The notes under the pieces are model-generated. The model was not told the origin of the DNA. It did not search any database and saw nothing but the letters and a program-made list of their open reading frames with translations. Positions 1 through 44,170 of a stretch of 44,170 bases of DNA are shown here, in pieces. The position numbers and the translations under genes were made by a program. The stretch's first letter is position 1, and each line of letters begins with the position of its first letter. The stretch is from Oscillospiraceae bacterium. GTDB taxonomy: Bacteria > Bacillota > Clostridia > Saccharofermentanales > Saccharofermentanaceae. The stretch covers positions 1 through 44,170 of the forward strand of contig CADCJM010000033.1 of NCBI GenBank assembly GCA_902801755.1. The letters are read 5' to 3'.

Positions 1-1
1 T

Positions 2-790
2 AATTATGTAATTTATTCAAAAGATATTTCTTATATTCAAAATTTAATGAATAATTTAGTAATATCTGGCATTAAATCAATTAAAATAGATTCTTTTCCA
101 CCTCATGTCCAAATAATACTTATTGAATCAAATGAAACAAATAATATTAATATAAATATTAATAATAATGAAATTAATATTAATAATGATTTTAATAAAA
201 CTATTAATTTTAGCAATAAATTATCATCCTTAATTTATTTAGCTTTTTTTTCTCAGAAAAAATTACTAGCACAAAATACCAATAATATCAGAGTTATCAA
301 TCAGAACTTCGATAAGAGGGAAGTCTTAAAGAAGAACAGGAGCAAGTGGTATAACCTCAAGGATTTTAAGTCATTTATGAGAACTATGGCGCTTAGAAAG
401 CCGTGGCCTAAGTTTACAGGTTTTAGAGACTATCACACGCCTATCGCTTATACCAAAAAGGAATTCGACGATATGTGGGCGAGGATCCCTGATCTGATGA
501 ATGCTACGGTTCACAGCAGATTCAGAACAAAGGATAATATCAGCCACTGGCTTATAAGATACTGGAGACTTGCCTCCGGTGAATTTGCTTCAAGTTCCCA
601 GAAGAAATACACCTTTATTCCTGTAGTTAACGGTGACAATTCTTCGCTTATTGATGTTATAAAGAATCAGAAAAAGAAGATCTTATGCATCAATGATAAT
701 TTTGACGGGGATGACATAAGCGCGGCTCAGCAGAGCTTAAAAGACGCTTTTGAATCGATCCTGCCGGATAAATCTTCTTTCGAGATCTGA
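2..790 (+). CDS. Stealth-family sugar-phosphate transferase, C-terminal part (5' end outside window)
   Basis: The frame is open to the left edge, and the first ATG (47) has no ribosome binding site, so this is probably a fragment. From about base 300 the protein matches the C-terminal conserved regions of Stealth proteins, which transfer hexose-1-phosphate from UDP-sugars onto glycans. CR3-like sequence includes KPWPKFTGF, HTP and SRFRTKDNISHW; CR4-like sequence includes CINDNF and the terminal LPDKSSFE. The first ~80 residues are Asn/Ile-rich low complexity and do not look like the expected CR2 region. They are encoded by DNA with only 35 G/C in the first 240 bases (about 15%), against 40% or more afterwards. 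The role as a capsule phosphotransferase is inferred from the C-terminus and the downstream glycan genes. Confidence 0.7.
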   Translation, partial: NYVIYSKDISYIQNLMNNLVISGIKSIKIDSFPPHVQIILIESNETNNINININNNEININNDFNKTINFSNKLSSLIYLAFFSQKKLLAQNTNNIRVINQNFDKREVLKKNRSKWYNLKDFKSFMRTMALRKPWPKFTGFRDYHTPIAYTKKEFDDMWARIPDLMNATVHSRFRTKDNISHWLIRYWRLASGEFASSSQKKYTFIPVVNGDNSSLIDVIKNQKKKILCINDNFDGDDISAAQQSLKDAFESILPDKSSFEI

Positions 791-803
791 TATAAGGTGA
801 ATA

Positions 804-1556
804 ATGACTAAGAAAGTAAGTGTGATCACAGTATGTTTTAACGCGGAAGCTTCAATCGGAAATACGTTGAAGTCCGTGTTGGACCAGACATATACGGATT
901 ATGAATATGTGATCGTCGACGGCGCGTCGAAGGATAACACGCTTAAGATCATTGAAGACTATAAAGCCGGGTTCGAAGCTAAGGGGATCAAGATCACCAT
1001 TATCTCCGAGAAAGATAACGGCATCTACGATGCAATGAATAAGGCCGTAAAGCACTGTTCCGGCGAATGGCTGATATATCTTAACGCTGACGATTCCTTA
1101 GCTGATCCGGACGTCCTGAAGGATATGTTCGAGACTAAGGCTTATGAAGGGTTTGATGTCGTTTACGGTGACAGCTACAGGGTGAAGGGTGAACTGAAAA
1201 AACTCGATCTTGCAGATAAGAGCATCGATCATCTCCGTGATTTTAAGTTCTTCTGCCATCAGGCAACGTTTACGAGAAGAGAAGTTTTCGACAAGATCTC
1301 ATTTGATCCGCAGTTCAGGATCTGCGCAGATTACGATTTTTTCCTTCAGGCTTATCTTATGGACATGAAGTTCCACTATGAGAACAGGGTTGTTTGCATT
1401 TACTCTGTCGAGGGAACATCGAACAGGGATTATTACCGTACGATCCTGGACAACTATAATGTTAAGATCAAGAACGGTCTTGAGAAGAAGAGCCGGACCA
1501 TTAAGGTCAAAGCTTTTATCTGGAATATAAAGCATACGGTCTTAAGAGAGTGGTAA
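804..1556 (+). CDS. Family 2 glycosyltransferase
   Basis: This 250-residue cytoplasmic GT-A enzyme probably adds one sugar to a lipid-linked repeat unit. The N-terminus VSVITVCFNA is the GT2 nucleotide-binding start. A DGAS motif (near residue 39) and NADDS (near residue 95, the DxD-type metal site) are visible, with DNGIYDAMNKA between them. That arrangement is typical of WcaA-like exopolysaccharide GT2 enzymes. An AAGGTGA ribosome site precedes the ATG. The gene lies 13 bases after the Stealth gene and 3 bases before the polymerase gene, so the three are probably cotranscribed. Donor and acceptor cannot be read from the sequence. Confidence 0.85.
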   Translation: MTKKVSVITVCFNAEASIGNTLKSVLDQTYTDYEYVIVDGASKDNTLKIIEDYKAGFEAKGIKITIISEKDNGIYDAMNKAVKHCSGEWLIYLNADDSLADPDVLKDMFETKAYEGFDVVYGDSYRVKGELKKLDLADKSIDHLRDFKFFCHQATFTRREVFDKISFDPQFRICADYDFFLQAYLMDMKFHYENRVVCIYSVEGTSNRDYYRTILDNYNVKIKNGLEKKSRTIKVKAFIWNIKHTVLREW

Positions 1557-1559
1557 GAG

Positions 1560-2792
1560 ATGAGAAAAAAGCATTTCATTGAGATAATCTGCTTACTGCT
1601 TTTCAGCGTAATCTTCTTTACGCCCAGGTCATTTGAATTCATGCCTGTTGTATCTATGTTTTATAACAAGATCTTCATGATGCAGTGCGTCGTGCTTCTT
1701 GGAGCGGTCATTGTATCTGCCACATGCGGATTTAAGAATCTCAAGAACCTCATTACGCTCGGTGCGGTTATCTATCTGATCTTTGGCCTTGTGATAGCTA
1801 TAATTCACGGCGGAGACTATAAGATATATATCCGTGCAAGTGTTCATCTGATAACGGTACTGCTTGTGGTCTCTTATGAGCTCAGGCGTAAGGACAGCTG
1901 CTTTATCGAATTCATAGCATGGTATTTTAATATCCTTCTGGCAATTAATCTTGTGCTGCTTATCCTTAAGCCTGACGGTCTGGGAACACTTCTCGTATAT
2001 TCCGAAGATATGGCGCACAGGCAGCTCGACAGGGTGAATTTCCTTGAGGTCGATAACAGGCTCTCGCTTCCTGTCTTGATCTCGATCGCGGCATCTTATA
2101 TGCTGCCTGATAAGAAGATCAATAAGTGCCTCAGGATCTCGTCTCTGATCGTTGGAGGAGCCACTAACATCCTCACGATGTCCGGTACGGGACTTGGAAG
2201 CTACTTCGTAATGCTCATATATGTTGTCTTCATTCATAAATCGAAGCTGCGCGAAAAGATCGTAACAATGAAGAATCTCCTGATTGCTTATTTTGTATGC
2301 ATGTTCTTTATTGTTTACGCGAGCACGATACCGATCTTGAGGACACTGATCATTGAAGTGCTCCATAAGGATTTTACTTTCTCAGGAAGAAAGTTTATCT
2401 GGGCATCCTGTTATTCTCTGGTTTATTACCATCCGCTGATCGGTTACGGCAATTTCGATTCAGGCTGGATCATCAAGTGGAACGGCATAATGAGAAACGC
2501 TCATAACCTGTTCTATGATGTATTGATCCAGGGAGGTTTCATTCTTCTGATAGGATATCTTTTGTTCCTTGCTACCGTATTTAAAACGGCATGCGATAAG
2601 AACAATAAGAAGTCGCAGCTGATCCTCGTACTGCTTTTCTGCCTGTTCGTGGTAATGCTCTGTGAATCCTTCCTTGATAACAATTACATCTATCTTGCTT
2701 TTTTCCTGACGCTGGCAGTAAAGTACAAGAATCTGGACAAGCAGGATATTGTGAAGCTTATCAAGCGGAAGCTGAGGTTTAAAGCAGGATAA
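1560..2792 (+). CDS. O-antigen ligase/polymerase-like membrane protein (Wzy-type)
   Basis: A 410-residue polytopic membrane protein with about ten hydrophobic segments and a short basic C-terminus. Near residues 285-320 it carries the Wzy_C-like sequence HPLIGYGNFDSGW followed by NAHNLFYDVLIQGG, as seen in O-antigen ligases and polymerases. The likely role is to polymerise undecaprenyl-linked repeat units outside the membrane, or to ligate the finished glycan. It starts 3 bases after the GT2 stop. This family diverges strongly, so the polymerase/ligase distinction is not resolvable here. No Wzx flippase gene was found in the window. Confidence 0.75.
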   Translation: MRKKHFIEIICLLLFSVIFFTPRSFEFMPVVSMFYNKIFMMQCVVLLGAVIVSATCGFKNLKNLITLGAVIYLIFGLVIAIIHGGDYKIYIRASVHLITVLLVVSYELRRKDSCFIEFIAWYFNILLAINLVLLILKPDGLGTLLVYSEDMAHRQLDRVNFLEVDNRLSLPVLISIAASYMLPDKKINKCLRISSLIVGGATNILTMSGTGLGSYFVMLIYVVFIHKSKLREKIVTMKNLLIAYFVCMFFIVYASTIPILRTLIIEVLHKDFTFSGRKFIWASCYSLVYYHPLIGYGNFDSGWIIKWNGIMRNAHNLFYDVLIQGGFILLIGYLLFLATVFKTACDKNNKKSQLILVLLFCLFVVMLCESFLDNNYIYLAFFLTLAVKYKNLDKQDIVKLIKRKLRFKAG

Positions 2793-2808
2793 AGGGGAGA
2801 CCCGCAAT

Positions 2809-3675
2809 ATGGAAAAGTATTTTACCAACAGCAAGTCAAAGGTCGTAGATTCTGACCGTGTCCTTTATACTGCATCGACTTTTGCAAGGTCATCTCTTTT
2901 CCATCTTCAGGAGATCGGAAGTCTCAAAGCACTTAAGCCGCATGTATCTTCCAGATCCAATCTGCAGTCTTATCTTTTCTTCATTGTAGAGCAGGGCAGC
3001 GGCACACTTGAATATAACGGCAGGGAATATGAGCTTACAGAAGGCACATGTGTCTTTATAGACTGCAGGAGGAAATATTCCCACCATCCCGATCCTGATA
3101 ACTTATGGACATTGTCCTGGTGCCATTTTTATGGTCCTACAGTATCTTCAATCTATAGCAAGTACTGCGAGAGAGGCGGAAGGCCAACTTTCGCGCCTTC
3201 TGATACGAAGCCTTTTACTGATGTACTGGGCGAACTTATAAGCCTCTCTAAAAGCTCAGAGCATATGAGAGACATGCTTATAAATGAAAAGCTTTCAACA
3301 CTCTTAAGGCTCATAATGGCTGAGTCCTGGCATCCTGAAGACAAGGCGCTTCCGGTAAAGAAAGCAAGCGTTCTGGAAGTTAAAACATATCTTGATGAGA
3401 ATTATGTATCGAAAATTTCCTTAGACTCCCTTTGCTCTAAGTTCTTCATTTCGAAGCATTACCTGACACATTCATTCAAAGAGCAGTTCGGCATGACAAT
3501 CACGGCCTATCTCTTATCGGTCAGGATCACGCATGCAAAACAGCTTTTAAGATTCACCAATAAGAGCGTCGAAGAGATAGGCTATGAAGTCGGAATAGGC
3601 GCACCTCATTACTTTTCACGGGTTTTCAAAGAAGTAGAGGGAGTATCTCCTACAGTTTACCGGGAACAGTGGTAA
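2809..3675 (+). CDS. AraC-family transcriptional regulator
   Basis: A 288-residue regulator. The N-terminal cupin-like sensor (about residues 25-130) contains VEQGSGTLEYNGREYELTEG, the AraC ligand-binding pattern. The C-terminal two-helix DNA-binding domain (about 190-288) includes SLDSLCSKFFISKHYLTHSF and ends with the second helix-turn-helix, VEEIGYEVGIGAPHYFSRVFK. AraC proteins with such sensors usually respond to sugars. It begins 16 bases after the polymerase gene and stands before the gmd operon, so control of the fucose or polysaccharide genes is plausible. The target and ligand are unknown. Confidence 0.9.
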   Translation: MEKYFTNSKSKVVDSDRVLYTASTFARSSLFHLQEIGSLKALKPHVSSRSNLQSYLFFIVEQGSGTLEYNGREYELTEGTCVFIDCRRKYSHHPDPDNLWTLSWCHFYGPTVSSIYSKYCERGGRPTFAPSDTKPFTDVLGELISLSKSSEHMRDMLINEKLSTLLRLIMAESWHPEDKALPVKKASVLEVKTYLDENYVSKISLDSLCSKFFISKHYLTHSFKEQFGMTITAYLLSVRITHAKQLLRFTNKSVEEIGYEVGIGAPHYFSRVFKEVEGVSPTVYREQW

Positions 3676-3693
3676 CAAAAAAGCTATATAATG

Positions 3694-3740
3694 TAAGCGA
3701 ACTGCAAAAAGATGAATTCTTAGCGTGGTTCGCTTATTTT
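3694..3740 (+). terminator. Inverted repeat after the AraC gene, possible weak terminator or operator
   Basis: TAAGCGAAC (3694-3702) pairs perfectly with GTTCGCTTA (3728-3736) across a 25-base loop and is followed by TTTATT. The long loop and short T run make it a poor intrinsic terminator. It also lies where an operator for the gmd operon would sit. Confidence 0.35.
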
Positions 3741-3801
3741 ATTATGGTCAAGTAATTGAACCATTTTGTGCTAACGTTTATTAATTTGGAGGAGAAATAT
3801 A

Positions 3802-4845
3802 ATGAAAAAGGCATTGATAACAGGTATCACAGGTCAGGACGGTTCCTATTTGGCTGAGTTCCTGCTTGAGAAGGGCTATGAAGTTCACGGCATCACACGC
3901 CGCGCAAGTATCGCAAATACAGGACGTATCGAGCATATCATGGACAAGATCAAGCTCCATGACGGTGATCTTACTGATTCAACTTCACTCATAAGGATCA
4001 TTAAGGAAGTTATGCCTGATGAGATCTATAACCTTGCTGCTCAGAGCCACGTTCAGGTAAGCTTCGACGTTCCTGAGTATTCCGGTGATGTAGACGCCAT
4101 AGGTGTATTAAGACTTCTTGAAGCTATGAGAATGCTTGGTTTGGAGAAGACATGCAAGATCTATCAGGCAAGCACATCAGAGCTCTTCGGCAAGGTAGAG
4201 GAAGTTCCCCAGAGGGAGACAACACCTTTCCATCCGTATAGCCCCTATGCAGTTGCAAAGCAGTACGGCTTCTGGATGATCAAGGAATACCGTGAAGCAT
4301 ACGGAATGTTTGCTGTTAACGGCATCCTTTTTAACCATGAATCTGAAAGACGCGGTGAGAACTTCGTTACAAGAAAGATCACTCTTGCTGCAGGCAGGAT
4401 CGCTGAAGGGCTTCAGGATCATTTGGAGCTCGGTAATATGGACAGCCTCCGTGACTGGGGTTATGCAAAGGATTATGTTGAGTGCATGTGGCTCATCATG
4501 CAGCAGGAGACACCTGACGATTTCGTTATCGCAACAGGCGAGCAGCACACAGTACGTGACTTCACAGAGAAGGCTTTCAAGGCTAACGGAATTGAGATCC
4601 GTTGGGAGGGCGAAGGCGTTGACGAGAAGGGTTATGACGTTAAGACCGGCAAGATGCTCGTTTGCGTAAATCCTGCCTGGTTCAGACCTACAGACGTTGA
4701 TAATCTCTGGGGCGATCCTACAAAGGCCAAGACAGTTCTCGGCTGGAATCCCCAGAAGACAACATATGAGGAACTTATTGAGATCATGGCAAAGCACGAC
4801 AGAATGCTCGCAAAGCAGCAGAAAGCAATGAAAGAGGCGCTCTGA
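3802..4845 (+). CDS. gmd: GDP-mannose 4,6-dehydratase
   Basis: Converts GDP-D-mannose to GDP-4-keto-6-deoxy-D-mannose, the first committed step to GDP-L-fucose. This 347-residue extended SDR has the N-terminal NADP-binding [13 protein letters not shown], followed by RRAS and the family-typical [11 protein letters not shown]. Its catalytic Tyr-Lys pair lies in [11 protein letters not shown], followed by [16 protein letters not shown], a Gmd hallmark. Length fits the family. A strong GGAGGAG site precedes the ATG. One base separates its stop from fcl, so the two enzymes of the pathway are translationally linked. Confidence 0.97.
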
Positions 4846-4846
4846 T

Positions 4847-5791
4847 ATGATGGACAAAAATGCAAAGATCTACGTTGCCGGTCACAAAGGCATGGTCGGC
4901 TCAGCTATCGTAAGAGAACTTGAGCGTCAGGGATATCACAATCTTGTTTTAAGAACACATAAAGAGCTTGATCTCACTAGACAGGATCAGGTCGAGAAGT
5001 TTTTCGAAGAGGAAAAGCCTGAGTATGTATTCCTTGCTGCTGCAAAGGTCGGCGGCATCATGGGAAATGCAAAGGCTAAGGCTGACTTTATGTATGACAA
5101 CATGATCCTCGAGATGAACGTTATTCACAGCGCCTGGAAGAACGGATGCAAGAAGCTCGAGTTCCTTGGAAGCTCCTGCATCTATCCGAGAATGGCTCCC
5201 CAGCCTATGCCTGAGTCATGTCTTCTTACTTCAAGCCTTGAGCAGACTAATGAAGCTTATGCTCTTGCAAAGATCTCAGGACTCAAGTACTGTGAATATC
5301 TTAACGGCCAGTACGGCACCGACTATATTTCCGTAATGCCCACAAATCTTTACGGACCCAACGATAATTACCATCCGGAGCACAGTCATGTTCTTCCTGC
5401 ACTTATCCGCCGCTTCCACGAAGCTAAGGTGGAGGGCAAGGAATCCGTAACATGCTGGGGTGACGGTTCACCTTTGCGTGAATTCTTGTATGTTGACGAT
5501 CTTGCCAACCTCTGCGTATTCCTCATGAATAACTACAGCGGTGACGAGACTGTTAATGCCGGTACAGGCAAGGAGCTTACGATCAAGGAGCTTACTGAGC
5601 TTGTTGCAAAGGTCGTAGGCTATGAGGGAAAGATCGAGTGGGATACGACAAAGCCCAACGGAACTCCGAGAAAGCTTCTTGACGTATCCAAGGCAACAAA
5701 GCTCGGATGGACATACAAGACTGAGCTTGAAGACGGCATCAGGCTTGCTTATAAGGACTTCCTCGAGAACCCGATGAGGGCAGAAAGGTAA
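4847..5791 (+). CDS. fcl: GDP-L-fucose synthase
   Basis: A bifunctional 3,5-epimerase and 4-reductase that turns the Gmd product into GDP-L-fucose using NADPH. This 314-residue SDR shows the Rossmann start YVAGHKGMVGSAI, the catalytic serine in FLGSSCIYPR, and the YALAKISG Tyr-Lys motif. NLYGPNDNYHPEHSHVLPAL is the WcaG/Fcl substrate signature. Two ATGs are adjacent (4847 and 4850) and either could be used. It sits between gmd and manC, three bases before the latter, as part of a complete GDP-fucose operon. Confidence 0.96.
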   Translation: MMDKNAKIYVAGHKGMVGSAIVRELERQGYHNLVLRTHKELDLTRQDQVEKFFEEEKPEYVFLAAAKVGGIMGNAKAKADFMYDNMILEMNVIHSAWKNGCKKLEFLGSSCIYPRMAPQPMPESCLLTSSLEQTNEAYALAKISGLKYCEYLNGQYGTDYISVMPTNLYGPNDNYHPEHSHVLPALIRRFHEAKVEGKESVTCWGDGSPLREFLYVDDLANLCVFLMNNYSGDETVNAGTGKELTIKELTELVAKVVGYEGKIEWDTTKPNGTPRKLLDVSKATKLGWTYKTELEDGIRLAYKDFLENPMRAER

Positions 5792-5794
5792 TCT

Positions 5795-7108
5795 ATGAAT
5801 ATAATCCTACTTTCCGGCGGTTCGGGTAAGCGCCTTTGGCCTTTATCCAACGATATCCGTTCAAAGCAGTTCATCAAGATCTTCAAAAAGGCCAACGGTG
5901 AATACGAATCTATGGTCCAGCGTATCTACGGCCAGATCAAGGCTGTGGATCCTGATGCTGTTGTCACGATCGCCACATCCAAGTCCCAGGTATCGGCTAT
6001 CCATAACCAGCTGGGCCTTGATGTCGGTATATCCGTTGAGCCCTGCAGAAGAGATACTTTCGCAGCTATCGCGCTCGCGACGGCATATCTTAACTGCGTA
6101 ATGAATGTCCCGAGAGATGAAGCGGTAGTCGTATGCCCGGTAGATCCTTATGTTGAGGATTCTTATTTCGAGTGCGTAAACAGACTTTATGAAGCTGCTT
6201 CCAAGGGCGCGAAAAATCTGACCCTTATGGGTATTGAGCCTACATATCCGTCTGAGAAATATGGTTATATCAAGCCCATCAAGAACGAAGACGGTTCTGA
6301 CGGCTGGGGTTTTACAGAGAAGCCCACGGCTGAGAAAGCGCAGGAATATATTGATGGCGGCGCCCTCTGGAACGGCGGCGTATTCGCATATAAGCTCTCC
6401 TATGTGCTCGATAAGAGCAAGGAACTCCTGGGAACAGATAATTACGATGAGCTTTTCGCAAACTATTCAGAATTAAAGAAGATCTCATTTGACTATGCTG
6501 TTGTGGAGGCTGAGACATCAATAGATGTTCTCCGCTATAACGGTGAATGGAAGGATCTCGGCACATGGAACACCCTTACTGAAGCCATGGTCGAACCTGT
6601 GATCGGTGACGGCGCTCTTAACGACAAGTGCTCCAATGTCCATATCGTAAATGAACTTGGAATTCCGATCATAGGTATGGGCCTTAAGGATGTTGTAATC
6701 TCCGCGAGCCCTGAAGGAATCCTTGTATCCGATAAGGAACAGAGTTCCTACATCAAGCCTTTCGTTGACGAGATCGTCCAGCGCGTAATGTTTGCTGAGA
6801 AGAGCTGGGGTTCATACAGAGTCCTTGATATTGAAGAGAATTCCATGACCGTCAAGGTAACGCTTAATCCCGGCAATAAGATGAACTATCACAGCCACGA
6901 TAAGCGTGATGAAGTCTGGACTGTTATCTCCGGATCCGGCCGTACGGTCGTTGACGGCATGGAGCAGTTTGTAAGGCCGGGCGATGTCGTAACAATGGCT
7001 GCCGGCTGCAAGCACACTGTATTTGCAGGTGATGAAGGAATTCAGCTTATCGAAGTCCAGCTGGGCGAAGATATCAATGTCGCTGACAAGCATAAGTACG
7101 AACTGTAA
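5795..7108 (+). CDS. manC: Mannose-1-phosphate guanylyltransferase with C-terminal cupin (ManC/CpsB type)
   Basis: Makes GDP-mannose from GTP and mannose-1-phosphate, the substrate for gmd upstream. Residues 1 to about 280 form the nucleotidyltransferase domain, with LLSGGSGKRLWPLSND, RRDTFAAIALA and FTEKP. The C-terminal 110 residues form the mannose-6-phosphate isomerase type II cupin, with MNYHSHDKRDEVW and GDVVTMAAGCKHT. Length (437) is slightly shorter than AlgA/ManC enzymes of around 480. A separate class I isomerase follows directly, so the cupin may be structural rather than the main isomerase. Confidence 0.93.
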   Translation: MNIILLSGGSGKRLWPLSNDIRSKQFIKIFKKANGEYESMVQRIYGQIKAVDPDAVVTIATSKSQVSAIHNQLGLDVGISVEPCRRDTFAAIALATAYLNCVMNVPRDEAVVVCPVDPYVEDSYFECVNRLYEAASKGAKNLTLMGIEPTYPSEKYGYIKPIKNEDGSDGWGFTEKPTAEKAQEYIDGGALWNGGVFAYKLSYVLDKSKELLGTDNYDELFANYSELKKISFDYAVVEAETSIDVLRYNGEWKDLGTWNTLTEAMVEPVIGDGALNDKCSNVHIVNELGIPIIGMGLKDVVISASPEGILVSDKEQSSYIKPFVDEIVQRVMFAEKSWGSYRVLDIEENSMTVKVTLNPGNKMNYHSHDKRDEVWTVISGSGRTVVDGMEQFVRPGDVVTMAAGCKHTVFAGDEGIQLIEVQLGEDINVADKHKYEL

Positions 7109-7120
7109 CAGGAGAGACCG

Positions 7121-8095
7121 ATGAACAACAAGCCATTCTTGTTAAAGCCTGCTGCCAAGGACTACCTCTGGGGTGGTTCCAGGCTTAATGATGACTTCAA
7201 GTTCGGTATGGATGCCGATCCTTTTGCAGAGGCATGGGTATGTTCCACACACCGTGACGGATGTTCTGTACTTACAACGGGCGAGACATTAAGAGAAGTC
7301 TTAAAAGCTCACCCTGAATATATCGGAACACATGCCTCAACGGTTGCCGGAGGGCATTTCCCGATCCTTATTAAGCTCATTGATGCCAATAAGGATCTGT
7401 CTGTCCAGGTACATCCTGACGATGAATACAGCCTTGCTAATGAGGGCCAGCTCGGAAAGACTGAGCTCTGGTATGTCCTTGATGCCAAGAAGGATGCATC
7501 TCTTGTCTATGGCTTTAACCGTGATGTTGATGCTGATGAGGTAAAGAAAGCTATAGCTGACGGTTCCGTAGGGAATCTCCTGAACCGTGTTCCGGTAAAG
7601 AAGAACGATCTGTTCTTCATCGAATCAGGAACGGTACATGCAATAGGTTCAGGATGTCTCGTTGCCGAGATCCAGGAAAATTCCAATGTCACATACCGTC
7701 TTTACGACTATGACCGTGTTGACAAGAACGGTGAACAGCGTGAACTGAACATAGAAAAGGGTCTTGAAGTTGCTGATCTTAAGGCTTCTGCAGCGCCCCG
7801 CCAGCCTATGAGAGTCCTGAGATACAGGAACGGATGCGCGAGCGAGCTTTTGTGCCGCTGCAAGTATTTCCAGGTCGAAAGACTCCTTCTCAACACTGAA
7901 GTTAACAGGGAACTCGCTTCTTATAAGACTGAAGAAAACTCCTTCCATGCATTGCTCTGCGTCGACGGTTGCGGAATAATAGCAGCAGACGGCTTTATGC
8001 TCAATTTCTTTAAAGGAGACTGCATCTTTGTTCCTGCAAGCAGCATCGAAATGAAGCTCCACGGCCAGGCACAGATCTTGGATGTAAGTTGTTGA
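7121..8095 (+). CDS. manA: Mannose-6-phosphate isomerase, class I
   Basis: Interconverts fructose-6-phosphate and mannose-6-phosphate, feeding GDP-mannose synthesis. This 324-residue zinc enzyme of the short Firmicutes type has the start LKPAAKDYLWGGSRL. Its first zinc ligands are in SVQVHPDDEY, and a further ligand and the substrate loop in FFIESGTVHAIG, followed by EIQENSNVTYRLYDYDR. A GGAGAG site lies before the ATG. Its stop is followed three bases later by the next ATG. With manC, gmd, fcl and the phosphohexomutase it completes the route from central metabolism to GDP-fucose. Confidence 0.94.
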   Translation: MNNKPFLLKPAAKDYLWGGSRLNDDFKFGMDADPFAEAWVCSTHRDGCSVLTTGETLREVLKAHPEYIGTHASTVAGGHFPILIKLIDANKDLSVQVHPDDEYSLANEGQLGKTELWYVLDAKKDASLVYGFNRDVDADEVKKAIADGSVGNLLNRVPVKKNDLFFIESGTVHAIGSGCLVAEIQENSNVTYRLYDYDRVDKNGEQRELNIEKGLEVADLKASAAPRQPMRVLRYRNGCASELLCRCKYFQVERLLLNTEVNRELASYKTEENSFHALLCVDGCGIIAADGFMLNFFKGDCIFVPASSIEMKLHGQAQILDVSC

Positions 8096-8097
8096 TT

Positions 8098-9135
8098 ATG
8101 AAATTTGCTTATTATATTACCGATCACGGGTTCGGCCATCTTATGAGAGAGCTTCCCGTTATGAAAGAGCTCATAAGAAGAGGTCACAAAGTAACTGTAG
8201 TCACAGGACCGCAGCAGGCGGAAGTGACCGATGACTATTTGGACCACAAGGCTGAGATAATCGTTGAGAATACCGATGCCGGCCTTGTCGTTATTCCGGG
8301 CTCTTTGATCATCGACAGCGATGCTACTGTCGCTAAGATCCGTGAACATATCAATAAGTGGGAGAGTCTAATTGAGAAGAGCGTTGACGCTGATGCCTAT
8401 GTGATCGATATCTGCCCGTGGGCTGTTATCGCTGCGAAAAGGAAGGGTATAAGAAGCTTTCTCATGACGAACTTTACATGGATCGAGCAGTACGAACCAT
8501 TTGTTCCTGAAGAACTCGTAAATACGTATAAAGATGCCTACAGCCAGGCAGATAAGATCATTTATTTCGATCTTGCAAATGAGGCTTCTAGAAAATTCTT
8601 CGGTGACGGTATCGAAGTGGGCTTTTCTGCAAGACCTTTTGATCCTCTTAAGGTAAAGGCGATAAGAGATGCTCACGATAAACCGATCGTGGTAATTACT
8701 TGCGGTGCGAGCAATTCCGGGTTCGACTTTGATATCGATGTAAGCCGCCTCCCTTATTCATTCATTGTAACCAGAGCACTTAAGCTCATCGGAGACAATG
8801 TCGAGTACTTGGACCCTAAGACCAACAACACACAGGACTATGTCGCAGCAGCTGATTACTGCATTGCAAAGGCAGGATGGTCAACAGTATCTGAATTTGT
8901 TACTGCGGGCGTAAGAACGGCTCTTCTTGAGCGTGAAGATACTGCAGAGGATACCATGACCATTAACCAGCTTAAGGAAAGAAACCTTGCGATATCAATA
9001 AAGGTCGATGAACTTAAGGATATCGGCAAAGTAATCGCGAAAATGGATGATTTCCAATGGTCGGATAAGATCTACGAGAATGAGTATTCCAAGATCGCTG
9101 GATTAATCGAAAACAATACAAAGCAGGAGATATAA
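8098..9135 (+). CDS. GT-B fold glycosyltransferase (MurG/GT28-like)
   Basis: The start is taken at ATG 8098, giving MKFAYYITDHGFGH and 345 residues; the upstream TTG codons overlap the manA stop. The N-terminus resembles GT28 and plant arabinokinase-like sugar-binding domains (YITDHGFGHLMRE). The C-terminal half has the GT-B nucleotide-binding layout: VVITCGASNSGFD near residue 200 and DYCIAKAGWSTVSEFVTAG near residue 255, the region that binds the nucleotide-sugar. Its place inside the GDP-fucose operon suggests a GDP-sugar donor, perhaps GDP-fucose or GDP-mannose. That is inference from position only. Confidence 0.75.
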   Translation: MKFAYYITDHGFGHLMRELPVMKELIRRGHKVTVVTGPQQAEVTDDYLDHKAEIIVENTDAGLVVIPGSLIIDSDATVAKIREHINKWESLIEKSVDADAYVIDICPWAVIAAKRKGIRSFLMTNFTWIEQYEPFVPEELVNTYKDAYSQADKIIYFDLANEASRKFFGDGIEVGFSARPFDPLKVKAIRDAHDKPIVVITCGASNSGFDFDIDVSRLPYSFIVTRALKLIGDNVEYLDPKTNNTQDYVAAADYCIAKAGWSTVSEFVTAGVRTALLEREDTAEDTMTINQLKERNLAISIKVDELKDIGKVIAKMDDFQWSDKIYENEYSKIAGLIENNTKQEI

Positions 9136-9137
9136 AG

Positions 9138-10808
9138 ATGGATTACAAAGCAGAATATGAACGCTGGTTAAAGCTTGCTTCTGACAGCGAGATCAATAAA
9201 GAGCTTCAGGGCATGGATGACGTTGCTATAGAGGACGCATTCTACAGGAATCTCGCATTTGGTACAGGCGGTCTCAGAGGCACGATCGGCGCAGGTACCA
9301 ACCGCATGAATATCTATGTCGTCGCTAAAGCGAGCCAGGGACTTTCCGATTATCTGCTTAAGACTGTTGACGGTCAGCCTTCAGTAGTAGTCGGATATGA
9401 CAGCCGTATCAAGTCCGACCTCTTTGCAAAGGTTGCAGCATCAGTGTTTGCTGCAAATGGCCTTAAGGTATGGATCTGGCCTACATTAAATCCAGTTCCT
9501 ACAGTAAGCTTTGCGATTAGAGACCTCAAGGCTTCACAGGGCATCATGATAACGGCATCCCATAACCCTGCCAAGTATAACGGTTATAAGGTTTATGGCG
9601 CTGACGGCTGCCAGATCACTACCGAAGCAGCTGCTGCTATCTTAGCTGAGATCGAAAAACTCGATATTTTTAAAGACGTTAAGTCGATGGATTTTGATAA
9701 GGCAGTAGAAGAAGGCAAGATCGAATATATTCCTGATTCTGTAATGGATGGCTTCATTGAAGCGGTTAAGAGCCAGTCAGTCCTTTTTGGGGATGAGATA
9801 GATAAGAACGTAACTATCGTATACTCTCCTTTGAACGGTACCGGATTAAAGCCTGTTACAAGAGCTTTGGAAGAGTCCGGATTTACTAACATCATCGTGG
9901 TTGAAGAGCAAAGGAATCCTGACGGGAACTTCCCGACATGTCCTTATCCGAATCCTGAGATAAGGGAAGCTATGGAACTAGGCTTAAAGTATTGCGAGAA
10001 GACAGGTGCGGATCTTCTTTTCGCAACCGATCCTGATGCAGACAGATGCGGAATCGCAGTAAAGACTGAGAGCGGCGAGTATCAGCTGCTGTCTGGCAAC
10101 GAAGTAGGAATTCTGCTTCTTGATTATATCTGCAGCCAGAGAGTAAAGCATAACAGGATGCCTGAGCACCCGGTATTTATAAAGACGATCGTTACAATGG
10201 ACCTTGCAGAGAAGATCGCAAGCCACTATGGGGTTGAGACTGTAAATGTACTTACTGGCTTTAAGTTCATCGGCGAAGTTATAGGCAGGATGGAAGCCAA
10301 GGGCAGGGAAGCTGATTATATCTGCGGCTTTGAAGAGTCTTACGGATATCTCACCGGCTCTTATGTCAGAGATAAGGATGCCGTAAATGCCGCATTCATC
10401 ATCGCTGAGATGTTCGCTTTCTATAAGACAAGGGGCATCAGCCTTATCGATAAGCTTAATGAGCTCTATAACGAATATGGCTATTGCTTAAATACCCTTC
10501 ATTCATTTGAATTCCCCGGATCAGCCGGAATGGAGAAGATGGGGGAGATCATGAGTGCGTTCCATAAGGGTCTTGAGACGATCGCAGGCCAGGAAGTTAT
10601 AAAGACAGAAGATTACAGCAAGGGATTAAACGGGCTGCCGAAGTCTGATGTGCTGAAGTTCTACACTAAGGATATCTCAGTTGTCGTAAGGCCTTCAGGT
10701 ACTGAGCCAAAGCTCAAGACTTATGTAAGCGTTGTTGCTGAGAACCGCGAAAAGGCTATGGCTGTTGAATCTGAGATCATGGCTGAACTGGAAGGCTTAA
10801 TTGTATAA
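9138..10808 (+). CDS. Phosphoglucomutase/phosphomannomutase (alpha-D-phosphohexomutase)
   Basis: Interconverts hexose-6-phosphate and hexose-1-phosphate. In this operon it would supply mannose-1-phosphate to ManC, and possibly glucose-1-phosphate. All four signature loops are present: the phosphoserine loop TASHNPAKYNGYKV, the metal loop DPDADRCGIAV, the sugar-binding loop GFEESYGYL and the phosphate-binding loop VRPSGTEPKLKTYV. At 556 residues it belongs to the PGM2/PgcA-like long subgroup. An AGGAGA site precedes the ATG, two bases after the glycosyltransferase stop. Mannose versus glucose preference cannot be assigned from sequence alone. Confidence 0.93.
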   Translation: MDYKAEYERWLKLASDSEINKELQGMDDVAIEDAFYRNLAFGTGGLRGTIGAGTNRMNIYVVAKASQGLSDYLLKTVDGQPSVVVGYDSRIKSDLFAKVAASVFAANGLKVWIWPTLNPVPTVSFAIRDLKASQGIMITASHNPAKYNGYKVYGADGCQITTEAAAAILAEIEKLDIFKDVKSMDFDKAVEEGKIEYIPDSVMDGFIEAVKSQSVLFGDEIDKNVTIVYSPLNGTGLKPVTRALEESGFTNIIVVEEQRNPDGNFPTCPYPNPEIREAMELGLKYCEKTGADLLFATDPDADRCGIAVKTESGEYQLLSGNEVGILLLDYICSQRVKHNRMPEHPVFIKTIVTMDLAEKIASHYGVETVNVLTGFKFIGEVIGRMEAKGREADYICGFEESYGYLTGSYVRDKDAVNAAFIIAEMFAFYKTRGISLIDKLNELYNEYGYCLNTLHSFEFPGSAGMEKMGEIMSAFHKGLETIAGQEVIKTEDYSKGLNGLPKSDVLKFYTKDISVVVRPSGTEPKLKTYVSVVAENREKAMAVESEIMAELEGLIV

Positions 10809-10832
10809 TCCGTGCGGTTAAATGAAGTTTTT

Positions 10833-10861
10833 TTAAGATTTTCCCTTTCTAAGTGTATAAT
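10833..10861 (+). promoter_or_regulatory. Candidate sigma-A promoter before the phosphonate fusion gene
   Basis: A perfect TATAAT (10856-10861) lies 17 bases downstream of a weak TTAAGA (10833-10838). The gap (10809-10900) after the phosphohexomutase gene suggests that a new transcription unit starts here. The -35 match is poor. Confidence 0.45.
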
Positions 10862-10900
10862 GTATTCACTTTTTGTTGATAGATTTTGGAGGGAAATAGT

Positions 10901-13198
10901 GTGAAAGCTTTGATCTTGAATTCCGGACTGGGACACAGGATGGGAGTTCTTACATCCGAGCATCCCAAGTGCATGACTGAAGTATCTGCGACAGATACTA
11001 TCCTTTCAAGACAATTAAAGCTCCTTGAAAGCAACGGAGTTACCGAAGTCGTAATGACAACGGGCTATTTCGATACGATCCTGGTGGATTACTGCCATTC
11101 ATTAGGGCTTCCTATGAATTTCACCTTTGTAAATAACCCGCTTTATGCTGAAACTAATTATATTTACAGCATTTATTGTGCGAGAGAATACCTGGATGAC
11201 GATATCGTGCTGATGCATGGAGACCTTGTTTTCGAATCTTCCGTGCTTGAAGACATACTTAATTGTCCGACAAGCTGTATGAAGGTATCTTCCACGATCC
11301 CGCTTCCTGAGAAGGACTTCAAGGCTGTTGTTAAGAACGGATTCGTTCAGAAGGTTGGCATTAACTTTTTTGACGATGCTATGGAAGCTCAGGCCCTTTA
11401 TAAGCTTAAGCGCGAAGACTGGAAGCTCTGGCTCGATAAGATCATTGAGTTCTGTGAGAACGATAACCGCAAGTGCTATGCCGAGAATGCTCTTAATGAA
11501 CTGAACGGCGCATGCAATATTGCTGCTTTTGATGTTCAGGACAGGCTCTGCTCAGAAATCGATAATCCGGAAGACCTCGCAGCCGTATCTGCAAGGCTTA
11601 AGGAAGTAGAGAACAGATCGGTCTATATGTCTTTTTCCACAAACGTTATCCACGGCGGACATATAGCGATCATCAAGAAAGCGGCCAGACTTGGAAAACT
11701 TACAGTAGGTGTTCTTTCAGATGAGGTAGTCGCAAGCTACAAGCGTGCACCGATCGTTCCCAGATCTGAGCGTAAAGCCCTCGTGGCAAGCATCGCAGGC
11801 GTTTACAGGGTAGTGGACCAGGACACATTGTCTTATGCGGACAACATAAGGAAATATAAGCCGGATATCGTTGTCCACGGTGATAACTGGAAGACAGGTT
11901 ACCAGAAGCCAATAAGGGAAGAGGTAATAAGCCTTCTTTCCGAATACGGCGGCAAACTTGTTGAATTCCCTTATGCGGCCGATGCGAAATATGCCTCAAT
12001 TGAGAATACTTTCAGCGGTGAGATCACAGATCCTGATAACAGCGAGATAGAACTGAATGTCTGGAAATCCGTTGAGGGAATAATCACTGCTGAGAATAAC
12101 TACGCTAAGGTCGATGACTGGATCAGATCTTCAGGCGCAAAAGCTATCCTTCTCGTCTGCGGACCCTCAATAAATGTTATGCCCATCAAGAGATATCTCG
12201 ACAGTGTTGAGTCAAGACTGGGCGTTAAGATCGTTCCTTTCAGCGATTTCTCACCTAATCCTTTATATGAATCAGTGGTTGAAGGCGTTAACGTATTTAA
12301 GAAGGAGAACTGTCAGGCGATAATCGCGATCGGCGGCGGGTCGGCCATGGATGTGGCTAAGTGCATTAAGCTCTTCTCCAATATGGATCCTGATAAGAAT
12401 TTCCTTAAGCAGGAGATCGTTGCAAATGATATTCCGTTCCTTGCAGTTCCGACTACAGCAGGAACAGGTTCTGAAGCTACCAGATTTGCGGTTATCTACT
12501 ATAACGGTGCAAAGCAGTCGGTAAACCACGAGAGCATAATCCCGAAGACAGTTCTTATGGACAGCAGCCTTCTTAAGACGCTGCCTCTTTATCAGAGAAA
12601 ATGCACGATGTACGATGCGCTCTGCCATTCGATTGAATCCATCTGGTCAGTAAACAGCACCGATGAGAGCAAGGCTTATGCGAGCGAGGCTATCCACCTC
12701 ATTTTGGACAATCTCGACGGTTATCTTGCTAATGACAAGGTCTCTAACCTTGAGATGCTCAATGCCGCTTATAAGGCCGGAAAGGCTATTAATATCACAC
12801 AGACAACTGCAGGACATGCTATGTGCTATAAGATCACATCACTCTATGGTCTTGCACACGGCCATGCCGCAATGCTCTGCGTTAAGTCTTTGTTCCCGTG
12901 GATGCTTGATAACATGGATAAATGCATTGATCCGAGAGGAAAGGAATATCTTGCCTCTGTAATGGATTATATTGCTGAGACATTCGGATTTAATGATCCG
13001 AAGCTTGTCTGCGCTTATCTCGATGAGTTATATAAGAGACTCAATATGTCCACACCTTCCGCAAACGAAGCAGAGCTGATGCTTTTAGCATCCTCAGTAA
13101 ATGTGGACAGGCTTAAGAACCATCCGATAGCACTTGATAAGGAATCTATCGAATATTTGTACCATAAGATCTTGGGCAATTCAGAATTGGAGGCATAA
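10901..13198 (+). CDS. Three-domain fusion: nucleotidyltransferase, HxGH cytidylyltransferase, phosphonoacetaldehyde-reductase-like Fe-ADH
   Basis: The start is GTG 10901 with GGAGGG just upstream; an in-frame TTG at 10886 overlaps that site. The 765-residue product has three parts. Residues 1 to about 235 are a LicC-like nucleotidyltransferase (LILNSGLGHRMG, SEHPKCM). Residues about 240-380 are a cytidylyltransferase-like Rossmann domain with HGGH at 251-254 and VVHGDNWK. Residues about 385-765 are an iron-dependent alcohol dehydrogenase (AIGGGSAMDVAK near 478, PTTAGTGSEATRF, metal ligands in DALCH, AGHAM and AHGHA). The ADH part most resembles reductases that turn phosphonoacetaldehyde into 2-hydroxyethylphosphonate. 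Together with PEP mutase downstream, this suggests one chain that makes a phosphonate alcohol and activates it with CTP. The exact substrates of the two transferase domains are inferred. Confidence 0.8.
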   Translation: MKALILNSGLGHRMGVLTSEHPKCMTEVSATDTILSRQLKLLESNGVTEVVMTTGYFDTILVDYCHSLGLPMNFTFVNNPLYAETNYIYSIYCAREYLDDDIVLMHGDLVFESSVLEDILNCPTSCMKVSSTIPLPEKDFKAVVKNGFVQKVGINFFDDAMEAQALYKLKREDWKLWLDKIIEFCENDNRKCYAENALNELNGACNIAAFDVQDRLCSEIDNPEDLAAVSARLKEVENRSVYMSFSTNVIHGGHIAIIKKAARLGKLTVGVLSDEVVASYKRAPIVPRSERKALVASIAGVYRVVDQDTLSYADNIRKYKPDIVVHGDNWKTGYQKPIREEVISLLSEYGGKLVEFPYAADAKYASIENTFSGEITDPDNSEIELNVWKSVEGIITAENNYAKVDDWIRSSGAKAILLVCGPSINVMPIKRYLDSVESRLGVKIVPFSDFSPNPLYESVVEGVNVFKKENCQAIIAIGGGSAMDVAKCIKLFSNMDPDKNFLKQEIVANDIPFLAVPTTAGTGSEATRFAVIYYNGAKQSVNHESIIPKTVLMDSSLLKTLPLYQRKCTMYDALCHSIESIWSVNSTDESKAYASEAIHLILDNLDGYLANDKVSNLEMLNAAYKAGKAINITQTTAGHAMCYKITSLYGLAHGHAAMLCVKSLFPWMLDNMDKCIDPRGKEYLASVMDYIAETFGFNDPKLVCAYLDELYKRLNMSTPSANEAELMLLASSVNVDRLKNHPIALDKESIEYLYHKILGNSELEA

Positions 13199-14092
13199 AT
13201 GGCAGAACTTACCAGAAAGCAATTCGATATCCTGGAAGCATTGGCTACTGAGGATAAGTCTTTTTCGCAGCGTGATCTCGAAAAGCACACAGGCTATTCA
13301 CTCGGCACAGTTAATAAGGCCGTAAAGGAACTTACGGATCTTGGCTACATCGAGAAGTGCAAGATCACTAAAGAAGGCATTGAAGCTCTTGAGCCTTACA
13401 GGGCAAAGAGGGCAGTCTTCATCGCTGCAGGCTTTGGTTCAAGAATGGTTCCGATCACATTAAATACTCCTAAGCCTCTGGTCAGAGTTCACGGCAGGAG
13501 GATCATTGATTCTCTTATCGACGCGTGCCTTGCTGCAGGCATCGAAGAGATCTATATCGTAAGAGGTTATCTGTCTGAGCAGTTTGACCAGCTTCTTTAT
13601 AAATATCCGATGATCAAGTTCCTGGAGAACCCCGCTTATAACGATGCAAATAATATTTCGAGCGCTCTGGTCGCTAGATATCTGCTCTCGAATGCTTATG
13701 TTCTGGAAGCTGACCTTGTCTGCAGCAATCCGGCAATCATTAAGAAATATCACTATACTTCAGACTTCCTCGCTATCAAGACGGAGCGTACGGATGACTG
13801 GTGCTTTACAGTCAAGGACGGCGTCATAGTGGAAGAAAAGGTTGGAGGCCTTGACTGCTGGCAGATGGTGGGAATCTCATACTGGAACGAGGCCGACGGC
13901 CATAAGCTCTCCAGAGATATCGAAGATGTATTCCAGACACCCGGCGGACGCGAGAGATACTGGGAGCAGGTACCTCTTGTTTACCGTAAGGAAAACTACA
14001 AAGTAGCTGTAAAAGAGTGCTTTGCCGAAGACATCGTTGAGATCGATTCTTTCAACGAGCTTAAGGCTCTTGATAAGAGTTACGACGTCTAA
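13199..14092 (+). CDS. Winged-helix domain fused to LicC-like nucleotidyltransferase
   Basis: 297 residues. Positions 1 to about 68 form a MarR-like winged helix (LTRKQFDILEAL, FSQRDLEKHTGYSLGTVNKA, LGYIEKCKITKEG). From about 72 a sugar-phosphate-type nucleotidyltransferase begins, with FIAAGFGSRMVPIT, NTPKPLVRV and the acidic VLEADLVCS. LicC and PntC enzymes of this fold make CDP-choline or CMP-2-aminoethylphosphonate. With PEP mutase and a PhnW-like transaminase next door, CMP-aminoethylphosphonate synthesis is the best guess. The start ATG directly follows the stop of the fusion gene, with GGAGG before it. Choline or another CDP-linked headgroup remains an alternative. Confidence 0.8.
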   Translation: MAELTRKQFDILEALATEDKSFSQRDLEKHTGYSLGTVNKAVKELTDLGYIEKCKITKEGIEALEPYRAKRAVFIAAGFGSRMVPITLNTPKPLVRVHGRRIIDSLIDACLAAGIEEIYIVRGYLSEQFDQLLYKYPMIKFLENPAYNDANNISSALVARYLLSNAYVLEADLVCSNPAIIKKYHYTSDFLAIKTERTDDWCFTVKDGVIVEEKVGGLDCWQMVGISYWNEADGHKLSRDIEDVFQTPGGRERYWEQVPLVYRKENYKVAVKECFAEDIVEIDSFNELKALDKSYDV

Positions 14093-14104
14093 TCTGGCAC
14101 TTAA

Positions 14105-14140
14105 GTTCATTTTCTTGGGCAATATTGGTGAAAAATGAAC
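14105..14140. repeat. Inverted repeat before the transaminase gene
   Basis: GTTCATTTT (14105-14113) pairs with AAAATGAAC (14132-14140) across an 18-base loop, starting 13 bases after the preceding stop. No T run follows, so it is more likely an operator or mRNA hairpin than a terminator. Confidence 0.45.
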
Positions 14141-14215
14141 GCGAATTTATAAAATATATTGTTTTTGCCTTCTGTTGTGCTAATATTGAGTTCGTTATAC
14201 TTGAAAATTGAACGC
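14130..14215 (+). promoter_or_regulatory. Near-direct repeats GAAAAATGAACGC / GAAAATTGAACGC upstream of the transaminase
   Basis: Two 13-base near-identical copies lie at 14130-14142 and 14203-14215, differing at one base. The second abuts the ribosome site CAGGAGG. A TATACT (14196-14201) sits between them as a possible -10. The arrangement suggests a regulator-binding region for the transaminase/PEP mutase unit, but no regulator is identified. Confidence 0.3.
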
Positions 14216-14229
14216 AGGAGGCATTTTTA

Positions 14230-15369
14230 ATGGATCCGATTGTTAAACGGAATGTTCTCTTAAATCCCGGTCCGTCCACAACGACTGATACGGTAAAGAT
14301 GGCACAGGTCGTACCTGATATCTGCCCCAGAGAAAAAGAATTCGCTTCGCTTATGAAGGGACTTCGTGAAGATCTCGTAAAGATCGTTCACGGTGATCTT
14401 GAGAAGTATACATCAGTGCTCTTCTGCGGTTCCGGCACGATCAATATCGATGTCTGCATCAATTCCTTGCTTCCTGAAGGCGGCAAAGTCCTCGTTGTTA
14501 ATAACGGCGCTTACAGCACAAGAGCTGTAGAGATCTGTGAATATTACGGACTTCCGCATATCAATCTCAAGTTTCCTGTAGATCAGAGACCTGACCTTGC
14601 CGTTGTTGAAGAGACATTGAAGAACAATCCTGATATCAAGCTTGTTCACACGACTCACAATGAGACAGGTACAGGCATCTTAAATCCGATCAGGGAGATT
14701 GGCGCACTTGCTCACAAGTATGGAGCTATCTTCACTGTTGATACAACGAGTACTTATGCTATGCGTCCTATCAACATTGAAGAAGACAATATCGATTTCT
14801 GCATGGCATCTGCCCAGAAGGGCCTTATGGCCATGACAGGACTCTCATTTGTAGTAGGCAACAGAGCCATCATCGAGAAGTCAAAGGACTATCCCAAGAG
14901 AAGCTACTACTGCAATCTTTTCCTTCAGTATGACTGCTTTGAGAAGACCGGAGAGATGCACTTTACTCCTCCTGTTCAGACGATCTATGCAGCTCTCCAG
15001 GGCATTAAGGAATACTGGGCTGAAGGCGAAGATGGCAAGTGGGCAAGACATACCAGAGTCTTTAACGCAATCAATGAAGGTCTTGATAAGCTCGGCTTTA
15101 AGCAGGTTATAAAGCCCGAATGGCGCACAGGCCTTGTAAGCACAGCGATCTATCCTGATGATCCCAACTGGAGCTTTGAGAAGGTACATGATTATTGCTA
15201 CGAGAGAGGATTTACCATCTATCCCGGCAAGATCTCTTCCACAAACACATTCAGACTTTGTGCTCTTGGAGCAATTGACGTAAAGGATATTGAGGACTTT
15301 TTCGCAGTTTTCGAAGAAGCACTTAAAACATACAACATTCAGATACCCGTAATTTATAAGGAGAATTGA
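14230..15369 (+). CDS. Class V aminotransferase, 2-aminoethylphosphonate--pyruvate transaminase-like (PhnW-like)
   Basis: A 379-residue PLP enzyme. Its start, RNVLLNPGPSTTTDTVKMA, and the following CPREKEF are typical of PhnW and alanine-glyoxylate aminotransferases. The PLP-binding lysine is Lys197 in SAQKGLMAM, preceded by the PLP-ring aspartate in FTVDTTSTY. In a biosynthetic setting PhnW homologues run towards 2-aminoethylphosphonate, taking phosphonoacetaldehyde and an amino donor. It lies 3 bases before the PEP mutase gene, which fixes the phosphonate context. Because no phosphonopyruvate decarboxylase is present, transamination of phosphonopyruvate to phosphonoalanine is an untested alternative. 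A CAGGAGG site precedes the ATG. Confidence 0.85.
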   Translation: MDPIVKRNVLLNPGPSTTTDTVKMAQVVPDICPREKEFASLMKGLREDLVKIVHGDLEKYTSVLFCGSGTINIDVCINSLLPEGGKVLVVNNGAYSTRAVEICEYYGLPHINLKFPVDQRPDLAVVEETLKNNPDIKLVHTTHNETGTGILNPIREIGALAHKYGAIFTVDTTSTYAMRPINIEEDNIDFCMASAQKGLMAMTGLSFVVGNRAIIEKSKDYPKRSYYCNLFLQYDCFEKTGEMHFTPPVQTIYAALQGIKEYWAEGEDGKWARHTRVFNAINEGLDKLGFKQVIKPEWRTGLVSTAIYPDDPNWSFEKVHDYCYERGFTIYPGKISSTNTFRLCALGAIDVKDIEDFFAVFEEALKTYNIQIPVIYKEN

Positions 15370-15372
15370 ACC

Positions 15373-16668
15373 ATGAAGACTGTTTATACCTGTTTCTGTA
15401 CTGATGTTATCCATGACGGACATCTGAACATCATTGAGAAGGCAAAAGAACACGGACGCGTCGTAGTTGGCGCTCTTACTGATGAAGCGCTCATCAAATA
15501 CAACAGATTCCCGACGATCTCTCTCGAAGAGAGGATCAAGCTTTATAAAGAGCTTGACGGCGTTGATGAAGTAGTTGTACAGAAGGATTTCATGTATAAC
15601 GATGTGATTGCAGAGATCAAGCCTGACTATGTCATCCACGGTGATAACTGGAAGAACGGCCCTGAGAGTGCCATCCGTGAGCATGTTGAAGCACTCCTTA
15701 AGGAATACGGCGGAGAACTCATCGACGTTCCTTATACATATAACGAGAAGGTAAAGAAGATCGACATGCAGCTTAGAGAAAAGCTCGCTATGCCTGAATA
15801 CCGCCGTAAGCGTTTAAGACAGCTTATTAAAATGACACCTATCGTTAAGACGATGGAGGCTCACAGCGGTCTTACCGGTCTTATCGTTGAGAAGACCGTA
15901 GTTGAGCATGAAGGCAAGCTCGAGCAGTTCGACGCTATGTGGATCTCATCTCTTTGCGATTCGACAGCAAAGGGCAAGCCTGATATCGAGCTCGTTGATA
16001 TGACATCCAGATTCAGGACTATCGACGATATCATGGAAGTTACGACAAAGCCTATCATCTTCGACGGTGATACAGGCGGACTTACAGAGCACTTTGTTTA
16101 TACAGTACGTTCCCTTGAGAGAATGGGCGTTTCTGCCGTAATCATCGAAGATAAGAAGGGCTTAAAGAAGAACTCTCTGTTCGGTACTGAAGTCAAGCAG
16201 ACACAGGCAACTATCGAAGAGATGAGTGCCAAGATCGCTGCAGGCAAGAGAGCCCAGCTCACAGATGATTTCATGATCATCGCACGTATCGAGAGCCTTA
16301 TCCTTGAGCAGGGCATGGAAGATGCTCTTGCAAGAGCAAAGGCATTCGTTGAGGCTGGCGCTGACGGTATCATGATCCACAGCCGCAAGAAGGATCCTGC
16401 TGAGATCCTTGAGTTCTGCGATAAGTTCAGAGCTTTCGACAAGACAACACCTATCGTAGTTGTACCTTCTTCATTCAATACGATCACTGAAGAAGAGCTC
16501 GCAGCTCACGGCGTTAATATCGTAATCTATGCTAACCAGCTCACAAGATCTGCTTTCCCTGCAATGCAGAAGACCGCTGAGGATATCCTTAAGTATCACA
16601 GAGCAAAAGAAGTCGATGACAGACTTATGTCCATCAAGGAGATCATCACTCTTATTGACGAGATATAA
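15373..16668 (+). CDS. pepM: Phosphoenolpyruvate mutase with N-terminal cytidylyltransferase-like domain
   Basis: PEP mutase rearranges PEP to phosphonopyruvate, forming the C-P bond that starts nearly all phosphonate synthesis. The C-terminal domain (about residues 150-431) is an isocitrate-lyase-type barrel carrying the diagnostic EDKKGLKKNS (259-268), matching the EDKxxxKxNS mutase signature. Metal-binding FDGDTGG is also visible. Residues 1 to about 145 form an HxGH cytidylyltransferase-like domain (TCFCTDVIHDGHLNI, HDGH at 14-17). It closely resembles the middle domain of the upstream fusion: VIHGDNWK and a following KEYGGELIDVPY are shared in near-identical form. The fusion suggests that the final phosphonate is activated by CTP. 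An AGGAGA site precedes the ATG. Confidence 0.93.
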   Translation: MKTVYTCFCTDVIHDGHLNIIEKAKEHGRVVVGALTDEALIKYNRFPTISLEERIKLYKELDGVDEVVVQKDFMYNDVIAEIKPDYVIHGDNWKNGPESAIREHVEALLKEYGGELIDVPYTYNEKVKKIDMQLREKLAMPEYRRKRLRQLIKMTPIVKTMEAHSGLTGLIVEKTVVEHEGKLEQFDAMWISSLCDSTAKGKPDIELVDMTSRFRTIDDIMEVTTKPIIFDGDTGGLTEHFVYTVRSLERMGVSAVIIEDKKGLKKNSLFGTEVKQTQATIEEMSAKIAAGKRAQLTDDFMIIARIESLILEQGMEDALARAKAFVEAGADGIMIHSRKKDPAEILEFCDKFRAFDKTTPIVVVPSSFNTITEEELAAHGVNIVIYANQLTRSAFPAMQKTAEDILKYHRAKEVDDRLMSIKEIITLIDEI

Positions 16669-16676
16669 CGCTTTTT

Positions 16677-16695
16677 TGCCCCATTTATTGGGGCA
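16677..16695 (+). terminator. Short hairpin after pepM
   Basis: TGCCCC (16677-16682) and GGGGCA (16690-16695) form a six-base stem with a 7-base loop. The T run (16672-16677) lies before rather than after the hairpin, so it is at best a weak terminator. Confidence 0.3.
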
Positions 16696-16705
16696 TCTTG
16701 CGTGC

Positions 16706-16732
16706 TTGAGTTCTTGAGGTTTAGTGTATAAT
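16706..16732 (+). promoter_or_regulatory. Candidate promoter for the polyprenyl glycosylphosphotransferase gene
   Basis: A perfect TATAAT (16727-16732) is preceded by TTGAGT (16706-16711) with a 15-base spacer, shorter than ideal. It falls in the gap after the phosphonate unit. Confidence 0.45.
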
Positions 16733-16770
16733 AGCGTTGTTATTTGTGTTTATTGTTATATGGAGAACTG

Positions 16771-18198
16771 ATGAGTAAGGAAAATAACAACGTTACTGTT
16801 AACAGGGCAAAGACTAACAGTCAGGGCTCTAGATATATATTCCGCGGCTTCTGTTCGCTCATTATTACAGCGTTTGCTGCAGGAAGTTTTCTCTGGGTTT
16901 GGCTCGATTATATTTATAATGTCGAGAACCGTACCAAATACCTGAAAGGTATTGGTAACATCGGGATGTCAGTTATCATCTACATCATGATGATTATCAT
17001 CTTCGGCAGATTCTTCCACGCGTTCAGCATCGGTGTCGAGCGAATTGCTAAGCAGGTCGTCAGTGCTGCTATGGCTTTCTTTGTAACGGATCTTGCAGAA
17101 GTACTGGTATCTGCAACGATCCAGAACAACTTCAGATATATGCTGGATTTTGCATGGCGTTATATGCTTCTGGCTCTTGCCCAGTCAGTTGTCTTAGGTG
17201 TTTTCGTGATCATCATGAACTTCCTTTACAGGAAGATCATCCCGCCTTTGCAGATCACACTTATCTATGGATATCACCCCAATAATATCGAGGACAAGCT
17301 CGCATGCCTGCCGCACAAATACCAGGTCGTAAAGAGAGTTAAGTTCGACGATCCCGGTGTCGATCTCGAATCAGTTATAAATGAGAGCTCCAGCGTTCTT
17401 ATCAACGACGTTCCTTCACAGATCGAGAATAAGATCATCAAGCTGTGCTTCGACAATGATGTCAGGACTTATGTTGTTCCGAAGATCGCTGATATTATCT
17501 TGAAGTGCTCAGACAGTATCAACGTTATCGATACGCCTTTGTATTTGAGCCGCAACTTCGGCATGAGCTTCGGTCAGAGATTTGCGAAGAGAGCAATGGA
17601 CATTATCCTTTCAGGCCTTGCACTTATCGTATTCAGTCCAATTTTCCTTATAACGGCACTTGCCATCAAGATCGAAGATCACGGTCCTGTATTCTTCAAG
17701 CAGGAGCGAGTAACTAAGGACGGCAAGCACTTCATGATCCTTAAATTCCGTTCCATGATCGTTGATGCCGAGAAGGACGGACGTCCGCATCCGGCCGGAG
17801 AGAAGGACGACAGAATAACCAAGGTCGGCAACATCATCCGTGCATGCAGAGTAGACGAGTTGCCTCAGCTCTTTAATATTTTCGCTGGTGACATGAGCAT
17901 CGTAGGCCCCAGACCGGAGCGCTATGAGCACGTAATCAAGTACACCCAGGACATCCCTGAATTCAAGTTCAGAGAGAAGGTCAAGGGCGGCCTTACAGGT
18001 TATGCCCAGGTATACGGCAAGTACAATACTTCAGCTCTTGATAAGCTGAAGCTCGACCTTACATATATTGCAAACTACAGCGTTTTACTTGATTTCCAGA
18101 TCATTTTCGAGACCATTAAGATCTTGTTCCAGAAAGAAAGCACAGAGGGCTTTGACAGCGAGCGTGCGAAAGAAATGCACGACGCAGACTGCAAATAA
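16771..18198 (+). CDS. Exopolysaccharide polyprenyl-phosphate sugar-1-phosphate transferase
   Basis: The initiating enzyme that moves a sugar-1-phosphate onto undecaprenyl phosphate at the inner membrane face. The start is ATG 16771 after GGAG; the upstream TTG frame adds nine residues without a ribosome site. The 475-residue protein has about four N-terminal membrane segments, a CoA-binding-like linker with DVPSQIENKII, a further membrane hairpin (AMDIILSGLALIVFSPIFLI), and the catalytic PF02397 domain. That domain shows FFKQERVTKDGK, KFRSM, DELPQLFNI, MSIVGPRPER and KGGLTGYAQV. This is the WcaJ/PssY-type organisation. The sugar is probably a hexose or N-acetylhexosamine and cannot be fixed. 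Confidence 0.93.
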   Translation: MSKENNNVTVNRAKTNSQGSRYIFRGFCSLIITAFAAGSFLWVWLDYIYNVENRTKYLKGIGNIGMSVIIYIMMIIIFGRFFHAFSIGVERIAKQVVSAAMAFFVTDLAEVLVSATIQNNFRYMLDFAWRYMLLALAQSVVLGVFVIIMNFLYRKIIPPLQITLIYGYHPNNIEDKLACLPHKYQVVKRVKFDDPGVDLESVINESSSVLINDVPSQIENKIIKLCFDNDVRTYVVPKIADIILKCSDSINVIDTPLYLSRNFGMSFGQRFAKRAMDIILSGLALIVFSPIFLITALAIKIEDHGPVFFKQERVTKDGKHFMILKFRSMIVDAEKDGRPHPAGEKDDRITKVGNIIRACRVDELPQLFNIFAGDMSIVGPRPERYEHVIKYTQDIPEFKFREKVKGGLTGYAQVYGKYNTSALDKLKLDLTYIANYSVLLDFQIIFETIKILFQKESTEGFDSERAKEMHDADCK

Positions 18199-18251
18199 TT
18201 GATATAATTGAATTGACGTAACGGCTTTTCTGATTATTGGTGCAAAGGCTT

Positions 18252-19697
18252 ATGGACAATTCATTTGACGTGATCATCATCGGAGCAGGCGTAACAGGAT
18301 GTGCGGTGGCAAGAGAGCTCTCGCGCTATGATTGTTCTGTGCTCGTTATCGAGAAGGACGAGGATGTCTGCTGCGGCACTTCCAAAGCAAACAGCGGCAT
18401 AGTTCATGCGGGCTACGATGCAAAGCCCGGAACTCTCAAGGCAAAGATGAATATTAGAGGCAATGAGATGATGACATCTCTTTGCGAAGAACTGGATATT
18501 CCGTTTAAGCGGATAGGGTCGCTTGTCGTATGTACGGATGAATCTCTCCGTTCAGGTATCGAAGAACTTTATGCAAGGGGAATTACCAATGGGGTTCCTG
18601 ATCTGAAGATCCTTGAGTCTGATGAAGTCCGCGAATTAGAACCCAATATCTCAGATGACGTTGTCTGCGCGCTCTATGCACCCACTGCAGGCGTTATCTG
18701 TCCTTTCAGACTTAATATCGCGCTGGCTGAATGCGCTGCTCAGAATGGTGTTGAATTCAAGTTCGATACACAGGTGACAAATATCAGATCTGATGGTGAT
18801 CACTGGATCATTGAGACGTCAGATAAGACATATAATGCCCGTACTGTGATCAATGCGGCAGGGTGCCACGCTGATGATATACATAATCTCGTTTCTGAAA
18901 ACAAACTTCATATAACGCCCAGAAGAGGCGACTATATGCTGCTTGACCGTTCCCTGGAAGGCTTTGTTAAGCATGTTATCTTCCCTCAGCCTACGAAAAT
19001 GGGTAAGGGAATCCTTGTAACTCCTACAGTTCACGGGAACACTCTGGTCGGTCCTACTGCTGTTGATATCGAGAGCAAGGATGAAGCGCCGGTTACAGCT
19101 GAAGGCCTTGTTAAGGTGCAGGAAGGCGCTGTGAAGAACGTTAAGGGATTACCTCTGAAGCAGGTGATTACAGGCTTTTCGGGACTCCGCGCTCATGAAG
19201 ACGGCGGTGAATTTATCCTTGAAGAAGCAGAAGGGTGTCCCGGATTCTTTGACTGCGCAGGCATAGAATCACCCGGACTTACGGCATGTCCTGCTATCGG
19301 TGAATACATGGCTTCGCTTGTATCTTCCAGGTTGTCATTAAAGCAGAAAGATAACTGGAACGGCATCTGCAAAGATGTAATAAGACCGTTTGAATTGCCG
19401 CCTGAAGAGCGCGAAAACCTGATCTCCAACAATCCTGAATACGGAAGGATAATCTGCCGCTGTGAGACCATTACCGAAGGTGAGATCATTGATGCAATAA
19501 GACGGCCTTTGGGCGCAAAGTCACTTGACGGCGTTAAGAGAAGGACCAGAGCCGGAATGGGCAGATGCCAGGGAGGCTTCTGTTCACCGAGAGTTATGGA
19601 TATCTTAAGCAGGGAACTGGGACTTCCTCTTGAAGCCATAACCAAGAGCGGCGGAAATTCAAAGATAGTTACAGGGAGGACCAAAGATGAAGGCTGA
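18252..19697 (+). CDS. GlpA-like FAD-dependent oxidoreductase with C-terminal [2Fe-2S] BFD-like domain
   Basis: Probably oxidises glycerol-3-phosphate or a related 2-hydroxyacid. The start is ATG 18252 after AAAGG (481 residues). The FAD fold begins DVIIIGAGVTGCAVARELS and continues through SGIVHAGYDAKPGTLKA, a GlpA/GlpO/LhgO-type sequence. The last 80 residues carry IICRCETITEGE and GMGRCQGGFCSP, a four-cysteine BFD-like iron-sulfur site found in Clostridia members of this family. It overlaps the next gene by 11 bases. The trio with the following two genes recurs in Firmicutes glycerol metabolism. Its place inside a glycan locus is unusual. Confidence 0.85.
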   Translation: MDNSFDVIIIGAGVTGCAVARELSRYDCSVLVIEKDEDVCCGTSKANSGIVHAGYDAKPGTLKAKMNIRGNEMMTSLCEELDIPFKRIGSLVVCTDESLRSGIEELYARGITNGVPDLKILESDEVRELEPNISDDVVCALYAPTAGVICPFRLNIALAECAAQNGVEFKFDTQVTNIRSDGDHWIIETSDKTYNARTVINAAGCHADDIHNLVSENKLHITPRRGDYMLLDRSLEGFVKHVIFPQPTKMGKGILVTPTVHGNTLVGPTAVDIESKDEAPVTAEGLVKVQEGAVKNVKGLPLKQVITGFSGLRAHEDGGEFILEEAEGCPGFFDCAGIESPGLTACPAIGEYMASLVSSRLSLKQKDNWNGICKDVIRPFELPPEERENLISNNPEYGRIICRCETITEGEIIDAIRRPLGAKSLDGVKRRTRAGMGRCQGGFCSPRVMDILSRELGLPLEAITKSGGNSKIVTGRTKDEG

Positions 19698-20940
19698 TAT
19701 CGTAATCGTCGGCGGCGGTCCTGCCGGTCTTGCAGCTGCTATAGCCGCAGCAAAGGAAGACAGTAATCTCAATATCCTGATCCTCGAGCGCGATCATGAA
19801 CTCGGCGGTATCTTAAACCAGTGCATTCATAACGGTTTTGGCCTTCATACTTTTAATGAGGAACTGACAGGACCTGAGTATGCGGCAAGGTTCGAAGAAC
19901 AGTTATACGGTCTTGGAATCCGTTATATGCTTGATACTATGGTTCTTGATGTCGCATCTTCAGCCGTTACGGCAGTTAACAGCAAAGAAGGCGTGTTTAC
20001 GGTTGAGTGCGGAGCAATCGTGCTCTGCATGGGCTGCCGCGAGCGTCCGAGAGGAGCTCTTAATATTCCGGGGCTCAGGCCTGCAGGCGTTTTCACAGCA
20101 GGAACTGCCCAGCGTCTTGTAAATATCGAAGGCTTTATGCCGGGCAGAGAAGTCGTTATCCTTGGCTCCGGTGACATCGGTCTGATAATGGCAAGGCGCA
20201 TGACATTGGAAGGCGCAAAGGTAAAGGCTGTATGCGAGCTTATGCCTTATTCCGGCGGCCTCAAACGTAATATTGTCCAGTGTCTTGATGATTTTGATAT
20301 CCCATTGCTCCTGTCTCATACGGTAATCGATATCAAGGGCAAGGAGCGTGTAACATCAGTCGTTATTGCTGAAGTTGACGATCATTTAAAGCCGGTTCCG
20401 GGTACAGAGCAGGAGATCTCCTGCGATACGCTGCTGCTGTCCTGCGGTCTTATTCCTGAGAATGAACTCTCAAGATCTGCAGGCGTTAAGATAAATCCCG
20501 CAACTAACGGTCCTGTAGTTAATGAATCCTTTGAGACTTCGATCCCCGGCGTCTTTGCATGCGGCAATGTGCTTCATGTACATGACCTCGTCGACTATGT
20601 ATCGGAAGAATCCGGCAGGGCGGGAAGAAGTGCCGCCAGATTCGTGAAAGCTAATAAAGCCGGAGAAGGCCCTGTCATTAACATAAAGAATGGAAACGGC
20701 ATAAGATATACTGTTCCGTCCTTTGTCCGCGTCAATGAATTAGATGGTGATCTTGTCATCAGGTTCAGGTCCGGAAACGTCTATAGAGACAGCTATATTA
20801 ATGTCCTTTTCGATGGAGAGACAAAACTTCACAGAAGAAAGCCGATAATCACACCGGGCGAGATGGAGCAGGTGATCTTAAAGAAAGAAGACCTGACGGG
20901 CGCTATTTCTGAGATCCTCATTGAGATTACGGAGAACTGA
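19687..20940 (+). CDS. NAD(P)/FAD-dependent oxidoreductase, partner of the GlpA-like protein
   Basis: 417 residues with two dinucleotide-binding folds: FAD at the N-terminus (IVIVGGGPAGLAAAIAAAKE) and NAD(P) in the middle (VVILGSGDIGLIMARRM near residue 157). CMGCRERPRGA precedes the second fold, and GVFACGNVLHVHDLVDYVS is the C-terminal FAD-contact motif of the pyridine-nucleotide disulfide oxidoreductase family. No redox-active CxxC of thioredoxin-reductase type is seen. It likely passes electrons between the GlpA-like subunit and NAD or another carrier. It overlaps the preceding gene and lies one base before the DUF1667 gene, indicating one complex. Confidence 0.85.
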   Translation: MKADIVIVGGGPAGLAAAIAAAKEDSNLNILILERDHELGGILNQCIHNGFGLHTFNEELTGPEYAARFEEQLYGLGIRYMLDTMVLDVASSAVTAVNSKEGVFTVECGAIVLCMGCRERPRGALNIPGLRPAGVFTAGTAQRLVNIEGFMPGREVVILGSGDIGLIMARRMTLEGAKVKAVCELMPYSGGLKRNIVQCLDDFDIPLLLSHTVIDIKGKERVTSVVIAEVDDHLKPVPGTEQEISCDTLLLSCGLIPENELSRSAGVKINPATNGPVVNESFETSIPGVFACGNVLHVHDLVDYVSEESGRAGRSAARFVKANKAGEGPVINIKNGNGIRYTVPSFVRVNELDGDLVIRFRSGNVYRDSYINVLFDGETKLHRRKPIITPGEMEQVILKKEDLTGAISEILIEITEN

Positions 20941-20941
20941 T

Positions 20942-21307
20942 ATGGAAAAGCGTGAACTTACATGTATCAACTGTCCTATGGGATGCCGTATAACTGTCAC
21001 GATGGAAGGTGACGATATTATCGCTGTCGAAGGAAATACCTGCAAAAGAGGCTTTGTATATGCCTGTAATGAGGTCAAATCGCCGGTAAGGACTGTCACG
21101 ACTACGATCAAGGTCATAGGCGGCAATGTTGACCGCGTGTCATGTAAGACTAAAGAGCCGGTCCCGAAGGATAAGATTTTCGAGGTCATGGAAGCAATAA
21201 ACAAGGCCTCCTGTAAGGCTCCGGTAGCTATCGGTGACGTGCTTATCGAAGACTGCGCAGGCACAGGAATCCCTGTTATTGCGACAAAGTCGGTGTCTCC
21301 TGCCTGA
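20942..21307 (+). CDS. DUF1667 cysteine-rich protein
   Basis: A 121-residue protein starting at ATG 20942 after GGAG. It has the N-terminal cysteine set CINCPMGC followed by a fourth cysteine in EGNTCKRG. The spacing (C-x2-C-x3-C-x19-C) resembles the N-terminal iron-sulfur site of molybdopterin oxidoreductases. DUF1667 proteins are the usual third member beside the GlpA-like and FAD/NAD oxidoreductases. The family's function is not settled; an electron-transfer role is inferred from the cysteines and neighbours. Confidence 0.88.
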   Translation: MEKRELTCINCPMGCRITVTMEGDDIIAVEGNTCKRGFVYACNEVKSPVRTVTTTIKVIGGNVDRVSCKTKEPVPKDKIFEVMEAINKASCKAPVAIGDVLIEDCAGTGIPVIATKSVSPA

Positions 21308-21325
21308 ATTGCCTTTTTTATTATT

Positions 21326-21353
21326 TTGTCTTTATTAGAATTTTTGATATTAT
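21326..21353 (+). promoter_or_regulatory. Candidate sigma-A promoter before the GT2/LicD operon
   Basis: TTGTCT (21326-21331) and TATTAT (21348-21353) have a 16-base spacer in an AT-rich gap between DUF1667 and the GT2 gene. This suggests that a new unit begins with the GT2 gene. Confidence 0.45.
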
Positions 21354-21387
21354 CTAGTGAGATTTAAGTAAAAGAGGAAGCCGTCAG

Positions 21388-22206
21388 ATGGATAATTATT
21401 CTGTTCTCATGAGTGTTTATCACAAAGAAAAAGCAGAATTCTTACGTGAAGCATTGGACAGCATCTGGAATCAGACTGTTCAGACTGATGACTTTATTCT
21501 CGTTTGTGACGGTCCCCTTAACGAAGAATTAGACAGTGTTATTGCCGAGCATGAGAAGGCTCATCCCGGTGTTCTTCATGTAATCAGGCTGGAGAAGAAC
21601 GGTGGGCTCGGAAACGCGCTCAATATCGGTATCAAGAAGTGCAAGAACGAGCTTATTGCCCGTATGGATTCTGATGATATAAGCTATCCCGACAGATGCG
21701 AGAGACAGCTTAAGATATTTGAGACAAGAGATGATGTCGATCTTGTCTCAGGCACAATCGAAGAATTCATCGACACAAAGGATGTCATCGAGTCCAGAAG
21801 AGAACTCCCCGTTGAGCCTGAAGAGGTCTACGAATACTGCAAGACCAGATGTCCTTTTAATCATCCCTGCATAATGTACAAGAAGACCGCGATCGAAGAA
21901 TCGGGCGGTTATATTCCGTTTAAGCTTGAGGATTACTATCTCTGGGTACGTGTTCTGCAGCATGGCTTCAGAGGATATAACATTAAAGAGTCACTTCTTT
22001 GGATGCGCGCCGGCGCGAATATGTATAAGAGAAGAGGCGGAAAGGCTTACGCTGAGGCTGTAAAAGAACTCTTCAAGTATATGAGAGATACCGGCTTTAT
22101 TACGAAGGGACAGTATTTCAAATGCACGACAGTCAGATGTGCCGGTGCTTTGGCGCCCAACTGGCTCCGCAAATTTTTATATAAGACGCTTTTGCGTAAG
22201 ACATAA
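21388..22206 (+). CDS. Family 2 glycosyltransferase
   Basis: A 272-residue GT-A enzyme. The N-terminus YSVLMSVYHKEKAEFLREAL is the GT2 start of the subgroup found in capsule loci. It continues with FILVCDGP, NGGLGNALNIGI and the metal-binding ARMDSDDISYPDR. A hydrophobic, basic C-terminus (LRKFLYKTLLRKT) may help membrane association. It precedes the LicD gene by 11 bases and heads the GT2/LicD/TarI-like/SDR/LicD operon. It probably adds the sugar that one of the LicD enzymes then decorates; the donor is unknown. Confidence 0.88.
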   Translation: MDNYSVLMSVYHKEKAEFLREALDSIWNQTVQTDDFILVCDGPLNEELDSVIAEHEKAHPGVLHVIRLEKNGGLGNALNIGIKKCKNELIARMDSDDISYPDRCERQLKIFETRDDVDLVSGTIEEFIDTKDVIESRRELPVEPEEVYEYCKTRCPFNHPCIMYKKTAIEESGGYIPFKLEDYYLWVRVLQHGFRGYNIKESLLWMRAGANMYKRRGGKAYAEAVKELFKYMRDTGFITKGQYFKCTTVRCAGALAPNWLRKFLYKTLLRKT

Positions 22207-22217
22207 GGGCTGTATCT

Positions 22218-23120
22218 ATGGCAATGAAGAAGCAGAAGGATATTTATTCTAAAGTATTTAACGAATTCGTATTCTCGGATGAGCAGATCGAGCTCCTCCA
22301 CAATACGCTTTTCGACATGCTCATGGATATTAAGAGAGTATGCGAAAAGCATGACATCACATTCCTTTTGTCAGGCGGTTCCATGCTTGGAGCTGTCCGC
22401 CACAAGGGCTTTATCCCGTGGGATGACGATCTTGATATCATGATGCTCCGTTCTGAATATGTTAAGTTCAGAGAGGCTGTGCTTTCCGAAATGACGGACA
22501 AGTACGATCTCGTTGAACCTCTGGACGGCAAGTATACAAACAAGAAGCCGAAGCTCTTTTTGAAGAATTCTGTATTTACGGAAGTCGTATATGCAGGGCT
22601 TCCGGCAGAATACAGACGCGTATTCATCGATGTCTTCATTATCGAAGATATCCCTGCTTCGGCATCTAAGAGGAAGTTTATAGGCAAGATATACGATTTT
22701 GCTTTCCACGCTTCGAGCTTTATCGGCGACTATAAGTATCCGTCACCGATCATATTGGAGAAGGGCAAGACTGACGAGGAAGTCAGGAAATACTATGCTT
22801 CCAGACGCAGGATGGGCGGGCTTTTGAATGTGTTCTTCGGAATGAGATTTTATCTTAAGATCTGTTCCAAGTTGGATCACGCCAAGAAAGAGACCGGCAT
22901 TGTCGGCGTTCCTTCAGCTATCAGCTATAACCGTGAGGTTTTCGAGAAGAAGCTCTTTACGGACTTAATTGAGGTAGAATTTAACGGTGAGATGTTTAAG
23001 ATCCCTTCGGATTACGATTCGTATCTTAAGAATCTCTATAAAGACTATATGAAGCTCCCGCCCGAGAAGGACAGGGTAATTCACAGTTGTGCGGAATTCA
23101 GGGTAAATACGGAGGTCTGA
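22218..23120 (+). CDS. LicD family phosphotransferase (first copy)
   Basis: LicD proteins transfer phosphocholine or similar phosphorylated headgroups from CDP/CMP donors to glycans. This 300-residue copy carries the hallmark core near residues 50-75: LLSGGSMLGAVRHKGF followed by IPWDDDLDI, the metal-binding acidic cluster. RRVFIDVFIIEDIP follows further on, a conserved LicD segment. The ribosome site is weak, so translation may be coupled to the upstream GT2 gene. Given PEP mutase and CMP-transferase domains in the same locus, aminoethylphosphonate or hydroxyethylphosphonate is a plausible headgroup. Phosphocholine or a polyol phosphate cannot be excluded. Confidence 0.88.
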   Translation: MAMKKQKDIYSKVFNEFVFSDEQIELLHNTLFDMLMDIKRVCEKHDITFLLSGGSMLGAVRHKGFIPWDDDLDIMMLRSEYVKFREAVLSEMTDKYDLVEPLDGKYTNKKPKLFLKNSVFTEVVYAGLPAEYRRVFIDVFIIEDIPASASKRKFIGKIYDFAFHASSFIGDYKYPSPIILEKGKTDEEVRKYYASRRRMGGLLNVFFGMRFYLKICSKLDHAKKETGIVGVPSAISYNREVFEKKLFTDLIEVEFNGEMFKIPSDYDSYLKNLYKDYMKLPPEKDRVIHSCAEFRVNTEV

Positions 23121-23121
23121 C

Positions 23122-23835
23122 ATGAGTAATGTAGCGTTATTGATCGCAGGCGGTTCTGGCAACAGAATGAATCAGGATATCCCCAAGCAGTTCATCACTG
23201 TAAATGAGAGACCTGTTATCGTTTATACACTTGAGGCATTCGAGAATCATCCCGAGATCGACTGCATCGCAGTAGTCTGCATCGAAGGCTGGGACCAGGT
23301 GCTTTGGGCTTATGCCAAGCAGTTCAATATCTCAAAGCTCAAATATGTTGTTCCCGGCGGCAAGAACGGCCAGGATTCAATAAGAAATGGCGTTATGGAG
23401 CTCGAAAAGCATTTCGAACCTGATGACCTGGTCCTCATCCACGATGCAATCCGCCCTATGGTAAGTGCTGAGATCATTTCCGATAACATCAGAGTCGCAA
23501 AGCAGTACGGCAACGCAATTACTGTTATCCCTTGCGCTGAGGCCATGATGCAGACCGAAGACGGCCTTGTTTCTGTCGGAAGCTACCCCAGAGACAGACT
23601 TAAGAGAACACAGACACCGCAGGCTTTCAGGATCGGCGATATCTGCGATCTCCACAGAAGAGCCCTTGAGGCCGGAATCACCAATTCCGTAGCATCCTGC
23701 ACCCTGAAGATCGAGATGGGCGAACAGGTCTATTTCTCAGCAGGCTCCGAGAAGAATATCAAGCTTACAACAGTTGAAGATATCGATATCTTCAAGGCCC
23801 TGCTCGCTGCAAAACGTTCTGACTGGCTTAAGTGA
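23122..23835 (+). CDS. IspD/TarI-like cytidylyltransferase
   Basis: A 237-residue CTP-dependent cytidylyltransferase. The start LLIAGGSGNRMNQDIPKQFI is the CTP-binding signature, and LIHDAIRPMVS and RLKRTQTPQAFR are shared by IspD and TarI. IspD makes CDP-methylerythritol for isoprenoids; TarI makes CDP-ribitol for teichoic acids and capsules. The LicD and SDR neighbours, and the absence of ispF, favour a TarI-like role in activating a polyol phosphate for the glycan. A GGAGG site precedes the ATG by a few bases, right after the LicD stop. Confidence 0.85.
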   Translation: MSNVALLIAGGSGNRMNQDIPKQFITVNERPVIVYTLEAFENHPEIDCIAVVCIEGWDQVLWAYAKQFNISKLKYVVPGGKNGQDSIRNGVMELEKHFEPDDLVLIHDAIRPMVSAEIISDNIRVAKQYGNAITVIPCAEAMMQTEDGLVSVGSYPRDRLKRTQTPQAFRIGDICDLHRRALEAGITNSVASCTLKIEMGEQVYFSAGSEKNIKLTTVEDIDIFKALLAAKRSDWLK

Positions 23836-23843
23836 GGAAGCAT

Positions 23844-24902
23844 ATGTTATACGGTAACTCCACATGGATATCTGACATTGATAAGGTCATTGAAGTCGTT
23901 CCGGAATTAGACAGACTTGCCGGAAAGTCCCTCATGATCACAGGCGCTGCAGGACTTGTATGTTCTGCGATAGTCGATATCATCTTCCGCTACAATGACA
24001 CGCACGATCAGAAGATCCAGGTCCTTGCTGCAGGAAGATGGCCTGAAGAGATGTCCGGAAGATTCGGTGATCTCGTAAACAGAGATGATTTTACCTTCGT
24101 TGTTTACGATGCTTCGAAAACAGATAACGTTATAGACGTTCATGCTGACTTCATCATTCACGGCGCGAGCAATGCATCACCCAACATGATCGTAAAAGAA
24201 CCTGTTGAGACCATGATGAGTAATTTCCTCGGAATGAAATATCTTTTGGATTACGCAAAAGAGCAGGGAACAGAGAGGATCCTCTATATCAGTTCAAGTG
24301 AGGTTTATGGCGAGAAGGAAGGCTCCGAGCCTTATAAAGAAGGCCAGTACGGATATATCGACCTTCTGAATTCCAGAAATTCTTATTCTGTAGGAAAAAG
24401 GGCGGCAGAAACGCTCTGTGCTTCCTATGCAGATGAATACGGAATGGAATCAGTAATTGTACGTCCGGGTCACATCTACGGACCTACGGCTTCACCTTTC
24501 GATAAAAGAGTTGCATCCGCATGGTCTTATGCTGTTGCAAAGGGTGAAGACATCGTAATGAAGAGTGACGGATCACAGATCAGAAGTTACTGCTATTGCC
24601 TTGACTGCGCATCCGCAATGCTCAAGGTCCTTCTCTGCGGTGAGAACTGCCACGCATATAACATCTCTAATCCTGATTCTATCATCAGCATTAAGGATAT
24701 GGCCGAGATCCTTTCAAAGAGCGCCGGAGTTGAGCTCCGCATGGAACTTCCGACAGAAGAAGAGCGCAAGGGCTTTAACCCAATGAGCAATTCCTCTTTG
24801 GAATCTGCAAGCCTTACAGGCCTTGGCTGGCACGGATGTTTTGATGCTGAGACAGGCTTTGGCCATACGGTTAAGATCTTAAAGGAAACCTACGGTCTAT
24901 GA
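23844..24902 (+). CDS. NAD-dependent epimerase/dehydratase (extended SDR)
   Basis: The start is ATG 23844, after GAGGA with a 5-base spacing; an earlier in-frame GTG overlaps the upstream stop. The 352-residue protein has a Rossmann nucleotide-binding loop in SLMITGAAGLVCSAIVD. The catalytic set is the serine in LYISSSEVYGEKE and the Tyr-Lys of NSYSVGKRAAE, followed by VRPGHIYGPTASP. It probably works with the TarI-like enzyme to make or modify the nucleotide-linked polyol or sugar of this operon. Whether it acts on a CDP-linked or UDP/dTDP-linked substrate is not visible. It overlaps the next start by ATGA. Confidence 0.85.
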   Translation: MLYGNSTWISDIDKVIEVVPELDRLAGKSLMITGAAGLVCSAIVDIIFRYNDTHDQKIQVLAAGRWPEEMSGRFGDLVNRDDFTFVVYDASKTDNVIDVHADFIIHGASNASPNMIVKEPVETMMSNFLGMKYLLDYAKEQGTERILYISSSEVYGEKEGSEPYKEGQYGYIDLLNSRNSYSVGKRAAETLCASYADEYGMESVIVRPGHIYGPTASPFDKRVASAWSYAVAKGEDIVMKSDGSQIRSYCYCLDCASAMLKVLLCGENCHAYNISNPDSIISIKDMAEILSKSAGVELRMELPTEEERKGFNPMSNSSLESASLTGLGWHGCFDAETGFGHTVKILKETYGL

Positions 24903-25792
24903 ACCTTGAAGAAGAGATAAGAGACGGTTATAAAGTCACTGCTGAAATGAAGAAACTATGGTCTGTCCAGATGGATATCCTGGAACAGATCGATAAGATC
25001 TGCAAAAAGCACAACATTACCTACTATGCAGACGGCGGCACGCTTTTGGGCGCTGTAAGACATAAGGGCTTTATTCCGTGGGATGACGATCTCGACGTCC
25101 AGATGTACAGGGACGATCTTGAGAAGTTCTGCAAGGTTGCAAAGGAAGAACTCAAGTATCCTTATTTCCTTCAGACATGGGAGACTGAGGAAGGCTTCTA
25201 TCCCTGGCTTTTCAAGGTAAGAAAGAGCGATACTGCATGCTTTACCGAATGGGAGATCGAGAACAATCCCGGTGGCAACCGCGGTATATTTGTCGATATC
25301 TTCCCGGCTTATAACGTTCCTGACAGCAAGCTTGCATTTGCTTTGCAGACTAATAAACTTAAGCGGCTGAAGTTCCTTTTCGAGTGCTATCAGACAGACA
25401 GGGCGCTCTCATTATACGGTGCGCGCAAGACATCCAAGCGTAAGATAGCGCAGGCAATCTGGAAGATATGCAAGATCTTCACGTCTTCAGATAAGATCTG
25501 CAGAAAGTTCATTAAGACGGCTGCCAAGGTCGGGCCTGAAACAAAGAAGCTCGGTTATGTAACTGTTTTCCCAGGGAACAAGAGATATATCTGGGACAGG
25601 GAATGGTTCGATGGTACCATTGATCTTCCGTTTGAGGACCGCACGGTTCCTGCGCAGACCGGTTATGAGAAGAGGCTTGAGCAGGATTTCGGTGACTGGC
25701 GCACTCCGATGCAGGTCAAATCAATGCATTCAACTCTTCATTACTCCTGTGAAATACCGTATGAAGAGTTTCTTAAGACATTGAAAAAATAA
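24899..25792 (+). CDS. LicD family phosphotransferase (second copy)
   Basis: 297 residues with the same LicD core as the gene at 22218: ADGGTLLGAVRHKGF and IPWDDDLDVQM near residues 42-65, then NRGIFVDIFPAY. Outside the core the two copies differ considerably (here WLFKVRKSDTACF), so they probably use different donors or acceptors. The ATG overlaps the SDR stop as ATGA, and a strong hairpin ends the unit 9 bases later. As the last gene of the polysaccharide locus it likely performs a late decoration step. Confidence 0.88.
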   Translation: MNLEEEIRDGYKVTAEMKKLWSVQMDILEQIDKICKKHNITYYADGGTLLGAVRHKGFIPWDDDLDVQMYRDDLEKFCKVAKEELKYPYFLQTWETEEGFYPWLFKVRKSDTACFTEWEIENNPGGNRGIFVDIFPAYNVPDSKLAFALQTNKLKRLKFLFECYQTDRALSLYGARKTSKRKIAQAIWKICKIFTSSDKICRKFIKTAAKVGPETKKLGYVTVFPGNKRYIWDREWFDGTIDLPFEDRTVPAQTGYEKRLEQDFGDWRTPMQVKSMHSTLHYSCEIPYEEFLKTLKK

Positions 25793-25797
25793 GCAAT

Positions 25798-25829
25798 AAA
25801 AAAGGGGTTCACTTGGATGTGAACCCCTT
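25798..25829 (-). terminator. Intrinsic terminator, convergent, strongest for the minus-strand gene
   Basis: AAGGGGTTCAC (25802-25812) and GTGAACCCCTT (25819-25829) form a perfect 11-base stem with a 6-base loop. Read on the minus strand it is followed by a T run (the A run at 25798-25803). Read on the plus strand it is followed by the weaker TATAGTTATTT, but it probably also stops the LicD operon. Confidence 0.88.
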
Positions 25830-25847
25830 ATAGTTATTTATCAGTGA

Positions 25848-26462
25848 TTAACGAAGGCGTGAGAAAATTGCAAGTCCGTAAATAAGAACGTAGAAGAGCG
25901 TGATTCCTGTAAGAACACAGCCACCGATAAGTCCGCCCAAAGAGAGGTACTTACCGACCTTAGCCTTACCATAGAGCTGACCAGCTTCTTCAATAAACTT
26001 CTTAGCCTTTGAAAGACCGATTGCACCGAAGATAATTCCGGCAAATGCGAAATAATATGTGACGCAGCAGGCAACAGCAATGATACCCATTACGAGAACA
26101 TTCTTTGCTGTGTCTTCATTTCCTGCGGGATTTACGATAGGTGTAGCAGCTGCATAAACGGGCTGAACGGGAGCAGCTACAGGCTGAACGGGAGCACCAA
26201 CGGGCTGAACGGGGATTGCTGCAGGAGCAGGTGCCGGAGCAGGAGCCGGTGCAGGTGCAGGTTCAACGGGCGCAGCTGCAACAGGAATTGCTGCAACGGG
26301 AGCTGCCTCTACAGGTGTTGCCTCAACGGGTGCAGCCTCAACGGGAGCTGCTGCAGGTGCAGGTGCTGCAACGGGCTGAGCTACTGTTTCTACCTTTGTG
26401 CCGCAGTTAGGGCAGAAAGAATTACCATCTTCAAATTGAGATCCACAATTAGTACAGAACAT
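25848..26462 (-). CDS. Zinc-ribbon, Ala/Pro-rich linker, two-helix membrane protein
   Basis: The start is chosen at the ATG whose first base is 26462 (MFCTNCGSQFED), because the upstream ATG overlaps the GGAGGA ribosome site. The 204 residues comprise an N-terminal zinc ribbon (CTNCG and CPNCG, two CxxC pairs), then about 95 residues of Ala/Pro/Val/Glu-rich repeats (APVEA, APAPAP, QPVGAPVQ). Two hydrophobic segments (about 130-155 and 175-200) follow, separated by a KAKKFIEEAGQ-type loop. Such proteins are common, poorly characterised membrane proteins of Firmicutes. It is the only clear minus-strand gene in the window. Confidence 0.8.
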   Translation of the reverse strand: MFCTNCGSQFEDGNSFCPNCGTKVETVAQPVAAPAPAAAPVEAAPVEATPVEAAPVAAIPVAAAPVEPAPAPAPAPAPAPAAIPVQPVGAPVQPVAAPVQPVYAAATPIVNPAGNEDTAKNVLVMGIIAVACCVTYYFAFAGIIFGAIGLSKAKKFIEEAGQLYGKAKVGKYLSLGGLIGGCVLTGITLFYVLIYGLAIFSRLR

Positions 26463-26492
26463 TAAATTATCCTCCATGTATGAGATAAAAGA

Positions 26493-26521
26493 ATATTAAC
26501 ATTATTGAATTTGGGGTGCAA
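26493..26521 (-). promoter_or_regulatory. Candidate promoter for the zinc-ribbon gene
   Basis: Read on the minus strand, TTGCAC (26516-26521) and TAATAT (26493-26498) are separated by 17 bases, upstream of the GGAGG site. The -10 matches four of six consensus positions. Confidence 0.42.
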
Positions 26522-26600
26522 TAAAACGTACCTTAAGATTACCTTATTATTTATTTAAGAATACTTATAACAAATTTCGAAAAATCATAGGAATTTGAGC

Positions 26601-26617
26601 AATCTTATATTAAGATT
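26601..26617. promoter_or_regulatory. Palindrome AATCTTA-TAT-TAAGATT, possible operator
   Basis: A perfect 7-base-arm dyad lies 58 bases before the BspA-like start. Its right half TTAAGATTA (26610-26618) also occurs at 26532-26540 in the same divergent intergenic region. Confidence 0.3.
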
Positions 26618-26674
26618 AATTTCGTAGTCCTCGTTATGAGGTTGGGTCTTTTTATTCAAATCGTGGGGTCTCAT

Positions 26675-28834
26675 ATGAAAAAGAAGAACAGTCTGACTAC
26701 CATTTTGTCTTTTGCTGCAGCTTTAGTTGCAGTAATGCTTCTCGGCGGCATAACCGTTTTTGCAGACGAAGTCACCTATCCTGTAAGCGGCGAATGCGGA
26801 ACAAATGTTACATGGTCGCTTGATGCTGAAGGCAATCTTACCGTTAGCGGTGCAGGCGCGATGGAGTATCAAAATCGTCCCTGGGATGGCTATAAAGACA
26901 ATATCAAAACAGTTACCATTGAGCAGGGTGTAACAAACATTGCACAAGGTGCTTTTTCGAGCCTGTCTAATCTTAAGAAGGCAGCTTTAGCTGACAGTGT
27001 TACAAGTATCGGCTATGCAGGATTTGCCGGATGTTCAAATCTTACGGAGATCAATCTTCCGGATTCGATTACTGAAATTGGTGAATACGCGTTTACAGCT
27101 ACTGCACTAAGGAACGTAACGCTTCCATCAAGTCTTCGAACAGTTAAAGCCCAATTGTTCTCCGGCTGCCGTTCACTCGAATATGTATATATTCCTGACA
27201 GTGTTAATGTTATTGAAAAATCAGTATTTGCAGGAAGTTCGGTAAAGAATGTCAGACTTTCCAAAAATATAACTTATATTCCGGAAGGCATGTTCTCGAA
27301 CTCAGATCTCGAGTCGATAGAATTGCCGTCATCAATAAGGGAGATTAGAGAAGGTGCTTTTTCCTCATGTCATTTAACCAAGATTACTTTGCCGGAAGGC
27401 GTTGAGGTACTTGGTAACGATGCTTTTTCGCAATGTGACCGCCTGAAGTCTGTCATTCTGCCGAACTCTTTAAGATACATTTGTGAGAATTCCTTTGGGT
27501 ATACGGTCAATCTCGAGAATATTAACATTCCGGGAAATGTTGGTGAGATCCGGACGAATGCATTTGCTTATTCCGGCATAAAAGCCCTGAGCTTTAATGA
27601 GAGCAGTGAGGGTAGAACGCTTAATATTTATAATTATGCGTTTAATAGTTGTACAAGACTTAAGACTATTGAGCTTGCTTCAAATATCAGGAATATTGAA
27701 TCCAACTCTTTTTCCGGATGTAATGCTGTAGATTCTATTATCTTGAATATCGGTCCTGAATCAATCAGATATGATTTTGCTGAGTTTATAGCCCAAATAC
27801 ATAATAGTGGTCCGATTGTTTGTTATGTCCCGACAGCTTATCTGAACGAATATAAGACACGTTACGCTAAGCTGAATATTACGTTTAAAGGCGATACCGA
27901 AGATGTGGGAATCGGCGAGGTGCTTTCCGGTTATTCCTTAAGTCTCGAAGGTGATATCGGTGTCAATTTCTATCTACGCTTTAATGATGTAGATTCATTA
28001 AGCAACGACGCTAAAATGCTGTTTACGATCTCCAGCATAGACGGGCAGAATTCGAGAACAAGCGAAGTATATGTTAAGTCTCAAAGTGATTCCAGCCGTT
28101 CTGTTGCGACTCAGAAGGACGGATATTATGTTTTCAAATGTCTGGTCAATGCCAAGGAAATGACATCAATAATTACAGCTCAGGTTGTTGATGGCGAAGC
28201 TAAGGGAACAGCATATACATATACCGTTCAGGATTACGCAAAATATATGCTCCTGCGTCCTGATAAGTATGCAAAAGAGCAGGATCTCATTAAGACAATG
28301 CTGAATTACGGTTGTGCTTGTCAGGTTTACTTCAATTACAATCTTAATAATCCGGCTAATAGTATTATGAGCACTTCTGATCAGGATTACGGTTTCCTTA
28401 ATTCAAGTGATATTCATGCAAATCCACGGCCTGATGATATGATCATTGAAGGAACAGATATTAAGATCGCCAAGGCAAGCCTCGTTCTTAATACGACGAG
28501 TGTAATAAAGCTCTTCATTACCGGCGCTGACGAGAATACCGTCTTCAAATATGGAGATGAGATCCTTACTCCTGTCAAGAACGGAGAATACTATATTGTC
28601 AGAATTGAAGGCGTTTCGGCTCAGGATATCGTAATGTTATTTACTCTCAGAGTATACGATGGCAATAATCTTCTCGGCACATTGAGTTATAGTCCTTTGT
28701 ACTATTTCAAGGCTGTATTAGACAGCGAAATCGATTCAAACGGCCCGATTACTTATAACCTGAAGGTTCTTGTCAGCATGATGTACAAATACGGCGATGC
28801 TGCTATTAAGTACCATCCGTATACCGGTAATTGA
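26675..28834 (+). CDS. Secreted BspA-like leucine-rich repeat protein
   Basis: The start is taken at ATG 26675 (MKKKNSL), which begins a standard signal peptide: basic start, hydrophobic stretch LSFAAALVAVMLLGG, and probable cleavage after TVFA. The 719-residue product then has about fifteen BspA/LRR_5 repeats (roughly residues 60-400) with recurring SVTSIGYAGFAGCSNLTEI-like units. A C-terminal half of unknown fold begins at GYSLSLEGDIGVNFYLRF and includes YTVQDYAKYMLLRP and NYGCACQVYFNYN. I recall similar segments in surface proteins of gut Clostridia. No LPXTG or dockerin is seen. Adhesion or host/substrate binding is the usual inferred role. A 40-residue gene follows 16 bases later. Confidence 0.85.
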   Translation: MKKKNSLTTILSFAAALVAVMLLGGITVFADEVTYPVSGECGTNVTWSLDAEGNLTVSGAGAMEYQNRPWDGYKDNIKTVTIEQGVTNIAQGAFSSLSNLKKAALADSVTSIGYAGFAGCSNLTEINLPDSITEIGEYAFTATALRNVTLPSSLRTVKAQLFSGCRSLEYVYIPDSVNVIEKSVFAGSSVKNVRLSKNITYIPEGMFSNSDLESIELPSSIREIREGAFSSCHLTKITLPEGVEVLGNDAFSQCDRLKSVILPNSLRYICENSFGYTVNLENINIPGNVGEIRTNAFAYSGIKALSFNESSEGRTLNIYNYAFNSCTRLKTIELASNIRNIESNSFSGCNAVDSIILNIGPESIRYDFAEFIAQIHNSGPIVCYVPTAYLNEYKTRYAKLNITFKGDTEDVGIGEVLSGYSLSLEGDIGVNFYLRFNDVDSLSNDAKMLFTISSIDGQNSRTSEVYVKSQSDSSRSVATQKDGYYVFKCLVNAKEMTSIITAQVVDGEAKGTAYTYTVQDYAKYMLLRPDKYAKEQDLIKTMLNYGCACQVYFNYNLNNPANSIMSTSDQDYGFLNSSDIHANPRPDDMIIEGTDIKIAKASLVLNTTSVIKLFITGADENTVFKYGDEILTPVKNGEYYIVRIEGVSAQDIVMLFTLRVYDGNNLLGTLSYSPLYYFKAVLDSEIDSNGPITYNLKVLVSMMYKYGDAAIKYHPYTGN

Positions 28835-28850
28835 TCTTGGGAGGATAATT

Positions 28851-28973
28851 ATGGAAAACATCGAAAAATACAAAGAACTCTCGCTTGAAGTCATTGTTTT
28901 CGAGCATGACGATGTAATTGTAACAAGCGTCACAGAAGAAAATGAAACACCGGAAATAGTTACCGGAGCTTGA
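28851..28973 (+). CDS. Small 40-residue peptide of unknown function
   Basis: An ATG follows a strong GGGAGGATAATT ribosome site, 16 bases after the BspA-like stop, and a strong terminator follows the peptide gene. The peptide begins MENIEKYKELSLEVIVFEHD and continues DVIVTS, then an acidic Thr/Glu tail ending PEIVTGA. The pattern 'acidic head, hydrophobic strand V-x-V-F-E, DVIVTS' resembles very short proteins I recall from gut Clostridia genomes. No family name can be given. It shares the transcript of the BspA-like gene, so a linked function is possible. No cysteine, membrane segment or signal peptide is present. Confidence 0.65.
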   Translation: MENIEKYKELSLEVIVFEHDDVIVTSVTEENETPEIVTGA

Positions 28974-28995
28974 GTTGACTTGAATTTCTTATCCG

Positions 28996-29023
28996 GCGGT
29001 CCCTTCAGCGGGGCCGCTTTTTT
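28996..29023 (+). terminator. Intrinsic terminator after the small peptide gene
   Basis: GCGGTCCC (28996-29003) pairs with GGGGCCGC (29010-29017), with one G-T pair and a 6-base loop, followed by six T residues. Confidence 0.92.
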
Positions 29024-29050
29024 ATTATGCTTGCTTTGACAGTCAGATAA

Positions 29051-29078
29051 TTGTTTTAATTCGATTTTTTGTTATACT
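29051..29078 (+). promoter_or_regulatory. Candidate promoter for the DUF3592-like gene
   Basis: TTGTTT (29051-29056) and TATACT (29073-29078) have a 16-base spacer, between the terminator and the next gene. A TTGACA at 29036-29041 has no well-placed -10. Confidence 0.4.
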
Positions 29079-29114
29079 TCTCGGGTGTTTTATTAAAACT
29101 TGAGAGGTTTTGTT

Positions 29115-29489
29115 ATGTGGTATGTGATTTTCGGTGGAATCCTTATATTTGCAGGCATTTATCTTATCGTTAAGTGCATAGTAAGCCGTAAGAAAGGCAT
29201 ACATTTGGATGCTCAGCTGATCGGTTTTAATCAGGAAAGGGACACCCAGTATCCTCTTTTCAAATTCACTTATGAGGGCGAAGAATTGACTCTTACAGGC
29301 GGCGTTCCTGCAAAGCCTGACAAGTTCAAGTATGAGGTCGGAGATACTGTTAAGATCATCTTCAACCCGTCCAACAGAAAGTTCGTTGACATTGAAGGCT
29401 CCGCAACTGAGTATCTTTATGGTGCCGGCGCTATCGTACTCGGCGCAATTCTCGTTATCGCTTCACTCAAGAAGATGGGTGTGTTCTGA
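29115..29489 (+). CDS. Small two-helix membrane protein, DUF3592-like
   Basis: The start is ATG 29115 (MWYVIFGG) after GAGAGG; the in-frame TTG at 29100 precedes the ribosome site. The 124 residues have a transmembrane helix at each end (about 3-23 and 97-117). Between them is a beta-rich domain with the DUF3592-like pattern YPLFKFTYEGEELTLTGG and VGDTVKIIFNPSNRK. The function of this family is unknown. It is flanked by terminators on both sides, so it is probably transcribed alone. Confidence 0.75.
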   Translation: MWYVIFGGILIFAGIYLIVKCIVSRKKGIHLDAQLIGFNQERDTQYPLFKFTYEGEELTLTGGVPAKPDKFKYEVGDTVKIIFNPSNRKFVDIEGSATEYLYGAGAIVLGAILVIASLKKMGVF

Positions 29490-29580
29490 TAACGGACTGA
29501 TCGTCAGTCTTGCCGTTCTTTTCCCGGTGCCGGTAAGCGTGCGGTAATAGTCATTTATATTCAGTCCAGTCTCAACTTTT

Positions 29581-29612
29581 GCCGAAAAGTCTCATTTTCG
29601 AGGCCTTTTTTT
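29581..29612 (+). terminator. Intrinsic terminator after the DUF3592-like gene
   Basis: GCCGAAAA (29581-29588) pairs with TTTTCG plus GGC (29595-29604, one bulge), with a 6-base loop and seven T residues. A weaker hairpin GACTGA-TCG-TCAGTC sits at 29495-29509, just after the stop. Confidence 0.65.
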
Positions 29613-29689
29613 CAATTTGCTCCAATTCGTGCGCACAAATCCTGATCAGGCACCCATAATGTGGGAAAACCCTGAAGGAGGATTTGACT

Positions 29690-30490
29690 ATGAACCGTAT
29701 TGTATTCCCGATGAAAGTACTGGCGGTAAAGCTCGAATACAGAAGGCAGAAGCTGGAGAAGATGAGGCATGGATTTTTCAAGAGTGTAAATGGAAAAGAA
29801 TACATATTTATTACACGTGATCCCTCTGTGCCTAACGCTTCTTCCAGACATCCTAGAAGGATTTCCGTGAGTTCCAATCTTGGAAAACAGATGTGTGAAG
29901 AAATAAACAGTTATCAAAAGATCAAGGCTGAATACAATGAACTTTATAATGTTTGGAGGTCCATATATCGTATCTCGCCGCCTAAAGTGAAGTTCCCGAT
30001 CGTGCAGTATTCGGATCCTCACGGTATGAACAATGAATACTATAAAGCGTGTAAGGAGAATTTAGGCAAATATACGCCTGATAATCCTACAGTCTGCGAA
30101 CATGGGGAACTGAAGTCAAAGAACGAACAGTTTGGTCTGGATCTGCTCAAAGCTCTTGGGATTCCATTCAAATATGAACCTGAGATCTACCTCAAAGAAA
30201 TTGATGAAACTATAAATCCTGACTGTATAGTGAATTTTTTCGAAATCGACAGATGTTCGTACCTTGAAATTTTTGGCATGAACGACAAGATTGAATATAC
30301 AGTTAAAACCTGCAATAAGATATACGGTTTCTCGAAAGAGAAATACAGACCGGGCAGGGAAGTCATATATGTTTTTATGTATGACAAATACAATTTTGAT
30401 AAAGAATACTTTGTCAGCCAGGTATTAGCGGCGTTTGATACCATGATCCCAGACGATGCATTGATATGGGAACCCGCTGAAAACACTTAA
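29690..30490 (+). CDS. Putative PD-(D/E)XK nuclease-like protein
   Basis: The start is ATG 29690 after GGAGG (266 residues). The N-terminal half is basic and helical (KLEYRRQKLEKM, then MCEEINSYQKIKAEYNELY). The C-terminal half looks like a restriction-endonuclease-type core: GELKSKNEQFGLDLLKALGI with Glu146, FKYEPEI, NPDCIVN with Asp178, and YLEIFGMND with Glu193. That is the order and spacing seen in many small Firmicutes proteins of this fold. The canonical E-x-K lysine is not visible, so activity is uncertain. It is flanked by a terminator upstream and a GC-rich repeat array starting right at its stop. I do not recognise a named family. Confidence 0.5.
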   Translation: MNRIVFPMKVLAVKLEYRRQKLEKMRHGFFKSVNGKEYIFITRDPSVPNASSRHPRRISVSSNLGKQMCEEINSYQKIKAEYNELYNVWRSIYRISPPKVKFPIVQYSDPHGMNNEYYKACKENLGKYTPDNPTVCEHGELKSKNEQFGLDLLKALGIPFKYEPEIYLKEIDETINPDCIVNFFEIDRCSYLEIFGMNDKIEYTVKTCNKIYGFSKEKYRPGREVIYVFMYDKYNFDKEYFVSQVLAAFDTMIPDDALIWEPAENT

Positions 30491-30703
30491 TGAACGGCGA
30501 AATGAACGGCGCCGCCGTATGTTTTGCCGCATGTTTGGGCCTAGAACGCCATTTTGAACGGCGGAATGAACGGCGCCGCCGCATGTTTTGCCGCATATTT
30601 TGGCCCAAAACGGCATTTTGAACGGCGGAATGAACGGCGCCTGAACGGCGGAATGAACGGCGCCGCTTGATGTTTGGGGTAAAAACGCGAAATGAAAGCC
30701 GCC
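30491..30703. repeat. 64-bp tandem repeat array built on TGAACGGCG(G/A)AATGAACGGCGCC
   Basis: Two 64-base units (30491-30554 and 30555-30618) are followed by a truncated 23-base unit (30619-30641) and a degenerate unit from 30642 to about 30703. Each begins with two short copies of TGAACGGCG around AA and ends at the palindrome GGCGCC. The units then share a GCCGC-ATGTTTTGCCGCAT stretch. The array starts immediately after the nuclease-like gene stop and is far more GC-rich than its surroundings. Confidence 0.9.
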
Positions 30704-30883
30704 CACTATCCTCATCCCCCACAAAAATACCCACTGTACCAATTTAATGTAATGTTAAGGTTCGCCAGTCACCGACACCTATTATTAATATATTAAATAT
30801 AGTAAAATAACTTGTTTGAAAATTCTTAAACTCGAAAATATGTGCTTACTGTTTAAGGGAAAGGTGTTGGGAAGAAGCCGGTC
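30704..30883. other. AT-rich intergenic stretch before the GT2 gene
   Basis: No gene is seen. It contains an AT-rich run (ATTATTAATATATTAAATATAG near 30781-30802), which may include the promoter of the operon starting at 30884. No convincing -35/-10 pair could be chosen. Confidence 0.4.
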
Positions 30884-31894
30884 ATGAAGACAGCCGTTCT
30901 TTTGCCTGTTTATAATCCGGATGAGAAGTTCCTTCGTCTTGTCGAAGAGCTTTATAAGCGTGGTTTTAAGGTGGTTGCTGTTAATGACGGCAGCCTTGAG
31001 CGGTGTGACGAGTTCTTTAAGAGAGCACAGCCTTTTGCAGATGTTATCGGTTATAAGGAGAATAAGGGCAAGGGTTATGCCTTAAAGCGCGGATTCGAGT
31101 ATATCGGCAACAACTTGAGTGAAGAAGTCGACTATATCGTTACGGCTGATTCTGACGGGCAGCATGCTATCGAAGATATCGAGAGAGTTGCAAAGCTCAC
31201 CAGGAAGACTGACGGTATCGTTCTTGGAATGAGAGACCTTTCGGAGAAGATCCCTATTAAGTCCAGGATCGGCAATGACATGTCAAAGGTCGTTTATACG
31301 ATCGTTACCGGAGTTTATCTCAGGGACAACCAGTCGGGCTTGAGAGGGTTTCCGGTAAGGCTTTGCATGTGGCTGCAGGATATTCCCGGCAACAAGTATG
31401 AGTTTGAGCTTAATGTCCTTGCGACAGCGCACAAAGAGGGCATGAAGGTCACCGGTATCGACATTAAGACGATATATGAGAATAACAATAAGAATACTCA
31501 TTTCAGACCGATCAAGGATACTGTAAGGATCCAGAAGTCGCTTTGGGCTTACGGTCTTATTTCCGCATTGCTCTATACGCTTTATCTTCTGACCATATCT
31601 GTAATTGTATGGTTCGGAATACCGTATTTCTATTTCTGGCTTATCGGTATCTTTACGTGGGTTACTGCGATGCATGCGGTTCTTAATGTTTTCTCTGCCG
31701 GCATCAGACATAAGCAGAAGATCAGCGTTATCTATTACATTACTTGTTCGATCAAGTATTTTATCTCGACGCTTATTATGCTCCTGTTCTATTTCATGGG
31801 CTGGAACATGTTCCTTGGCGGATTGCTTTGTCTTGGAGTCATCATGTTGTTGAGTTATGTTTTCGGACGATCAGGAATCTTAGGAAAGGTATAA
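30884..31894 (+). CDS. Membrane-anchored family 2 glycosyltransferase (dolichol-phosphate-mannose-synthase-like)
   Basis: 336 residues. The catalytic GT2 domain (1 to about 215) shows AVLLPVYNP, VVAVNDGS, NKGKGYALKRGF and the metal site TADSDGQH. DNQSGLRGFP and YEFELNVL follow, all typical of DPM1/GtrB-like enzymes that charge polyprenyl phosphate or build glycolipids. Three or four hydrophobic segments occupy the C-terminus (about 222-335). It heads the operon with the esterase, acyl ligase and acyltransferase, so a glycolipid product is possible. The donor sugar is not evident. Confidence 0.87.
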   Translation: MKTAVLLPVYNPDEKFLRLVEELYKRGFKVVAVNDGSLERCDEFFKRAQPFADVIGYKENKGKGYALKRGFEYIGNNLSEEVDYIVTADSDGQHAIEDIERVAKLTRKTDGIVLGMRDLSEKIPIKSRIGNDMSKVVYTIVTGVYLRDNQSGLRGFPVRLCMWLQDIPGNKYEFELNVLATAHKEGMKVTGIDIKTIYENNNKNTHFRPIKDTVRIQKSLWAYGLISALLYTLYLLTISVIVWFGIPYFYFWLIGIFTWVTAMHAVLNVFSAGIRHKQKISVIYYITCSIKYFISTLIMLLFYFMGWNMFLGGLLCLGVIMLLSYVFGRSGILGKV

Positions 31895-31915
31895 AGGAAT
31901 TTGGGAAAGGTTTAC

Positions 31916-33019
31916 ATGGACAGTTGTGATTTTGAACTGGTAAAGAAGATAATGGCTTCTGAGGAAGTCATCGAAAACGGTGACGGTAAGATCATCGTAA
32001 AGGCAGTGCCTGATAATGACGTAACGGGGCTGATGGATAAGAGGGAGTTCTTCATCAGAAGTGCAATTTATGCTTTCCAGAAGTCAGTGCCGATGAAGTT
32101 CTCTGTTGAGGGAATGCGTCAGACTACAAAGACTTACTGCAAGGATATGTGCACAAAGGATATTGAAGAGGCTTCTTTTGATATCGACGTGCAGGGCAGA
32201 AGCGTTAAGGTGTTCTCTTATGTCTTAGCTGATAAGAAAGCAGATACACTTCCTGCAATGATCTATATCCACGGCGGTTCTTTTATGGCTTCAAAGGCTG
32301 AGTTCTATAAGGAACCCTGCCGTTATGTTGCCGAGAATCTCGGGATCAGGGTCTTTAATGTTGATTACAGCCTCGCACCGGAAAATGTGTATCCGGCGGC
32401 AATTGAGGATGTTCTTGCAGTAATTGCTAAGATCTATACAGACAGCGAGGCTTTGGGCGTCGATAAGGAGCACATCGGCTTGTTCGGTGACAGCGCCGGC
32501 GCTAATCTTGCTCTTGCTGCTATCCTTGATAACAATACGGATGCAAAGATCACTTATGCGGGCCTCTTTTATCCCTGCGTTGATATGTATTCACAGGATA
32601 AGCTCTACGACTGGGATCTCTCTATGTATGATATCGGCGAAGAGCAGGCTGAACTTATCACTTCCAGACTGCAGCTCGGAAGAGCAGACGGTAAGGGCAA
32701 TAACGATCTTATGGCTAATATCCTTTTCGCTTATTCGGGCGGAAGGTATGAGGAAGTTAAGTGCAATCCTGACGTAAGCCCTATCTATGCTGACTTGAGC
32801 GGCATGCCTTACACGGGTATCTTTACTGCCGAGTACGACGGCCTGCGCATCCAGTCGGAGTATTATTCAAGGCTTTTGGATAAAGCCGGAATTCCTAATA
32901 AGCACGTTAGATACAGAGGCGTATCACACGCTTTCCTTGATTATTTCGGAATACTGCCGCAGGCACAGGCGGCTGTCCTTGAAATGTGCGATCAGTTAAG
33001 AAAGGTATGGGGAATCTAA
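31916..33019 (+). CDS. Alpha/beta hydrolase fold-3 esterase (hormone-sensitive lipase type)
   Basis: The start is ATG 31916 (MDSCDFEL) after GGGAAAGG; an earlier TTG lies before the ribosome site. The 367-residue protein has the HSL-family oxyanion motif IYIHGGSF near residue 118 and the nucleophile elbow GLFGDSAGANLAL near 190. The acid and histidine lie in FTAEYDGLR and VSHAFLDYFG. The fold and triad are complete, so an active carboxylesterase or deacylase is expected. No signal peptide is visible, which places it in the cytoplasm. Its position between a glycolipid-type GT2 and an acyl ligase suggests acyl-group trimming or turnover. Confidence 0.9.
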   Translation: MDSCDFELVKKIMASEEVIENGDGKIIVKAVPDNDVTGLMDKREFFIRSAIYAFQKSVPMKFSVEGMRQTTKTYCKDMCTKDIEEASFDIDVQGRSVKVFSYVLADKKADTLPAMIYIHGGSFMASKAEFYKEPCRYVAENLGIRVFNVDYSLAPENVYPAAIEDVLAVIAKIYTDSEALGVDKEHIGLFGDSAGANLALAAILDNNTDAKITYAGLFYPCVDMYSQDKLYDWDLSMYDIGEEQAELITSRLQLGRADGKGNNDLMANILFAYSGGRYEEVKCNPDVSPIYADLSGMPYTGIFTAEYDGLRIQSEYYSRLLDKAGIPNKHVRYRGVSHAFLDYFGILPQAQAAVLEMCDQLRKVWGI

Positions 33020-33025
33020 GGGGAA

Positions 33026-34900
33026 ATGGTATCAAGGATCGTTACGGAGAATATCGAAGCGCTTAAGAATGCGCCGCAGACGTTCGAATCGATTTATTCG
33101 ATCATTAAGAACAGATTCACAAGTGAGCTTTTCGGTGAATGGCTCGAAAACGGTGAGATCTGCAAAATGTCCTATTATGAGCTTTACGAGAGGGCAGATC
33201 TCTTTTCGAAGGCTGCCGTTACTTATGCAAACAAGATGGATTCCGACAGTAAGTTCGTTGGGATCTTTCTTGAGAACTCATGCGACTGGGTAGCTTTATT
33301 CTGGGGCCTTCTGCAGGCAGGATTTAAGCCGATACTGCTCAATACAAGACACAACATCAACATAAATAACGACATTATCAAGGAAATGGATCCTGTTTTT
33401 GTCGTATCTGAAGATGCACGTGTTGATAAGGCTGTAACGGTCAAGGATCTTCTTGACGCAGGTAAGGGCGTTAAGTTCGACAAGTCCATGATAAACTGGG
33501 CTGACGAGATCATACTCATCACATCAGTAAAAGCGAACCAGTCTATCCAGTACAATGCAAAGCTCGATATCCATAATCTTGCATTCCTGCCGTTCTATCA
33601 CATCTTCGGCCTTATAGCGACACTCATGTGGTTCATGTTCTTTGGAAGAGGATTCGTATTCCTTCCGAAGTACGATGCACAGAGCATCCAGTTCGTATGC
33701 AAGCGCGTCGGAGTTACGCATTTCTTCGCTATTCCTCTGGTCTGGAACAAGACTGTTGCAGCGCTTGAGAGGGAAGTTGCAAAGCAGGGACAGACAGAAA
33801 AGTTCAATAAGGCTATCAGGTTCTCTAATAAGCTTCAGAATATTTTCCCGCTCTTAGGACCTGTCATTGTAAGAAAATTCATTTTCAAGAAGATCAGACG
33901 CCAGCTCTTGGGCGAGAAGCTTGCTTTCCTCATATCCGGCGGCGGATTCATTGCGCCCAGGACACTCGAAGTCTTAAACGGCCTCGGTTATTCGATCTAT
34001 GCGGGCTACGGCCTTACTGAGTGCGGTGTTATCTGCGTTGAACTCTCCAGAAATGCGAAGTTCAGGAACGGCACCAGCACAGGTAAGATCTTCAGCAACG
34101 TTAAATACAAGATCAGTGAACAGGGTGAGCTCCTTATCCCTAATGACCACTCAATGAACGGTATCTATGTTGACGGCAAGTTCAATGAATTCAAGGATGA
34201 ATACTATCCCACGAACGACCTCGTAAATATTGATGAGACAGGAAGACTTCATATCATCGGACGTCTGGATGACGTCATCATCGGACCTAACGGTGAGAAT
34301 ATCTCGCCTGAGGAGATCGAATCACGCATCAACAAGGGTGCTTTCACACAGGAGGCCATGATCAACTGCAAGCTTCCAGGTTCAGAAGAGAAGCAGATGG
34401 TATTAGTCCTTGCCGATGACGGCTCGATGGGAGCTTTCGAGAAGGCTTCGTCTCTTAGGAGTGTTTATACATCGATCGATACGCTTACTATGTCCGAAAG
34501 ACCTGTTAAGGTCCTTAATCTCATCGGCAGCATGCCTGAGAACTTCAAGGGCATCGACCGCAAGGCTTTGAGCGAGAAGCTCGAAAACCAGGTGCTCTTT
34601 GCGACTGAGTGCGCCAGACCTACCGATGAGGAGGTTACACGTACCAGAAGTGCTGAATATACAGATCTTATCAGCAAGGTCTGTGATGTTTATGCTGAAG
34701 TCCTTAACAAGGACCGTTCCGAGATCACGGAGACGTCTAATTTCATTACACTTGGCGGCGATTCGATGGAATATGTCGAGATGCTCTCCAAGGTATCTGA
34801 AGTATCCGGCAGGCCTCTTAACATGACAGAGACGCCTCTTATCACACCTATGGCGATCGCCGATTATCTTATCGAACAGAGCAAGGAGTCTAAAGAATAA
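33026..34900 (+). CDS. AMP-dependent acyl ligase-like protein with C-terminal acyl carrier domain, A3 loop missing
   Basis: 624 residues. An adenylate-forming domain spans about 1-520 and an acyl carrier domain about 545-624, with the phosphopantetheine serine Ser580 in LGGDSMEYVEM. Visible adenylation motifs are GYGLTECGV, a modified YPTNDLVNID where YxTGD is usual, and GRLDDVIIGPNGENISPEEIE. The ATP-phosphate loop (TSGTTG-type) is absent: ADEIILITS runs directly into VKANQSIQYNAKLD and then LAFLPFYHIFGL, as if about 30-40 residues were lost in frame. It probably loads or presents an acyl chain for the acyltransferase whose start overlaps its stop. Catalytic competence is doubtful. Confidence 0.85.
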   Translation: MVSRIVTENIEALKNAPQTFESIYSIIKNRFTSELFGEWLENGEICKMSYYELYERADLFSKAAVTYANKMDSDSKFVGIFLENSCDWVALFWGLLQAGFKPILLNTRHNININNDIIKEMDPVFVVSEDARVDKAVTVKDLLDAGKGVKFDKSMINWADEIILITSVKANQSIQYNAKLDIHNLAFLPFYHIFGLIATLMWFMFFGRGFVFLPKYDAQSIQFVCKRVGVTHFFAIPLVWNKTVAALEREVAKQGQTEKFNKAIRFSNKLQNIFPLLGPVIVRKFIFKKIRRQLLGEKLAFLISGGGFIAPRTLEVLNGLGYSIYAGYGLTECGVICVELSRNAKFRNGTSTGKIFSNVKYKISEQGELLIPNDHSMNGIYVDGKFNEFKDEYYPTNDLVNIDETGRLHIIGRLDDVIIGPNGENISPEEIESRINKGAFTQEAMINCKLPGSEEKQMVLVLADDGSMGAFEKASSLRSVYTSIDTLTMSERPVKVLNLIGSMPENFKGIDRKALSEKLENQVLFATECARPTDEEVTRTRSAEYTDLISKVCDVYAEVLNKDRSEITETSNFITLGGDSMEYVEMLSKVSEVSGRPLNMTETPLITPMAIADYLIEQSKESKE

Positions 34901-36294
34901 TGTTTATCATCAGATGGCTCCTTATCTTAAACAGCATTATCCCTGCGCTCATTCTTTTCCCGGTGAAGAAGATCTATCTTCGCAAAGAGAAGAAGACTAA
35001 GTACAAGGGTCCTAAGATCATTGCGATGAACCACACCGCATTCCTTGACTATGTCGAGGCTCTTCTGGCATTCCCGGGAAGAAGGAAATATGTGCTCGTC
35101 GGAGCGCAGTTCTATGCATATAATCCTTTCCTTACGTTCCTGCTTAAGGCTATGGGCGTTATCCGTGTTGATGAAGTAACAGGCAACATGGATGCTGTAA
35201 ACAAGGCTGTTGAAGTCCTTAATAAAGGTCATGACATCCTTATTTTCCCTGAAGGACATATTGAGACAGAAGGAAAGCTCATGGAGTATAAGCAGGCAGC
35301 CGCGCTGATATCACTAAGTTCCGGCTGTCCTATCGTTCCTGTGTTCCATAACGGAAGGATAGGTCCGGGCAAAAGAGACCTGGTCTTTGTCGGAAGCCTT
35401 ATGTATCCTGACACTTACATCTGCCGCGAGGGCCTTGATACATTGCAGGAGAGAGCAGAGGCTTTTACAAAGGAACTTCAGGAGAGAACGGAAGTCTACA
35501 GGCAGTTCTATCTCAGGAACTTCATGATCGCTGACGGTGAGAAGTTAAAGCGTCCGAAATATGCCGGATTCCTTTATAACTTCATGAAATATACTGCTCT
35601 GCCGGGCATCAAGCTCCTCATGAGAACTAAGATCACATACGGCGGAGACCTTGCACGCGGTACAAGATATATGGACAAGGGCATGGTAATCGTTGCAAAC
35701 CATTCATGGTGGATCGATTCTGCCTTGCTCTACTATGTTTTCAGAAGAGTTTACTGCAGGAGCCTTGCCGCAAAGGACGTCGCAGAGGTCAATAAGTCGT
35801 GGGGCTTTTTCGAGAAGGCCATGGGATGCGTGCTTTTAGACAGGACAGGATTTGACTGGAATTCGCTGAAGACCATGATCGAAGGCCTTAAGAATCACGA
35901 ACCGTTCATAATCTTCCCGGAAGGACACATGAATTACGATGATGAACTGATCGAATTCCAGAAGGGACCTGCCATGCTCTCGCTCTACACAAAGAGGCCT
36001 GTGGTGCCCGTTTATATCCATACTTCGTATAAGATGTTCAAGCCTACGAGATTCGTTGTCGGAGACCCTTTGGAATTTGACAAAGCAGGGCTTGTAACAG
36101 ATAATGAATCGTACGAAAAAGCCAATGAAATGATGCGTGAAGCTATCTATAACCTCAAGCGTCAGGCGATTTCGGAGACCAAGCCCGAGATGAATTCTTA
36201 CATCAGGAAGATCAGAGCCCGGATGAAGGCAAATCTTGCTGAGATCAGTAAGGAGATCGAAGAGGCAAGGAACGCAAAGGCGGGTGGGAAATAG
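34900..36294 (+). CDS. Tandem-domain 1-acylglycerol-3-phosphate acyltransferase (LPLAT/PlsC type)
   Basis: 464 residues starting with a hydrophobic anchor (LLILNSIIPALILFPV). Two LPLAT domains follow: the first with NHTAFLD (H-x4-D) and FPEGHIETEG, the second (from about 245) with NHSWWID and FPEGHMNYDD. Both active-site sets are intact. LPLAT enzymes acylate lysophosphatidate, lysophospholipids or glycolipids at the membrane. The ATG overlaps the ligase stop by one base, so the pair is coupled, like the two halves of Aas (2-acyl-GPE acyltransferase/acyl-ACP synthetase). The acceptor is unknown. Confidence 0.88.
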   Translation: MFIIRWLLILNSIIPALILFPVKKIYLRKEKKTKYKGPKIIAMNHTAFLDYVEALLAFPGRRKYVLVGAQFYAYNPFLTFLLKAMGVIRVDEVTGNMDAVNKAVEVLNKGHDILIFPEGHIETEGKLMEYKQAAALISLSSGCPIVPVFHNGRIGPGKRDLVFVGSLMYPDTYICREGLDTLQERAEAFTKELQERTEVYRQFYLRNFMIADGEKLKRPKYAGFLYNFMKYTALPGIKLLMRTKITYGGDLARGTRYMDKGMVIVANHSWWIDSALLYYVFRRVYCRSLAAKDVAEVNKSWGFFEKAMGCVLLDRTGFDWNSLKTMIEGLKNHEPFIIFPEGHMNYDDELIEFQKGPAMLSLYTKRPVVPVYIHTSYKMFKPTRFVVGDPLEFDKAGLVTDNESYEKANEMMREAIYNLKRQAISETKPEMNSYIRKIRARMKANLAEISKEIEEARNAKAGGK

Positions 36295-36317
36295 GATATG
36301 GTTTTGATTTCGATTTT

Positions 36318-36347
36318 TTGTCGTGATCCCTTTAAATGACGTATATA
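36318..36347 (+). promoter_or_regulatory. Candidate promoter for the degV gene
   Basis: TTGTCG (36318-36323) and TATATA (36342-36347) have an 18-base spacer in the 136-base gap after the acyltransferase. A GCAGCA/TGCTGC inverted repeat (36355-36379) follows in the leader. Confidence 0.35.
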
Positions 36348-36430
36348 CGAACCGGCAGCACTGCTTATCGGCATGCTGCTTAAGATGAATTAAGTCTTCA
36401 AATTTTATGAATATATAAGGAGAAAGAAAA

Positions 36431-37360
36431 ATGGCTGATTATGTAATTCTCACAGACAGCTCAACAGACCTTACAAAGGAGCTCAGAGAGAGATTCGGTA
36501 TTACTGATTACATGCCGGGCAATATCACATTCCCCGACGGACATACCGAAGATTCCACGCTTGACTGGGAGAATATCTCACCTCAGGATTTCTATACATC
36601 AATGTCCAAGGATTCCATGTATACAACAGGTATCAAGAACATTGAGGCTCAGGAGGCATTTTTTGAGAAGTATCTTAAGCAGGGTTACGATATCCTCAAC
36701 ATCTCACTTTCTCATGCTCTTTCCAATACATATGATATGTGCCGCAAGGCTGCATCCAACGTTCTGGAGAAGTATCCTGACCGTAAGATCATTGTTGTTG
36801 ACTCACTCCGTTATTCCGGCGGTGACGGACTCCTTTGCTCTTTGGCAGGAGACTTGAAGAAGGAAGGCAAGTCTTTGGAAGAGGTTGCTGAGTGGCTCGA
36901 AAATAATAAGCACAGATGCCACCAGACAGGTACAGTTGATGACCTTAAGTTCCTCGCTAAGATGGGCCGCTGCTCAAATGTCTCTGCTTTCATGGGATCT
37001 CTTATCAACATCAAGCCTATCGCTGAGTTCAACCGTGACGGTATGAACCAGATCATCACAAAGGTTACAGGTTATAAGAAGCTTTTCGCAGCTTCGATCG
37101 AATACATGAAGGCTACTATTGAGCCCAACCCCAAGAGAATCTTCGTTTCCCACACATTCCGTAAGGCTCAGTGGCTCCAGTTTCAGGAGATCATCCGTGA
37201 GGAGTTCCATCCCGAGGAGATCATTCCCACAACAGTCAACATGGCAAACGGTTCTTCTATCGGCCCCGGCATGGTAGTTGCATTCTATATGGGTAAGGAG
37301 ATCTCAGAGGGCCTTGTTGAAGAGACTAAGATCCTTGAGGAGATCAAGGCTAAGCTCTGA
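36431..37360 (+). CDS. fakB: DegV family fatty-acid-binding protein (FakB-like)
   Basis: FakB proteins hold a fatty acid while FakA phosphorylates it to acyl phosphate for phospholipid synthesis. This 309-residue protein has the DegV start VILTDSSTDLTKEL and continues with TTGIKNIEAQEAFFEKYL, ISLSHALSNTYD, VVDSLRYSGGDGLL and DDLKFLAKMGRCSN. These are the conserved lipid- and phosphate-contact regions of the family. An AAGGAGA site precedes the ATG. A FakA/DAK2 protein lies two genes downstream, supporting the assignment over an unspecified DegV role. Which fatty acid it binds cannot be told. Confidence 0.85.
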   Translation: MADYVILTDSSTDLTKELRERFGITDYMPGNITFPDGHTEDSTLDWENISPQDFYTSMSKDSMYTTGIKNIEAQEAFFEKYLKQGYDILNISLSHALSNTYDMCRKAASNVLEKYPDRKIIVVDSLRYSGGDGLLCSLAGDLKKEGKSLEEVAEWLENNKHRCHQTGTVDDLKFLAKMGRCSNVSAFMGSLINIKPIAEFNRDGMNQIITKVTGYKKLFAASIEYMKATIEPNPKRIFVSHTFRKAQWLQFQEIIREEFHPEEIIPTTVNMANGSSIGPGMVVAFYMGKEISEGLVEETKILEEIKAKL

Positions 37361-38316
37361 TGAATCCTGTTTTAGCAATCATTTTAATTGTTCTTGCGGT
37401 TCTGCTTATCGGCGGATTTGTCTTCATGTGGGTTTTCTGCATGAAGATCGCAAAGAAGCAGTACGCGAATATGTTTATCCGCGAGTCCAAGGAAAAGTGG
37501 GCCCGCGGCAACAGTGCTCCTGAGAATGCTGAGCACACAGTAATGTTCGACACAGGTATGAAGTGGGGCAATGAGAACGCTTCATACATGACTGAGATCG
37601 AAGTAACTTCATTTGACGGCCTGAAGATGAAGGGTGAATACTTTGATTTCGGATACGATAAGGCGGCGATCATAATGGCGGGAAGAGCTGAGACATGCAA
37701 ATACTGCTATTATTTCGCTGATCTTTATCAGAAGAACAAGTACAACATCATTGTTGTTGACCCCAGAGCTGCAGGCCTTAGCGAAGGCAAGTACACAGGC
37801 TCCGGAATACTTGAAGGCAAGGATCTCGAAGCATGGATCAAGCTCGTGCACGAGAAGTATGCGATCGATCATTTCGTTATCCACGGAATCTGCATCGGCT
37901 CTGTAGCAGCGATCTATGTTGCAGCAGACCACAATCCTTATGTGGATGCGATCGTACTTGAGGGTCCTTTTATCTCGTTCTATAACGTATTGAAGCAGAG
38001 AACAAAGAACCTCGGAAAGCCCACATTCCCTGTATGTCTTCAGATGGGACTTCTCTTTAAGAAGTATGCCGGGATCGACATTTTCAAGAATACGCCTATA
38101 AAGGCCATTCCGAAGGTCGAAGTGCCCCAGCTCATGATCTGCGGCAGACAGGACGTGTCGTCTTTGCCAAAGTATTTCGACATCATCAATAATGCCAGCG
38201 GCTCGAAAAGAAAGCAGATGGTCTGGTTCGATGAGGGCGCTCACTCTCACTTAAGGATCAGAAACCTTGAAGCTTACGATAAGGCGGTTACCGATTTTAT
38301 TAATTTCGGCGGCTGA
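37360..38316 (+). CDS. Membrane-anchored alpha/beta hydrolase
   Basis: 318 residues. The first 30 residues form a single transmembrane helix (LAIILIVLAVLLIGGFVFMWVF cut short here as LAIILIVLAVLLIGG), followed by a basic segment. The catalytic domain then shows VVDPRAAGLSEG, the nucleophile region VIHGICIGSVAA, a late aspartate in ICGRQDVSSLPK and a histidine in DEGAHSHLR. The nucleophile position holds GICIG, with cysteine where serine is usual, so the catalytic residue is uncertain. It overlaps the degV stop (TGATG), indicating coupled translation. It resembles YqkD-like hydrolases of unknown substrate, and its context suggests a lipid substrate. Confidence 0.75.
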   Translation: MNPVLAIILIVLAVLLIGGFVFMWVFCMKIAKKQYANMFIRESKEKWARGNSAPENAEHTVMFDTGMKWGNENASYMTEIEVTSFDGLKMKGEYFDFGYDKAAIIMAGRAETCKYCYYFADLYQKNKYNIIVVDPRAAGLSEGKYTGSGILEGKDLEAWIKLVHEKYAIDHFVIHGICIGSVAAIYVAADHNPYVDAIVLEGPFISFYNVLKQRTKNLGKPTFPVCLQMGLLFKKYAGIDIFKNTPIKAIPKVEVPQLMICGRQDVSSLPKYFDIINNASGSKRKQMVWFDEGAHSHLRIRNLEAYDKAVTDFINFGG

Positions 38317-38354
38317 CCCATAGCGAAAATTAACAGTAGGAAGTAAACGGATAG

Positions 38355-39971
38355 ATGGAATTGTCAGTTCTTAAGAAAATGCTCATCGGCGGAGCAAAGA
38401 AGATACTTGATAACAAGCAGCAGTTAAATGAGATGAATGTATTCCCGATACCTGACGGTGATACGGGAACGAACATGGATAAGACCATGGGCGGTGTCCT
38501 TCAGGCACTGGCAGAGATCGGTGACAGGGAACTCGAATCTTCGGATTTCGATAAGCTCTACACAGGCGCGCTCATGAATTCACAGGGCAACTCCGGTGTT
38601 ATCCTTTCGCAGTGGCTCAAAGGATTCCTTAAGGCATTTAAGGATTTTGATGAAGTCAACGCAGGAACTCTTTATGCTGCATTCCTTTCCGGTACTGAGA
38701 GTGCCTACAACTCAGTAGCCGAGCCCGTCGAAGGCACTTTCCTTACTGTATGCCGTGAAGCTCAGGAAAACGCTGAGGATAACCTTGATGAGGACACCAC
38801 GACCGAGCAGTTCATGAAGGACGTCGTAGAAGGCGCTGCTGAGTCATTAAAGCACACACCCGAGCTTCTTCCTGTATTGAAGGAATATAACGTGCTCGAT
38901 TCCGGTGCCATGGGCTTTGTATGCCTTGTAACCGGTATGCTCGAAGCTCTTGATGAGTCTTTTGATATCGACTTAAGCGCTTTTGAGTCAGTTGCTAATG
39001 TTTCTTCTGGCGCTTCCGTCGCTGTTATGGGCGAAGGCCTTGCAGAATTTGGCTACTGCACTGAGATGATTGTACAGATCGACGATGACAAGCTCTCAAG
39101 CTTTGATGAGACTCTTGTAAGATCCGACATGAGAGATTTCGGTAATTCATTAGTACTCGTAAAAGACGGCAACCAGGTAAAGGTCCATATCCATACCTTA
39201 AAGCCTGAGGCTGTAATGACTTACTATCACAGATTCGGTGAGTTCATTAAGCTCAAGATCGAGAACATGACGATCCAGCATCACGAGAGCTTTATTGCAA
39301 ATAAGAAGGATGCTGCAATCGTTGCGGTCGCTGACGGTGACGGTTTTGCAGATCTTTTCAGGCAGCTGGGCGCAACAGAGATCGCAAAGGGCGGCCAGTC
39401 CAATAACGTATCTGTTCAGGCTCTTACAGATTCATGCAAGGCAACAGGCGCTAAAGAGATAATCATCCTGCCTAATAACAAGAATATAGTCATGACAGCT
39501 GAGAAGGTAAGGGAAGTGATGAAGGATGTTAAGATCAGCATTATCCCTACTAAATCCATGGCTGAAGGCTATCTCGCGCTTTCACTTGTTGATTCCAATG
39601 CTTCTCCCGATAAGATCGTTGAATCTATGAAAATGGCTCTTGAGAGCGTTCACACCGGCCTTATCGCAAAAGCTGACAAGACAGGCGTTTATAATGGCGT
39701 AAATGTCACAGCAGGTGATTACATCGGTGTTCTGGACGATGACATCATTACCTGCGCTGATGCGGATCTTAAGTCTTGCCTGGAATCTTTCCTTCCTACG
39801 GTACCTGATGCGGCATCCTGCAAGTCAGTTCATATCTTCTCCGGAAATGCCGAAGATAAAGCAATCTCGGACGTTTTGGGAGATCAGATAAAATCTTGCT
39901 GCCCCCAGTCAGAAATTTTCTCTTGCGTAGGCGGACAAAACATATATAATTACGTTATTGCGTTCTCATAA
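38355..39971 (+). CDS. fakA: Fatty acid kinase FakA-like DAK2-domain protein
   Basis: A 538-residue YloV/FakA-type kinase. The N-terminal DAK2 domain (1 to about 200) has the nucleotide/metal motif NVFPIPDGDTGTNMDKTMG and GNSGVILSQWLKGF. The middle domain includes EFGYCTEMIVQID, and the C-terminal DegV-like domain (about 310-538) includes ILPNNKNIVMTAEKV and SMAEGYLALSL. FakA uses ATP to phosphorylate fatty acids held by FakB, here encoded two genes upstream. The product acyl phosphate feeds PlsX/PlsY. Length fits the family (about 540-550). An AGGA site lies somewhat far before the ATG. Confidence 0.9.
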   Translation: MELSVLKKMLIGGAKKILDNKQQLNEMNVFPIPDGDTGTNMDKTMGGVLQALAEIGDRELESSDFDKLYTGALMNSQGNSGVILSQWLKGFLKAFKDFDEVNAGTLYAAFLSGTESAYNSVAEPVEGTFLTVCREAQENAEDNLDEDTTTEQFMKDVVEGAAESLKHTPELLPVLKEYNVLDSGAMGFVCLVTGMLEALDESFDIDLSAFESVANVSSGASVAVMGEGLAEFGYCTEMIVQIDDDKLSSFDETLVRSDMRDFGNSLVLVKDGNQVKVHIHTLKPEAVMTYYHRFGEFIKLKIENMTIQHHESFIANKKDAAIVAVADGDGFADLFRQLGATEIAKGGQSNNVSVQALTDSCKATGAKEIIILPNNKNIVMTAEKVREVMKDVKISIIPTKSMAEGYLALSLVDSNASPDKIVESMKMALESVHTGLIAKADKTGVYNGVNVTAGDYIGVLDDDIITCADADLKSCLESFLPTVPDAASCKSVHIFSGNAEDKAISDVLGDQIKSCCPQSEIFSCVGGQNIYNYVIAFS

Positions 39972-39982
39972 CGCTATTAATG

Positions 39983-40082
39983 AAGGTCAGGGAAGAAATG
40001 TCTGATGAAGACCATCTTAGAAGACAGTTCAGTTGATGTTATCGTAAGCGGCGCCATTGCGCTGCACGTAATGCCTGACCTT
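39983..40082 (+). other. Long-range inverted repeat in the gap after fakA, possible structured RNA
   Basis: AAGGTCAGG (39983-39991) pairs perfectly with CCTGACCTT (40074-40082). The 82 enclosed bases include the self-complementary stretch AGCGGCGCC. A terminator follows 33 bases later. It may be a 3' mRNA structure or a small RNA. It matches no riboswitch or RNA class I know. Confidence 0.3.
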
Positions 40083-40115
40083 ATTTCACGTAATCTTCTT
40101 CCTCTACTATTGCTA

Positions 40116-40137
40116 GGCTGCTGAAGCGGCCCGTTTT
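40116..40137 (+). terminator. Intrinsic terminator after fakA
   Basis: GGCTGC (40116-40121) pairs with GCGGCC (40126-40131, one G-T pair) around a TGAA loop, followed by CGTTTTG. Confidence 0.6.
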
Positions 40138-40183
40138 GTATTGTTCAGCCGGCGTCTGCGTATGCCATTAAATATGCAGGTAT

Positions 40184-40212
40184 TTTACAAACAATCCACA
40201 AACCTATATAAT
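40184..40212 (+). promoter_or_regulatory. Strong sigma-A promoter for the TIM-barrel/acyl-CoA synthetase gene
   Basis: TTTACA (40184-40189), a 17-base spacer and a perfect TATAAT (40207-40212) lie about 35 bases before the ATG, with AGAGGAA as ribosome site. Confidence 0.75.
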
Positions 40213-40246
40213 TTCAAGGTTTTAATTAATAAAAGAGGAAATTACT

Positions 40247-42772
40247 ATGTTAACTTGTTTTTCAACACTCGCTTGTCCTGATTTTTCCTGGCAGGAAATC
40301 TATTCAATGGCAAAGGACTTCAATTTCAATGGTATTGAGATCAGAGGCCTTGGCCAGGATATCTTCTCAGTTAAGGCTCCGCCGTTTACTGAGGCAAATC
40401 TCCCTAAGACAGTAGCAAAGCTTAAGGAATTGAAGCTTACTATCCCTTGTCTTTCATCAGGCGAGCCTGTTAACGATCTGGCTACCAAGGATAAGGCGAT
40501 CGCTGAGATCAGAGCATACATTGAGCTCGCAAACAAGCTCGGCACATCCTATATCCGTGTTCTCGGCGACAGGAATCCCGCACCTGAGAGGGAGATCGAT
40601 GACGAAGTCGTTATCTCTATCATGAAGGAGCTCGTTCCTTACGCAGAAGAAATGAACGTCACTTTGCTTCTTGAGACAAACGGTGTTTACGCCGATACCA
40701 AGAGACTTAAGAGAGTCCTTGATGCCATCGGTTCACGTAAGGCAGCTGCCCTCTGGGATATGCATCACCCTTACAGATTCATGGGCGAGTCTCCTGAAGA
40801 AACAGTTAATAACTTAGGCGAATATATTAAGCACGTTCACGTTAAGGACTCCGTCATGGAGGACGGTAAGGTCTGCTACAAGCTCATGGGTTCAGGTGAC
40901 ATGCCGCTCAAGGCAATGTTCGATGCTCTCACATCGATCGATTACCTTGGCTATGTATCACTCGAGTGGGTATACAGATGGTCCAAGAACTTGGACAGCG
41001 CCGGTATCGTAGTTCCCCAGTTCGCAAGCTACATGGAGACATACCGTCCGAAGCAGAAGTTAGAGCTTCAGATGGATACAAGGGGCACCGGTTACTATCC
41101 CTGGCCAAAGGAGACATTGATCGACCTCACATTCCCGGATGTATTGGATAAGATCTGTGAGCTCTTCCCGAACCAGTATGCTTTCAGATATACAGAATTA
41201 GACTACACACGTACATATCCTGAATTCAGGGACGACGTAGACAACCTTGCACGCGCATTCCTCGCAATGGGCTGCAAGAAGGGTGACCACATCGCCATCT
41301 GGGCTACTAACGTTCCCCAGTGGTATCTGACATTCTGGGCAGCTACAAAGATCGGCTGCGTACTCGTTACAGTCAACACAGCTTACAAGATCCATGAGAT
41401 CGAGTATCTTTTGAGACAGTCCGACACTTGCACACTCGTCATGATCGACAAGTACAAGGACTGCGATTATCTCCAGATCATCAACGAGATCTGCCCTGAA
41501 TTGAAGGATTCCGAACCCGGCAAGCTCGAAGCAGCCAGACTTCCTGTCTTAAAGAACGTTATCACTTGTGAATCCCACGTTCCCGGATGCTTCCACTGGG
41601 ATGAGCTTCCCGCTTTGGCAGAGAAGGTAAGTGTTGCCGACGTTGAAAAGATTCGCCGCACAATTGATAAGCACGATGTCTGCAACATGCAGTATACATC
41701 CGGCACAACAGGATTCCCTAAGGGCGTTATGCTCACACACTACAACGTAGTTAACAACGGTAAGGCGATCGGCGACTGCATGGATCTGTCTTCCTTCGAC
41801 CGCATGATGATCCAGGTTCCTATGTTCCACTGCTTCGGCATGGTTCTCGCCATGACAGCATCCGTAACTCACGCAGTTACAATGTCACCTATCACTGCTT
41901 TCTCACCTCGAAAAGGTCTTAACTGCATCAACCAGGAGAAGATCACATGCTTCCACGGCGTTCCGACAATGTTTATAGCCATGCTCGGCCACGAGAACTT
42001 CCCGAAGACTGACTTCTCACACATGAGAACAGGCATCATGGCAGGTTCGCCTTGCCCGATCAAGACAATGGAAGAAGTCATCGAGAAGATGCACATGCCT
42101 GAGATCGTTATCACATACGGTCAGACTGAGGCTTCTCCTGCAACAACGATGAGTAAGACAACAGACACTATCGAGCAGAGAGTTAATACTGTAGGACCTT
42201 CCATCTTCGGCGTTGAGACTAAGATCGTCGATCCTGAGACAGGCGAGGAGCTCCCTGACGGTGTTCCCGGCGAGTTCTGCGCACGTGGTTACAACATCAT
42301 GAAGGGTTACTACAAGATGCCCGAAGCAACAGCTGCAGCTATCGATGAAGACGGCTGGCTCCACTCCGGCGACCTGGCTCTCAAGAGACCCGAAGACGGT
42401 TATTACAAGATCACCGGCCGTATCAAGGACATGATCATCCGTGGCGGCGAAAATATCTACCCCAAGGAGATCGAAGACTTCCTTTACACACATCCCAAGA
42501 TCCAGGACGTACAGGTAATCGGTGTTCCTGACGCTGACTACGGTGAAGAGATCCTCGCAGCAGTAGTTCTTAAGCCCGGCGAAGAGTCATCCGAAGAAGA
42601 GATCAAGGAATATGTTAAGACTCACATGGCTAAGCATAAGATCCCCAGATACGTTGACTTCGTTGAAGGCTTCCCGATGAATGCGGCAGGCAAGATCCTC
42701 AAGTACAAGATGAGGGAAGAGGCAGTCGAGAGACACGGCCTTGAGAATGCAAACAAGATCGTAACAGCTTAA
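40247..42772 (+). CDS. Fusion of sugar-phosphate isomerase-like TIM barrel and acyl-CoA synthetase
   Basis: 841 residues. Residues 1 to about 265 are a xylose-isomerase-like/AP-endonuclease-2 barrel: FNFNGIEIRGLG, metal-ligand regions LLLETNG, LWDMHHPYR and HVHVKD, and the last strand GYVSLEWVYRW. Residues about 285-841 are a complete acyl-CoA synthetase with TSGTTGFPKGV (from Thr484), YGQTEASP, HSGDLA, GRIKDMIIRGGENIYPKEIE and the A10 lysine in NAAGKILK. The synthetase half resembles medium/long-chain fatty acyl-CoA ligases. What links a sugar isomerase-like barrel to acyl activation is unknown. It is a single-gene unit between strong promoter and terminator signals. Confidence 0.88.
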   Translation: MLTCFSTLACPDFSWQEIYSMAKDFNFNGIEIRGLGQDIFSVKAPPFTEANLPKTVAKLKELKLTIPCLSSGEPVNDLATKDKAIAEIRAYIELANKLGTSYIRVLGDRNPAPEREIDDEVVISIMKELVPYAEEMNVTLLLETNGVYADTKRLKRVLDAIGSRKAAALWDMHHPYRFMGESPEETVNNLGEYIKHVHVKDSVMEDGKVCYKLMGSGDMPLKAMFDALTSIDYLGYVSLEWVYRWSKNLDSAGIVVPQFASYMETYRPKQKLELQMDTRGTGYYPWPKETLIDLTFPDVLDKICELFPNQYAFRYTELDYTRTYPEFRDDVDNLARAFLAMGCKKGDHIAIWATNVPQWYLTFWAATKIGCVLVTVNTAYKIHEIEYLLRQSDTCTLVMIDKYKDCDYLQIINEICPELKDSEPGKLEAARLPVLKNVITCESHVPGCFHWDELPALAEKVSVADVEKIRRTIDKHDVCNMQYTSGTTGFPKGVMLTHYNVVNNGKAIGDCMDLSSFDRMMIQVPMFHCFGMVLAMTASVTHAVTMSPITAFSPRKGLNCINQEKITCFHGVPTMFIAMLGHENFPKTDFSHMRTGIMAGSPCPIKTMEEVIEKMHMPEIVITYGQTEASPATTMSKTTDTIEQRVNTVGPSIFGVETKIVDPETGEELPDGVPGEFCARGYNIMKGYYKMPEATAAAIDEDGWLHSGDLALKRPEDGYYKITGRIKDMIIRGGENIYPKEIEDFLYTHPKIQDVQVIGVPDADYGEEILAAVVLKPGEESSEEEIKEYVKTHMAKHKIPRYVDFVEGFPMNAAGKILKYKMREEAVERHGLENANKIVTA

Positions 42773-42811
42773 AAACGTCAGCAAGATTGTTAGAGACTAA
42801 AACTAATTCAG

Positions 42812-42843
42812 GAGGTTGTCAGAGATGGCAACCTCTTTTATTT
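42812..42843 (+). terminator. Intrinsic terminator after the fusion gene
   Basis: GAGGTTGTC (42812-42820) pairs with GGCAACCTC (42827-42835, one G-T pair) around a 6-base loop, followed by TTTTATTTT. Confidence 0.9.
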
Positions 42844-42882
42844 TGATCTTTAAGACGATCCCCAAATAGTATTCCCAATCCC

Positions 42883-43103
42883 TATAATCGAACTATCAGT
42901 TCGATTTTGTCGGTTTTGGCTCAAATTCACTATAATCGAACTACCAGTTCGATTTTGTCGGTTTTAGCTCAAAACTCCACATAATCGAATTTCCAGTCCG
43001 CTTTTGTTAGTTATAGTTCAAAACTCCCTATAATCGAACTATCAGTTCGATTTTGTCGGTTTTAGCTCAAAAACACTGAAAATCGAACTGCCAGTATGAT
43101 ATT
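42883..43103. repeat. 48-49-bp tandem repeat array with a palindrome in each unit
   Basis: Units start at 42883, 42931, 42980 and 43029, with a partial fifth at 43078. Units 1, 2 and 4 contain AATCGAACT-(ATC/ACC)-AGTTCGATT, a perfect 9-base-arm hairpin; unit 3 and the partial unit are degenerate. Most of the full units then carry a GTTTTAGCTCAAAAC-like mini-hairpin. The flanking bases are also repeated, so there are no unique spacers. No gene overlaps the array. Confidence 0.9.
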
Positions 43104-43134
43104 AGGGAATTAGAAGGGTGTTCAAAAAATCTTT

Positions 43135-43186
43135 TTCTACAAATGTAGAACAACCACTTCTCAATTAAAGCTTTTAATGTTAATAT
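43135..43186 (+). promoter_or_regulatory. Operator-like dyad TTCTAC-AAAT-GTAGAA with candidate promoter
   Basis: The perfect 16-base dyad (43135-43150) contains TACAAATGTA, the TACA-N2-TGTA pattern bound by CopY/BlaI-type repressors. A weak promoter follows: TTCTCA (43158-43163), 17 bases, TAATAT (43181-43186). No such repressor is encoded in the window. Confidence 0.4.
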
Positions 43187-43225
43187 TCTTATCAGGAATA
43201 TTTTACTTAATAAGGGATGGCTTTT

Positions 43226-43657
43226 ATGGATATTCGCAAGATCGTTTTGATGCTTGGCGCATTACTGTCAGGTATCTGTCAGTTTATTCCGTTATACACG
43301 CTGACTGTTACAGGTTTTATCTATCAGAAAGATACAGTGGCTCTTTTTCCGTCGATACTGTCTTTTGTAATTCTTGGCGCTGATATAATGATCATCATCG
43401 GAACGTTTATCTCTAATAAGAAGATCTATATCATCTGTTCAATTATCAGTATTATTTCGACTATTTCGGCGCTTATCAGAGTGCAGCTAAGTAAAGGAAG
43501 TTCTGCCTCGATGGGAGCAATCACTAATTCATATATGTCAGGGATCGTCGGACCGACTATGTATCAGATCGAAGATGGTCCGGCAATGGTTTTGCTCATT
43601 ATAGCTATTATTGTTATCGGTGCCGGCATGGTATGGAATGCGGTAAATGATGACTAA
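43226..43657 (+). CDS. Four-helix membrane protein, first of a paralogous pair
   Basis: The start is ATG 43226 (MDIRKIVLMLGALLSG). AATAAGGG lies nine bases upstream, exactly as AATAAGGGAGG precedes the next gene; an earlier ATG (43217) overlaps that spacing. The 143 residues have about four hydrophobic segments (5-25, 43-62, 66-88, 118-138). Between the third and fourth is a Gly/Ser-rich loop ending YQIEDGPAM. The product aligns along its length with the gene at 43715. I do not recognise a family; a small integral membrane protein of unknown role is all that can be said. Confidence 0.75.
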   Translation: MDIRKIVLMLGALLSGICQFIPLYTLTVTGFIYQKDTVALFPSILSFVILGADIMIIIGTFISNKKIYIICSIISIISTISALIRVQLSKGSSASMGAITNSYMSGIVGPTMYQIEDGPAMVLLIIAIIVIGAGMVWNAVNDD

Positions 43658-43714
43658 CCGTAGCTTTTAATGATAAATTTTAAGTGTTTCACATTCGAAT
43701 AAGGGAGGTTATTT

Positions 43715-44155
43715 ATGAGTATTCGAAGAATTATTTTGATGATCGGTGCGATACTGTCAGGAATAGCAGTTTTCGTGCCTATGTACATGGTGCAGGTCAA
43801 CCATCAGACCGTTAAGGACGGTGTGGTCAACATCATGTCTTCACCGATCTATGCCATTCTTATCCTGGTCGCTGACCTGGTTATCATCGGTGGTGCGATC
43901 GTAGGTCTTAAGAAGGCTTATGTTATCTCATCGCTGGTCAGCATTGGTGTGTCGGCTTCAGCGCTCTGGAACTTCATGGTCAGCCAGGAAGCTTCAAAGG
44001 CGATCGTCGGTATGACCGGAAGCCTTATGAGTTCTCTTGGCGGCGGCAACTATAACTACACTATCGAAGATGGTCCGGCAATGATCATCATGATGCTCGC
44101 TATGGTAGTTATACTTTTCTCAATGCTTTGGTGTGCTTTCGCAGAAGAGTCCTGA
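43715..44155 (+). CDS. Four-helix membrane protein, second of a paralogous pair
   Basis: 146 residues after a strong AAGGGAGG ribosome site. Shared landmarks with the upstream copy are the start (SIRRIILMIGAILSG versus DIRKIVLMLGALLSG), FVPMYMVQV versus FIPLYTLTV, and YTIEDGPAMIIMMLAMV versus YQIEDGPAMVLLIIAII. About four membrane segments are predicted by eye, with a soluble loop (about residues 88-118) rich in Ser/Gly before the EDGPAM motif. The conserved EDGPAM before the last helix is the most specific feature of both proteins. Tandem duplication is clear; function is unknown. Confidence 0.75.
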   Translation: MSIRRIILMIGAILSGIAVFVPMYMVQVNHQTVKDGVVNIMSSPIYAILILVADLVIIGGAIVGLKKAYVISSLVSIGVSASALWNFMVSQEASKAIVGMTGSLMSSLGGGNYNYTIEDGPAMIIMMLAMVVILFSMLWCAFAEES

Positions 44156-44170
44156 GCATAAAAGAGAATA

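Follow-up and report, generated by a model that had tools for sequence, protein, structure and literature searches.

The window, by which is meant the whole stretch of 44,170 nucleotides that was analysed, from a relative of rumen Clostridia, probably carries a Pnt-type system for phosphonate tailoring inside a predicted exopolysaccharide locus, with CMP-activated 2-aminoethylphosphonate (AEP) and 2-hydroxyethylphosphonate (HEP) both predicted to arise from one pool of phosphonoacetaldehyde and at least one of them likely to be placed on a surface glycan. Such a cluster is likely to be a new version of the known Pnt decoration pathway. Two separable arms emerge from comparison with related genomes, an AEP arm consisting of an HTH-nucleotidyltransferase and a PhnW-type transaminase and a HEP arm consisting of a single MobA-CTP_transf-FeADH protein, and these can be distinguished by gene content over many genomes.

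Genes of the probable phosphonate cassette

The named genes of the cassette (10886-16668) all lie on the + strand and are almost gapless. The first encodes a tri-domain protein of the HEP arm (10886..13198), in which a MobA-type nucleotidyltransferase domain (about 10886-11590) is followed by a Fom1-type CTP_transf_like domain (about 11591-12001) and a C-terminal iron-dependent alcohol dehydrogenase (Fe-ADH) domain (about 12002-13198). Its start was called mechanically at a TTG at 10886, and the lengths of its relatives (760-765 aa) suggest that the true start may be a few codons downstream, near 10901. The next gene (13199..14092), of the AEP arm, encodes a MarR-type HTH joined to a LicC/PntC-type nucleotidyltransferase (PF12802, PF00483, PF12804), which matched PDB entries 1jyk and 6pd1 with 92.6 and 49.2 bits respectively. 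It is followed by a 2-aminoethylphosphonate transaminase of the PhnW/AepZ type (14230..15369), for which the best PDB match was the AEPT half of Treponema denticola PntC-AEPT (6pd1, 280.8 bits), with PhnW (1m32) at 206.7 bits. A degradative PhnW was rejected, as the protein scored above the cut-off of TIGR03301 (458.2 bits, cut-off 360.8) and below that of TIGR02326 (281.4 vs 400.8 bits). The last gene (15373..16668) encodes a CTP_transf_like domain fused to a PEP mutase (TIGR02320, 409.2 bits, cut-off 319.55), carries the mutase motif EDKKGLKKNS from residue 259 and is the sole PF13714 match in the genome.

The PEP mutase with intact EDKxxxKxNS, the PhnW-like transaminase, the alcohol dehydrogenase and the four nucleotidyltransferase domains of the original prediction are therefore all present, the dehydrogenase as the C-terminal part of the three-domain protein. 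Two of the nucleotidyltransferase domains are in that protein, one is in the gene at 13199-14092 and one is fused to the PEP mutase. Both CTP_transf_like domains have the HXGH motif, as HGGH in the tri-domain protein and as HDGH at residue 14 of the mutase fusion, and both matched PDB 5x3d, the Fom1 domain, with 133.2 bits (the best PDB match of the tri-domain protein's domain) and 101.4 bits respectively. The use of Fom1-type domains as a marker of the HEP arm was dropped, as their lineages split by fusion partner and not by presumed headgroup: a midpoint-rooted tree separated 94 domains fused to PEP mutase from 39 linked to MobA or FeADH, with support of 0.83 and 0.60 and two further domains outside, and the CTP-PEPM form also occurs at two loci (L139 and L158) that lack PhnW.

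No phosphonopyruvate decarboxylase was found in the window, a gap in both branches that had gone unnoticed in the original prediction. One is encoded on another contig of the same genome (C53; TIGR03297, 460.6 bits, cut-off 312.5), and among eight genomes with the hybrid cluster the enzyme was on a separate contig in seven and was not found in the other (G068, 77% complete), which tells against the proposed reading. A phosphocholine (Lic) pathway was also considered for the LicC-like protein and rejected, since there was no match to choline kinase (PF01633) in the genome (89% complete) and Glu, not Asp, occupies the LicC positions.

Two arms among related genomes

The comparison was made across 188 genomes of the order, of which 94 had a PEP mutase, 92 a decarboxylase and 87 both. 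The full gene set recurred in the same order in six relatives (G068, G118, G122, G063, G067 and G059), with a partial set in a seventh (G124), which argues against a chance assembly. A distinct HEP cassette, in the order MobA-CTP-PEPM, FeADH and decarboxylase, was seen in all 18 fetched loci where MobA-CTP is fused to PEP mutase. At a strict search threshold of 1e-60 PhnW was matched in none of these 18 genomes and in 63 of the other 76 genomes with a PEP mutase (Fisher p 2e-11, uncorrected for relatedness), a contrast to be read knowing that G070 and G084 have a PhnW-family protein by profiles that was missed at this threshold, so that distant relatives could hide in the 18 genomes outside the fetched stretches. 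A LicC-type gene was near eight of the 18 loci, and the one scanned proved to be a nucleotidyltransferase-aminotransferase fusion; these eight genomes may therefore obtain an amine by an alternative route.

Genomes with the Fe-ADH fusion numbered 17, counting G156, in which a contig end truncates the fusion; all had a PEP mutase, 16 had a decarboxylase and 15 had PhnW, the two with the tri-domain protein and no PhnW match being G114 and G124. Ruminococcaceae bacterium YRB3002, probably an isolate, its record bearing no MAG label, has PhnW, PEP mutase, decarboxylase and the tri-domain protein, while its fetched flanks of 10 kb showed no LicC-type gene. FeADH accompanied MobA in 43 of 44 loci (39/40 once four duplicate fetches are removed), and MobA was present in only five of the 76 fetched loci with PhnW. 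A LicC-type gene was missing from 15 of those 76, several of them on short contigs. The prediction of two encoded branches, one amino and one alcohol, thus gains comparative backing. It is tentatively suggested, as a reading that could well be wrong, that the tri-domain protein is a plug-in HEP module without a PEP mutase of its own, that it draws on the aldehyde pool of the resident AEP pathway and that replacement of Glu by His in the PntC pocket founded a HEP-specific family of MobA-type cytidylyltransferases. If so, one surface glycan would be offered three phosphorus headgroups in cytidylyl-activated form: AEP, HEP and an alditol phosphate. A large protein beside the tri-domain gene in five fetched relatives, predicted to span the membrane 7-9 times and matching no Pfam family, was set aside as a transferase candidate; it is absent from the window.

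The PntC pocket

In PntC of T. denticola Glu104 and Glu196 lie near the AEP amine. The HTH-nucleotidyltransferase carries both acids, as Glu170 (codon 13706..13708, + strand) at the Glu104 position and Glu256 at the Glu196 position. The MobA domain of the tri-domain protein, for which PntC is closest by fold, has His111 (codon 11216..11218, + strand) and Glu200 at these positions, and because of the His it was not classed as an AEP-specific PntC. The same split runs through the relatives: all 41 distinct MobA domains had His at the Glu104 position, where 61 of the 63 distinct HTH-nucleotidyltransferases had Glu, while the Glu196 position was Glu in 41/41 and 61/63. It probably reflects a single ancestral difference rather than many independent events. 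With one residue parting the MobA-type enzymes of the two arms, the matter of headgroup specificity is open to simple study in vitro.

The nucleotidyltransferase consensus GXG(T/S)RX4-8PK is present in the HTH-nucleotidyltransferase (GFGSRMVPITLNTPK at residue 78) and in 63 of 65 HTH-LicC relatives when scored with X4-9. The MobA domain departs from it, with His for Thr/Ser (GLGHRMGVLTSEHPK). The strict GXG(T/S)R form was found in 8/19 relatives of the tri-domain protein and 3/19 relatives of the MobA-CTP-PEPM type, and GXGXR..PK in 19/19 of each. The predicted CMP-type activation is supported by the enzyme families.

The surrounding locus and the LicD proteins

Downstream of the cassette, again on the + strand, are a polyprenyl-phosphate sugar-phosphate (initiating) transferase (16744..18198; PF02397; TIGR03025, 310.7 bits, cut-off 295.55) and a family 2 glycosyltransferase (21388..22206, PF00535). 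Between them, on the same strand, lies a trio that the original prediction had not mentioned (18237-21307), made up of a GlpO/GlpA-like FAD oxidoreductase with a BFD domain (18237..19697; PF01266, PF04324; NF033460 at 316.4 bits, below the cut-off of 460), a NAD/FAD oxidoreductase (19687..20940, PF07992) and a DUF1667 protein (20921..21307) that is the sole PF07892 match in the genome. The GDP-fucose pathway and Wzy-like protein that had been predicted for the locus are present, but upstream of the stretch from 10901 to 25792 in which they had been placed: by Pfam the + strand GDP-fucose set (3802..10808) consists of Gmd (3802), Fcl-like (4847), ManC-like (5795), ManA-like (7121), glycosyltransferase (8089) and phosphomannomutase-like (9138) genes, and the Wzy_C/O-antigen ligase-like membrane protein (PF04932) is at 1560..2792 (+). 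A scan for promoters and terminators gave counts close to the shuffled mean and was accorded no weight.

The initiating transferase and two LicD proteins had been correctly foreseen. LicD1 (22218..23120, PF04991, 136.1 bits, cut-off 22.6) and LicD2 (24899..25792, PF04991, 144.8 bits, same cut-off) are both on the + strand and enclose a pair that had been overlooked: a fifth cytidylyltransferase, IspD/TarI-like (23122..23835, +, PF01128), and an extended SDR (23832..24902, +, PF01370; PDB 8v4g, 128.9 bits), which together would form a CDP-alditol block. The best PDB match of the former was the ribitol-5-phosphate cytidylyltransferase 4jis (120.1 bits). LicD1, like each of the six relatives closest to it outside phosphonate loci, is in a GT2-LicD-IspD-SDR block, and IspD-SDR came next in 14 of 15 LicD1 relatives at >=50% identity, six of these having pepM on another contig. 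Since LicD1 travels with these partners even without pepM nearby, it is likely to be an alditol-phosphate transferase with, judging by its linkage, a CDP-alditol as donor. These blocks speak against the proposal that the two LicDs serve two different phosphonates, and so do G148 and G156, genomes in which PhnW and the Fe-ADH module were found but LicD had no match. The view that LicD1 tracks the HEP arm arose from G063, which keeps LicD1 without IspD-SDR at the locus, and was dropped, since an IspD-SDR pair does exist on that contig of G063, away from the locus, and L016, with a LicD of the LicD1 clade, has no tri-domain protein match.

A proposed pathway and its alternatives

In the proposed pathway the PEP mutase, identified by an equivalog model and intact motif, would form phosphonopyruvate, which the decarboxylase from the other contig, likewise identified by an equivalog model, would convert to phosphonoacetaldehyde. 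In the AEP arm this aldehyde would be turned into AEP by the transaminase PhnW, and AEP would be activated with CTP by the HTH-nucleotidyltransferase, as the family, Glu/Glu pocket and synteny of that enzyme suggest. In the HEP arm HEP would come from reduction of the same aldehyde by the Fe-ADH domain; its activation may fall to the N-terminal MobA domain of that protein, where His replaces the amine-facing Glu. LicD1 would likely move an alditol phosphate provided by the IspD-like enzyme together with the SDR. LicD2 is the window's best, if weak, candidate for a phosphonate transferase.

A considerable rival, though one judged rather doubtful, is that both LicDs use CDP-alditols and phosphonates are attached to the surface by a transferase encoded elsewhere, e.g. 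one like CDP-glycerol glycerophosphotransferase (PF04464). The LicD1 blocks and the two LicD-free genomes fit it, as does the occurrence of PF04464 proteins and of YidC-like membrane proteins, one family of each, near 12 of the 18 HEP cassettes; near 76 other pepM loci (42 full length) PF04464 was found at 24, YidC-like proteins at 22 and both at 21. These assignments came from Pfam runs on one representative per family and set, and one clustering took in antisense frames, so that the neighbour counts drawn from it are lower bounds (core-gene counts were made separately). However, none of the 37 scanned window proteins matched PF04464, LicDs directly adjoin pepM-cassette genes in L013/G114, L016, L169 and L204/G077, and a LicD located between MobA and FeADH in G102 falls in the LicD2 clade, as compared within fetched loci. 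The same PF04464 and YidC-like neighbours (one scanned case being YidC-sulfatase), with the acyltransferase and acyl-ligase genes seen downstream of the cassette (33026-36294), could instead indicate a phosphonolipid or teichoic-acid-like polymer. This is unlikely given that in the window and in syntenic relatives the cassette is flanked by GDP-fucose genes and the initiating transferase, with GT2, Wzy_C and LicD, comparative support for the polysaccharide setting as predicted.

It is still less probable that the Fe-ADH acts on some other aldehyde, with no HEP arm and a different phosphate ester activated by the tri-domain protein. The domain scored 146.9 bits against the phosphonate Fe-ADH model TIGR03405, far under the curated cut-off of 423.7, and so was not classed as a member, and its PDB matches were scattered among many alcohol dehydrogenases. 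Yet it was 26-62% identical (median 57%) to 24 collected stand-alone Fe-ADH domains, a separate Fe-ADH sits directly between the MobA-CTP-PEPM fusion and the decarboxylase at every HEP locus, and a PEP mutase accompanies every genome with the fusion. A secreted small-molecule phosphonate with an incidental location would recall the Fom1-type domain known from fosfomycin biosynthesis (PMC6697681), but is very improbable: the domain scan revealed no transporter or peptide-tailoring domain in the four cassette genes, and the polysaccharide neighbourhood is conserved in several genomes.

Comparison with known systems

Most bacterial phosphonate capacity is thought to serve cell-surface decoration, and the steps after AEP have been called enigmatic (PMC6697681). 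The Pnt pathway of T. denticola, Atopobium rimae and Olsenella uli (Rice et al. 2019, PMC6697681) has in common with the window's genome a PEP mutase with nucleotidyltransferases, a decarboxylase, an AEP transaminase, a LicC-like PntC and nearby LicD-like or glycosyltransferase genes. The window differs in that its decarboxylase is unlinked, its PntC-like enzyme has an N-terminal HTH, its MobA domain carries His in place of Glu104 and a second arm is added, with an Fe-ADH fused to two nucleotidyltransferase domains. That study inventoried Ppm fusions, and the phrase 'alcohol dehydrogenase' is absent from its main text.

An IspD/TarI-like cytidylyltransferase adjoining LicD, with a ribitol-5-phosphate cytidylyltransferase as nearest solved structure, recalls the CDP-ribitol systems of TarI and ISPD with the LicD-domain proteins FKTN and FKRP (PMC4873967). 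The partner in the window is however an extended SDR, and the score against the D-ribitol-5-phosphate cytidylyltransferase model NF001183 was below the cut-off (157.2 vs 166 bits). Fom1 of Streptomyces wedmorensis is a CTP:HEP cytidylyltransferase fused to PEP mutase (PMC6697681). The window shares the joining of a CTP_transf_like domain to PEP mutase, and the CTP domain of the tri-domain protein has 5x3d, the Fom1 domain, as its best PDB match. The window has two such domains, one of them on the Fe-ADH protein, and a surface polysaccharide setting, whereas that of Fom1 is an antibiotic cluster.

Also related are the MobA-CTP-PEPM triple fusions, 42 of which were counted in PMC6697681 and of which Ruminococcus flavefaciens 007c has an example; those of the order are 60-70% identical to the N-terminal half of the tri-domain protein. 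In the window that half is joined instead to Fe-ADH, while the mutase is encoded apart, as a CTP-PEPM protein of the kind found in AEP cassettes, an arrangement which suggests how a phosphonate pathway with a single PEP mutase could acquire a second product.

Gene order and relatives of the locus

The window is an entire contig of a 1.92 Mb genome (102 contigs, 89% complete), and its main genes from 804 to 25792 all lie on the + strand. Domain matches give, in the first part of this run and in this order, GT2, Wzy_C, an AraC regulator, Gmd, Fcl-like, ManC-like and ManA-like proteins, a glycosyltransferase and a phosphomannomutase-like protein, followed to 25792 by the MobA-CTP_transf-FeADH tri protein (10886-13198), an HTH-LicC-type nucleotidyltransferase (13199-14092), PhnW (14230-15369), the CTP-PEPM fusion of a CTP_transf-like domain with PEP mutase (15373-16668), an initiating transferase, the GlpO-FAD-DUF1667 trio, GT2, LicD1 (22218-23120), an IspD-like protein (23122-23835), an SDR (23832-24902) and LicD2 (24899-25792). 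PEP mutase exceeded the equivalog cut-off of TIGR02320 and PhnW-AepZ that of TIGR03301; in the model search the Fe-ADH of the tri protein fell below the cut-off of the phosphonate Fe-ADH model.

Among the matches listed, the nearest PEP mutase relatives in named genomes were from MAGs that bear the labels Saccharofermentans sp., Ruminococcaceae bacterium and Clostridiales bacterium (97-99% identity); the RUG labels of related MAGs presumably denote rumen genomes. PEP mutase fusions 82-88% identical to that of the window also occurred, among the matches listed, in Ruminococcus, Schwartzia and a Spirochaetales MAG (L017, L020, L080), which suggests that the AEP (aminoethylphosphonate) cassette is either strongly conserved or horizontally transferred.

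The GlpO-FAD-DUF1667 trio (18237-21307) lies inside the polysaccharide locus and contains the only DUF1667 match of the genome. DUF1667 and PEP mutase were within 15 kb of each other in 11 of the 23 genus genomes having both, seven of the 11 belonging to the hybrid clade, where the tri gene and PEP mutase share a locus, and DUF1667 also occurred beside pepM in L023 and L024. In the relatives L160 and L163 the gene for a multi-pass membrane protein of 790 aa lies between the phosphomannomutase and tri genes, and G063 has a GDSL lipase there as well; the window has neither. Shortly past the cluster is a BspA-type leucine-rich-repeat protein (26636-28834). A second co-directional run (30884-39971), conserved in G063 and G118, is of lipid-related genes: GT2, an alpha/beta hydrolase, an AMP ligase with an acyl-carrier domain, an acyltransferase (two matched stretches), a DegV/FakB-like protein, a hydrolase and a FakA/YloV-like protein. 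Positions 40247-42772 encode an 841-aa protein in which a TIM barrel resembling xylose isomerase is joined to an AMP-binding ligase; its counterparts in two relatives are 96% identical.

The two arms across genomes

Loci around close relatives of the window's PEP mutase were compared for the best 80 of at least 576 confirmed ones. In these 80 the usual order was HTH-LicC, PhnW, CTP-PEPM and phosphonopyruvate decarboxylase (PPD), with PhnW in 76, the decarboxylase in 71, and, among the 76 PhnW loci, a LicC-type gene in 61 and MobA in five. Residues 1-372 of the tri protein, used as query, matched 46 places in 45 of the 188 genomes of the order. Contexts were taken for the window and 40 of these places, the five outside that step being in G106, G062, the second contig of G121, G084 and G070, of which the last two were added later. 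All 18 fetched MobA-CTP-PEPM loci had the order MobA-CTP-PEPM, FeADH, PPD, and a PhnW match at 1e-60 was found in none of these 18 genomes, whereas 63 of the 76 other PEP mutase genomes had one (Fisher 2e-11, relatedness ignored).

Genomes with the Fe-ADH-fused module, which include G156 as a CTP-FeADH whose fusion is cut by the contig end, contained PEP mutase (17/17), decarboxylase (16/17) and PhnW (15/17). The fusion lay within the hybrid cluster in eight of the 17 and in a fetched stretch without PEP mutase in nine, and the HEP module (MobA-CTP and Fe-ADH) is therefore separable from PEP mutase. MobA and Fe-ADH themselves remain together, since Fe-ADH was present in 43 of 44 MobA loci (39 of 40 with four doubly fetched loci counted once), the sole exception, L138, being at a contig edge. 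Two 621-aa Butyrivibrio fibrisolvens proteins (P0065, P0067) join MobA to Fe-ADH without a CTP_transf domain, possibly an intermediate architecture.

Each arm is accompanied by nucleotidyltransferases of two folds. The CTP_transf tree separated 94 CTP-PEPM sequences from 39 that are linked to MobA or FeADH, two further CTP domains falling outside, and CTP-PEPM also occurred in loci without PhnW (L139, L158), so the CTP_transf lineage tracks the fusion and not the headgroup.

That the 18 MobA-CTP-PEPM loci are 'HEP only' is not proven, because LicC-type matches lay near eight of them (L142, L144, L146, L148, L150, L151, L152, L154), the one scanned, in L154 (16083-17888), was a fusion of a MobA-type nucleotidyltransferase with a class I/II aminotransferase, and G070 and G084 had a PhnW-family protein by profiles without a PhnW match at 1e-60, so that this strict search may miss distant members. 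A like fusion lies near a phosphonate cassette in L175 (3249-5126), and one lies immediately upstream of the tri gene in G124, where there was no PhnW match and HTH-LicC was not seen between the tri gene and PEP mutase. Such fusions possibly serve another amine headgroup.

Phosphonopyruvate decarboxylase

Both arms require PPD because both need phosphonoacetaldehyde (PMC6697681). The gene is absent from the whole contig. A TPP_enzyme_N search of the window's own genome gave three places, of which that on contig C53 is a 380-aa decarboxylase (TIGR03297, 460.6 bits against a cut-off of 312.5). At 1e-60 PEP mutase was found in 94 of the 188 genomes, the decarboxylase in 92 and both in 87. The decarboxylase was on a separate contig in seven of the eight hybrid-cluster genomes (G000, G124, G063, G118, G067, G122, G059), whereas the search of G068 (77% complete) gave none.

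LicD enzymes

The original prediction allowed a different phosphonate headgroup for each LicD enzyme of the window, which holds two of the three LicD matches of its genome. LicD1 likely uses a CDP-alditol as donor, because of its linkage to IspD-SDR, also away from pepM, the neighbours of its G093 homologue and the likeness of the IspD-like protein to ribitol-5-phosphate cytidylyltransferase 4jis, its nearest match. Homologues of LicD1 (at most 1e-60) occurred in 29 genomes. In 10 of them the homologue shared a contig with pepM at a distance of no more than 15 kb, in 17 it did not (including G068 and G124, where the two are on different short contigs), and two had no pepM match. IspD-SDR followed in 14 of the 15 with at least 50% identity, and for six of those 14 the fetched 14-19 kb contained neither PEP mutase nor MobA, Fe-ADH or PhnW (the G159 stretch ends inside IspD). 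The same neighbours accompany a more distant member in G093, which has no PEP mutase match. The pairing of ISPD with a LicD-domain enzyme is established for CDP-ribitol (PMC4873967). Against a CDP-alditol donor are relatives of LicD1, 38-46% identical, beside pepM-cassette genes in L013/G114, L016, L169 and L204.

Within the fetched loci the LicD2 clade (members at least 47% identical) was confined to hybrid loci and G102, where one member lies between MobA and FeADH. The genome search found no LicD match in G148 and G156, which have PhnW and the Fe-ADH module. PF04464 and YidC-like proteins (YidC-sulfatase in one scanned case) recur beside HEP and AEP cassettes (L146-L157, L055, L058 and others) and are candidates for a LicD-independent transfer route.

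Comparison with known systems

Neither a nucleotidyltransferase-FeADH fusion nor a two-armed AEP/HEP surface cluster was described in the titles and abstract openings of open-licence PMC papers among the matches listed. According to PMC9381506, slightly more than 20% of phosphonate-producing genomes carry phpC. The cluster is predicted to function like the Pnt pathway with an added second arm.
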